64,000 nt of DNA, from positions 3,017,001 to 3,081,000 of the forward strand of contig CM049320.1 of NCBI GenBank assembly GCA_026874595.1, given 5' to 3'. The stretch comes from Sipunculus nudus (taxonomy: Eukaryota > Annelida > Sipuncula > Golfingiida > Sipunculidae). A program made the position numbers and the translations under genes. This document shows positions 1 to 64,000 of the stretch, in pieces (position 1 is the first letter of the stretch; the number at the start of each line of letters is the position of its first letter). Below the pieces are notes generated by a model, which saw only the letters and a program-made list of their open reading frames with translations, did no database searches and had not been told where the DNA came from.

Positions 1-412
1 TGCAAATGGAACTTGTTGGTTTAAATATATTATATATTATAAATATATGTTCCGATTTGAGGATCGTTTGTAATACAATGGTATAATAAGTAAAAACAGA
101 CTTCAAAGACAGATATGCATATTGAATAAATAATGAAATAAATAATAAACAGAAGGTAATCAGAGGGTACAACCTCCACCCACTTGTTTAATCAATCTAA
201 GTCGTCTACAGAGGTAATGTTTGTCACGGTTCGTGAACTCCATCGTAATTCATCTCTAGAACAAAGACGGTCTAATAGTAATACCAGTGAATGACAATGA
301 CCCTCGGGTGAAATAAAGAAATTGCCCTACATAAACATGGTATAGAATCCTTTCAATTTAAACGTAATATTGTGATCCAGATTACCTAACAAAATCTGAG
401 AGTGCAAGGACA

Positions 413-790
413 TTGATCAATAGGCTCGAAATTGTGCCCCTGTCCTCTACTATGTATGCTACAGGACAGCTCAGCCCTAGGACACTGGTATTTGTGTCTC
501 ACGACAGCTGGACATTGTCTCCGGCTTGTGCCCCAGGACAGCCTGAAAGTGGGGTAGGACAGGTCCCGATTGTCTCAAGACAGGAGAGGACAATGTCTCA
601 TACTTTATATGTAGGACAGTAGGACAGCCGGACAGTGTCTCAAGACAGTATAAGACGCTGCTATATAGACGCTCTATGCTGGACAGTTTATGTTATCTGG
701 ACAATAGGCATTATCACAGGACAGGAGGGAACGCCGGCGGCTAGTGCAGACGAACGTGCCCAGAACAGTATAGGACAATGTCCTGTGACA
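413..790. repeat. Degenerate GGACAG-rich minisatellite
   Basis: Variants of aggacag and ggacaatgtctc recur every 15-30 bp. A related block in the opposite orientation (ctgtcctgtgacaatgtctt) lies at 39590-39700. The short frame across it is not a gene. Confidence 0.5.
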
Positions 791-1085
791 TATTAGGTAA
801 AATACAACTGTTGTCTATAGACGACATGACAGAGTCTGTGTTATAACCTTTATAATTACATAAATTTAATCGTAGAGAATTACACATATTTCGTATCAGT
901 ATTAACAATTCACGGTCATATAAAAACAGTATAAATGGCAACTTTGAAGTCTTAAAACAATCACCAAAGAGGTGCCACAATCATAGCTGGTGTTAAATAT
1001 AAACATACACACACTTGATACATTTTCAAATATTCAAGTGGATTCCTGCTGACGGATATCAGCATGATGCACTATAAACCGGTTC

Positions 1086-1330
1086 TTACGGTCTTTGGGT
1101 AGAGTACAGACTCAAAGTCGTGAAGGCGTTAGGTCAAAGCTCAGGAGAGGAACGGTGGGATTTTTCACAGTGCCCCCCCCCCCCTCACAGGGTGAGCGCT
1201 TTGACGGCTTTATGCTACATGGGATGGGGAGGTTGGTAAACCATTTTGACTGTTCCGTGTCCCACTGGGGGTGCCCAGTTTTATGACCCAACAATGGAGA
1301 TAATCATACACCTAAAACCCGCAGGCGCGG
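1086..1330 (+). mobile_element. SINE-like repeat, family 1, degraded copy
   Basis: The core ttttcacagtg, a C12 tract, then gggtgagcgct and ttatgacccaacaatgg match the order in the copies at 26.97 and 46.0 kb. The tRNA-like head is poorly preserved. Short frames on both strands here are not genes. Confidence 0.4.
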
Positions 1331-2499
1331 TTGACACGGTTAAGAAATCAATATGGAGCTCTGAATTAGATGAGAACTCATCAAAACAGTAGCCGGTTAC
1401 CCCCATAAAAAAAATAAAAAGATCTATTTCAGTTCCCAATAAACTTCGATTCCATTTATTTGAAGAAACGGGGAAAATGGGAAGACAGTAAAACAGAAAA
1501 AAAAAACTGAATGTGGAAACAGTAATATTAAAATGCAAGTCTAGATCCAGCCAGATTTTAGATCGTTTGTTTTCCCATAGAAGATTCCAATAATTAATTT
1601 ATCAGCTTCAAAATGTATTCTCATTTAGTCCATGGCCAACTCTTAAAAAAATTTCATGGGCAATAGGGCTATATGGATTTTATGGACTAATAGTTTGTAA
1701 ATGACGTCGTCTCATCTTCATGGTGTCTTCGTCGTCAGTGAAGTTAATTTTTAATATGAGAACAATAAACATTCTATCATAATAACGTGTGATAAGCCTG
1801 TTTTAAAGCTTCAAATGCGACGGTCTTCGTCGTGTCGTTTACCCACCTCCCCATCCCATATACCACACAGCTTTTACTGGTCTACCTCCGCCCCTCCATC
1901 ACTTTGACTCTCATTGCTGTAGCCCGACACGTACGGACTCCATTGATAATGGTTACCGTGGTCTATAAGGCACATGACTGTAGCAAGCCTTGCTGGTGGT
2001 ACAATGAAATATACGGAAAGTAACGGAAAACTAAACTTAGATTATGTGTACTTTTTGAGAATTCTTGCCTAATTCACCTGCTTCTCCAACCCTATAGATA
2101 CGTCTGATTATTAATACATTCACTAATCCCTCAGTTGCACCATGGATCCGGTAAAACGTCGATGGTGGAGTACATTTTTCCCAACAAGTTCGGGCAAACC
2201 AGAGCGGCAACCGCACAAGTACAATCTTCCTGTCTGTGTAGTTCATAAATATGTATATAATAAGCCTAGAGTATATTTTAAAGAAATTTTAGAACTTCAC
2301 ACACATCTGACCTGCTTAAAATGCAACCCGCATATGGCCAACTTATAAAAGGTTGTTCAAGCCCAAGAAACCATGGCCATGAGAGAATGATGCCTTTAGC
2401 CTGAGGGTACTATGAAAGGTAGGTATTTATTAAATTTTGATGTGGGCCAGGATAAAGGTGACAGCGGTGGACCTGGCAATAAACCGTCGGTAGTGACTT
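1331..2499. other. No gene seen
   Basis: AT-rich sequence with short frames on both strands. None has splice sites, codon bias or motifs that support a gene. Confidence 0.5.
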
Positions 2500-3200
2500 G
2501 GATCGATCACGCAGTTAGGTTTATATATACATCAGACCCAATAACAGATGTCGGTTATTATTTTGGTTTCGACCCAACTTGAGATATAGGTTAGGCCCAG
2601 TAACCGATGTAACCCAATGTCCGACAAGCGGGTTTCGAAATGGCGAGATGAGTAAGACCCAATATCAGATGTTGGTTATTTGTTCCGTCCTACCATGAGA
2701 CGTGCTTCTTTTTTACAGATCCCCAGTGTATTAGAATTAGGTTTCGACTTGGCACAGTTCAATCTACAGATGTTCGTATACTGATATTGATAATCATATA
2801 TTAACATATTATTAATCTATGAAACTTACATTATTATTATATGTATAATATATACTTTTATTATATCAACAATCAAAATAGGTTTGAAAGGTCATAGTCA
2901 CAAAAAAATTACCTTTTCCCAAGCCTTAGTAAATAAATAGTGGCATCATAGTTTTTTTTTATAGTGATGTACATGGAAGAATGTTCACTCTCTATACATG
3001 TAATACGGTATTTATGATCGACCTGTTGATTGATCAGTCCTTGATTGAAACCCATATTTAAGTCAGATCACAAAATGACTCCACAAAACCACCATTCCCA
3101 GTATTGTTTCATTTTACAACAAGATTGTTGTAAGACCCAATATCAGATGTTCGTTATTGGTTCCGTCCCACCATGAGATGTCCTTATGTTTATCACTTTT
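2500..3200. repeat. Direct repeats of a GACCCAATATCAGATGT motif
   Basis: The sequence taagacccaatatcagatgt followed by ttccgtcc(c/t)accatgagaygt occurs near 2661 and again near 3132, about 475 bp apart. Degraded forms (cagacccaataacagatgtc near 2534, ggcccagtaaccgatgt near 2594) lie just upstream. No gene is visible. Confidence 0.5.
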
Positions 3201-4060
3201 CAACTTTGTTACCACTCTTCCTCTAATTTTGAAATGTAGATTTCACAAATAGTTCTCACTCAAACTCATTGCTATGTAGAAAAATAAAAGGAGTAATTAA
3301 TTTTCATAGAATAAATATTATTTTTTTCCCACACCAATATATATTAAAACCGTTACAAAGGGTGGGGGGGGGGGGTGTAAGGGAGTATTCTTTCGGTGGC
3401 TCTTATTGAATACGTATCAGCTGAGCTTGTAAAACCTGCCGGTAATCGATATGGTTAAATGAGAATACCTTGCATCCGTGAATCCTCTGTTGTGAGTTAA
3501 AGGTTTGGGTTTAAAATAATTATTTCTTTTTTATCCATAGGTCGAGATATTTGTTTTGGCCATTATATTTTTCTTTTGATTCATATTTCATTTTTTTCAT
3601 CCGATTTCATAATTTGATCCATTTTTAGTGATCTTGGCCTATTTTTTCAAGATCAGAAGGGTCAAAAAGTGCAGTTTTTCCAGATATTCAATTTCGATTT
3701 TCATCTAAACTATAATCGGTACAGACAAATGGATCGTAAATCACCAATAATATCTGATTCCCAACATTACTGGAGGTACCTTGCATTTCACTCATGCGGA
3801 ACCGTATGAGATAGGTGACTCAGTGCTTTTCAGTCAAGATATGTTTCTTGATAAATCATACGACCTAGAAAGACGAAACCTGTATGCCTTAAGAAGACAC
3901 AGAATATCATTTTCTTCTATTTGGCTGATATATGGATGTAAGCTATTAATGTCTGATACTAGAAGGCAACTTAGTGTTGCAAATGCTTGAAAATTAATTA
4001 ACTAGACATCAATATAATCTAATACTTGTTAAGATATATTTTTATATCAGTTTTCTCAAA

Positions 4061-5075
4061 ACTGTGGTTATGTAACCTTGACCCTTGACCTTGTGATCAA
4101 ACAATCTGAGCAGTTATTGTCCTTGAACATACAGCTTTAACAATCTTTAAGAAAAAGTAGGTCTTGTGATCTTGACATCTGACTAGGTAACCTGAACATC
4201 TACAGATTTCTTCCACTTTGGGCAGGTAAGCCATAGATGAAAGATGGGAGGTTTGGCATATAAAGTTTGATTTACCATGCATCCGTAAGATTTTAAAGAT
4301 TTGGAATCTGTGACCTTCACCTTTGACCTCGGGACCCCGAAATCCAAATGACTCTTACTTTAGTGTTGGGTCATAAATAAACCATGTTTGAAGCCAATCT
4401 GGGTAACCAAAGCGGAGCTATCATCCATAAATTAATTTGCGGATACGCCCTGTGACCTAGACCTTTCATCTTGTCACCCCCCCCCCCCCAAAAAAAATTA
4501 TCGTCCCCTATTGGCAGAGAAGCAATATCTGGAACATGCAAGAATTGTGATGAAAACTTCGGTTTAAAATGCATCCACAATCTTTTTAGAGAAATGTTTC
4601 CTGTGACCTTGATGTTTGACCTCATGACCCCAAAGTAGATTAGGTTCTTACTTAAGTAGTGGGCCAAATATAAGTTCGAAAGCGGTGTGTCAAACCATAA
4701 AAAAAAGAGTTATCATCTGAATAGTAATTGGTGGACAGTTGACCCCTGTGACCTTGACCTTTGACCTTGTGACTCCGAACTCAATTGAATTCTTCTCCTA
4801 TTAGCATGTCAGCGATATGCTCAGGTTGGAAGGTTTGTGATGAAAAGTTTGGCTTAAATGCATCCATGATCTTTTAAAAATAAGTGGATCATGTGACCTT
4901 GACCTTTGACCTGATGACCCAGAATCATTGGGGTTCTTGCTTTTTTTTTTGGGGGGGGGGGATACATAATCTAGTTTAAATTCCACATGTCGACCCAAAC
5001 TACAGTTATCACTAGGAAACAAATTTGTGGATCGAAGGACGGACAAACGGATGGCCAGACGAACAGTTAGGCTGC
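4061..5075 (+). repeat. Seven-unit tandem array with TGACCTTTGACC-type boxes
   Basis: A box approximating TGTGACCTTGACCTTTGACC recurs at about 4071, 4158, 4309, 4450, 4601, 4748 and 4891. The last four intervals are 141-151 bp. Between boxes, shorter phrases such as agttatcat and tttggcttaaatgcatcc recur too. The box contains the direct-repeat AGGTCA/TGACCT arrangement bound by nuclear receptors. The array ends in ggacggacaaacggatgg. The short frames on either strand are repeat products. Confidence 0.75.
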
Positions 5076-5189
5076 TTACTACTGGGCATCAACATATGAT
5101 CAGTAAACACATCAGGTTTCAGAACCACAGCTGAGAAACTGACATGATTGGTGTTATTTTATCGTCTAAGAAGAGAAATAAAATTTAAA

Positions 5190-5345
5190 ACAGTAAAAAT
5201 GCAGGTGGCGCCACTGGTTTTCGGGAACTGACAAAACTAGTCATGGCCAATATGCAAGGCAAGATTCATGACAATACATGAAATAATTACATATTCAGAT
5301 ACTGGAGGTTTTGTATCAAACTTTTAATTATTCTCTGGCGTGCTT
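5190..5345 (-). repeat. Isolated fragment of the type A unit with GGTGGCGCCAC
   Basis: Matches 54388-54530 in the same orientation: caggtggcg, aactgacaaaactag/aactaatgaaac, catggccaatat, and tattcagatactggag. It abuts the tandem array that ends near 5075, which suggests the two repeats travelled together. Confidence 0.55.
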
Positions 5346-6740
5346 ACAAGCCTTATAGCTTGAAGGATATAGGTTACAGTTTACTAGAAAAACAACGTTT
5401 TCAATAAATTTTAATGAATTAATATGGCAGGGTGGATAATGGGTTGAAGGAAATGAGGGGGGGGGGGGGTCAGGATGCGGGTGCAGGCATTGGAGGAGGC
5501 ATGCGCTCTGTGAGTGCTTTTTAATTAATTATTAATTTTTGGGCAAGTGAAAAGTAATGTGATATCGTCAAATCATGTTATCAAGATTAGGTTATTTCTT
5601 CGGGTTACAGTTATTTTCAGGGTTACTTTTCAATCCCGCAGTCGTTTTCTTCCATACATCTCTCACAGTGATTTTCACAACCAGGATTAAGACAAACAAG
5701 AAACGTCATACATTTTATACTTTATCTCAATTGAATTTGTCGAATAACATACAACAGTAATACAGACAAACAAGTATGCGAGATGTTGTGCATACATGTC
5801 CAGCTCTAAATGAAAAAAAAAACAGTAATATTTATTTATGAGTAAAATTTTGATTTCACAGTTTAGTCAAATAGGCATTCCGAAACATGTCACCTTGTGT
5901 AAGTCGGCCTGTTTTATTCTTTCTCATCTCACACCTCTGACCCACAAAGTGAGTTGTAAAATCAATTCAACAATTTAATCATTTGTAAAAAGAAATTGAA
6001 TGCATGTCGTTTAAAGACAGATATTTGTATAAAGATGATGGAAGTAATTAAGATGTCGCGGGCCCGGCCCGACGGTTTTACCCGGCAGACTAGGACATTC
6101 TGCTGCTATAACCATGTACGATTAATCTTATGTTCTTAGGTTTGTCAGGATGGCCTTATTAAAGTTAACCCAAAAGAAATATTATTTCCTAAGGTATATT
6201 GGTATTTTAGGGGGATGCATTATAGAATGCTGGGCTTAAATACCTTTCATTAAAATTGGGAATTATTAAATCGCTCTCACATACATGCTCACACATCATA
6301 TACTGGTGTTCGCACAATAATAAAGAAATCCAAAGTAAGTTTGAATATTGTTAGAAAAACTATATACACATTCTCCAGAAAAAGGCGGATCCAGCAAATG
6401 GCTGAAACATGCATATTCATATTTACATCTAATTTTATCCAGGTTACCAATAGTTAAAGGGGCACTAAAATACTCTAAATAAATAACAGTCAGCTGACTA
6501 ATGGATAATTAAAACCTGACTGTAATGAATTTACTAGCCCGCTAATCGATCTGTTTTCATCTGAGTACAACTATGCACATATATAGAAGTGTACAGTGAC
6601 ACTACAGTAATAAAGTAATTATTTTTATGTGCAATACCAACATGGCTATTAAGTCTGATATCCCATCAGTACCTCGGTTCCAATTTATAATATTAATAGT
6701 CAACAGCTTATACCGTTTGGGCTAATTCTCCGACCTACAC
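5346..6740. other. No gene seen
   Basis: AT-rich, with a G13 run at 5457-5469 and no recognisable coding or repeat structure. Confidence 0.5.
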
Positions 6741-7025
6741 CTTTTAGCACAACTTTCTTGGCCACAGGTGGCATAACTTAACTTTACTGGCCACAACTAC
6801 CTTTCTGGTCACAGCTGGCACAACTACTTTACTGGCCACAATTACTTTTCTGGTCACAGGTGGCATGACTGGTGGCACAACTACTTTACTGGCCACAATT
6901 ACTTCCCGGGTCACAGGCTGTGGCACACTTTGGGTCACAAGCCGTGGCACAACCTGGGTCACAGGCTGTGCCACAACTTTCTGGGTCACAGGGTGTGACC
7001 CAACTCCCTGGGTCACTGTGGCCAT
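6741..7025. repeat. GGTCACAGG/GGCACAAC minisatellite
   Basis: Units of roughly 20-24 bp built from ggtcacagg, tggcacaactac and tttactggccacaa repeat across about 280 bp. Both strands stay open (minus strand repeats VTRKVIVASKVV), a result of the repeat. More dispersed ggtcac/gtggcc words continue to about 7270. Confidence 0.65.
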
Positions 7026-8252
7026 ATCTAGGATATTAATTAGATTTTTGTAATATGAAAACTACACTAGTCAAAGGACCAAAGCCCTTCCAGAATATCT
7101 ATTCCCATTCATTTAATGCCAGAATAGTCAGGCCCAGGGTGTTACACCTAAGTGGTTTACGTCAGGAGCTGACGGGACCAAAGTAGCCTGCGCTTGGTGT
7201 CGCCTCCTTTTATAGGGTCAGGCCTGTGACCAAAACTGGTCACATACCACGTGATCCTGTGGCCAAAAAAGAGGTCGCGTACTATATTGTTTGAAACTTA
7301 AAGAAAGCTATATATTATACTATTAACTAGTGATAGCCTGTTATAACTAAGTATTTACTATTATAAATAAGAAACGTGACAGCATTTAAGCAGCCAATCA
7401 GAGAACGCATGGGTAAGCCCGTATTACTACGCCGCAAGTAGTTTCTAAATGTTGTCAAACAAACGCCGGTCAGCTGATCTTGCAACATGGTTTTCCCAGG
7501 GATTAAACGGCTATTTATAGTGCATGACACATATCATATTACCAAAAGAAATAATCTATGAGGTCTGTTTAATGCCTGATCGTTAAGGTAAGACCAAAAG
7601 AACAATATTTTCCCGTGTTATTATACTGGATCTCTCAATATCGCTCGGGCCGCTCGAGCTGTGGAAATACCATGTGCTTACATGAATTCATGCTGCCGAT
7701 CCACACATTCCTATGTTATACTCATCGGACGTGGTTGTATTATGATAAAGCAAGAATTTATTACACTTTAGAATAATTATGATTATATATAGGATCCCTA
7801 ATGATCACAATCATAAACGTTACAGCGCGTACAAGTTACCGTAAAAGACAACAATGCCAATGCTGTCAGTGACAGTTCTTTAACATTCGCCGTCACTGTC
7901 ACTGTAAACATGTACTTGTGATTAACTGTGTTATCAATACAATTAGTGATGACACGATTTCTAATAGCTGTGCCAATAAAACAGCAAAAATGCTCTGATT
8001 AACACATATACTGTAACCAGTTCTAGTTATACCTATTAACTTCCTAAATATTATATTAATCATTAGGTTAACTCTAGGAACGGTTTCAAAAACCATGACA
8101 CTGACTTAGAATGTATTTTTCTTAAAGTTATATATTTACATATACACGTATTCGATGACTTTAAACTTTCCCTATATGGAATGTTTCAACATTTTTCTGA
8201 CTTGAAATTTTGATACGCCAAAATTCATAATATATTTAAAGACGTGAACAGT

Positions 8253-8525
8253 CCAGGGACGGATAAACCCAATTTTCCAAATAAAATTCCGGGAAATAGA
8301 ACAATACATGCTTAATCTGAATGCCAAAATAAAGATAAAGACTATCGAAAATTGCAGTATTTTAGTTTAAACGCCTAAATTTCCAAACTGTTATTCACGA
8401 TCAGAGGGGGGCACGAGAAGCTTCCCTCTTAAAGTATCCCTATCTGCACTTTGTGACCTCACTATATGCTCTTTCCCCACCTCCCCCACCACCTCACATA
8501 TTCTCATTCCTGTGTCCGCCCCTGA
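8253..8525. mobile_element. Possible small hAT-like remnant
   Basis: The left end CAGGGACGGATAAACC and the reverse complement of the right end, CAGGGGCGGACACAGG, resemble each other and hAT CAGGG termini. I could not find a clean 8-bp target duplication, so the boundaries are uncertain. The interior is non-coding. Confidence 0.3.
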
Positions 8526-8602
8526 ACAAACTGCGCGATTAAATATTGTAAAGCTGTCGATATGTTATCCACGAACATGGCATATGTTTAAACAATGCAG
8601 TA

Positions 8603-8605
<3 letters not shown>

Positions 8606-8655
<50 letters not shown>

Positions 8656-8656
8656 A
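8606..8656. repeat. (TA)n microsatellite
   Basis: About 50 bp of TA repeats with one interruption (ttta), in the 3' flank of the lectin gene. Confidence 0.9.
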
Positions 8657-8889
8657 GTTCACAATATCGTATATTATGATAAACCGACATTTATCGTGTA
8701 CATCGCGTATATTTCTTACAAACAATATAAGTACAATAGAGATTAACACCATGCACAAATCAATATTATAAAGTATAATAACAACATCGCAAATATAAAA
8801 ACAACAAATGTGTGACATAATATACAGACCTCCCAACGGAGAAAGAGTACTGTGCAGCCTTTCACTGAAACAAGCAAATATTGGTTTTG

Positions 8890-8895
8890 TTTATT
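8890..8895 (-). terminator. Candidate polyadenylation signal of the lectin gene
   Basis: AATAAA reads on the minus strand about 465 nt beyond the stop codon. No closer canonical hexamer was found, so the 3' UTR may run through the SINE-like repeat at 8,990-9,115. The GC-poor context is permissive but the site is unproven. Confidence 0.35.
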
Positions 8896-8989
8896 TCGCT
8901 TCAGTTCCAATCTTTTTTACTAAGTAATATATAACTTCATTTAGGGGGTTCATAAAGTTATTGACAGAGAGGAATTATATATATATGGA

Positions 8990-9115
8990 AAGGGTATACA
9001 CAGAAAAGTGGTTCACTGCCAGTGGGATTCGAACCCACGATCTTCCGATTTCCGCCACGGCTGCCTTAGAATTCTTGGCCAGTTCTCCCTCCTGCATGCA
9101 AAAGTCGCCGTGCCG
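8990..9115 (-). mobile_element. tRNA-derived SINE-like repeat
   Basis: On the minus strand an A-box-like TGGCCAAGAATTCTAAGG (9081-9064) is followed by a box-B GGGTTCGAATCCCAC (9038-9024). Together they look like a Leu/Ser-type tRNA head. The sequences that would form an acceptor stem do not pair, so it is a tRNA-derived repeat and not a tRNA gene. It lies between the lectin stop codon and the candidate polyadenylation signal. Confidence 0.55.
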
Positions 9116-9137
9116 ACACGTGTAGTGGGTGGGACTA

Positions 9138-9180
9138 TGACGTCACTACCGTGACGTCACTTCGCTGGTTCCTATAAAAG
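9138..9180 (+). promoter_or_regulatory. Two perfect CRE sites followed by a TATA box
   Basis: TGACGTCA occurs at 9138-9145 and again at 9152-9159, with TATAAAAG at 9173-9180. The order and spacing form a promoter facing right, antisense to the lectin gene and about 180 bp from its stop codon. No coding frame follows that I can defend. It may instead belong to the adjacent repeat (a retroelement promoter). Function is inferred from motifs only. Confidence 0.4.
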
Positions 9181-9358
9181 TGTACAAATACACAGAGGGA
9201 TTTGGGATCTGACATGGCCAAGAGGGGTTATTATTTATGCACTCTTTTACATGTGTTAATTAAAGGGAAAAAAAGAAATAAATGGGAAGAAAAAATAACA
9301 AGGCCCCTAGAAAAACTTAGAATAATCCCTGGAACCTTTTGATTACATAGCTATATGT

Positions 9359-9579
9359 CTAACCCAGTGGTACTTCACAGAGAAGGCGCCTGCGCCGTGT
9401 ACAGTCACCATCATACCAGAGACTGGAGGTTGTAAACCAGTATATGTATAAACAGTTCCCACGTATATCGCCGTCTGTCACGTAGTCATGATCCGCCAAG
9501 CTGACGTCCACGGGGCCGCCGGACGATGACCACAACCACTTACGGGATTCTTCAACCTTCCTACCGGAACTCCAATACG
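9359..9579 (-). CDS. Exon 5: C-terminal half of the C-type lectin domain and stop
   Basis: The acceptor gatatcttcag|CG completes a Thr codon with the last base of exon 4. The exon reads TYWSSGRKVEE, then KWLWSSSGGPV, GNCLYIYW, LWYDGDC and LLCEVPLG-stop. W-x-W, the C-x16-C pair (234, 251) and the terminal C-E are the expected C-terminal landmarks. The WND triplet is replaced by W-Y-D and no EPN or QPD is present, so canonical mannose/galactose-type calcium ligation looks lost. A four-arginine stretch (253-256) before the last cysteine is unusual and would give a basic surface. Confidence 0.9.
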
Positions 9580-12544
9580 CTGAAGATATCAAGAGATCAC
9601 TCGTGCTATTCAGGGTTGGGTTTTAGGCTGCCTAAAATCTGTTTTTGGCAGGGCAGAGCCTAAAACCTGCCTTTAACTGCCTAAAATAGGTTATAACCTG
9701 CCTAAAACTGCCTTTAACTGCCTAAAACCTTATTTACCCTCACCTATGACTTGTAGTTTAAGTATGTTTTATTGATAAACAACTAAATGCGTTAAAGAAA
9801 TATGCTAAACAAATTAAAATTGATGATCACTTTATTACAACTAAACAAATTAAACCACGATACAAAATTAAGCAACAAATGAATACAACACTACTTCAGG
9901 ATTTCCTTATGAACACAGTTCTCCGACTCTCCTACCTTCATTACTGCCAATTTATAAAAGAATGCTCTTACTTTAAGCTTATAACCAGATACTTTTATTG
10001 GCTTTTCGATCACAAGGGATTAAATTTTGTGATAAATGGAAAAGAAGTTTTCCCGAATTTAAAATGTTGTTCCATTTACATTGATGAATAGTCCTTTATA
10101 CTGTAGTCTCACTAACATATCATGTATGTTTTGTGTGCCTGTAGCTTCAAATGGCAAAAAGCAATGGATTGATTTTATAAATTATTACAGATCTTTTATG
10201 CTCGCCATAAACTAAAAATAGGAACAAGAATTTCCACTATTTGTTTATTCCCTTAGCTAGGTCATCCCTTGTCAAATTTTAAGATTTTGTGCACATACTT
10301 ATCTTCTATATAATGATGGATATACTCCGTTAATTGTATGATGAGATTATGAAAATGGAACCCTCATGAAACACTATAATTGATATAAAACTTTAAATGT
10401 GAAAATATATTGCAATGAATATGTTGCAAACCACAGAATATTCATAATTACTTTTGGGCTGTGTTAAACCTGAAGGCCTGAGAAACCTACATGTCATGTT
10501 CAGGGGCCCTGACTGCATCACTCAGTAAAAAGTTTGACTCAAGAACAGTTTTCAGGGCAAGGGCTTTGATTGCATTTTCCTTGTCATGTATGAAAGTTGA
10601 CATGAACATCTTCTAGGACACAGCAGTAGGACTTATGACCATTGGGTCTTATGACCCTATCACCCTGATAAATTGTAATAACTTGTCTAATCAGGCATGG
10701 CCTCCCCTCTGATACTTACACGAGGCATACTGGAGGCTCTATTACATCACTCCAGGTAGCAGGGCACTCATCAGGAAACCCAAAGGGTCCTAATAATGAC
10801 TTTACCTTGGCCAAGGAAACTATGTGCCACACAAACATGGTCTCATGCTCAAGAAACCTATACAGGCTCTTTGAAGACTGCATGGTGCCAGCCAACAAGA
10901 AAACATGCATAACTAATACTTGAAAGCTTCCAGAAGCCCAGTAAAGTCTTGTGACTACATCACTCCAGCCAGTTTGGTAGTTCTATAGATCTTTAAGTAA
11001 AAATTTTTAACAAATATAGGTTTTTGGCACTTTTGGTGCCTAAAACCTGCCTAAAACCCGGTTTTAGGCGGGGCAGTTTTAACCAGGTTATAACCTATGG
11101 TAAAAACCTTCATGCCTAAAACTTGCCAACCCTGGTGCTATTCCCACATAACGTTATACTTAGAAACTGAAAAAAAATATGAATTTAACATGAGCAGTAG
11201 AGGGGCGTAGGAGGCGGTCACTTTTGGCCACAGAGAATGAAGGGGCTGTAATATTGTTACTGCACTTGGTGTGCGTGTTTGTGTGTTGGGGGGGGGGGGG
11301 TTGTAATGAGTGATATTATAGTATGTACCCAACACACGTATCTTCCTGCATATCACCAATAATCTCATCCGTTAAATCAATATATTAGTCATGTTTTTAT
11401 TAATAATAATAACTACTTTTATTGAATATTAATACATATTATTGAGTACTAATAATGCTATATAATCAGATGTTATAATAACGTATAAATGTACAGTGCT
11501 TAACGTGAATATATTTTGAGTCGGAACTGGAAAGAATAGTTTATTTCAAATGTTTTTGTACATGATCATCTCGTACTGAAAGTAAACATTAGGTAACATA
11601 CAGTGACATCAGCAACTTGAACTAGAAGTAAGTTTATTTCACATCATTTGCAACTGACACGGGAGCCTCAGATTTCCGCGTGCCTGGATGTTGTTTATTT
11701 CACAGCGGCATGATCAGAGACAAGTTGTAGCCTTCTGTTGTGATGAGTGGCTTGGTCGAAAAGGGCAGGGGTGAGACTAATATAATGCCCGGGGTTTTGT
11801 TTATAGCTACGATGTCCACTCCAAATTATGGTCTTCAAAGTCTACAGAAGGAGACTCTAGATTAAGCCTTAGGACAATGCTTTTTCCTCTCATCACCTGC
11901 ATATATACCCCCCCCCCCCCCCGCGTTCATGATGACAACAACAGGTTTTGCAACGGTCTTAAATGGATTACAAATGACTTCAATAAAACATCTTCTGGAT
12001 AAGCTCATATGTTGGCAGTGTAAAGATAGAAGTACAGAGTCTTCTGGTATAATTTCAATCAGACCTAAAGAGTATGTTTGAATGAATTCTCAATATTGAC
12101 AAAAATAATGGATGAGCAAAACAATGTAAAATTAAATTTCTGAGGAAGATAAAAATATTCAAAGAGTTAAAACTTTTCACTGATTTTCCTCAATTTTGAA
12201 CTTTGACAACTTTGAAAGAAAAAAACGTAACATGAAGTTTAACAGTTGACTTAAAACATTAATGAAATGTTGTTCAATTTAAACAGAGATCTACGAATCC
12301 TTTCATGCAGTTGATGCATTAATTATAATGCAGCAAAATTAACTCCGCTTTGATTTCGTCGCCTCACTACAAATTATACTACTATTCAAACTCTTTGTTA
12401 GATGTTCATTATTTTTCATGAATGTTTTTAATGATTAATTTATTGTATCCTTATTATTATTAATATTATTATTATTATTATCATAGATCGTGTCAGTTTG
12501 TTTTAATATCTCAGGTTAGCTGTACAGGGTTAGCTGTACAATTG

Positions 12545-12619
<75 letters not shown>

Positions 12620-12824
12620 GTGTGTGTGTTTGTGTTCACTCGAATTCTTTCTTTTCCGTAATGATGATTTAAGCACATTGACTTAAAATTTTAAGACCAA
12701 CTATTCTTATTAGAATATTCATTAGCATATACGCTTTACTAATGAAATGTTTCTCAGATATATATAATCATTATAATAATAATCCTTATTAAACAAGGGG
12801 GAGTAGGCATGTATAAATATGCTG

Positions 12825-12871
<47 letters not shown>

Positions 12872-13043
12872 TCAGTTGAGAACGTATGAGGATTAGGAAT
12901 ATGTCTGTATTTTGAAATGAGTTCAGATCCAGTTATGAATATTGTTACGTTAACATTCTGCGCAGAGGAAAATATTCGAACCCATCCCATATATGACGCA
13001 CATATCCGACGTTCTAACCGCTTCGCCAGAACCTTCTAACAAA

Positions 13044-13103
<60 letters not shown>

Positions 13104-14880
13104 ATGTATGTGCGTGTGTGTTTGCGTCTGTGTGATGTTAGAGATAAAGCGGAAATCTTACATAAAATTCACAGAAGTAATATGGCAGACATATTCCATA
13201 TATGAAAATCTTATAAACTGTCTTTAATCTTTAATAACTATCTATGACTTGGCTTTTAATGTGTGCTCTTGTAAATATTTTTTTTTTAATAAAAGTTATC
13301 TAATATTGGTGTTTTTTATTCTTTATCACAATACGAATGGTGTTACAAAACAAACGCTAAATTAATAAGATATTCGGCGGTCCAATCGATCATTCGGCTT
13401 CCCCTTACACATGGTAGACGGTGAACTTCGCCTAAATGCAACTTCGGTTAATTGCAACAAATTTGCTTGACAAAAGCCTCTTGCAGTTAAGCGGCTTCGT
13501 CTGTATATGTATGTGTGTGTGTTTGCGTGTGTGTGATGTTAGATATAAAGCGGAAATCTTACATAAAATTTACAGCAGTAATATGGCCGACATATTCCAT
13601 ATATGAAAATCTTATAAACTGTCTTTAATCTTTTTGAGACAAGGATATATATGTGAAAATAAAATATATTAAAATAAGAATATTTATACCTATATATACA
13701 CATACAAGGGAAAGGAAAAGGTACTATGATTTTAGAACTCTGGCTGTACTGTTCCCCATCTGTACCCGTATGGGTTTACCCTTCATGAAGTGAAATTTAA
13801 GAAATGACCTTCCCCATTCATGTTCCAAAGAATGCAAGTATGTTTAGTCTCTTCCTAACTCTAACTCTCTTTTCACAAATCTAGAGCCTCAAGGCTCGAA
13901 CCAATATATCCGTTTTTTTCTTCCGCATTCGTCGTCCCGTCTTTAACTACACACTTATTCTAGAATGTCCTTGTGTCTTTCCCTTGGAAGAAATTACCAA
14001 AAAAATGTGTCAACATGTAACGCTAGAACTTGCTTGGGAGCATATAATGCTTGGCAATTCTGCTCACAAAAGCTATAATTATAAATTGATATAATTAAAG
14101 CAATGAAAGAAGTATAATCTTAGAGTCATCGCTGAACTGTCTGTGAACGAAAAATAAGGGGGGGGGGTGTTAATTTGGGAGAAAGACTGATAAAATAAAT
14201 TTGCTAGTAAGCCTACGAAAATTAACACACACACAAATATAGATATATATATGTTTATATATATATATATACATATATATTAAAGATAATTAACTCACAA
14301 TAGCAAGCTTGTCTAAAGCATAATTTAGCATAACTTGCGTCCTTGTTTAAACGTGGGTTTTTCAGGCTGAATCTGGTCCTAGAGAAATGGAAGTGAAATC
14401 GGTCCTTATTTGAATCAGTGTTCTAAATTCCAATTACAGGACTTTGGTTAAATTCATGGTTACGACTAGGGCTATCAATATACCGATATATCGATAAGAA
14501 TTGATACGCGACGTCGACGTGGTTACCGATAATATATGCATACTGTATTGGTCGTATTGAGGAAAATACAATGACTGCTAACAAATATAGATACAAGTAG
14601 TCAAACTATAACCTTAACTAATTATAAAGCAATGGCCACTTTATATTTGTTATTTTGGCCGTTAAGACTTAAACAAGACAAATAATATGCCATACCATCG
14701 ACTGAATACGAATTATAATACTCATATAAGGGCTGCGAAGACAGACCGATGCGTTGGAGCGATACAAAGGGTTACGTCAGAAGCCCCCTGACCAGCTCAC
14801 CGCTTATGACAATGAGGAGAGTAAACCCCCGCCTAGGATATCAAAATTTTCTTGATAACATTTTCCCCGCACCTAATACG

Positions 14881-14949
<69 letters not shown>

Positions 14950-17900
14950 TGATTAAAGTAATATTTGCTCAATTTTCAACACTTTTAAGATAATTCCTAA
15001 TGGTAATATGGATAATTATTCATTATGGCTATTGAAGTTAGCAATGTACTAAATTTTCTTATTATGAGATGTGCAAATGGGGGAGTATTGAGGTTAATAT
15101 GAAGGAACAAAAAATAGAAACGGAAATATGATCTCGAAATTGTTATGTACAAAAGTACGTTTTAGTTATTTCCCTAAAAAGTGAGCGGGACGAATGATAT
15201 TTTGTCCCCACTTTAAAGCTGAAGGGACCATGAAAATTAAACATGATTTTTCAGATCGAATATAAAAGAAATGTAAGAATAGGGGTTGCAACGGGATTAA
15301 ACAATATGTTTTAATATTCAGTAGTTTATTCAGTAAATGAAGTTAAGGAAAAGGGTTTGGAAAATGTTTCTGTCCATATACTACGTATCTTACGTATCTT
15401 CGTTTTAAGCCATTTATCAAACGACAAATTGGACTCATCCTTAGAAATGATAAAGTATCCATCCCAAAAAAGAATAATACGGCCTATAGAGCTTTTGGCT
15501 TTAGTTTATTTTTTTAAGAAAAAAAAATATATGCATGTTTAGACAACATAAAGATGTTTTAATCAGTTGTTTTTATTAACTGGTCTTTTCATTTATTAAA
15601 TATCCATCTTAAATGCAGAGCAAATTAGATATGTTGTTTATTAAAACAAAGTAAGAGGCATTTTATCCTCAGAGCTTTTATATATAGCAAATGATATACA
15701 AAGGAAAATTGAGCGTGTCGTCAATACGTATCGGGTATCGACTTGAGTCTATCGCAATAAAATTGAACCTGAATAGGCAGAACGATACCCAGCCCTAGCT
15801 ACGACGGTACAAGGTTCGAAAAGCGGTAATACAGACGATATTTTTATTAGACCTCGGATCTAGAATAAAATATCTTCATTGGATAAAAAGCAATTAGACT
15901 TTTTTGCATACTCGTTAGTGATGATCGTTACTACACATTTATTTTTTTTTAACCAAACCGATACGCTAACAATTTTTTTTTCATATCGAGCATATAAAAT
16001 ATATAAGATGAGCAAACATGATTTTTTTAGGTGTGTAAGTGAAAAGGAAGTGGTCGTCAGGATAAGTGGCTAAGACGGCCACTCGATTTGATCCAGACGT
16101 ACATTAGATACTGAAAAATGTAAATTTATTATGAAAAACAGTATTCCATTGATAAAATTTATATATATAATATAAAACAAAATTGCAACCGTGCAATACA
16201 TCTTCGGACAAACCCCAAATAACAGGTGGAACATAACCTACGTAGAAGATAAAAGTATTTACAAGGAAATAAGGGTGGTGAATGCGGGTGCGGAAAGAAA
16301 GAATGCGGGCACAGGTGTGAACAACGACTACGGATGGCGGACGAGGAATGACGTTAGCGGGTGCGGGTGGCAAAAAATAATGTTAAGTTTGAACGCAGAT
16401 TTATACCGGTATACACGTGTTCAGTTTTTCAAGAGTCTGTTTATATACACATCCGTATGTGGATACGTGAGTGTATAAACAATCTGCGTCACAATTTATG
16501 CGGTCCGGGCACTGATACAGGTATACATATACGACTGTGCCACTAACAATATCAAATCTGTTTTCCCGCTTGTATTTATGATTCTAAATTTATAACACTA
16601 TTTTTGTCAGAAAATAATTGAAATTGATAAAACATTTTTTTTATAAATTTTATATTTGATTAATGTCTTGTGGTGAAGCATGATGTTAAGTTTGAAATTG
16701 AAAAATAAAACATATTTAAGTATGTAATCTAGTTCTTCTGTTACGTTTTGTTTTCTAAACCACAGGAGGAGGGAACTCCTTGTCATACCCGAAACATCGG
16801 GTGCATATTGTTCTCGAGCTAGCTCCATTCATTATGTTCACCTAAACTTTCAAATAACTCCAAAGCCTATCAGGTCAAAATTTATGTAAAAATCAGAAAT
16901 TGTTTTATGTTCTTTAATTTAGGAATATTACATATTTACTCCTTACGTTATGCTTTAAAAAATATCATACTCGGTGTTTTTCGCAAAATTTACCAAATAT
17001 AATTATTTGTTTCTTGGGTGCACACAGGTACAATCGGGAACAAAGGTTAACATGAATATCATGCACACTGACTGCAATCAATGTAAATAAACAAAAACAG
17101 AAGAAAGAGTTCAGAAATATCACAAGTATGCCGCTCATAGATCTCTTTGAAATGTTTTATCAGTACTGTTAACTGCTGGTTTACTTACTTTTCCTCAGCT
17201 TTGGATCATTGTTTATTGTTTTCATGAGGTGAGCCACTTCTTCCGAGGTTTCTAAAGTCACCAGGTCACCATCCCGGCGCACGCAGTGGTCACGTGCATC
17301 ATCCCATCTCATAACGTCAAGCTTGAACTTATAGCACGATCTCTGTGACCTGGTGACGAGTTTGTGCCCGTATCCGTCAGGGCAAGTTTTGTCTGCGAAA
17401 GATCATTTGATACATTTAATAAACAAATAACTTACATATAATGTTAATTCATTGTTTGTTCTTCTTGATATTGTTATATATTGGAAGGATAATTTCAAAT
17501 ATTAATACATGCACAGGTAGATAGGGGCATCCCCTGCCGCACCTCCCGGCTACGAACCTAGCAATCACTGGATATTAGCACTTTGTATAAAAGCGTGCCG
17601 AATATAGGGACAAATAAGGACTTAATTATATTGTTCATTTATTTTGTACAGAGATGTATTAGATGTCATTTAAAGACTAATTTTATGTTTTTCTCTTATG
17701 TGGCACAAATTAATGTAAAATTTTACGAATTTAGTCTGTAATAAGACAATCATTCAAAATCATAAAGCTGATAATTAAGCCATGAAATATTTATTTTTTT
17801 AAGCATAACACACATTCTAAACTGCTTATAAATGCTTTATAACACATCCTTGCAGCCCTGTCTGTAAAGTTAAAGAAAACATTTCCCGATAACATAGCGG

Positions 17901-20900
17901 TAGCTGTATTATCTGTGATATACTCATATCCGTCTGAACCCCGTACCTCATATTCCTTGGAAAGAGGCTACAGATTCTCGTTTTCGAGAAACTAAAACTC
18001 GCTATTTAATTGGACCGACCTATCCCGTGCATGTTATTCTCTCGAATTTCCTGGGGACCCTTTTACTTATATTGAAAATTTAAAGAAACTTTTTTGCATG
18101 AATCAGAGCAAACAAGGAAAACAGGGCATTAAATTCAATAGATTAAACTGTATTTAATTACATAAACTCAATCACTGCTGAATGGCAGTATTCGCATAAG
18201 TGTGCATCGGTGTGCAAACGATATACTCTAACACTAAGTACTCAGATAGTGATATTAAAAATTGGCTCTTCATAAACGTCCTGAATTAATAGAGTCACTT
18301 TGAAGTTCAAAGGGTCTTTAAGGGTTTATTAATGTGTGCTGGCTCGTTTGTAATAAAAGGAAGATGGTTTAAATGAATCTTGCATAACAAGTAAACTAGG
18401 ACTTCATTGAATGTGTCGGTACACTCTGACATTTTACAAGTGGACAGTAAAGGTGAAAGAAACACTGAATGCATGCAAATGATCATTGTTTGGTGTTGAT
18501 CATTAAGTGCAACTGCTAATTGCCTTGGGTCAGGGGGACTTACACTGTTACCTCACCTCAGAGTACCAAATAACTGGATGAATTAGGAGGGCGTCCCCTC
18601 ATGGTATTAATTACAGCAGTTTCTTAGCTTTGCTGACATAAGAAAGTCTAGTGTATGCCTACTAGTCTAGTGTAAGTCAAAGTATGCCTATCAGTCAAAT
18701 ATGAATGGCTACTGAGTGGTGCATTCACTGCTGGCTATGAACCATCACAGGAACAACCAGTGTGGGCTGAGATATAACCGGAGCATGGGCAGGCATATTA
18801 ATGAGGTCTAATAAGTATGCGTGAATCCCATGCCTAGCCCTGAGTCAAGAATGCTTTTATTATGATTATGAAATTAGACAGTAATACACTTCTGACATTT
18901 GTTGATCTGTTTGATCATTATCATTAATAAATATAAATATTTCATAATGAAAGGTTATTTCGATTGCTAATAATTACATAATAATTTACGATAAATAAAG
19001 CCCCGAAAGTTTAAATAGGAAGATACTTGAACTGGAAAAATTAATGAAGTGCCCACATTAGCTCGAAAAAAGTGCCCACTTTACAGAATATAGAGGTGCT
19101 CACATCAGCAAAACATAACAAAGAGAACGTAAAATGGGACTGCTCAAAAGTGCCCACTTTATAGAGGTGCCAACTTTATGAAAAGGCCCACTAAGAGAGG
19201 TTTGACTGTAGTTTTTTTTTATCATTGCACGGCAATAAAAATATTTCAAAAGACGTGTTGTCACTTCACATCGTAGATAGTTTACACCGTGAAGTCACGC
19301 CCTTCTAAACGTTTACATAATATATTACATTTAATGTATCAAATAATACACAGTTTTCGCAAGCATTTGATTTTCGGGAATTCAGTTGCCCTCGAGAATT
19401 TACGAAAATGTATCTTTTGCAGTATACACTTTCCATCTAACAGTGCCTTACATTTATATTTTTCAGGGGAGCTACTAATCGCTCTCCTATATGAGGTCTT
19501 AGGGAAAGTGGACAACTGACCATATTTTACAGAAACAGAATTACATAAGTCACGCTCCACTCACTGTATACATACACAGCCTGACAGGGATATGTGATGA
19601 TATCAGTATATCAGTATGGGTGTTTTATTGTTAAAAAGGTGCTTCAATTGTATTAATTGATTATTCAGGAAGCGAAAATTGAAATTTACTTATAATTGTA
19701 AACGTACTTTTGACAGTTACGGCCAGAGACTCTGTCTATTTCTCAGGGTTGTTTAACTCGAGACGTATTTATAAATAATGTTACTTCATTCATGCTTATT
19801 TTAGTGATAAACAAATTGAAACACAACATGTTTTGAGAAAATTAAAGAAATACTCATCTAATTTTTAAAAAAGCATACTTAGTATCGTGTTTCGTGTATG
19901 TATCTGCATACCGTACATATCATCAGTAGATACAGAGCACATGGCATTGTAAAAGAAGGGAACTTGTCCATTGTTTGAGTTTTCCTTTCATATGCCTATC
20001 CTTCGACTGTACTTACTTATTTATCTTCTTTCTAGTCAGTGGGGTTCTTCAAAGTCAAAGGTATATGTTTTGTTTTTTTTTTCACTTTGGTTAGCTTCCA
20101 CTCAAGACGTTTGGGAATTAACAACAAGTGTTACCTTAAAAACAATAGATATTTTCGGCTCTGAGGTAAGAACAAGGTAAATAATTCTAAACAAAATAAA
20201 GAAATAAAAGATGGCGCTCGAGTGACGTAGTTTAGGAAGTCTGGAATAAAACGATATTTGTGTGATTTCTAACTATGAGACGCAAAGATAAGGAGAAATT
20301 AAAAGAAGAGATAAAAGGCTAAGGGCAGTAGATATTTAATAGATACAAGGTCAAATCCAGCTGATTTAACAAGGCTGCTTGCTAATTGGATGTGATGTTA
20401 TTCTCTTTCTACATATGATTTGGTAGGATTATGTCTAATTTTGGCTATTTTATGCTTGTGTTCATTAGTTAAGATTTGTATTGAGTTTACATGTTTGATC
20501 CTATTGTTGATAAATTATTTCATCATGTAATCTTAAATAGTCGGTGTGTTTGTGCGTGCTCTTAATTCTGTTTAATTGAACCTACTAACACTTAAAGCTG
20601 TTCTGAGGGTATTATTTTTGTTGAACTTCCAGTTTATCCAAGTGTGTAGCTGCGTCTAAGAAAGCTATGAGAGTAGATATTTATTGTGTCAACATTTTTG
20701 ACTGGAGAAATTCAACTGCCGGTATCTTTTAATCCTTCAGCCCTTTTAAAAATGCTATGAAATGTTGTTATATGATCATGGGAAATCCTGTTGTAATGAT
20801 ATTCAGTTCCAATTATAAGAGGGACATAATCATTTGATAGGACCTCAACACCCATGGATTTGGTATTAATAAAACCTGAAAGTCTTTCACATTTGAAATT

Positions 20901-23900
20901 GATAATCTTAGTTTTTTTTGTGGAAATTTCACAATATACCTTGGGTACTACATGTTGTAGTAGACTGTAAGCATAAGGTGTTGGATCTGTTCAAATATTT
21001 GTTTCTTTTTGTCTCTGATGACACGTTAAATTCTGTATGAAATATAACGTATCGATGACAAACGTTGATAGTAACCATCAGTTATCTGGGTGTGAAAACC
21101 ACCGCCATTAGGTTTAACAGGGATCTGTTTGGTAAACTTATGCTCTTTAGGGAGATTCGGCTTCTTAACATACGCATCATCAGTAGCAGGTTTGATATTT
21201 GATGCACTTGAATCGCCATAGTTGTCAATGTTGTATGATGCTGCCAAATAGAGACCCAGCATCTGGATATACATTTCTAAAATGCAGCAGCTTATTTTAC
21301 TTAAGCCTTCTGCTTTCTGCTTTTCGAAGAAAACCGAGACTGAAATAAAATATTCAGACGGACGGCATCAGCAATTGATTGAGCAATTGCACGGGCTCTA
21401 TTTGACGTGTCTCTACCTTGTATACACTTTAACACATTAAATGTTATAACGAATGCCTTCAATGGTAATCCACTAACTACTTATCAGTTTACGATATCAA
21501 ACGAAAAATTTTGTCAGATTTAATAAGCCTGAACACATCCATGAAACGGGTAAATGATCCTTTAATAAGTAAATAATAATACCCTCAAGCATGTACCCTG
21601 ACTTTTACTTCTTCTAACTCACAACGTCCTATGTCATTTGTTACACAATCTCACATTGCCCATTACCACCAAATACATCAGTGCAAACATGATCAAGCAG
21701 ATAATTATCAAGTAATGTCAAATGTTATCAGTTATAAAACTACGGCAGTTGTTAGTTTTAAGTCTCTCCATTTTACATCTCTATAAGACTTGCATCGTCA
21801 AGGTTTTAGTATGTGGCGGCATGTGAAGGCATATGAAATGCTATGAAGGAATGCATTAGCAAGGATTTTGTAACGACACGGAATGATACACGGAACTATA
21901 TCATGAACAGTGACAAGGCTTCATTCTTATTTTAACAGCGATTGGACCCGTAGTCAAAGAGAATAACCTACTATACAAGGAACGCTCGTCGTCGTGAATT
22001 ACGGTAGGATGTCAAATGTATGGTCAAGATTATCCAGTTTCGTCATATTGAGGAATATTATCAGAGTGTCTCATCAAGTATATAGTGCACAAAACTATAT
22101 TGCCCAGAAAATATAATGCCAAATTAGATGACAAGAGGTAGAACGCTAGTCGGAAAGTGAGGCTGGCACACCGAAAGGTTATACAAACATAGATTTTGAG
22201 ATGCAAGCATTCTTGCAAAATCACGCTTATTTTGGGTTGATGGAAACGGAGCTAAATTGTTCGTGCTTTGTGACTCTGTCACTAATGGGAAACGCATACC
22301 AAACATCTCTGGCATTAACCTTGGACGGGCTTTTGCTACTTTCATAGTGAAGCCGGGATTCGAAACAGGGTCGCCAGCAAAGAGAGTCGAGCTTACTCCC
22401 ACCCGACTGTACTTTTTTTTTAAATACTGCATTTTTACCCTGAAATAGGTAACCATGGTAACGGCACTAAAAGAGTATGCCCGCAGGAATGAGCCTAGGG
22501 ATATGTTTGGAGAAATAGCACGAGATTATATTACCGGACTTGTGTGAAATATTGAATATTCTCGTTTGACGAGAAACGGGACTGGATTTATAACTATGCC
22601 AAATAAAATGAATTAAATGCTAGTGAGTGCAAAACACTACACCCCTGAATGAAAAGATGACAAATTTATCAGATCACTTTTATTGCATTTCATGAATTTT
22701 GCCCCTAAACATCTCTGGCGTAAATAAATAACCATTTTATAAGTGTTTGCGTTAAATTTCTCATACTTTAGAATCATCAGAAAAGCTTTTACATCAACAG
22801 TTGCCGTATGCAAAAAAATAGACCGAGCAGAGAAATTGTCAGAGATACATAAAAGAACCTGATATTTATTTAATTTAAGAAAATTTACCCTTAAATAGTT
22901 AATCATGGTACTGGGCGAGTGTGGCTGTGTGGCCAAAGGAATAATCACCTGGATCATAGAATTTTGCTACAGATCCTAGAATTCTGCTATACAAGACTGT
23001 GATAATGCATAAAGAATCTGAGATCGGGCACAAAAATTATATTAATAGTTTTCGAGGTGCACAGTGAAGAATCCGTTTCAAGATATTGTAGTAATACGTA
23101 ATACATTCTACAAAATTGCGGCCTGTATATATTATTCAATCTTAAACATTGCCTCTTACGGGAAATGGCGGAGATTTGGCGAGACTTTCAATTGTGACGT
23201 AAAATGATACTGCACGCAATATAAGAGACTTCGGTTTCTTTATAAATGCGTTTCACATGATATAAATACTCGTCAAAATTGTTGGATTTCTAAAATGTTA
23301 CCATTGTAACTTCAGTATGACGCAATCATGTGTCAGAACTACGAACAAAATGAGTTACGGTTTACATCATCACATTCATTTTTTTACGTAGATATGATCA
23401 GACAAAAATGCCGACAGGTCAAAGAATAACAGATTTCTAGGTCAAGTTCTAATGAATCATCCACTCAGAAAAAAAAAAAAAAAATGAAATGAATTGCGGT
23501 TTATCTCTCTAGCATTAAATGTGACCCCGGTATAAGCAGTCCAGGGAAATATCGTTTATTCTCATTTGCCTGGAAACTGAGTGAGAATTGACGAATCGTG
23601 AACAGTCTGATAAAAAAAATGTTGAATGCTAAGAAATTAATAAAAAAAGGACATCTTTTGACGAAAGGTTACAGGTTTGTAGGGGCTTTTTTCAAGATAT
23701 CGCTTATCCCGTGAACGACAAAAAAACCGAGAATGAGCGAGACTCAATTGCGTATTATAAACTTAATCAAATGTTACCTGATACAGAACACTATTATTAA
23801 TGTTATATGGATTGTACAAATGCTGATCATAACTGATACTAGCACTCTCCTTGGCATAGTAGGTTGGGTTCGGTAATCTCTGGAGGTGGAGGAGTCTGGG

Positions 23901-26900
23901 CCGACCTTGGACGGGCTTTTTCTATTCCGTGGTCACGCCAGGATTCGAGTCTGGGCCGTCAGCGGAGAAAGCCAAGCTTACTACTAACGACTGTCGATCA
24001 TTCCGATATAGTGCATTTTTTACCCTAAAAAAGTAACCATGGTAACGACACAAAGAAGCCATCTGCTAGCAGAAATGATCTCAGGGATATGTTTGGAGAA
24101 ATAGCGGAAAATTATAATGAAGTCATGGTGTGAAATACTGCATATTCCGTTTGGTGGGAAACGGTGCAGTACTTACAACAATGCCACATCAAACTTATAA
24201 ATGCTTGCTGATGCAAAAAAAAAACTATATTAGTTATTAGATCAAGGCTTCTATAAACGCATTTAATGCATTTTGTTCCAAAATGTGTAACCATGAAATG
24301 AAATGTTTATCTTACTCAGATAAATTTTGACAAAAATATAAGGAAACAACGGTTTTTTTATGTGATTTTGGCTTGGACCTTAAACGATTTTGGCTCTGAG
24401 GTATGTTTGGTATATACTTAATGTATATGTTGGGATTGGTAAGATATTGCATATGTATATTTGTACTCTTCATAAGACTTTCATTGATAGTTTATAATGA
24501 TGTATTATCAATTCGTCTTTAAGATGTGCAGTATGCCTTGCAAAATATTGCTAGGGATTATATATGTTTTAATGTACCTTTTCTTTATAATGTATTATTC
24601 AGTAATTTATAAAGATATGTAATGTTCACCTTATTGCTTTGAATTGTGTATGTATTATTATATTCTCACGAAAACTCAGTGTCTACCGTAAATGATTTTT
24701 ATCTATGTGAATTTACTCTTTGTGGAAGCTTCCGGCGCTGTGTATGTGTTTTTGTATAGACCTATACACTAATTTCTATCGCCATTCGAAAGTAATTCAC
24801 ACATCATGCGGGTTTAATCCTGATTGTATTATATGTAACGCGTAGCCGCCACGGCTAATTACCACTGTGTGTATTCATGTGTCAACGTCCATGAATGCTG
24901 TAAATCAAGTGCCGGGCGCTTACGTAATTACTTCCATTGTGTATAAAACCTATTGTTCTACTGAGTCGAAGGTCAGTTTATTTTAATTGAATTTTAGTTG
25001 AAACGGCCCGACAATAGCTAGCATTACTAGAGGAAACTTGTCATTGGTTGAATATTGATATATCTTAAAGCAAGGTCGCGATTGGACAAGATTTTGTACC
25101 GGCTCGGTCAGCTGGAATGAAGTTACGATGAATGTGAGTTAGTTGTAAACAGGGACATATGCTGAGCTCAACCCAGTTCAACAAGACTCAAGTACCGTCA
25201 AAATAAATCAACAATTATCTGCAACTCGCTGTTGTGTATTTCCTTGATGCCTACAATACAACTTGTTATATTGAGATTGTCATCAATTTAATGAGCTACT
25301 GCAAAATAGTTCAACTACTGTACCAGTAGTCGTGGCGTCTGTGGATTGACTGGTTACATTGGGTACAGCTGGCATGGATGAGGTGGCAGGCATTAGATTA
25401 CTGGTATCAGCTGGCTCTGTAATGTGAAAACAGAATTTTGTAAACAATATAAGCTTTTATGTATTAAGCTGTTATAGTATAATCTTCCCCTTTGCGCTAA
25501 AGTTGAAATTGGAATATAGCCAAAGGAAGCTATATAAATAGCATATCAGTATATTTTACATATGCTGGTAACGAATTAAACGTATACTAATTGTTTGAGG
25601 TGCACATACAGGATTTTAAAATAGGATAAAGTAAGATATGTTGTAAACATAAAGTATTATTGAAGGAAATAATTTATATATATATATATATAGCTCGCAC
25701 TAGTTGTCAAGGGGCGTCCTTACCCCATTATGAATCGGGTCACTGTCACATCAAACAGTATAAAGTGGAAGCATCAGTGATGGGATCAATTTCTTGTCAA
25801 AATACATCACATTCGTTTGTGACAGTAGTTTTCGATGTTCTGCCCCTTCGAAGGTATTGGCATAAAAATGCAGGGTTTATTGATTCCGATTTTCAATATT
25901 CATATTCAATAATCATTAAAATTTCAAAGAGTTTCACAAAGTAACATTCTTGTGTATCTATTTGTACAAAAAGTCTGTTAGAAAAAGTCATGCACTCTAC
26001 TTTTATAAGGAAACTACCAGGAATTCTTTTAGGCTCGTTCAGGTAATGAGATTTTACTTAACAAAGTTCAAAGTGGAAGGAAGCATTTCCCATTAATATT
26101 TCTGACCATCATGCATCGTGGATATCCTTTCTTTCATGAAAACATCTAAGTGTCAATTCTACGACAAAAAAAGTCACTGTTGCATAATTTATATGCATTC
26201 ACGAACGTACTCTCTCGCTCTCAATGTTTGTGTGTTTAAGCAAATTTTTCAGTGGTTAAGCATCGCATTCAAGTGATCCGATCGTATAAAGAGGATCTGA
26301 TCCGTTTCACCGGTTCAGTATTGCGAAGTGGGAAAGGGGCCTCCTGGGGTGTACACAATATGCATGCCGGGAAGTGAAGGCTTTCAAAATGCATGGATTT
26401 GATAGGAAGAAGGGCATGCGACGCAGAAATATTACATTGAGATTGACAAGGAAATATATTTGCTAAGTTGGGTAACTGGACCCGTAGCCGCTGAAAATAA
26501 TGTCCGGGGCGAGTCACGTCCATTCTCGAAAAAAATATATATAATAGGATGTAACGAATATGTGCAAATATTAATCCGCATCGACACACTGAGAGAAATC
26601 TTTCTCTCTCATCAATGTGATGAAATTGTGGCCAAGGACAACAAGCACGAGGGAAGTCCAAGTGTAGTTCACCCATTCATGCCATATTTTTTCATACTTA
26701 TATTTGGGTGCCTTCGAAATTTGAGTGAAAGCGCTCCCCCCAATTTCAATTTACTTGAAAAATGAATCTAAACGCAAAAATTGTATATAATTTATAACAT
26801 AAGTAGCCAAACATTTTCTTGTATTTTCTCTATATCTTATTAATAAACATCTGAAAAAATCATCATTTAAGATTAGTTTACCATGAAACTTAGATTTAAG

Positions 26901-29545
26901 AAACACGTAGTCCTGATCTTGACATTTTACACTCCTGTAAGATAAATCCAGTTATATTGATTTTGTGAAATACCGGCTTCTGAGGTCTAGAATAGAGCAC
27001 ATGACTCAAGGAGATCATGAGTTCAAATCTCAGCCGAGGAGGGGAGAGATTTTTCACGGTTAGCCCCCAACCAGGATGAGCGCTATGTAGGTTTAATGGG
27101 AAGGCTAGGCCCCCCAGAAGTGTAGAACTCACAAACGTGTGCGTCTTTGGAGGGTTCTTCTGTGTTATGACTCTGCAATGTAGCTTATCGCACATCCAGG
27201 ATCTGTAGGTACGGTAGACACCGGGCCTGGATCCTTAGTGACACAAGGGTATAAAATAACATGATAGGAAGCGCGTGATACCGCCCTATCATGTAGACCA
27301 AACTAAAAAGGAACTCTGCAGATGTACATACTAAGATTAAGAATAAGATAACACAGCATAAAAATGGAGGCGGTTACTTTCGCCAAAAAATCTTTAAAAA
27401 GAGTTATATTGATTCTACAACAAGATTTCATACTTTCTCTGTAATTGTATTTTTTTTTTTTTTAATAACAGGGATATTTCTCTTATTAAAAAATCCTAAA
27501 TACAATAACACATCTTATTTCTAGCTTTACAATGTGCCTTGGTTATCTGGCCCAGGGTTGTATAGATTCATTCCAGGCATATATAAAACAATTATAGATG
27601 CCATAATATATTAATTACAAGTCTTATATCAGAGAAACCTAAGCAGGTACAAATTCCCCCTGTCAGGACAAAAATCTGGTGCATTGTTGCAGAACTGTAC
27701 TGTACGCTCTTAGGCAAACAGTGTTCAAGAGTGAGCGCACACAGGGGATGTAGCTTATTTAACTAGTGGTCAGTCATGACGGAATGCGGTATACACCCAT
27801 TCCACCGGAACCAGCGTAAATACACGCAGCCCTCGACGTGAATCACCGCACGATCTTCAGTTTATGTGTGTTTCAGTGCCGGGTTATGGACTTAGGGTAC
27901 CATAGAAACAATATCACTGAGTATTGAACATAAACGTCATTGTAAAATAATATCATCCAGTATAATCTACAAATATGCTCAGGTGTGATCAAGAAAATGT
28001 AATCGTTAAATCATAGTTTTATAACTTGTCAGTGGATATCATCTGAGGTAAAACACGGCCATACTAAGTCTAGAATAAAAAGTGCAGGGCAAGGGCAGTG
28101 GCGAAGGTATTAAAATAATACGGCACACTAAAGGGTGCACACTATTCACCAAGGGGCACTCTAACACCCAATATTATACATGTTGCAATACAAACTATTC
28201 AATGATAACATACTGTCATTCCCCTTAATCCAAATATGTATGTAATTTTAAGGGACAATTTATATGAAAACAAAAGTTCGCTGTTTGATTTACAATACTT
28301 TCATATGTCAGAATATGCTGAAAATTCATAATATGGCCACCATTGTGCTTTCCCTGGTGGTACGTCATGTTTTAATATTTCGGGGAATCTCTGAGGTTCT
28401 ATATAGATTTTTCCATATTGATTTCAAGGAACTAGGCCAGGTCGATCTAGTGATTATCCGCTCTGAAATCAAACGCCATAACGGCAAGGCTACGTCATAC
28501 GTACTACCAATCATCGTCTATTAAAATCTATATCAAGAAGGATTACTTTTTTATTATTTATTAATCATATTTCAAGTCAATACGGTTTTTATTTTCTCAT
28601 CTTACTGTACAAATCTACAAACATGACTCACAAATACATGCATTATACCATATGGGTATTTGCGAAATGCCTGCTATTTTTTATGAAAATAGAAAATGAA
28701 ATAACAAACGTCATCTGAAATATAATGAAATTCTAAAATGTTTGTTTACAGTTACTGCCAGAATAATTCAAAACTTTTATCAACAGAAGAAGTAATATTC
28801 GTACAGATGTAATAGTAGCAGCAGTTGTGGTATTGTTATCATCGTAACTATTTTTTTAGCAAATAAAGCTTTAGAAATACTGATAGTGTATCAGAAATGA
28901 AGTATTATTATTATTACTAATATTAATGAACACAGGTGGTATCAGAACTAAGTCAGTGAAGAAAGATGCTCACCGAATCGGATGTAAGCTGAGTACTCTG
29001 GAGTGAACTCGACACCTATCACTGGAGACAGGAGAACCTCGCAGGTGCCGTTGGTCAAGGCGTTTACAGCACGACATGCTGGCGACTGGTTGCATTTGGC
29101 CAAACACTCCAATGGCAGGATGCTGGAGCGTGACTGGCCAAGTTTAGCCAAAACTCGAGATTCCTTGTGTATGTCGTAATATCGGATTGAATTAGTTGTA
29201 GTAAGGGTCTCTGTAAAAGAGAAAATGATGACATGTACAGATAAATTATAACAGTTCATATATACTTACATATGTAAACATTTGGTCTGGTAAAAGGCAG
29301 TTTTTTTTTAATTTCTAAAATGCTTTTAGGTGATTATAAAAACTTTTATTTTATATGAAAGCTGCTTGTGTCATGAAAATTGTAAAAAAAAGTCCCCAAT
29401 TCAAAAGGTGACAGCCATACCCACCCATCCTTCCACTTAGTCTCCCACCTCTCTCTGCGCCGCACGGGCGTAGCCAGGATTGAGGGAGGGAGGGGGGGGG
29501 GCCGACATATTTTGGCAAAGGCAAAATTGAAGCAGTTATGTTTAA

Positions 29546-29579
<34 letters not shown>

Positions 29580-30173
29580 TATAAATATATATCAATATAG
29601 GTTCATTACCTTGCGTCAACAGAGGGCTCGATCCGTAAAACAGAGAGCATAGATAATGTAATATATATCAAACAGTCCGAGAGTTCAGTTCATGTTCGAT
29701 TTATGACACACTACGGTCAGTTTCGCCCAGAAGGCTCTTCAGGTGTGATTATGAGTACGGTGTACAGGCCAACTCCTACTTAAATATCACAAAACGCTGT
29801 CAGTTATGCCTGTGGGAAAAATGATTCATCATAACCAGACGAAAATGTTCAATACTAAACACAAGATCAGAATTAATAAGCAAATGCAGGCACCAAAACA
29901 AATTCCTCCTCGTTAACAATTAATGTTATCTTTATACAGGTGTATATCAACAAACCGAGTAAAAACCCCAAGTTTGTTCATTGAATAATTAATTTATCAA
30001 TCGATTGTAAAGATTTTAAAATTAATTTTGGTAAAAGGCTGTCACCATTAAAGGCTCTTACCTTTATGTAAAGACGAAAAGAAAAGGCATCTACTGTTTT
30101 CTGATGTAGCAAACTAATAATAAGTTTGCTTACCTGTGACACAGAAAATCAAGATGAGTGTTTGGCAAATCAT
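9359..30173 (-). CDS. PAN/apple-like plus C-type lectin secreted protein gene, five coding exons
   Basis: Five exons on the minus strand join to a predicted 264-residue protein. Seen: residues 1-16 form a short hydrophobic signal peptide; 22-92 a PAN/apple-like domain with Cys49, 53, 59 and 70 in the C-x3-C-x5-C spacing; 93-123 a Ser/Thr/Pro-rich linker; 124-264 a long-form C-type lectin domain with Cys127, 143, 160, 234, 251 and 259. All introns are GT-AG and phase 1, so each internal exon is a symmetrical module, as is common for extracellular domains. The start has an in-frame TGA four codons upstream and A at -3. Known: such lectins often act in invertebrate immunity, mucus or adhesion; PAN domains bind protein or carbohydrate. 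The usual EPN/QPD calcium-sugar motif is absent, so ligand and calcium dependence are open. The exon 3 donor is weak and an extra linker exon cannot be excluded. Confidence 0.85.
9611..11134. mobile_element. Non-autonomous hAT-type DNA transposon in intron 4
   Basis: The left end starts CAGGGTTGG and the right end finishes CCAACCCTG as inverted termini. They are flanked by a perfect 8-bp target duplication, GTGCTATT (9603-9610 and 11135-11142). Eight-bp duplications and CAGGG-type termini are hAT hallmarks. Both subterminal regions carry many copies of GCCTAAAAC/GTTTTAGGC, as expected for transposase binding. The 1,524-bp body holds no transposase-like frame, so movement would have been in trans. 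It interrupts the intron 31 nt before the exon 5 acceptor. Confidence 0.9.
11143..12549. other. Intron 4 sequence, no gene seen
   Basis: Includes G13 (11288-11300), C15 (11908-11922) and a short (TTA)n run near 12451-12483. A T8-CAG polypyrimidine stretch on the minus strand (about 11178-11168) probably marks the 3' part of the intron before the hAT insertion. Confidence 0.5.
12550..12618. repeat. (TA)n microsatellite
   Basis: About 68 bp of uninterrupted TA in intron 4, ending in a short GT run. It is the first of three TA tracts within 550 bp (also 12828-12868 and 13047-13096). Confidence 0.9.
12828..12868. repeat. (TA)n microsatellite
   Basis: About 40 bp of uninterrupted TA in intron 4. 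Confidence 0.9.
13047..13233. repeat. (TA)n tract and first copy of a 135-bp direct repeat
   Basis: TA repeats at 13047-13096 run into a GT-rich stretch and then gatgttagagataaagcgg...cttataaactgtctttaatc (13099-13233). The latter is repeated at 13501-13634 with few differences. No terminal features of a transposon are seen. Confidence 0.75.
13501..13634. repeat. Second copy of the 135-bp direct repeat
   Basis: Near-identical to 13099-13233 (single-base differences such as attcacagaag versus atttacagcag), separated by about 268 bp of unrelated sequence. The pair is probably a recent local duplication in intron 4. Confidence 0.75.
14467..15797. mobile_element. Second non-autonomous hAT-type element in intron 4
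   Basis: Termini TAGGGCT...AGCCCTA are inverted and flanked by 8-bp near-identical duplications, GTTACGAC (14459-14466) and GCTACGAC (15798-15805). The inner ends carry inverted CGATA-type words (ACCGATATATCGATA on the left, ACGTATCGGGTATCGA on the right). The 1,331-bp body includes a 60-bp (TA)n tract at 14884-14946 and no recognisable transposase. One mismatch in the duplication and the imperfect termini suggest an older insertion than the element at 9.6 kb. Confidence 0.75.
17189..17392 (-). CDS. Exon 4: N-terminal half of the C-type lectin domain
   Basis: This exon is 204 nt (68 codons, phase 1 at both ends), with acceptor gatctttcgcag and donor AAAA|GTAAGT. It opens with TCPDGYG, then RSCYKF, then WDDARDHCVRRDGDLVTLET. 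These are the N-terminal cysteine pair of long-form domains, the first helix with the conserved Cys, and the G-x-L-V-x-L strand. The family match is clear from these landmarks and their spacing. Confidence 0.9.
17393..22299. other. Intron 3 sequence, mostly unassigned
   Basis: Apart from the 19.05-kb repeat, no exon passed inspection. An 82-codon minus-strand frame at 21274-21026 has no splice-site support or recognisable domain. Confidence 0.45.
19045..19215. repeat. AGTGCCCACTTT tandem-type repeat
   Basis: Words aagtgcccac(a/t)tt and agaggtgc(t/c)cac recur four to five times and the block ends gagaggtttgactgta. It is non-coding and in intron 3. Confidence 0.5.
22300..22632 (-). mobile_element. 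tRNA-derived SINE-like repeat, family 2, copy 1
   Basis: This shares extended similarity with 23873-24220: ccttggacgggctttt, ttaccctgaaataggtaacc, and atgtttggagaaatagc are matched in order. A box-B-like TTTCGAATCCCGGC reads on the minus strand. It lies in intron 3. A 110-residue minus-strand frame crossing it is repeat-derived. Confidence 0.5.
23873..24220 (-). mobile_element. tRNA-derived SINE-like repeat, family 2, copy 2
   Basis: This is collinear with the copy at 22300-22632 over about 330 bp with many substitutions. A box-B-like GACTCGAATCCTGGC reads on the minus strand. A third partial match (ccctaaacatctctggcgtaaat) sits near 22690-22720. Confidence 0.5.
24647..25260 (+). mobile_element. 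Candidate solo LTR in intron 3
   Basis: The block begins TGTATG and ends ACAATACA, with short inverted TGTAT/ATACA tips and imperfect 5-bp flanks (aattg, acttg). It carries a TATA-like gtataaaac near 24950 and AATAAA near 25202, the order expected for promoter and polyadenylation signal in an LTR. It is antisense to the lectin gene and 63 bp from exon 3. No second LTR or internal retroelement genes are seen. Confidence 0.4.
25324..25416 (-). CDS. Exon 3: Ser/Thr/Pro-rich linker
   Basis: This exon is 93 nt (31 codons, phase 1 at both ends). The acceptor is ttttcacattacag. Residues 93-123 are rich in Thr, Ser, Pro and Ala, include an N-V-T sequon (residues 112-114) and lack cysteine: a flexible, probably O-glycosylated spacer between PAN and lectin domains. 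The donor G|GTACAG is the only one I see that keeps phase 1, but it is weak at +4 and +5. The 3' boundary is therefore the least certain part of the model. Confidence 0.65.
26970..27400 (+). mobile_element. SINE-like repeat, family 1, best preserved copy
   Basis: A tRNA-like head (ggcttctgaggtctagaat, then box-B-like gagttcaaatctcagcc) is followed by a body with ttttcacggt, aggatgagcgct and ttctgtgttatgactctg, and a tail gaactctgcagatgtacata...atggaggcggttac. Head, body and tail recur in the copies near 44.5 and 46.0 kb. It lies in intron 2. Confidence 0.55.
28974..29210 (-). CDS. Exon 2: PAN/apple-like domain
   Basis: This exon is 237 nt (79 codons, phase 1 at both ends). The acceptor is tctcttttacag and the donor CG|GTGAGC. 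The translation contains LECLAKCNQSPACRAVNAL, and a later Cys within NGTCEV. This four-cysteine pattern with a hydrophobic core matches the PAN/apple superfamily. One N-glycosylation sequon (N67-G-T) is visible. The domain is compact (about 70 residues) and appears confined to one exon. Confidence 0.85.
29463..29600 (+). repeat. Repeat end GGGCGTAGCCAGGATTGAGG plus (TA)n, copy 1
   Basis: gggcgtagccaggattgagg, then ggccgacatattt and ggcaaaattgaagca leading into a TA tract (29548-29590) is matched at 50832-50940. A related end (caggggcggatccaggattt) lies at 31539. The caggggcg start resembles hAT termini but no partner end was found. It lies in intron 1. Confidence 0.45.
30134..30173 (-). CDS. 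Exon 1: start codon and signal peptide
   Basis: The ATG (30173-30171) opens M-I-C-Q-T followed by a hydrophobic run L-I-L-I-F-C-V-T, a compact signal peptide core. The donor is CACAG|GTAAGC, close to consensus, and splits a codon after its first base. An in-frame TGA lies four codons upstream of the ATG, which fixes the start. Cleavage probably falls just after the exon junction, near residues 14-17. Confidence 0.8.
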
Positions 30174-30258
30174 TTTGTCGTTAACTCAGCAAGTCACGAA
30201 CTAAGTTTTCCCTGGCTACCAACAGGACAGAATGGCACAGTTGCTTGATGGCGTAACT

Positions 30259-30288
30259 CTTTATACCAGTGGATCCAACCCTACGTCA
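30259..30288 (-). promoter_or_regulatory. Core promoter of the lectin gene: TATA box and CRE-like site
   Basis: On the minus strand TATAAAG occupies 30265-30259, about 86 nt upstream of the start codon, which places a transcription start near 30230 and a short 5' leader of roughly 60 nt. A CRE-like TGACGTAG (30288-30281) lies about 15 bp further upstream. Position relative to a well-defined start codon supports the call; no initiator is obvious. Confidence 0.55.
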
Positions 30289-30762
30289 TAAAATGTCATC
30301 CTTACCACAAGGCATTAACACTGAATAAATTATCTATTTATGTACACGTTTTGTAGCCTGAACTGGTAAATCAATATATCATCAGCGTTATATAAATGAG
30401 GTTTGCTGAAAATGGCCAGTTAGACACGGCTAATTTGCATATGCTTCCAATACTTATTGACCATGCAAATATGGATTATTCTGTGAACTAATTGTGTAAT
30501 ACCTAAAAGTTTGAAACTTGAAAACTTTGCAGATTATTTTTGAAAAGTCTGTGCTTTGTAAAATATATATTTTCTGTGTGCCTTGGAAACATGATAACTA
30601 TAAATATGAACATGTGGAATTATTTACATAATACAAGTTGTAACATTAATAAATAACTAGTCTGTTGTATTCTTGTTACATGTCAAACACCTTTTTTCTC
30701 AACATGCCAACTGCGCGAGCTTCATCGATTGTCTGCTTTGTTGGACCTTTATATCAATGTAA

Positions 30763-30883
30763 ATTAAAAACAGAAAAATGCCAGTATCTGCGACAATGAT
30801 AACTATTATATACAAGTGACATGTGTCACTTGTATATAAATGTTATCACTGTCACAGATACTGGAATTTTTTCCTGTTTTTTA
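30763..30883. repeat. Near-perfect palindrome upstream of the lectin gene
   Basis: Two arms of about 58 bp, inverted and roughly 88% identical, meet at AAGTGACA-TG-TGTCACTT (30814-30831). Shared phrases are ccagtatctg and tatatacaagtgaca. A spacer of only 2 bp means a single strand could fold almost completely. It lies about 500 bp upstream of the lectin TATA box. Confidence 0.85.
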
Positions 30884-31635
30884 TGACCTTATGCTCATGT
30901 TCAAGCATGATCTCAGCATGACCTAAGATTTTATGGCAAATATTAAAAATTGTTTGTAAGAATTTTCAAGAAAGTGTTTGCTAATTTTGTTATTACCTTA
31001 TTTGATGATATAGGATATGTGTCTGATAAAGTTAATCTCTTGGTATAGTCCAAAATGACGGCTGAGGATGTCCTGTGACATGACCACTAAAGTTACAAAA
31101 TAAAAACTCTCAGCAGCACAGATGCTTACATAGAACAGGGAAAGCTGTCTAAGAGAGAAACTTGTTTGCATATGCGTGTTTCAAGGCAATCCAGGAATTT
31201 AGTTTATACAATTATTTTCACCATAGAAAACTTTAGTGTTATTTTACAACAATGAGTTATATATTCCTTCGACCCAATCCTGTTCTTGTTCAAACGCTGC
31301 AATATTTTAAATTATTTTTCCTTTTGATTATTTCTCATTGAAGGCTTTATTTCCAATCGATGGGTAAAGGCAACATAAGAAATATTCCCATGTCACTGCT
31401 ACCTCAATAGAGCCAATACGTGTACATGTATATGACGAAACTGCCTCTGGTGAAATCCGAGGTCAACATTTAAGGGCAAATTTCTTACAGTCAACTTATA
31501 TTAGTTATCAGAATACTGATAATCTTGTATGAATGTTCAGGGGCGGATCCAGGATTTCACAAGTGGAGGGGGGCTTGTGGATACTTGCATACTCATACAT
31601 ACATACATGCATACAAGGGTGCCGGCACTTGGCCT

Positions 31636-31640
<5 letters not shown>

Positions 31641-31690
<50 letters not shown>

Positions 31691-31692
31691 CA
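31641..31692. repeat. (TA)n microsatellite
   Basis: TA repeats with a few GT/CA interruptions, just downstream of the repeat end at 31539. Confidence 0.85.
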
Positions 31693-32429
31693 TATTGTAT
31701 ATAAATATTTATATCTGATACAGGGTTTACTTTTGATGTTAAAAATGTCATATAAGGTGGATCGTTGAATACGTTTCCTGAATTTAAGTCGCTTTATACC
31801 TATATGAATTCTCTGCAGTTTTTAAACTTGAGAATAATGATTTGGAAAACATCAAAAGTTACTGATTGCTCAGGTTAAGATGTATAAGATATGGCCAGTA
31901 TGACATTTTGTTTCCTGTAAACAGGTATTCGTAGTCTTATTCTAACTTGCAATAATTTGCACACTGGCAACAAACAAAACAGGACTGTGGCCATTTATCA
32001 AAATATATCTTTTGCACTTGTCCTCTTCATGTACGTTCTGATATTTTTATAAATTGTGAAATTGTTGTTAATGAAATGCAACTTATAATATTTTCTGAGA
32101 CAAAGTTTTTCAAATGAAAACTCATGTTGAGACAATACGTTCATGCAGAATAAAAAGTCCGACAAACTGCTAGTATTTGTATCTTTATTTTAGAAATTTA
32201 AAATTATTAAAAGGATAATATTAGTTCAAGAGAAATGTGTGGCAATGTGTTGGCCAACTCGATATTGCACCACTTTCGGTTCTTGACAATCATAGATTCA
32301 CCAATAAATGAAAACGGCATCATTCACCTTTTTTTCTCAATAGTAAAACATCTTTTCAATGAATATATCATGGTGTTCCAGGCAAACTCTAATATGTTTT
32401 GGATTGATCTTTCTGGCTCGCTTTCTAAT

Positions 32430-32527
32430 TTTATCAATGTCCGTCCATAACTGTTCAGCGCATCAGCTAACAGACGAATCAACCAACGCCGATAAATAAA
32501 TAATAAATCTTGCATGACGGAGGTAAA
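32430..32527. repeat. Terminal fragment of the same inverted-terminal element
   Basis: The sequence tgtccgtccataactg, gctaacagacgaatcaacc and gacggaggtaaaa parallels the right end of the copy at 47.2-47.35 kb. No matching left end was found, so this is a truncated piece. Confidence 0.35.
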
Positions 32528-33428
32528 ATTAATTATGCAAATAAAGACTTCTCAACAGCAAGCAGTAAGAACGGGGAATTCGTAGCAAACGAATTAAATG
32601 ACCTGGGCTTTGATGTTTTTATCAAACGATTGATAGATAAAAGTACAACTTGTGTATATAAATAATCTCTTTTTAAGCTATCATATAGATATAAACACGA
32701 GGGGTAAGAACAAGTGCTCAACGATGTAAACATCCATTTTCATTATTTATTCTAAAATATAGGATACATCATAAAATAAAGACATAAAAACATATAAACA
32801 ACATTGAAAAAGGCAAATGAATAACTCATTATTGGATATAAATATCGAACTACCCTGTTGACTTTTTAAGATGTTACTCAGCAGCGTTCATTCTGCAACG
32901 AAGGAGTGATAGCTTAAATTTCTTTTCCATGTGTGCAGTTGCTTTATTAGTCTATTTATATATATACATTTGTAACCGAAAATAAATCTTCCATGAAATC
33001 ATACTGCTGATATGAAATATTTAGTTTACTAATTTCTTTTACCGTTTGTACAGTTTATCTTTTGAACAGCGGCAAGGAAATGTAATCTCAAAACAGATTC
33101 GGCATTGAGAATTCTAGCTGATATAAACAGCCAAATTCCTAATCCATAACACATATTAATTTTGCCGTGCAATAAACGTTCCCTGCTTATCATAAAAGTC
33201 AATGACAATGCATGTATATTCACACATTATATATATTATTATTTTTTAATTGAATTATATTATATTATCGTTAAGTCAAAATGAATAAATGGTTTATATT
33301 TCTAAGATAAAGCGAGGTGAAAAAGGCTCGTTTTTAGCTCAGCTGACTGAGAGTCATCTGAGCTATAGCGATCACTCTTTGTCCGTCGTCCGTCTGTCCG
33401 TCTGTCCGTCTGTCCGTCTGTCCGTCCG

Positions 33429-34700
33429 TTAACCAGACACAAATCGTAACCGCTGAACCTAGAACCTTGTAACTTGGGATTCTGAGAGGTCCATGAAAAA
33501 TCTCCTTGGAAACAAGAAATTAGGTCTCTGTTACCCATATCCTTCGAGCTATGGGGCCCCAAAGTACCCCCCAGAATAGTAAAAAATTTCATACAAAAAC
33601 TTCAATATCTCAATAACTACAACACTGATGGTCATGATATTTGGCATACATATTGATAATGAGATGTTCCATAAGTTCCTGCATACTGGTGGCGCCACCT
33701 GTATTTTTCGATTTTTTTACAATTTTTTCCTCGTTTAAAGATGCTGTCATCTGTTAACGTGGCACAAATCGTAACCGCTGGACCTAGAATCTTCATTCTC
33801 GACACACTGAGAAACCTATTAAAAGTCTCCGTGGAAACCATAAATTAGATATCTGTTTCCCATATCCTTCGAGCTATGGGGCCCCAAAGTACCCCCCAGA
33901 AAAGTCAAAAATTTCATACAAAAACTTCTATATCTCATTAACTACTTGACTGATGGTCATGATTTTTGGCATACATATTGATCATGAGATGTTCCATCAC
34001 TTCCTGCAGACTGGTGGCGCAACCTGAATTTTTCGATTTTTTACGAATTTAAAAATGTGAACAGCTGTTTACAGGGCACAAATCATAAAGACTGGACCTA
34101 GAATCTTCATTCTTGACACACTGAGAGGTCCATAAAAAGTCTCCATGAAAACCTGAAATAAGGTCTCTGTTACCCATATCCTTGGAGCTATGGGGGGCTC
34201 CCAATAACCCCCCAGAATAATGGAAAATTTGATAAAAACAAACTGCAACATCTCAATAACTACAACACTGATGGTCATGATTTTTGGCATACATATTGAT
34301 CAAGAGGTGTTTCATCAGTACCTGCAGACTGGTGGTGCCACCTGTATTTTTTCAAATTTCCACAATTTTTTATTCTCTATTTTTGAGACCTTTCAGGATG
34401 TAGTTATCTGTCAACAGGGTACAAATCGTAAGGACTGGACCTAGAATCTTCATTCTTGTCATGCAAGGAGGCCCATGAAAAGTGCCTGTGGAAACTTAAA
34501 ATTAGGTCTCTGTTACCCATATCCTTCAAGCTATAGGACTCCGAAGTATCCCTCAGAATAATGGACAATTTGATACAAAAGCTGAAGTATCTGAACAACT
34601 AATGGGGAGATCACCATGATTCTTTGCATGGATATTGATGTTTTTAAGTGTTTTTATTAGTTTCTGCAGACTGGTGGAGCCACCTGTATTTTTGTACCCG
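33429..34700 (+). repeat. Type A tandem units
   Basis: Four units repeat, in order: acaaatcgtaa, ggacctagaatcttcattct, gagaggtccat, ggtctctgttacccatatcc, gagctatgggg, accccccagaat, ggtcatgatttttggcatac, and a GGTGGCGCCACC-like palindrome. Divergence between units is moderate. Short open frames here are repeat products. Confidence 0.8.
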
Positions 34701-34799
34701 CCAAAACGAAGTTTTGTGGATACTATGTTTTTGACCGGGTTCCTCCGCCATTGCCGCGTTCGTTTCCAGAGAGCTCCTCTGGGACTTGATTTTATGAGC

Positions 34800-36200
34800 T
34801 TTCCAAGCTCATATCTCGGGAACCGTTTGACTGATCAGGAAATAAAATTTATACTAATGTAGCCCTTGGATAGCTCTATAACATACACAAAAAATGGTGG
34901 CGCCACCTGTAACCATGTTTGCACACTGTCCATCTGTTCATCTGGCTTTGGTTAAAATCACTCATATCTCTGCAGTGAATTGACTAATTCACCTGAAATT
35001 CGGCATGCGTATACATCCTGGATAGCTTTCTTGATTTTATGACAGGTGGCGCCACCTACATTCTCATTCACGCTGATGACATCCAAGCTCATATTTCGGG
35101 AACCGTTTGACCGATCGGGCCAAAAATTTGCATGTGTATAGATCTAACATAGCTCTTTATCATACGCTAAACTGGTGGCGCCACCTGCAACCATTTTTGC
35201 ACAGCGTCTGTCTGTTTGTTCGGCGTGCGATAATGTCACTCATATCTCGGCAGTGGTTTGACATATCTGCCTAAAATTTTGCAGTTTTATACATCCTGGA
35301 TAGCTTTCTTGATTTTATGACAGGTGGCACCACCTACATTCACGTTCACGCTGATGACATCCAAGCTCATATCTCGGGAACCGTTTGACCGATCGGGCCA
35401 AAATTTTGCATGTGTATAGATCTAACATAGCTCTTTATCATACGCAAAACTGGTGGCACCACCTGCAACCATTTTTGCACAGCGTCTGTCTGTTTGTCTG
35501 CCGTGCAATAAAGTCACTCACATCTTGGCAGTGGTTTGACATATCTGCTTAAAATTTTGCAGTTTTATACATCCTGGATAGCTTTCTTGATTGTATGACA
35601 GGTGGCGCCACCTTTATTCTAGTTTATGCTGCAGACATCCAAGCTCATATCTCGGGAACCGTTTGAACGCTTGGGCCAAAATTTTGCAAGTGTATAGATC
35701 TCACATAGGTCTTTATCATACACAAAACTGGAGGGGCCACCTGCGACAATTTTTGCACATTTTGCACAGCGTCTGTCTGTTTGTCTGCCGTGGCCTAAAA
35801 TCACTCATTTCTCTGTAGTGGTTTGACATGACTGCCTAAAATTTTGCAGGTTTATACATCCTGGATAGCTTTCTTGATTTTATGACAGGTGGCGCCACCT
35901 ACATTCTAGTTAACGCTGCACACATCCAAGCTAATATCTCAGGAACCATTTGACCGATTGGGCCAAAATTGTGCTTGTGTTCAGATCTCACATAGGTCTT
36001 TATCATACACAAAACTGCAACCATTTTTGCACAGCGTCTGTCTGTTTGTCTGCCGTGGGCTAAAATCACTCATATCCATGTAGTGGTTTGACTTTTCTGC
36101 CTAAAATTTTGCATATGTATTCAACTTGGACAGCTTTCTGGATTTGTGGTAGGTTGCACAACCTACATACACATTTAGGCTGCAGACATCCATGCTAATA
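34800..36200 (+). repeat. Type B tandem units
   Basis: Each unit holds aagctcatatctcgggaacc, gtttgaccgatcgggcc, catgtgtatagatct, a palindrome site, tttttgcacagcgtctgtct, and tacatcctggatagctttct followed by a second palindrome site. The last unit is truncated near 36190. Confidence 0.8.
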
Positions 36201-36499
36201 TGCAACCTACCTCACTCTGTTTCCCCTTGCCACTCAATCCATGCCTCACTTCACCCGTTCCACTCTGATTTTGGCAGATACACGTAGTCACTTGTCGGCT
36301 ACCCGTATTCTAGTTTTTAAAGTGTACACATTTTTTCTCTATTTTTCAGATATATAAATACAGACTAAACCTTGGCCTGTTGGTTACTCTCTTTGATGCT
36401 TCAGTTGAATGGGTATCTACCATTCTGATGATAAAATTTCCTTTTGTGAATCTCTTCCCAGTCAGCTGAGCGTCATGACCCATGGGTCACTTGTTAAAT

Positions 36500-39320
36500 T
36501 AAATACTTAATCATGCATGTTAACAAGATTTCAAAGCCTAGAGAAGCTAAAACATTGGGTAAGAAATGCTTGAGAAAGCGACGGTTGAGAGGTCGTATAT
36601 ATTTGAAAGTTTTAATGTCTGTAGTCTGTAACCAATGTTGGAAAATGTCCAACTAATAATTTAAAAATACCAAAAAATATGAAAATGGTGTATATACACG
36701 CGTTTATCCTAAACACTCCTTTAATTTTTCTGCTTCTGTTTTTCGGTTGAAAGAGTGATTTTGGTTTGACAGCAACTGAAAATAATGCATAGAAAATATT
36801 ATCTGATACAAATATGATAACAATGTTTTCAGCCGAAAAAAATATCAATTTCAAAACCAATTACCTTAACCTTGTTTAGTGACCTTGAAACTGCAGAGGA
36901 AAATTGCATTATAGATTTTATTAGACTGATGATTTTAAAATATTTAAAATGGTGTACGTTGCTGGCATTCTTCATTAAAATCGCAGGGCAGGCTATACTA
37001 CATGTATGCCAGGTGATGCTGATAGCATGATTTAAAAGTTTCTATTGTGTGGCATTCTGCACTTAATTATCAACACAAATAGTTCCCCCGGTGATACTGT
37101 ATTAAGCACATCTGGGTTAAGTTCAGAGTGTTCAGTTCAAATTAAATTAAAACCTGAGATTTTCTATTAAATTAAGACTCTTTGAAAATATATTGATTCC
37201 GATTCATTTCAAATAACTATAAATATTATATCTAAATTAAGTTCACAGTTCAAACGAAATTTGCTATCTTTAGTTTAAATGGCATTTCAGTAGTGGGTGC
37301 TGTTAAACACATTATATTACTCGGAATACACTTCACCCGAGTGGATAAATTATCTATTCAGGACTACACTATGATAAGCAGATGTTTTCAGCTGGATTCG
37401 GTATTTTTTACGTAGGTATTATCAATTAATTAACAATGTGTTAGGAGTAAGTTACAGATATTCATGTTTTCCAGACCGATTGGGCATTTGAGTACAGCTA
37501 TACTTGAGAGGTGACGCATTGAAGCATTTTATCAATTTATATTTTATGAAGAAAGTTATAATTAGCAATAAACAGGGACCCTACGACTATTCCTAATAGA
37601 AATTTATAGTTTTTTTTCAGCAAAGCAATTAGCACTTTGATGCAATTTGACAAAAAGCCCTATCTCTAGAAATTTGCCTTCTTTGCCTTCTTTCAACCAC
37701 CAACATTAATTTTCATAATTTAGGGATAATAGGAAATTATAAGTGTAAACAGGTTCAAACTGTTTCAACGGTAAACATTCATTTTTACAAAAAAATGTCC
37801 TCCAAGTTCAGGAACATTAAGGTCTACGAACTTCAAACTTGCCGTGCGTGAAAAATATCTGTCACGGCGACGTATATTCTCCGAGTTGTTGGGCGAAAAC
37901 AAAGGTTTATTCACCTGTGCGGACTCGTGCTATAAAAATACATGCTTAAGGGAAGAATAAGCAGGATGGAAGATAGTTATTACCCATGGAGCACTTTAAT
38001 TGTCGCACACGACTATTGGCGCCACCTTAGGTTTTTTTAATTCATTTGTAAACAAATTGACAGATGACAAGCATTAATTCATCCTTGAGCAGTATACAAA
38101 TCATAGCTATTAACCCCGGAAGTTCCTTATTTCTTGAAGACATATTTTGATAGGATTTCTGAATTGACCTATGTGCTGCTCGTTATATGTCAAAGTAAGG
38201 TCTTAGTACCTCAGAAACATAGAGCCGTGGCCCTTAGATATTCAAACTTTACATGTTGTGGTATATTTATTAACCAAAATAAAAATATCACTGACCTTTG
38301 TTTATGTGCTATGGCGTTTAATGTCAAATTCAGCCAAGTGTTATGGCCCATTGGCCATTAGTTCAGTTTGGGGTATCTCTGGACTTGAAAATATGTAGGC
38401 TATCAATACTGTACACATTGGGTACAAGCCCTGTATACACACCATTTGACTAAATAAGACATTGATATAGCTAGGCGGGAACTTGTATTGGTTCTCAGAA
38501 AGTCAAAATGATCCCAATGAGTATCATGATCTGCGAGTTTAATTAGAAAGGAAAGGGACACACACAAGAAACTGAAAGTTGGTAAATACTTTCACACAAA
38601 ATATTCTATGTCTTATCCTGGTTGCTTTAGGCAAGTAAAATATGTTCAAATGTTTAAAGTATGCAGCACAACATATCCTTGCTGTGATCAATAACTGACA
38701 CTATCACCTATATACAGTGAATATGTCTGATATTCTCACTGCTATACCTACACGACTACATCCATCAAATGACAATATGTATCCTCTGCTCTGGTCAACG
38801 TTCCACTTTATTTACATTCGTTTACTAAAGATATGGAATGCATTTAAATTTTTGTTAATTACTGGTACAATTACTTCCATTTGCTGATAACATGCGGCTC
38901 ACGTTTGCTTTGCTCAATTACAGTACAATCACATTCACTGACAATATGCCCCTTCTGCTCTTCTGGTTCAATTTTCAACTAGCGTTAATTAACATTATGT
39001 GGTTCAAGCTGTCCATCTGATGCTGACTCTTTATGGATGATAATAGCTAATGTGTGAATAATTATGAGGTTTTACATTCTTACTTTTTCATTTCCTAAAC
39101 GAAACGTGCCGATTTATTTGGTACAAATGGCATTGCAACCTAAATAAACTAAAGTAAAAAAATTGGAAATCACTACGAGTCGTGCAAAGATTGCTGCATA
39201 AAAATGGCAAGGAACTATCGACACTGACATTTGTCCTAAAACTAAGGTTAAATATTCAATAAATGTTGTCATAGGAACATATAGGTGGGAAAAGGTGGGA
39301 AACCGTAGGTTTCTCGGATT
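36500..39320. other. No gene seen
   Basis: AT-rich intergenic-looking sequence with a single palindrome remnant near 38.02 kb. Confidence 0.5.
38010..38060. repeat. Solitary GGCGCCACC site
   Basis: attggcgccaccttaggttttt resembles the palindrome context of the composite element but is isolated, probably a short decayed remnant. Confidence 0.3.

Positions 39321-39376
<56 letters not shown>
39321..39376. repeat. (TA)n microsatellite
   Basis: About 55 bp of TA; open frames reading YIYIYI across it are artefacts. Confidence 0.9.
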
Positions 39377-39378
<2 letters not shown>

Positions 39379-40238
39379 CATTCCGCTTGTTATATCTTCG
39401 GTAGGGGTATCTCCTCAAACAGATCCCGCTTTGGCTTTCTCAGCTTCACTACACGGCATCGCCCGGTTCTCTCTTGTAAGCATGCAAATTACATTTATAT
39501 GACTATCTCAGGAGTAAGGTTCCATTAAAAAATCTGCACCATTTAACAGGGGTGTCCTCATATGAGAGTGCACTAGCTGTCTGCTCTCAGGTCTGTCCTG
39601 TGACAATGTCTTGCTCCCTTGAGACACCAGTTGGATATGCCTTACCCTCATACTGTCCAGTAACATATAAGGTACAGATCAGTGTCCAATGATGTGTCAT
39701 TTGAAGTATGACTTTTTCGCAAAGTTGCACACTTTCCTAGCAATTTGTCAGCAGTTCTAGCTAATTTCCAGCAATCCCTCAATATACCAGCAATTATCTA
39801 GCAAATTTAACAAGCAATTTGGAACTTTGGAAGCAAGCCGGCCCAGAAAGAATCGCTAAAAATTTAGAAACCTTGAACGCAACTTTGCCATTTGGCAAGG
39901 AAGAACCTCCAGCCTCTATTGACACAATTGCTAGCAATTTAGAAACTTTCAACGCAGCTTTGCTATTCGATAGGGACGACCCCAAAGCTTCTCACACATA
40001 GAAAGCAGATCATAATTGGAAGGGGCTAATGTCAGCATGATTTTTTTAATGACTGGAACTAGAACCAGTGAAATGAATGTTTAGTGACTGTGATGTGTGA
40101 TATGCCCGTGAAAATTCCCTTTTTTTGATAAATCATAATGTCTATTTTAATGAAAGACAGAACAAAACAGTCCATGTTTCTGTTTCTACTAAATATACTA
40201 TACATGGCATAAACATTATTGTCATTGTTTATAACCAT

Positions 40239-40353
40239 TCCCTGCATCCTGTTCCGGAACTTGCAGCTCAAGTAATATTTATTTTAAGAAAAATACATAG
40301 AATGCCCATTTCTAGCACAAACTGTAAAAGAGTATTCTCTGCTCTTTTCAATT
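40239..40353 (+). pseudogene. Possible hAT dimerisation-domain fragment
   Basis: A frame ending here reads PELAAQ, then RMPISSTNCKRVFSALFN. The block resembles the P-x-S-S-x-x-x-E-R-x-F-S motif near the C terminus of hAT transposases, with Lys replacing the usual Glu. Upstream transposase motifs are not visible. A chance match or a domesticated fragment cannot be excluded. Confidence 0.25.
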
Positions 40354-41583
40354 AGTCTCTCATTGGTTACCTGTAATCACACCATATCATTAAATAAGGA
40401 AATACGAAAGAAATTTAACTTTAGGCGACATCTCAGTTTTGCAGATATTAACTCAGAATAAAGAGCTGGAAAAATCGAGTGAAATTAAGAGGAAGGGGCA
40501 ACATTTTTTTGTTTCGCCACATTTAAGTAAGATTTCGAAAATATAAAATATATAAATATCCTGGCGTCAAAGCTATCCAGTGATACCAATTTTGTTATCC
40601 TGAAATGAGACCAACAGCAGCTTGGAGGAAACAGTTGAACAATTTTATGCAATAAAAAAGGGCCAAGGACAAAATACATGTATGCATTTTAATGCGAAGT
40701 ATCCAGCTACTGCTTACCTGTAAAATGTTAGGAGTTCCGTCCTCATGTTGGGTCCCTCGTGAAAGAGTATGTTCATATCATAAGAACAAGCCCATATACG
40801 TATTGATTACTTTCAGGCTGACAGAGTTAATGAACTAAAGGTGCCCATCAGTCGGATCAACTTAAATTCTTATTTTCCCCCCAACAGGCTGACTTTGACG
40901 CCGAATATGAAACCTTTATTAAAATCAAATCCCAAGCAGACCTAATTAAATAAACATCTAAATACATACATCCTAATATTTGTGAAAATAACATAGGAGT
41001 TTTGTAGTATTTGTAGGGATAAACTGCTTTTAGAGCACTTTTGCAAACTGGGCTCCCGGACTACAGGTAAGATAGTAACACGGGCACGTCATATCGTTTA
41101 CCAGGCTGTAACGTGCAGGCTATCATAGCGCCCAAATTGATGCCATTTTTAGCTTTTAGTTTTAAAATGTTTTTTTATGTAATAAATCCGCATCCATCAG
41201 CTTGGTGTCGTAAGAAAGCGAGCAACTAATGTTTCATCTGTATACACACAATTTCTTGTTATGGGCACTAACAATTAATTTACCTTAACTTAAACCAGTC
41301 GGCATTTATATTCGGGGGCGGGGGGGGGGGGGGGGAGGTCTGCTCGCTTTGCTGATCTCTTTCTGACAAATACTATTTATTGTTCCTCCTCAGTGTAACA
41401 TGTCAACTATAAGCCTTTTCATTATTTGCTATCTATATTTTACTCCGAAATAGAAAGGAGCCACATGCTACATGCACGTCCGAAAGGAGTCTAGTAAAAC
41501 TTTGGGTTGTGTTATACAAAAAAGTGCCAGAATTAACCAATTGGGTCTCAAGTCAGCTCTGTTTGATGGTACAAAGGCGGCCT

Positions 41584-41870
41584 GTTAATACCAGGCCGTG
41601 TATGGCTCTGTTAAAACCAGGCGGTGAATGGCTCTGTTAAAACCAGGCAGTGAATGGCTCTGTTAAAACCAGGCGGTGAATGGCTCTGTTAATACCAGGC
41701 AGGGAATGGCTCTGTTAATACCAGGCAGTGAATGACTCTGAAAATACCATGCGGTGAGTCGCTCCGTTAAAGCAGGCGGTGATTCGCTCTACTAATACCA
41801 GGCAGTGAATGGCTTTGTTAATATCAGACGATGAATTACTCTGTTAATAGCAGGCACTGAATCGCTCTAG
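41584..41870 (+). repeat. 26-bp minisatellite, 11 units
   Basis: The unit gttaataccaggcagtgaatggctct repeats eleven times. The first six units are nearly uniform and the later ones diverge progressively (ccatgcggtgagtcg, tcagacgatgaatta, gcaggcactgaatcg), so homogenisation appears confined to the left side. Confidence 0.85.
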
Positions 41871-42282
41871 CGTATGCAACTATAAACTGCTGACTGAGAA
41901 TCCAACCAAAATAGCGTGTAACACATCCATAAAAACACCTTATTGCTTCAGCCGCCCCACCCTCATAATATTTTTCTAAAGAAATACATGAGAAATCATA
42001 TACATGAATATTTTCTACTAGAAGCAACATTTTTGAGGGAAATTATAATTAATACCATATTTTTTTATTAAATCAACTACTTTTAGTTTGAATGTTATAT
42101 TACTGGAAAGCAAATTATATATAGAAAATTGTTTTGTTTGTTTTCATATTATTCTCCATATTATTTGCATGAAAAATATCTATGAAATGATTTTAATCAA
42201 TTTTGGCGTTTTTCTTACCCTATTATCTACAAAACTTACAAAGTTATGACCATTTTGAAATTAAATCATTATTGTCAAATTC

Positions 42283-42285
<3 letters not shown>

Positions 42286-42344
<59 letters not shown>
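42286..42344. repeat. Compound (TA)n(GA)n microsatellite
   Basis: About 28 bp of TA followed directly by about 30 bp of GA. Confidence 0.9.
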
Positions 42345-42347
<3 letters not shown>

Positions 42348-44464
42348 ATATATGATACTACAAGATATAAATTGAATTAAATTTCAGTTATCCATGTATG
42401 TGTTATTCAATACAAGTACACGAAATATCAGCGACCCCAGTGAAAGGGGAACATTTGCTTAATTATTGATGAATATAGTCAGGACAAAATAATTAAACCT
42501 ATAAATACTTAAATAATAAAAATGGCTCCAAAGATTAGCTGACTGGCGCTCGATTTATTGGTTTAGTCCAAACTCACATAGGCTGAATTAGCTACACACA
42601 GACGGTTCTGTAAAACGGATGATAGAGCTTAGAGAATCAATGAACGGTTTCAAAAATACATGACTACGGAGCCCATTCCGATATCTGACGTCTATCAAAT
42701 AATCTCAATCCCTTGGACCTATAAAATAAGGCAAAAAGGGCCAATCCCACGGGGTAAAGGTGGTCCCTTTTGTTTAGATCCATGTGTTTATAACAATATT
42801 TCGTTTGAAACCTTTTACACATGTTCCCAAGTGGGAAAATGCTCGAATAAAAAAGAAAATTTTGCTTTACGTCAATTAACGATTACAAAGGCGACGGGGA
42901 CTTAAATATTTTTTTCTGTGAAAGTGTATAGCAATATTAAGTATAGAGTTATTATCGCGGGATCTTAAGATATTACGTGAAGACATTTTTTCTGTGTCCT
43001 AAATGAGCCACCTTGATATACCATGCACATCACGTCAGTTTATTGACCTGCCATGGTGACTCCGCTTTGATTCGAGGCAGACCTGTGTTGCATCTTATAA
43101 AAAGTATTCGTAATCAATGCCATACTGAAATATTTGCCAGTGAGGAAAACAGACGTTACTTTCATATCAAACTAAAAATACGAAATAAAATCTAAAGGAG
43201 TGGATAACTTGAAGGAAATATAGCAACTGGAAGGCACAACGCTTAGGATACGTCATTGAGATTCACAAAACATGCATTACTGTAACCTGTCTTACTATAT
43301 ATAAACTTATGACTCTAACTCAAGAGATAATGAGATGAAAACATGGAAAATTGTGCCAGTTATAGAACAATGCTTGGTTGCATCTTGCCCCACTGAGGTA
43401 AATTTGACATCTCTCTATAAAAATATATGAGAGCATAGCCTGAAAAGACGCGCTAACTTGAAAGCACAAAGGCTAGGAGAGCTTGAGGACGATGTACCTC
43501 CTACAAGGTACAAGCCTTCCAGCAACCTGTCATATCCTACACTAACATATAAACCTAATTCCTGAAGAAAAAAGAGAGAATCACTTGAAACATATATACC
43601 AACCATGGCACAAGGCCTGATGGTATAAAGCAAAAGTAACATCCTAATCATGTATATTTATTGTAAAGCAAAATTACCCCAACCGGCCTCAATTTACACC
43701 AACTACGCTTTGCTTAATTTGCACACTTTTACTTGGTCTACTTTGCGATAACTCATGACAATACTTGCAAGCTGTAACGTTTTATTCGATTTAATATCAT
43801 TCATACCTTTGACTGCAGAACTAACTTAATTTTATACCCTCTTAAAGCAAAGTTTTGGAATATTAATCTTATAAGTTTTATTTTATCACTCTTAATTCTG
43901 AAGGCTGACCCCTGTTCTCTTTAATAAAGTATAGACCAACACTACATCTGTCTATATTTATATACCTATTACTATAAAATTACGCCCTTAAACTGCAGGA
44001 GTTTGAAGTAACTGGTTAGCACTGCAGGCATACAGCTGTTTAGGTCATATATCTAGTACCTTTCCTGCAGAAAAAATGGACTAACACTACCATTATAATG
44101 ACAGTTTTATATATGTAGTCATGACCGGCAGAAAAAAAACTTTCCTACTTCCCTTAATTAAATCCTAATCCTGGACGACCTACTTGAGCCACATTTCAAA
44201 CCCTGTTAAATATGTGTCAAAAGGAAGGTTTTGTGTTAAGTATGTGATGCTGCACATGTTAAAGTCTAGGCTTGGATTCCGTAAATATGTTTGAAGTTGG
44301 ATTTGGCTTTACGTCTGGCAGATAGTGTATTTTTAATATTCTGATGATAATATAACATTTATCATGATATATTGTGATTTGATAGCCAGCGGATGTATTA
44401 TGTCGCAGTTTCAACCACACAGCATGAACTACCAAAAAACAGTGAAATCTCAGAGACTTTTTTT
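42345..44464. other. No gene seen
   Basis: AT-rich with short unsupported frames; no repeat family recognised. Confidence 0.5.
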
Positions 44465-44765
44465 AGGAGGTAACCGCCTCCATTTTTAATGCTAACGTAA
44501 CTACGTATATGTACATCTGCAGAATTCAATTCCGGTATCACACATTCACTCTCATTTTATATTCTGGCGTCAACCAGGCCAGGTGACTACTTCACCTGCG
44601 GGCCCTGGGTGCGTAAGCGTCCCGATCGGTCATACCACAGAGGAACCCCCGAAAGGCGCATTCTTTAAATAAGGCCGTTGAGCACGGACATCCCATTAAG
44701 CCTTACCCTGGCGGGACCGACTGTAAAATAATTAACCGCCTCGGCTGAGATTCAACACAAACCAG
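44465..44765 (-). mobile_element. SINE-like repeat, family 1, inverted copy
   Basis: Read on the minus strand, it contains the body (cagggtaaggcttaatggga, tggtatgaccgatcgggac) and the same tail as at 27.3 kb: attctgcagatgtacatata and aaaatggaggcggttac. The tRNA-like head is truncated. Confidence 0.5.
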
Positions 44766-45999
44766 TTAAATCTCAGAAACTTTTTGCAGAATCAATTTTA
44801 TAATTTTTCTTAATAACATCAACATTATGAGCATACCTATATCATCTATTTTCAATGATATGATAATTAATTCTTTATCAAAATTAAATGGATTAATTGA
44901 AGTAAATGGTATTTATATAATAAATATTATTTTGAACAAAAACAGTAGACACATAAATATCTGTTAAAAGAATTATCAAAGGGGCACTATATGACACAAA
45001 TAACTGGACAAAAATGCGTATCGTGGTTACAAGATAATAAGGCATTCAATGGTACAGTCATCACACTGACAGCTGTCTGTTATTGTGATTATCATGGAGA
45101 GTGGGAACAATCCCACACCTAATTTAGTTTATATTTCAGTTCAATTGGTATGGATGGAAATTGTGAGCTGCTACTGCTGACAAAACTGTCACCAAGATAA
45201 AGAGCTGTATAAAATATAAAGGGGGAAATTTGTATTTTAAAGATTGAATAAGAAAGCTGTTTTATACGTTGGTCAGATTGTGTATCATCTGAAATCCCAT
45301 CTGTTCAAGGAAATTAAAACAAATAGGTTAGATACACTGAGGGATATATTTTCAATATATGGAGTTGTGTAATGCGTTGAGAAATATAGCTAATGTATTT
45401 CCTTGTTGTATATATAGATATCATGATCTAACTAGCTAAGAAATATTATGTTGTACCTATCTGTTAAACAATATGGGCAACAGCAGTTTCCATCAGTGGA
45501 ATTTTATTGGGAGATTATATGGCCCAGATATTATATTGCTATAAGGGGAACAAGATTCCTAACATTGATCTGGAAGATTGTACACAATGTTTACCCATGC
45601 ATCATCGGTCTATCTGTGTTTAATGGATAATCCGTAGTAAATGTTTCTGTTAATTCTGTAATGTTTGAGATCGTTATAATTTTGTTTCTCCTGGAAAGTA
45701 GTAGTTTGCATATGGAGAAAAATAGAGAAACAATTTAATGTAATACTTATTCCAGAATAAAAATTTGCTTGGTATAAATATGCCAGACAGTATGCAGCAG
45801 ATTATGTAAATCTAGATTCTGCTAAAGGAATTTAAGTATAGAAGACATTCAAATTTAGAAATGTGTTGTTATAGAAGTATATGATAATATGTTCGAGGAA
45901 AATGTATTACCAGAAAAATTGTGCAAATCTTACATCTGAAAAATCTTCCTTTTTACACAGTATACAATCCAAAAAGATTTACAATGAATACTGATCGGC

Positions 46000-46400
46000 T
46001 TCAATGATCTAGAGGTCGAGCACACGAATCTCGTGAGTTCAATTCACAGCCAACATGCGTTGAACTTTTTTTATTTTTTTTTGGGCCGACAAACTGGTCG
46101 AGCGCTCTAAAGGGTTATTCGAACGGCTGTTCCCTATAGCAGTGTAACAGTCTGAAAAGAATGCATCTTTGTGGTTCCTCTATGTTATGACCCAGCATTG
46201 GGGATGGTTACACGCCAAGGATCCGCAGTTGCTGTAGACGCACAGCCCGTGTGGCACCAGGATACAAAATAATATGACAAGAATCGAGTGCCTGTCACGT
46301 GGTCGAATACAGAAATTGAACTCTACAGATAAAGACACCTAGAAAAAGGATAAGATAAGACCGCATTAAGAGATATTATAAAGACTATTATAAACTAGAA
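46000..46400 (+). mobile_element. SINE-like repeat, family 1, third copy
   Basis: The head cggcttcaatgatctagagg and box-B-like gagttcaattcacagcc are followed by tggttcctctatgttatgac and a tail attgaactctacagataaag. Its tail (from 46325) is the left edge of a local tandem duplication repeated at about 47001. Confidence 0.5.
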
Positions 46401-46404
46401 AAGC

Positions 46405-47001
46405 ACAGACCTCCGAGAGCGCAGGCCTCCGCCAAATCGACTCATTACCCTCATACGGAACTTTTTGAAAAGCATCATTTTCCTTTAAAGGGGCCCAATC
46501 ACCTATCTGACCTTTATAAAGTAAAGGTAATCCCTAGGAGCTTTTATAAAAATAGGCCAGAAAACATGGATATCACTGCACACAGAATGCTTGTTTTGTT
46601 TATATCAATGTGTTTATAATACGCTGGGGCCCGCTAAAACAATCAAAACACATTCAACAAGGGCATCTATGGCCAAGTCAGATAAGCCAGAGCTTTGCAA
46701 ATGGCGTTTTGCTACAAGTGACCTTTCTAACGCCATAGTTATGCAACCTACCACCTTAGGTTACATGTTTTCCTGTTTGTCAACATTGCTGTGTTTACAA
46801 ACATGTTGTTTATAAAACAAGTTCATAAATCCTTCACGAAGGCATTATTAGAACTTTTCACAAACAAAGTTACCCTTAGATCATTAATTTTTACACAGAG
46901 GAAGCCTGAAATCATATACATTCTTTTTCATAAAGTATGTATATGGGAACCTTTAAATTCCTTTTATTTAAATTCCTGAATCCAGAATGTGATCTGTATC
47001 A
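46405..47001. mobile_element. Short inverted-terminal element, copy 1, interrupted by another repeat
   Basis: The head gacctccgagagcgcaggcc and ctccgccaaatcgactc is followed by an insert (about 46490-46966), after which the element resumes with tgaatccagaatgtgatc before stopping at a tandem junction near 47001. The uninterrupted copy immediately downstream shows what is missing. The insert is bounded by TTTAAA on both sides. Confidence 0.5.
46490..46966. repeat. Dispersed repeat inserted in the element above
   Basis: This is collinear with 57421-57840: acctatctgacctttat, gcacacagaatgcttg, atgcaacctaccacc, ttgctgtgtttacaaaca and cagagga are shared in order. Direct TTTAAA repeats at its edges hint at a target duplication. 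Short frames inside it on the plus strand have no family match. Confidence 0.55.
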
Positions 47002-47345
47002 AGATAAAGACACCTAGAAAAAGGGTAAGATAAAACCGCATAAAGACATATTATAAAGACTATTATAAACTAGAAAAGCACAGACCTCCGAGAGCGCAGG
47101 CCTCCGCCAAGTCGACTCATTACCCTCATACGGAACTTTTAGAAAGCATCACTTTCCTTTAAAATATCCCTGAATCCAGAATGTGATCCGTATCAAAACT
47201 TAATCAATTTTTCAATTGATCACTGCTGAGCTATCCTGCAGATTTAATCAAAATCCGTCCATAACTTTTTGACTAATGTTGCTAACAGTCAAACAAACAA
47301 ACCCATGCCCGCATAAACATAGCCCCTGTCGCTTAGCGGAGGTAA
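47002..47345. mobile_element. Short inverted-terminal element, copy 2, uninterrupted, with duplicated SINE tail
   Basis: Starts with a second copy of the SINE tail (agataaagacacctagaaaa), then the element: GACCTCCGAGAGCGCAGGCC at one end and CGCTTAGCGGAGGT at the other. The CTCCGC/GCGGAG words are inverted. The interior includes cataactttttgactaatgt and a run of aaacaaacaaac, and is non-coding. Confidence 0.5.
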
Positions 47346-48162
47346 AAAACCGTTAAAATTGAATATATATGTACGCTCAGGCCTTGAGCATAGATTGACA
47401 CATGACATCGACCCCAAAAACAAGTAGGAATCGTTAATAATGTTCACAAGGATAACATATTTGTTTAAATTCAATTATATGTCAAACTAGTGCTGTAATT
47501 TGTTATGCACACATATTTGTAGTTTGTGTGTATATGTATGTTTGTATGTGCGCATGTATACGCGTGCGTGCGTGTACGTGTATATGACTATACATATTTG
47601 TATATGTATGCACGGATGTATGCGCATGGTGAAGTGTACCTATAAAAATAAAGGTTAAAGTACATATGCATAAACAGTATAATTAAATTTGATGTTAACA
47701 TCGAATGTTACGAACAAGACGACTGAATGTTGAATCATTTGAATCTTAACATACTAGGATATAATATTTTAAATATATCGAAGAGCCGGTCTCCTAGTCC
47801 TTTCCTTCTCTTAGAGGTTACCAAATAGCCATGTTTTCTCTTTCTTTTACTATTCTTTTCTCATACACAATCCTTCATTTGATAATATTAGCTTGCAATA
47901 GAGAGATTATTGTGGATAAAATAAACGGAATGGTTTCATACCCGGGAGAAAGTCGGAAAGCGTCCATTATATTATTAATATTTAATTTTTTTAAAGTTAA
48001 TATTCAAAATCATTTTAAGATGTCGTATGATAAATACGACAAAATAAGGAGTTTTAAAGAATGAAATAAACAAGGAAATACATAAGGTTTATGATGCTAT
48101 AGGAGAAGACACATCAAGGACGAAAAGAATGACAAAAAATTGTATCCGAATTTTATATTCAG

Positions 48163-49760
48163 TTGTTAATGAGAGCTTATAATAAAAATCCAAAATATTT
48201 ACATGATAATAAGAAGTTGACTCTTACAGTAAATGCAAACAAAAAAAATTATAAAAATATAAAGTTACCTTTACTTATGGGAGTTAACTTTCAGGTTATT
48301 ACTTTAAATGTGACAGGACTTAGGAATAAAATAAAAAGAGGACCAGTGGTTTGCAAATAATTTTGGGTGGGACTTTAAATTACATGGAGATCTAAAGCAC
48401 CCTTGATTCAACGCAGACTAAATATGATATTAGTATCCACTGAATTAAATGTACAAGTTAAACATATAAAGATATTATCAGCAATTTTGACAGATCATTC
48501 GGCAGTTATATGTACTGTTGAGACTGTGTTAAAACAAGTCATGGTCCATCATATTGGAAATTTAATAATACCACATGGCCGAACGACCATGAGTATAATA
48601 TTTTAATTAGAGAAATCGTTAAAAAAGTTGGGCGACAACGATAAAGACACCATGGGTTAAATGACCTGATTTAATATTTAAAATACAAAATAATAAAAAT
48701 TACAATTAAGTATTCTAAGGAAAAACAAATGCAAGCAAGGAAGAAATTAGATATCCTTGAACAAAATGCTGCACAAGCAGAAAATAACTTATCAAATAAT
48801 ATGCCTCTTAGTCTGGTAATATGATCATTGCCAACTGGAGCATGAACAATTTTATAAAGCATATGTAGAAGGATTAAAAGTGAGATCCAGAGTCCAGTGG
48901 CACGAGGAGGTGAACGCAGTACAAAGTACTTTTTGAATATTGAAAAGAGAAATAAAATAAAATCTACAATAAGAATATTGATAATAAATGGAAAGGAAGT
49001 CCAGGAACCAGATAATATCATGAAATCATTTTAGGAATTTTATCAAGAAAAATGTAAAAGAAAAATATACGTAGAAGAGAAGGAATGTTTACAACTTTTA
49101 GACAACATAAAAGTACCGACAATACCTTAAAACGAGGAAGATCAATATGAAAGTGAAATTACTAAGGATGGAATTAAAAATGCGTTAAAAAATATGGAGA
49201 ATAACAAAACACCTGGTAATGACGGATTACCAAAAGAATTTTACATAAACTTTTTATGATGTGTTGATTGATGACCTGTTAAATTGTTTTAATCAAAGTT
49301 TTACTAAGGGGTCTCTTATAACTAGCCAAAGACCAGCAATAATAACACTATTTGAAAAACCCGGAGAAGACAATGGGAGACTTTCATCCTGGAGACCTAT
49401 CAGTTTATTGTACGTTGACTTGAAAATATTAAGCAAAGTTTTGGCAGAGAGATTACAAAAATGTTTACTGATACTGATAGATGAAGACAAAAGAGCTTTT
49501 GTGAAAGGTAGGAGAATTTCTGATACAAACTGCCTTATCAGAGATATATTAGATTTTGTTGCCTGGAAAAGAAAAGGGCTTTTATTTTCGCAATAGATTT
49601 TGCAGCAGCTTTTGATGGTATTGATCATGTATTTCTATTCACTGCTTTAAAGAAATTTGGTTTTGGGAGTACATTCCTACGGTGGATTAATGTATTGCAA
49701 AACAACGTGGAAAGCTGTGTAATGAACAATGGGTATAGCAAAGGGTATGCGTTTATGGCA
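48163..49760 (+). pseudogene. Degenerate L1-like non-LTR retrotransposon (endonuclease remnant and reverse transcriptase fragment)
   Basis: Fragments in several frames read in ORF2 order. VITLNVTGLRNKIKR (about 48295-48340) is the start of the endonuclease. VSTELNVQVKHIKI with LTDHSAVICTVE (48430-48520) is its end, so most of the endonuclease is deleted. Then RSRVQWHEE, KNMENNKTPGNDGLPKEFY (49186-49245), QRPAIITLFEKPGED, WRPISLLYVDLKILSKVLAE and FVKGRRISDTN (49499-49530) give the fingers of an L1-clade reverse transcriptase, followed by a frameshift to IDFAAAFDGIDHVF. The sequence stops resembling the family before the catalytic YxDD region. Numerous stops and frameshifts show it is dead. Confidence 0.85.
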
Positions 49761-50343
49761 GAGGTATGCACTGCGATGAACGCATCCGTTAAATGCACAG
49801 GGAATTTCACTTTATGACGTGAAATTGGGGAAGTCCTCACTTCCATTACCAAAATATGAGTTTTAAAGTTTATTGAAGGAAGCATCATCATGTGTCAACA
49901 TGCATCTTACTATATCACTGAAAAATTGCAACAATGAATGTGTTGAATAAAAAGTGACATTTAAAGCGGAAGCGAAATTAGGCATTAATCACGGGCGCCA
50001 GGTCAATTATTTTCTGGAAGGGGGTCCTATCCCACATTAATCTAATTGAAAACATAATTATTTGTTACTCAAATATTTAGCTGAAATACCATTTAGGTTT
50101 ACAGGTATACATTCTGATCTGAAAGGACAAAATAGTTACCTTTTGGCGCTTGTATGTGTTAGGTATTGCCGCATGGTTGCCGTCCGTTGATTGCATATGA
50201 AAAACGGGTGCGGTTAACGCTGGTATGTGTGACCGTGCGAAAAGATTTTAGTTGCTCACAACTCGCTTTTTTGTCAAAGACCCTGATCTCATGCAAGGCC
50301 TCGGAAACAGTACCTGTGCACTCAAGCATAGCAGTTCATGTAA

Positions 50344-50362
50344 GGGGGGGGGGGGGGGGGGG
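50344..50362 (+). repeat. G19 homopolymer
   Basis: Nineteen consecutive G on the plus strand. It creates overlapping glycine-rich open frames on this strand that should not be read as genes. Confidence 0.9.
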
Positions 50363-50831
50363 TTCCGCAGGAAAAAGCCCTCTTCGTGCGACCCTCAGAT
50401 CACAGGAAGGCCTGCCAAACAATTCTTTCATATATCGTACATTCCATGGCATAAATACACGGTGGAGTATAAAAGAATGTCAGCACAGTTATTGATTATC
50501 AGCTGATTGGAAGTGAGATGACTTACCGTCTCCCCATCGACTCACAACATGTTATGATCTGACCACTCTTGTATGCCTGAGTTACTATCCATGAATGCTT
50601 TATGATTATACAGTTCCAACCTTCGGTTATTTCCCCTCACCCGAAAACATACTGGCTGTGAATACAGACAGTGCCTTTTCGGAATGCATACACACGTACA
50701 TGCAGAATCGATTAATTTTACGAAATAACGCTTCATTAATACGCGTGCGTTCAGGTTATGCGGTCCCACACTCCCGAACATCACACAAGTCGATAAAACA
50801 TTTTTTAATTGCATATTTATTTGGTTACACA

Positions 50832-50895
50832 GGGGCGTAGCCAGGATTGAGGGAGGGGAAAGGGCCGACATATTTAATAAAGGCAATTGAAGCAC

Positions 50896-50942
<47 letters not shown>
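50832..50942 (+). repeat. Repeat end GGGCGTAGCCAGGATTGAGG plus (TA)n, copy 2
   Basis: Collinear with 29463-29590, also ending in a TA tract (50904-50942). The shared junction with (TA)n in two places suggests the microsatellite is part of the element. Confidence 0.5.
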
Positions 50943-50944
<2 letters not shown>

Positions 50945-52099
50945 ACTCATCTCATGTTTCAATTATACAATATGCATTGCTTTCTATTAAAATAAGAAAA
51001 AAAACATCTGCTTATACCAGTTACAGGAATTTCATGATTGTGTTTTAGAAAATTTAGACATTATTATACTTTGTGGAATTCCGGGAGGTCGGGGAGTACT
51101 GGATTCGAGCCCCTGAATTACAGGCTGACATGTTCACATATATATTTCATTTTGACCGTTGGTACGCCCGTCACCTTAAAACAAAAATATGAGAATTACT
51201 GGTTAAGATAAGGTAAGATATGCTTAGAGACGTACACGATTTCGTCTCAGTGGGATATTTGACCTGTAATATACATATTATGTTCAAAATGATCAGACAT
51301 TCATGCATTTTACTATGTACTCCTTTTAAATATATTATACAGAGCTGTGCTACGAGTGACAGTGATCACAGACACTGTTGGTCGGCAGATTCTGTTCTCA
51401 CGTGTATTAGGCGTTGGCTAAATCAATCGATTTTGCACACGCCACTGAAGCACTACTGTGCGCTCTCCTGTTTCACTCTAAACAATTCCAGTATTAAGTA
51501 AAAACGTCTGAATTATTGCAAAATGTTTTAATGTATCAAACAAAACAAGAAATATCGTTTATTGATTTTGAGGGGGTAAGGGGGAAATACCATGTTATGT
51601 GCATCCCCCCCCCCCCCCCCACATGTTGCTGAATAAATGAATGTAATTTTGTCATTAAATATATTTTCTAACAACAATTAGTAAACGAAGTGCCAGCAGT
51701 TCAAAATGTCTCAAGGTGTCCTGATGTTAGTTTAATTTTGGTAAACAGCAGTGGTTCAGGAATAAATTAAAAGAAATGACCGATGATATGATATTCCCCT
51801 GTGTCCACAACATTTTGGTACTCCGCCATAAAACGTTAAAATACAAAAGTTACATGCAAGTTTCTTTAAAATTCGAATTTCATGTGACATTTGTACGTTT
51901 CTGGAGAGATACTGTTCACGTTATTTCATTATCTATATATAGAAGTTTCCAACATCGCAGTAGTGGACAATTCTCCCTCGCATAACCCTCCCGGCCGGTA
52001 AACACATTCTACCGACGCGCTTCCATGAAAATACGTGTCCACCCCGTAACTGCATACACTCATGATACTCATCAAAATAAAGTCAAACTAACAGTCCCC

Positions 52100-52145
<46 letters not shown>

Positions 52146-52168
52146 TTGTGTGTATGTGTGTGTGTGTA
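52100..52168. repeat. Compound (TA)n(TG)n microsatellite
   Basis: TA repeats pass directly into TG repeats with a few interruptions. Confidence 0.9.
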
Positions 52169-53261
52169 CACACAAATGTATATAAAATAGCAAATTATAA
52201 ACACAATTTAAAGTTTCTCTTAGCTCCCCCTCCCCTTATGAATAAAGAAAACATTAATTTCTGCATGTGCAATGCATTATTGATTTAAGTCCAAGGGGGG
52301 CCTCCGAGAGGAAAATTTCGAGCTGGTACAAGAGACTTACCAGACGCCTTCTCAACCCCCGCTTTAGTTATATGGGTTCAATCAAGGAAATTCAATAAGA
52401 ATCTTATTGAATCTCCTTGTTTCAATCAATTTTATATTCGATTTTGATTTTAAGGCATCGGACTAAAGGGGAGGGATCCACAAGAATGTTTGATTTTTAG
52501 TATGTTTTCATGCAAATACTTTTCCGCCATTAAAACTTTCATCTCACATGCAGGCCTTATTAATACACCAGAATGCATGAAATGTATCGTGTATTTAAAT
52601 GATGAAAGTTTTTTTACTGTATATAAATAAAATATTGTCATTCAGTTGTATAATTTACGTAAGCGAAATTTTAACACACATGACTGGTTAAGCTAATTGT
52701 TATACAAATACAATAAACAAGTTAAAACAAATTTAAATTGTAACCATAACTAATGAAGCAGGCATCGTTATATTGCCTCAAAGCAAGAAAGGTACAAGTG
52801 GTACCCAGAAAAAGTATATCATTTATGCTATCTATACTAGAAACAAGAGATGTTTTAACAAAAATGAATAAACAAATTGGAACTTTAGGGGATTTAAAAT
52901 CATACCCGGGCATAAACATCAGTTTGATAGATTATTATTAATATCTGATAGATCTTAATGTACAGGCGCAGCCAAAGTTAGTGCATTCCGATTTATCAGT
53001 TTTTCCGCCTGATATTTGTAGCAGCAATGGTTTTGCTCCTCCAACGACATACACCAAAACCATAGGCGTTAGATAAACATAGCAAACGATATCAATGACT
53101 ACTGTTATTCTTTGAAAAAATATATAAGTATATACACACATCTTTCTACTCATAATGTATCAGCATCGTGTCGGCAGAAACGGAGCAAACCTACCGTTTA
53201 ACTGGTTTGTTTACTTTAAAGGACGTCCATGATGTGTGGGGATAATTTTGAATTAAAGTAG

Positions 53262-54605
53262 TGGACCATGGGCCATGACGCTCAGCTGAATTCAAGGAAT
53301 GTGTAACAATGACTGCGTGAGTGCCAAAAAAAAATCATGAATTTTGTGAAGAGTCCTTAGAATTGTCTGGTTTACGAGAAAACTCTCCAAGACGGATTGA
53401 CTTGCCAAACTTCAGTCAAAAAAATCTTGAACCATTCCTGAGATATGAGCAATTTTCCTCCAAAGCACATGTATATGGACGCCACCAGTCTCGTGTACAA
53501 GATGGAACAGGCCAAGATCTATGGACATGCTCAATTTCAGGCCAAAACGGCACACCATTCCTAAGAAAAGAGCATTAATTTATTCTACAGAAACAGGAAG
53601 GTAGGTGGTGCCACCTGTCAGGTTTTCGAGAAACTTTTCCAAGATGGATGGACATGCCAAATTTCAGACCAATACCTCGAATAATTCCTGAGATATGAGC
53701 AATTGTCACCCAAAGCAAATGTACGGATGGATGCCACAGGAAAATGACTGCAGGTAGCTGCACCAGTCTTGAGTGCAAGATGGAGGAGTCCAAGATCTAT
53801 GGATTTGGACTATTTCAACCCAATACATTGAAGAACCACAAAGGCAAACAGATGGCAAATGCACAGATGGACACTACACAAAAGTATTGTCGGTGGCGCC
53901 ACCAGTTGCAATTATGAGATAGAGAGATCCAAGATCTATGGACATGCAAACTTTCAGTATAATAGATTGAGCCACTCCTGAGATATGGGCTGTTATCTAA
54001 AAGACACCCAGATTCAAACTGCACAGTAAAGATTGCTGGTGGTACCATCTGTCTTTGTTAGGCACAACAACATAGGTGAAGGAACAACTATGCTAGGTTT
54101 CGGAAAGATCAGTCCAGGGGTCTCAGAGGAGTTCTCTTGAAACTAACGCCGAGTTTCTGTATCACATTTTTTTTATTATCCTTGGGGGGGGGGTACTTAC
54201 GAGCCCCATAGTGAGGAGGATATGGGTAACCGACAGCTGATTTCAGGATTTCAAAGAGATTTTTCATGAACCTCCCTGGATGTCAAGTGAGAAGATTTCA
54301 GGTCCAGTGGTTACGATTTGTGCCCTGTTAACAGATGACAGCTTCTTTGAAGGTATAAAAAAAGAGGAGAAAATCGTAAACATTAGAAAATACAGGTGGC
54401 GGCACTAGTTTGCAAGAACTAATGAAACACCCCATGACCAATATTCATGCAAAGAATAATGGTGATCAATGCATTAGTTATTCAGATACTAGAGCTTTTG
54501 TTCCAAATATTCCATTATTCTGGGGGGGGGGGCGACTTCGGAACCCTATAACTTGGAGAATATAGATAACAGAGACCTGATTTCAGGTTTCCAAGGAGAA
54601 AATTA
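53262..54605 (-). mobile_element. Inverted, 5'-truncated copy of the composite element
   Basis: Read on the minus strand: type A sequence (54605 to about 54100: cctgatttcaggtttcc complement, ttacgatttgtgccctgtta complement), then type B sequence (about 54060 to 53320, gctcatatctcagg words), then the right-end signature ttcagctgagcgtcatggcc (around 53270-53290). The A-then-B-then-end order matches the element at 33.3-36.5 kb. The (gtccgtctgtcc)n head is absent. Confidence 0.7.
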
Positions 54606-55082
54606 ATATATTTAAATTTAAAAAGACCAACGGAATAGACTACGGGCTCGAATCCATGCGTACTACGGCTTTCCGGGTCGTGTAGGATAACAGCAATATT
54701 ATTTTCTGCTACTTTCACCACGGATTTTTCGTAAGGTTTACTAAAAAATCTGCCTTGCGAGTATGATATAATAAAAGTTTAATAAAATTATTACACTGGC
54801 AAATCGAATTTCCGGATTTCATGGATTTATTGTGCCGACTATAGTCGACTCGGGCTCTTTTGAACCCTCCTGGTGAATAGGTATATACGTATATGTATGT
54901 TAACCCAAAAGCCAAAAAAGTTGTTTTCATTAATAAGTAATTTCTTGTTCCCTGGAATAAAATACCTGACCTGCCAATGCAGGCCCCCTAAGGTTATTTC
55001 GGTTAAAATCCGATTATAGACTGTATCTTAAACAAATATCAAATGAGATCACCTTAATTTTAAGATGTTTACCTCGTCACAC

Positions 55083-55083
55083 A

Positions 55084-55166
<83 letters not shown>
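55083..55166. repeat. (TA)n microsatellite flanking a palindrome
   Basis: About 80 bp of TA with two short interruptions; abuts the 145-bp palindrome on its right. Confidence 0.9.
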
Positions 55167-55167
<1 letters not shown>

Positions 55168-55170
<3 letters not shown>

Positions 55171-55312
55171 TCTGAAAAAAAAACAACACTGCTAATTTAC
55201 AACAGTCTGTTTCACGGGATGCGACCCGATCATCAGGTGATCACCTGGTGATCGGTTCGCATCCGGTGAAACAGACTGTTGTGAATTAACAGTGTTGTTT
55301 TTCTTCAGAGTT
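55168..55312. repeat. 145-bp palindrome between TA tracts
   Basis: Arms of about 72 bp are inverted around GGTGATCACC (55236-55245) with no spacer. Matching phrases are aactctgaa, acaacact(g), acaacagtctgtttcac and gatgcgacccgatca. Differences are few. The minus-strand left half contains CTGATGA followed 16 nt later by GAAAC, the order of a hammerhead ribozyme core. TA tracts lie on both sides (55083-55166, 55375-55425). Confidence 0.85.
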
Positions 55313-55372
55313 ATACTGCTCTGGCCCAGTCTGTCGGCGATAGAGTACTTTACATTGGAGGGTGACACTACC

Positions 55373-55374
<2 letters not shown>

Positions 55375-55427
<53 letters not shown>

Positions 55428-55450
55428 AAACCGTTATATATATATATATG
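55375..55450. repeat. (TA)n microsatellites
   Basis: TA repeats at 55375-55425 and again at about 55436-55450, to the right of the palindrome. Confidence 0.9.
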
Positions 55451-55601
55451 AAACCGTTAATTCCCAGGCCCCAATGATAAATAACACGTAAAAAAATTGA
55501 ACGATTTACACAGAACAAAGCCTACGCCGGCCCGGGCACTTTCAGGCTGTCTTTCAGGCCACGTTTGGGCCATTTATCTAATGGTATGATGTACCGGCGA
55601 T

Positions 55602-55623
55602 CCCCCCCCCCCCCCCCCCCCCC
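55602..55623 (+). repeat. C22 homopolymer
   Basis: Twenty-two consecutive C, the longest homopolymer seen in the window. Confidence 0.9.
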
Positions 55624-55789
55624 ACTCTAATATGGATGGACAGAAGATTTCAGGCCGAAGAAGGCGGGTAATTTGCCCCCTCCCATCATGTAGATCATTT
55701 TTAAATGTTCGGCAGTAATGATGCAATCTGAGATAATAGCGGCACTGTTTTTATTGAATGTGTAATATTTTCTATTTACCTCTGTCTTC

Positions 55790-55935
55790 AGATGGAAGGG
55801 CGGGGACGTTGTGGCCCCACTAACTCGACCCTCTTCTGCTATTCAGTGCACACCACAAAGGTCGGTCAGGACCACCTGTAAAGCTCCTGTTGCCTTCCCG
55901 GTAATGTCATTCACAGGCGCATGAATGTTCCATGT
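55790..55935. other. Short GC-richer block, unexplained
   Basis: About 145 bp is clearly GC-richer than its surroundings. On the minus strand it reads GTWNIHAPVNDITGKATGAL and on to LTDLCGVH before a stop, and a possible donor AG|GTAAAT lies at its end but out of that frame. It could be a decayed exon or a repeat core; no family is recognised. Confidence 0.25.
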
Positions 55936-56311
55936 TCCGCTTCATAAGGTTTTAAAAGCATGTGTCACTGGTTTGAACTGAGAGCTGCCACGAAGACTGT
56001 TGGGTCTCATTGATTCCTTTTCCTGTTCCAACTATTTCCGTAAGTCTACAAATGTGTTATCATAAATAATTGAGCATGAAATAAGGGCTCAAAAGTAGAC
56101 AAGTATGTCAATGATACCTACCCTGCATAGAATATTTAACATTAACACAACATACTGAAGGCCTAACAAAAATTCGAAGAGTTTATCTAATTCAGTGGTA
56201 TATTTTATCATAAAAAAGGTGTACAAATATCTAGTTTAATACCCCAAATTTTATGTGGCGGATCCAGATATACTGGGTTAGCGACTGATGCATGGTATTA
56301 ATATATATGCT

Positions 56312-56314
<3 letters not shown>

Positions 56315-56374
<60 letters not shown>
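56315..56374. repeat. (TA)n microsatellite
   Basis: About 60 bp of TA repeats. Confidence 0.9.
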
Positions 56375-56378
<4 letters not shown>

Positions 56379-57414
56379 TTGTTTTTATTACGTCATATAT
56401 TTTTAAGCTGTGAAAAATATTGTTTTTTATTTCCCCTACATGAATAAAATCTAGAGCCATGTTTTTTGTCATGTTAATAACAGATACACGGGGAGGTTAC
56501 TAGATAAAATTGTTAGAGAATAAAAAACATAATAAAAAAAATGAAAATTAATTACGAATATATTATAACAACTCAACGGGAGGGGTCCTCTGGACCTGCC
56601 ACAGATTTGGAACGAAATTTCGAAAACAAAACTGTTTATGGACGGTGGGTTTACAATTTATCTGGATCACCATAATACTCTAAGGATTTATTTTGTTGTT
56701 GTCCAACGTATTCTTGACCAACGCGGTATTAGGTATTCGTCAGTCACTGGTATCCTGGCTCCGGGCAAAGTGTCAATATCCCAACGGGAAATTATGCACA
56801 CGTGTCACCTAGTTTGACCGGCTTTGTTCTCGCCGGCAGAACTGTCCTGTGATGATACCATCGAGATGGTGAACTGTGAAATACAATTCTCTCTGCTTTG
56901 GATTAATACATGCTGCTCTGGCGTTTGAGAATACTAGTAAAATATCTAAGCAATGCCCAGACAGATATTCCTGAATTTGTGTAAATAAGTGTTAAATAGA
57001 TCAAGTAGACAACAAACCAAAATTTACAGCTGCTCCTACATTTTTGGTGATTTTATGTGCATTTGTTTGTGTGTTTGTCCCATAAAAATGCATTCTTTTG
57101 AAAATGATGGCCTATTAATATGCAGTCATGGTGTAACTAATAACCATAAAAGTTAGTGCATCATCCTGCTATAAATCCGTGTCATGCAAATTTTGTAGAA
57201 TATTGGCCCAGCAGTTTGCCATTGCCATGTCACACCCATTGGTATTGGTTGGTACCCTTTTTCATTAAACTCCGACACAACGGATGGCTTTCTTAGCTAA
57301 TACTGTATACATTCTCACTAAATTTTGCACATACATCCGTTTTGATTAAAGTATTTTATTTGAGGTGGGTGGGTTTTCTTCATCTTTGACAGTTTAATGA
57401 AGGTTTTCAGTCAG

Positions 57415-57840
57415 TACTCAGCACCTATCTGACCTTTATTTCCTAAAGGTGATACCTTGGAGCTTTTTTTTAAATAACCAGAAAACGTGGATATCAGCGC
57501 ACACAGAATGCTTGCTTTGATTATATCAACATGTTTATTATATATGTAGGTTCGACAAAATAACCAAAACAAAGTCAACAAAGACACCTGGCTGCAAGTC
57601 ACATAAGCTAGATCCTTGCAAATGGCGGTTTCCAACAAGTGGCCTCTCTATACCTCAACATATATGCAACCTACCACCCTAGGTCACATGTTTTTTCCTG
57701 TTTGTCAAAATTGCTGTGTTTACAAACACGTTGTTGATAAAAAAGCTCATACATCCTGGACGGAGGTGTTATCAAAGCTTTCTATGGCCCTAATTACCTT
57801 TGATCATTAATATATATACGCAGAGGAAACCAGAAATTGC
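57415..57840. repeat. Second copy of the dispersed repeat seen at 46.5 kb
   Basis: Matches 46490-46915 in order over about 420 bp with many substitutions. It lies free of the host element that surrounds the other copy, which supports treating it as an independent repeat unit. Confidence 0.55.
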
Positions 57841-58395
57841 ATTTCCTTTTCCACCTTTAAAGCATGAGAATGTGCATCCTCCCCAGATGTATTCCCAGGT
57901 GATTTTGTAAAAGTTTTTAAAAATCTAATCTTTTTAAAATCTAACTTTGCATGAATGTCTCAGCCAATATATATGCAAAACATTCGATTTTTAATACTCT
58001 TCAAATTTGTGGCTTACATTTAGTAGAAAACTTTATTGATAAATTCACTCTTGAGAGTGTGTATAATTTAATTTGCATTTTCACTTATATTTGCACATAT
58101 ATATTAATTTCTTGAAAAAAGCATTAAGTATACTTTATGACGGACTTTGTTTTATTTTCAACTCTTATCAGTCTTTTAAGTGTGATCAGCCTGTGTACAG
58201 GCATTGTACATAATACTAGAGAAGTAAAAGTGTATTCTTCATATATGCTGTATGTTATCTCTGTGATCATGCTAAGTTTTATGTTTTGACTGGAGATTTA
58301 TGCCTAATATACACCTCTAAAATTTTGCAAATTGTATAATATTATAGAAAATGTATCCCTGCATTTCATATACCAACTGTTCTCTGCAGTTTTTA

Positions 58396-59190
58396 CTTTT
58401 AGTTCAGCTGTTTAGAAGTCATCTGAGCTATAGGTCCTTTGTCCTTTGTCCGTCCGTCCGTTAACTGGGCACGTTTTGACACTGTTGGATTAACCCCAAT
58501 TTTCCAGAAAAACCGTATTGTTACACTTCAGGATCGCCTAATATTAAAACCAGTGTTTGTTTTTCTCATATTTAGGATAAATATTCCTCTATATATTTCC
58601 TATGCACATACCAGAAATTACGTCAGAATGGTATAATTTCTTTATCTTGAATGCAGTTGTGAAAAAATCAGTAAAGATATTTACTCAATGTGACAGTTAT
58701 TGAAACTAGAGACATTTTTTAGGTAAATAACTGTATCCAATCAAGATGCAATAGTTTACCCAAAATTAGATCTGAAATTTGTCTTTTTGTCCCCGCTCCG
58801 AGGAGACATTGTTTTGGGTTAATCTGTCTGTCTGTCTTCTATCCGTCTCTCTGTCCGTCCGTCAGGTTTTTTTTCATTTCCGTGCGATAACTTTCCTAAT
58901 TTTATCGGATTTCAGTCAAATTTGGATCAGTGATTGCTCTCATGCATACCTCCGTTGCAATTGGTGTTGGAGTGTCTATCCTAAAAATATTTCTCTCCAG
59001 CTCAAAAACTAAATTCTCAAATTTTGGTCAAATTTCTTAGTGTGTTTTAGTTTTTGTGTTCGCCTGCAGATGTCTCCACATGTCATAATTGATTTTTTTT
59101 TTCATGTGCTCTCAAGATTTTCTCTACATGTCATAATTTTTGTTGCTTATCAAGCATGAAAGACGACAAGATCCCAAAGCGGTGGACATT
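58396..59190 (+). repeat. Head-type fragments with GTCCGTCC runs
   Basis: The sequence gttcagctgtttagaagtca and catctgagctatagg then gtccgtccgtccgttaac (58396-58470) parallels the left end of the composite element. A second, different head, gtccccgctccgaggagaca with tctgtctgtctgtc, starts at 58790. Neither is followed by an obvious gene. Confidence 0.5.
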
Positions 59191-59629
59191 AATTCCATGA
59201 ATTTGATTTTTTTTGTTTAATTAGATTAATAATTTCTCAAGTCTCTGTTGAAATGAAATAGAAAAAAACAATTTAAGAACATACAAACTTTAAAATGTCA
59301 AATATTACAACATAAAGAAATTTTAAGGTAATCATTTGCATAATAAAAAAAGATAATACGGAAAATACACATTTTGACATAACAATTTTTTGTCACAGAC
59401 ATCGTGTTAAAAAGTGCGTCAGTTAACCATACATTAAAGTATTCAAAGAACGATTTTCCTGAGAAACCGGTGTCTAGTGTGGTAACAGTGGAGAGCAGTA
59501 CTAACAGAAAACATAATAAATTTGAAATAATTTTAAACAAGTTATCCACAGGTATTGATGATAAACTGGAATGATTCTCACGCGGGCTCCAATGCGGCGT
59601 CCGTTTCTTGGGAAGAATCCTCAAACTCT

Positions 59630-61120
59630 TGGACCGATCTTTCTAAAATTCAGCATAACCTAACAAAGACTGGTGGCGCCACCTGCAATCCTTTTCATGC
59701 AGTGTGAATCTTTTTGTCTTAGTGACAGCCACACCCATATCCCAAGAGTGGTTAAATGATTTGCGCTGAAATTGTGTATGTTCATAGATCATGAGCACCT
59801 CCATTTTGTACTTGAGACTGGTGGCACTGTCTATAGTCTTTTTATTCGTGGCGTCCATCCATGCATTTGCATCCTAGTGGTTGGTTTAATTTATTCGGCT
59901 GAAATTGTGCATGTCTATAGATCATGGACACCTCCATCTCGTACTCATATCTGTTACTGTATTTCGGGGAATCCATCAATGCGTATGCTTTTTGTGAAAA
60001 TCACACATATCTCAGGAATGATTCAATGTATTGACCTGAAATTATACATGTTCATAGAACTTAGACACCTCCATCTCATACTCAAGTGGTGCGATCTGCA
60101 GCTGTTTTCGCGTGGCGTACATCTATTCGTTTCCTTTGGAACAGGTGGCGCCACCGTCCATTCTGTTTTTTATACCAAAATTAGTTTCTGGTTTATAATC
60201 AGCCTGCGCACTGTCTTAAATGTTCTCAGAAATATCAGTTTGTACTTTGCCTTTTGACATACACACTTTGGCATACTGACCAACGTTATTGCAAGTACGA
60301 CATTAAGCATTTTGCCAGATGCTTGACATAACCACATCTGCGGCATGATCAGGCAGATGTTAAGTCCCGTGAAGCTGCTACCGGTCGCTTGTTTCACCTC
60401 TGGATACCTATCATCATATCTGGGCTTAGTAGTTTTGCCGAAGTGAACTCATTCCGTAGCAGAGGTGCGCCTGTGCATTTCTGTTGCAATAGAATTCCGT
60501 TTTCAATTTCTTCAGCTAATGTCACTGTTAAGTGTAACTGTTACGGTCTCTTATGATATTTGCCATGCAAGGCATGCACCATCTGCCAAATAATAGTGAT
60601 ATATATCATGAAAAAAAATCACTAATCATTCACTATTAAAGTAACATTTGGTGTATACAGACAGCAATCCAAATTAAAGGATGCAAAAACACATTTGATG
60701 TAATCATAGCAGGGATCCTGCCATAAAAAGCAATATGTGGGAATAAAAAGAATCCTGTCCTGTATGTTACGAAGTAGGATCAACATAAAATGTAATACAC
60801 CTGTAACTGTCAGGTTGAAATTGTGGATGTCCTTAAGGCTCGAATCTACAAGACTTGTAGCGCCACCTACAATTGTTTTTGGGCTATATGCATCCGTGCA
60901 CATAGCTCAAGCGTCTTTTAAAGCATGTCCATACATCTTCGATGAGCTTTTCAAACACAAAACTGGTGGTTCCACCTACCATCTTTCTTTGTGTAGTGAA
61001 CATCCATGCCGGTATTTTAGGAGCGACGTTTGTGTAAATGTTTGTGTGAATAGGGAGCAACAGGGAAAATTAAACGGATATGAATGGTGGTCTAAATCCA
61101 GTCAATCTACCAGAAACATT
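59630..61120 (+). repeat. Type B-like units with palindrome sites
   Basis: Units carry gaaattgt(g)(t)atgt, catagatcatg(a/g)(g/a)cacctcc and tactcaagtggt, with palindromes at about 59671 (GGTGGCGCCACC), 59820, 60146 (GGTGGCGCCACC) and decayed forms near 60860 and 60966. A 161-residue frame (59772-60257) and a 131-residue frame (60737-61132) run through it and are repeat-derived. Confidence 0.6.
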
Positions 61121-61484
61121 TCTTTTCATTAACGTTTAATCAGGGTGATCGAATATTTCCAATATCTGCATCTTCAGAAGTGAAGACGGCACAGTATGTG
61201 GTGCAAAAGCTGCATGTCAATAGAACACTCTCCTGTCACCCAAGAACATTTGATTTTCAAAGCAAAAGTATGAGCCCCAAAGATACAAAAAAGAATATGT
61301 ATGGATGGCTGAAAATATAAAACAGAAATAAAAATGAAGGTCAAATTTTGTTAACAAAATACATCTGCCCACCAATGTTCGAAATCTCTCTAAACCACGT
61401 TGCGTACGATATTGTGCGATACCTCATTTAAAGGATTATTCTTTCCGCAGTTTCCGATATGAGAATATATAATAAGGACCCCGC

Positions 61485-62870
61485 TTGAAAAGTGGTGCCT
61501 TATAGTGATCACCGTGTCAGTCCGTCCGATCTTCCTTCCTTCCGTCAGTGACACTTTCTTTCACGCGTGATAACTCAACAACAACATGATGATTGGTACA
61601 TATGAGGGCTCAAGACACAACTGTCGGAATTCCAATATGGCCGCAACAGCCGAATCACTGTTTTTCTTTCGCGCGTGATAACTCAATAACAACATACTTC
61701 AGCTTTCCTAAATTCACAGGGATGAATTGTACATTTGAATGCTCCAGACCTATTGAATTACAGACCTTTCGGAATTCCAATATGGCTGCAACAACCAAAT
61801 CGCAGATCTTCTTTCGCACGCATTACCTATTTCAGCTTTCCTAAATTCACAGGGATGAGTTGTACATTTGAATGCTCCAGACCTATTGAATTACAGACCT
61901 TTCGGAATTCCAATATGGCTGCAACAGCTCAATCGCAGATCTTCTTTCGCACACATTAACTATTTCAACTTTCCCAAATTCACAGGGATGATTGGTACAT
62001 ATGAGAGCTCCAGACCTTTTGAATTACAGACCTGTCAAAATTCCAATATGGCCGCCACAGCCGAATGACTGATTTTCTTTTGCGCGTGATAACTCAATAA
62101 CAACATACTTCAGCTTTCCTAAAATCACAGGGATGAATTGTACATTTGAATGCTCCAGACCTATTGAATTACAGACATTTCGGAATTCCAATATAGCCGC
62201 TACAGCCCAATAGCTGATTTTCTTGCGCGCGATAACTCAACAACAAAATACTTCAGCTTTCCCAAACACAGGGATCATTGGTACCTGTAAGGGCTCCAGA
62301 CCAATTGAATAACACACCTGTCGCAATTCCAATATGGCCGCCATATCCCAATCGCTGATTTTCTTTTGCGCGCTACAACCCAACAACAACATTCTTCAGC
62401 TTCCCCAAGTTCACAGGGATGATTAGTACGTATGAGGTCTCCAAGCATTTGAATAAAAGACCGGTCTGAATTCCTCTCCGGGGATTCCATCCCTATTGAA
62501 TTACAGGTCTGTCCGAATTGCAATATTGCCGCCAGAGCTCAATTCGTGATTATTTTGCACCCGATATTAAGTTTGATCTTGCTAATTTTCTAAGGGATCA
62601 TTGGTGCCTATGCGTACCCAATCCCTATCGAATTACAGACTTGTCGCAATTTCATTATGGCCACCAAACTACAATCGTTGATTTTTCTTTTGCAGCCGAT
62701 ATCTCAAAAAGAACATGCTTTTTCTTTCTAAAATTAACAGGGATCATTAGTGCCTATTAGGGCTTCTGATCTATTGAAATACGGACTTGTTCAAATCAAA
62801 TATGGCCAACTGAGTACAATCGGTGATTTTCTTTTGCACAAATTATTTCAGACATATCTTCATTAAATTA
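61485..62870 (+). repeat. Tandem array of about ten ~145-bp units
   Basis: After a head (aaggaccccgcttgaaaagt, then cagtccgtccgatcttcc), units repeat: tttctttcgcgcgtgataac, tcaacaacaacatacttcag, cacagggatgattggtacat, gctccagacctattgaatta, and ggaattccaatatggccgc. Starts fall near 61555, 61665, 61808, 61938, 62075, 62218, 62362, 62540, 62685 and 62828. The last three units are more diverged. Frames of 60-85 residues here share sequence with each other because of the repeat. Confidence 0.8.
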
Positions 62871-64000
62871 TTAGAACATGTAGTAGTTTTTCCCTCATAC
62901 ATTGTTCAACTTAAACTTAAACTTTCACCAAATGTAGACTAGTCCAGCACTAGCAGAAATGCAGGGCCGTCTGAGGATCATTGTCCGACCACATCTAGTC
63001 TTTAATGTAAATATAATTTTCGTAATGTTTTTATTTTTATATGATGAGCATTGAGGTTTCCACTAAACACAACCAAACTGCCTTCGGCGTAGACCGGATT
63101 ACTTGTGCGATCGAATGCAGCAGAGGATTAAGGACTAAATTCTGCAAATAAAAAACCTAAGCTTTCAGTGAGGGATTTAAGCATGTTTGGCCCACATTAG
63201 ACCCAGGCTCTGACCCACGTGCGTTGTCAGTAAATATGAATGTTAACCCTTAAGTTTATGAAACGATTCAATATTTGATATCAGCATAGAAAAAGTTATC
63301 AGTATCAAATTACATGTACTTCCAAATTACTTTATTTTACTTTATTTACCAAATTGCACTAAATTTGAAATGCAAATGGAAATTTTATCATGTTCGACCT
63401 TCCGAATGTACAGGTTTCGTGTATGACGCAGTATAGATGTAATGTAAACATAATTGGCTTGTTCTAACCTAATTATCAAATTTGGTTTATGCTTATTTGA
63501 AAACGGATTTTTTTTATTTTTTACAGCATGTTATAGCGGTCTCTTATCTAGCTGCCACCATGAAGTAACATTGTACTAGTTTTATATAAGTTTAATAAAG
63601 TCCAACAGCATGCAATATAAATGGTACTTGTACATGGCCATGCGTTCTATTATTCCGAGACATGTAGGTGACACAGAGGTGTTTCGCAGGGGTATATTTG
63701 TTCATCTGTTACCACAGTCAGTCTATAGCCACATACAAAAAAATACAATCAAGAAGTATATTTAATAACTTATAAATTTGCTTATCTCTGTTTCTTTCAG
63801 AGATAACCATGACCGGAGTTCCTGTCTACAGTCATTCTGCATTTTATGGACATTTGGCAATTACCGACACCAGAGTACCTGTCACCAGTCTTGTTGCAAA
63901 AATTGACTGTACCCAACGCCAGAAAAAGGTAGATGGACAGACAGGTAGGCAGGAATAGATCGATAATATTAGGCTATCCATTTTTGTTAGTTTGATAACA
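62871..64000. other. No gene seen
   Basis: AT-rich sequence to the right end; no supported feature. Confidence 0.5.

Follow-up and report, generated by a model that had tools for sequence, protein, structure and literature searches.

Why would a GC-rich word stay recognizable inside repeats that have otherwise drifted apart? The question is raised by a 64-kb stretch of DNA from Sipunculus nudus (hereafter, the window), in which the 12-letter palindrome GGTGGCGCCACC recurs. The answer involves non-autonomous Helentrons (HINEs), whose central repeats are regarded as a source of mollusc and insect satellite DNA.

Abundance of the palindrome

Comparing the word count with shuffled expectation, as had been proposed with the original prediction, gave 9 exact copies in the window and 0 in 100 shuffles. 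When up to two mismatches were allowed, 22 sites were found versus 0.43 expected. Twenty of these lie where the palindrome had been predicted, with the site at 38015 not counted, and the surroundings are AT-rich as described (window GC, 0.36). The whole genome (1.43 Gb) contains 111,729 exact copies, compared to 14 of the word with its letters reversed. The 12-mer GGTGGCGCCACC is also printed in a chitinase paper. The palindrome holds a fixed position in modules of ∼140 bp, and these modules form the central arrays of a HINE. Two sites, at 7196 and 38015, stand without a surrounding module and may be chance matches. The view that the palindrome marks diverged repeats was borne out; the carrier had gone unrecognized.

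Anatomy of the HINE copies

The main palindrome arrays belong to a complete element, E1 (33331–36495, forward strand), whose ends were placed using genome copies with unrelated flanks. Its 5′ end (33331–33364) consists of TTTTT, the subTIR AGCTCAGCTGACT (33336–33348) and an inverted partner (33352–33364), and folds as single-stranded DNA with z = −4.0. Next come, in the left part of the element, a (TGTCCGTC)n microsatellite of the (GTCY)n type (33380–33429), and then a type A array (33425–34706) of ∼325-bp units with one palindrome each (33688, 34013, 34331 and 34673). The type B array (34802–36201) is built of 278-bp units, each made up of half-units B1 and B2 with a palindrome in both, spaced 149/129 bp apart. 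One B1 half-unit (36004–36040) lacks the box, 13 bp having been lost between CTG repeats, and the last type B unit reads AGGTTGCACAACCT at 36151–36164. The 3′ end (36460–36495) comprises a 3′ subTIR (36460–36472), the short terminal palindrome TGACCCATGGGTCA, which together with the subTIR occupies 36460–36490, and CTTGTT. Among aligned genome copies, TTTT lies immediately 5′ of the element in 14 of 15 cases (TTTTTC in the remaining one), and CTTGTT is seen at 11 of 14 3′ ends. With its subTIR and inverted partner, microsatellite, two consecutive arrays, 3′ subTIR, palindrome and T-rich ends, E1 is a HINE.

Three further loci are present in the window. E2 (53255–54613, reverse strand) is a decayed copy with a 3′ end (53255–53291), B-type modules (54128–53365; palindromes at 53604 and 53892) and an A-type unit (palindrome at 54395); no 5′ end was found. 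E3 (58393–61014, forward strand), also decayed and with no 3′ end found, has a HINE 5′ end (58393–58462; match E-value 2.2e-6) and diverged B-type modules (59578–61014; palindromes at 59672, 60144, 60856 and 60965), which probably belong to one element with that end. E4 (5169–5386, reverse strand) is a lone A-type unit with a palindrome at 5204, for which no element ends were found.

Six of eight HINEs sharing the same type of ends carry no box, indicating that transposition does not need it. We also looked for an autonomous Helentron partner: ten Helitron_like_N loci (3.4–9 kb each), drawn from 143 genome matches, contained no module, no box at up to one mismatch and no matching end.

Relation to known elements

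Cg_HINEs of the Pacific oyster are non-autonomous Helentrons with central repeats of 140–180 bp, sometimes in two consecutive arrays, and share with E1 the subTIR, inverted partner, GTCY/GTCC microsatellite, arrays, 3′ subTIR with palindrome and T-rich insertion; they differ in that the main-text passages available on their central repeats mention no GC-rich palindromic box (PMC7492417). DINE-1 and a mite HINE, as portrayed in the portions available of PMC4067079, likewise have subTIRs, a microsatellite, central repeats, a 3′ palindrome and a preference for TT, but their sequences are different, and the mite HINE has a known autonomous Helentron partner, whereas none is linked to the Sipunculus HINE. 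Pearl, DTC84 and MgE of bivalves are HINE-like with short central arrays according to the part of PMC7492417 that describes them.

A 13-bp box within HINE monomers was not met in the text examined. Literature on conserved motifs in HINE monomers yielded no such box in the main-text portions of PMC11136912 and PMC8268682, with figures, supplements and Repbase outside this scope. In the window, Rfam returned nothing at gathering score and ARAGORN gave no hits. Among viral contigs there were 0 matches for the box with its neighbours, TTTTGCAT-gap-box, the first AT-rich box, the two AT-rich boxes or the HINE 5′ end. The TTGCAT-gap-box pattern picked out 31 stretches in prokaryote contigs, with a best module-model score of 15.8 bits; this score is reached around the palindrome, which was the basis for choosing the stretches, and they were therefore taken as chance.

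Conservation of the box against its flanks

The palindrome had been said to look better preserved than the sequence around it. To assess this per position, modules were ascertained by their left flank alone, and modules with a flank E-value >1e-5 were left out. In the window, 20 of 23 flank-found modules (12 of which are seeds of the module model itself) have at least 8 of 12 palindrome letters at the best match in a 42-nt stretch, compared to 211 of 5000 random 42-nt stretches. Majority identity averages 0.79 over the palindrome, compared to 0.64 for the rest of the module. Two AT-rich blocks, AAATTTTGCATG (0.815) and CATATCTCAGGA (0.79), are equally well kept. For the nine modules outside E1, the palindrome (0.667) hardly exceeds the remaining columns (0.582) and falls short of AAATTTTGCATG (0.815), so that within the window the effect is seen only weakly outside E1.

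In the genome, 20 ten-kb stretches were picked by their location; of the 44 modules found there by flank alone, 43 have at least 8 of 12 letters, and 18 are exact. Combining window and genome, and leaving out 2 of 101 hits truncated by locus ends, we obtained 99 modules, 38 of which come from loci picked as palindrome-rich (L068–L070). With CpG positions excluded, the mismatch rate in the palindrome is 0.36 of that in the flank (95% interval, 0.24–0.49), and the direction of the difference agrees in 20 of 22 three-kb bins. Counted apart, the 41 modules whose loci had not been picked for the palindrome show 27/409 mismatches (6.6%) within it versus 808/5075 (15.9%) in the flank. These data uphold the predicted conservation.

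When 132 twelve-column windows are compared by their mean over three monomer groups, no block is better kept than the palindrome, its exact register ranking second and the register shifted one base to the right ranking first; by group its ranks are 11, 4 and 1, with other windows above it in groups 1 and 2. A 13-bp run, GGTGGCGCCACCT (the box), is identical across the three diverged monomer consensuses, whereas other columns agree at 31% (P = 2e-5; within E1 alone, P = 5e-5). The usual context is ACW-GGTGGCGCCACCT-RYA. This extension is one-sided, with T13 found in 96 of 99 modules and TRYA beside 33 of 39 sites.

Could such a pattern arise with no function at all? The word may simply be ancestral in the monomer, its GC-rich letters conspicuous and its copies homogenized by gene conversion within arrays. 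The equally well-kept AT-rich blocks and the modest effect outside E1 fit this explanation, as does the fact that other genome repeats have far commoner 12-mers, the palindrome ranking ∼618th among non-simple 12-mers in 200 kb of genome. On the other hand, homogenization inside one array does not explain the 13-column identity across diverged consensuses. Nor does composition explain the conservation of the box, since consensus G/C positions outside CpG mismatch at 50/781 in the box versus 875/4293 in the flank. We consider absence of function unlikely, though the strongest of the alternatives.

Pattern of changes in the box

For counts of variants and of dyad pairs, the 4 modules of the 99 whose boxes are incomplete were left out. 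Among the 95 complete boxes, 50 are not exact, and changes are most frequent at the central CpG, which accounts for 42 of 94. Judging by 21 window sites, the right half had seemed better preserved than the left; this difference was unclear in the 95 boxes, where 21 changes fall at positions 1–5 and 31 at positions 8–12.

Changes shared between modules are depleted about four-fold in the box (3.7% versus 15.1% in the flank), whereas private changes are not (2.4% versus 1.6%), which argues that constraint acts on lineages as they propagate and not on individual copies. Two caveats apply here: the split is blurred, as changes that recur in variable columns are counted among the shared ones, and Fisher values overstate significance because modules within arrays are related.

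CTCF and other factors

The CTCF consensus comprises an upstream half, CCASY, and a core, AGRKGGCRS. The palindrome had been thought to fit this core, and the repeats might carry sites for the animal's CTCF and act as insulators or loop anchors. The core itself fits: 15 of the 22 window sites contain a complete (9/9) match on one strand or both, and on the strand that is better kept (the RYA side) AGG is preceded by C or T, in line with the motif. The rest does not, in that the CCASY half is at chance (mean 1.66/5 letters versus 1.54 from composition), no 14-mer in the window reaches 13/14 of the consensus, and the lack of depletion of private changes argues against host use of individual copies. 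According to the sections available of PMC10658182, a review, molluscs have three known CTCF orthologues, and TAD boundaries in squid are marked by CCCTC-like motifs. GCCAGTGGCGCCACCT is part of a guide RNA used for deletion of the CTCF site at mouse alpha-globin HS+44, but the position of the guide relative to the motif is not given in the available text (PMC13083895). No work on HINEs appeared, by title, among the matches listed for Helitron and CTCF. In all, the CTCF reading is not supported and seems improbable.

Mammalian SINEs reportedly spread CTCF sites, and the present case is similar in that a mobile element multiplies a candidate DNA-binding site. It differs in that only the core half of the motif is present, known here from sequence. 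E2F-type sites read TTTGGCGC; an E2F-type or GCGC-centred reader is mildly disfavoured by the frequent change of the central CpG, a pattern that methylation would also give.

Structural or recombination elements

The palindrome had also been proposed to be a structural or recombination element, which might form a hairpin in single-stranded rolling-circle intermediates, seed tandem duplication or mark exchange. It is a perfect dyad, the portion available of PMC8268682 cites a stem-loop model in which mobile elements give rise to tandem repeats, and the box is missing, precisely or almost so, from two modules, from one clearly by the 13-bp loss between CTG repeats, fitting hairpin-promoted slippage. 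However, in the 95 boxes dyad-compensated changes number 2, versus 3.7 expected under independence, with 86 broken pairs; changes that restore the dyad are therefore not above chance, and it is the sequence, not pairing, that is kept. Moreover, box stretches fold weakly as DNA (z, −1.5 to −1.9) and the conserved flank is one-sided. A structural element in particular is disfavoured, and a structural or recombination role is considered quite improbable overall.

A candidate binding site spread by rolling-circle elements

We lean, with limited confidence, towards GGTGGCGCCACCT being a conserved box of the ∼140-bp HINE tandem module, spread genome-wide and serving as a candidate binding site at the level of the element. 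Rolling-circle HINEs carry the module with its box and spread it through the genome, and copies with an intact box may have propagated better. The double-stranded box would most likely be recognized by a sequence-specific DNA-binding protein, one belonging either to the germ line of the host or to the machinery of the element. After insertion, copies would decay freely and the central CpG most of all, as expected if it were methylated in the germ line. The evidence suggests that some protein may recognize the palindrome while elements are active. Of the readings offered originally, a protein-binding site retained by the elements is probably the best remaining idea; the box is indeed better kept than its flank, and what found no support is CTCF in particular.

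A bolder version of the binding-site reading, which we regard as a long shot, is that the HINE took up a host architectural or zinc-finger site, either the CTCF-core-like AGGTGGCGC or a pair of CACCT words as for ZEB/Snail factors, and seeded >100,000 copies of it, phased at ∼130–150 or 300–330 bp, relying on the host protein for open or replicating arrays in the germ line. The retention of a 13-bp box between diverged monomers, together with the depletion of shared but not of private changes, points to something that mattered during the spread of the element, and the box provides a defined 13–19-bp probe (ACTGGTGGCGCCACCTGCA) for finding a binder. If the HINE did take up a host site, part of the host's chromatin organization would have been written by rolling-circle satellites.

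Carrier elements

The 12-bp GC-rich palindrome GGTGGCGCCACC (the box) occurs nine times exactly in the window and 22 times with at most two mismatches, compared to 0 and 0.43 in shuffled sequence, so the dispersed palindrome of the original prediction is real. In the genome (1,426,538,692 bases in 153 contigs, window included), the exact box has 111,729 copies, compared to 14 for the same word reversed without complementing. It ranks about 618th among non-simple 12-mers in a 200-kb genome sample (22 copies; commonest repeat word, 179). Counts of ACCTGCAGGTAG (179 copies) and the palindrome TACCTGCAGGTA (132 copies) in this sample (L040–L059) point to a further highly abundant repeat that has a palindrome of its own.

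The boxes sit within ~140-bp modules, present in both orientations in the window. E1 (33331–36495, + strand) is a complete non-autonomous Helentron (HINE) with two consecutive module arrays, of 325-bp A units and then 278-bp B dimers of two half-units each. Its 5′ part holds the subTIR AGCTCAGCTGACT, an inverted partner and a (GTCY)n microsatellite, and its 3′ part a 3′ subTIR and the 3′ palindrome TGACCCATGGGTCA. Ends of this type recur in other genome copies with unrelated flanks; alignment of 15 5′ ends shows TTTT immediately upstream of 14, and 11 of the 14 3′ ends aligned have CTTGTT. The other copies, E2 (53255–54613, − strand), E3 (58393–61014, + strand) and E4 (5169–5386, − strand), are decayed or partial, each missing at least one end. 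E1 and E2 are CpG-poor (0.57 and 0.38, versus 0.72 for the window), while E3 (0.72) is not. Published Pacific oyster HINEs share the E1 architecture, including the exceptional two consecutive arrays (PMC7492417), as do HINEs of mites and Drosophila (PMC4067079).

The genome contains 143 Helitron_like_N matches, some in open frames of >2,000 aa. Those at, for example, L063, L064, L066 and L067 lie in frames of >2,200 aa and apparently represent intact autonomous Helitrons or Helentrons. No module, box or end matching E1-type HINEs was seen at the ten Helitron_like_N loci examined.

Several other features were noted in the window. An array at 4165–5032, read on the − strand and adjoined by GTCCGTC-like remains, contains AGGTCAAAGGTCAAGGTCAC words resembling nuclear-receptor half-sites. 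A tandem array at 61588–62838 (period ~133/278 bp) is perhaps a further HINE type without the palindrome, since GTCAGTCCGTCCGAT precedes it at ~61515. There is also a minisatellite (41582–41868; 11 copies of a 26-bp unit), a decayed retroelement with reverse-transcriptase fragments (49249–49817, + strand; RVT_1, E 8e-7 and 4e-4), and a weak, sub-threshold C-type lectin match (17181–17402, − strand). Gene fragments, together with the type of HINE, suggest an animal host, probably a mollusc or a relative.

Conservation of the palindrome

To avoid circularity, modules were detected with a left-flank-only model, built from 12 window copies with the palindrome excluded. In the window, 20 of 23 modules found this way retain at least 8 of 12 box letters, versus 211 of 5000 random stretches; in 20 ten-kb stretches chosen by place, 43 of 44 modules do so, 18 of them exactly. 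Two window modules (36004–36040 and 59935–59975) lack the box, the former having lost exactly 13 bp between CTG repeats. The window alone does not decide whether the palindrome is better kept than its surroundings, because two AT-rich module blocks are equally conserved and, in the nine modules outside E1, the palindrome lies only slightly above the rest.

We compared 99 modules in three monomer groups (20 from the window, 41 from the by-place stretches and 38 from three palindrome-rich stretches), counting mismatches against each group's own consensus with CpG positions excluded. Mismatch was 12/190, 20/369 and 27/417 in the palindrome versus 376/2386, 804/4603 and 875/5305 in the flank, a ratio of 0.36 (bootstrap 0.24–0.49), and was lower in the palindrome in 20 of 22 three-kb bins. 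On the group average, the top six of 132 windows along the module each overlap the palindrome, whose exact register ranks 11, 4 and 1 by group. All 13 positions of GGTGGCGCCACCT are identical in the three group consensuses, compared to 31% agreement in other columns (P = 2e-5). These data bear out the prediction that the palindrome is better kept than its surroundings.

Changes common to at least two modules affect 3.7% of box versus 15.1% of flank positions, and private changes 2.4% versus 1.6% (P = 0.09), a split that repeated mutation at variable positions blurs. For shared changes the palindrome comes second of 132 windows, behind its own neighbour register, and for private ones it comes 127th. 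The direction of this pattern fits constraint on propagating lineages, with copies decaying freely once inserted. Of 94 box changes, 42 fall at the central CpG (34 being C-to-T or G-to-A), and consensus CpG loss is 42/98 in the box versus 140/252 in the flank.

Distribution and possible role of the box

In the 200-kb sample, 17 of the 22 exact palindromes lie next to a detected module and one more next to a module slightly under the cut-off; others lie in further monomer types, namely type C (300-bp units) and another with 326-bp spacing. Type C still matches type B (E 2.5e-10), which argues that these types are diverged relatives rather than independent inventions.

The most likely mechanism, favoured with modest confidence, is that the intact box would act at the element level as a site bound by a sequence-specific nuclear protein. 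Conserved box neighbours are one-sided: T13 adjoins the box in 96 of 99 modules, and TRYA lies on one side at 33 of 39 sites. A pair of CACCT words of the ZEB/Snail type fits the box, as does the CTCF core, so no one protein is put forward. That it has no function is unlikely. The predicted CTCF core stood in part, as AGRKGGCRS fits 15 of 22 window sites, but the other motif half is at chance, and a CTCF site is quite improbable. A structural or recombination role is very unlikely; dyad-restoring changes number 2 versus 3.7 expected, so base pairing is not the property kept, and the suggested structural element is disfavoured.

Both ends were read for eight HINEs. Two belong to the 5′ subfamily with GCGATCAC and have both modules and boxes; modules and boxes are absent from the six others (L040, L042, L043, L056, L057 and L059; ~1.9–2.6 kb), which form a second 5′ subfamily with the same subTIR and with TCGTGGT after the inverted partner. 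Given that six of eight HINEs are box-free, the box would serve the arrays or their spread rather than end recognition.
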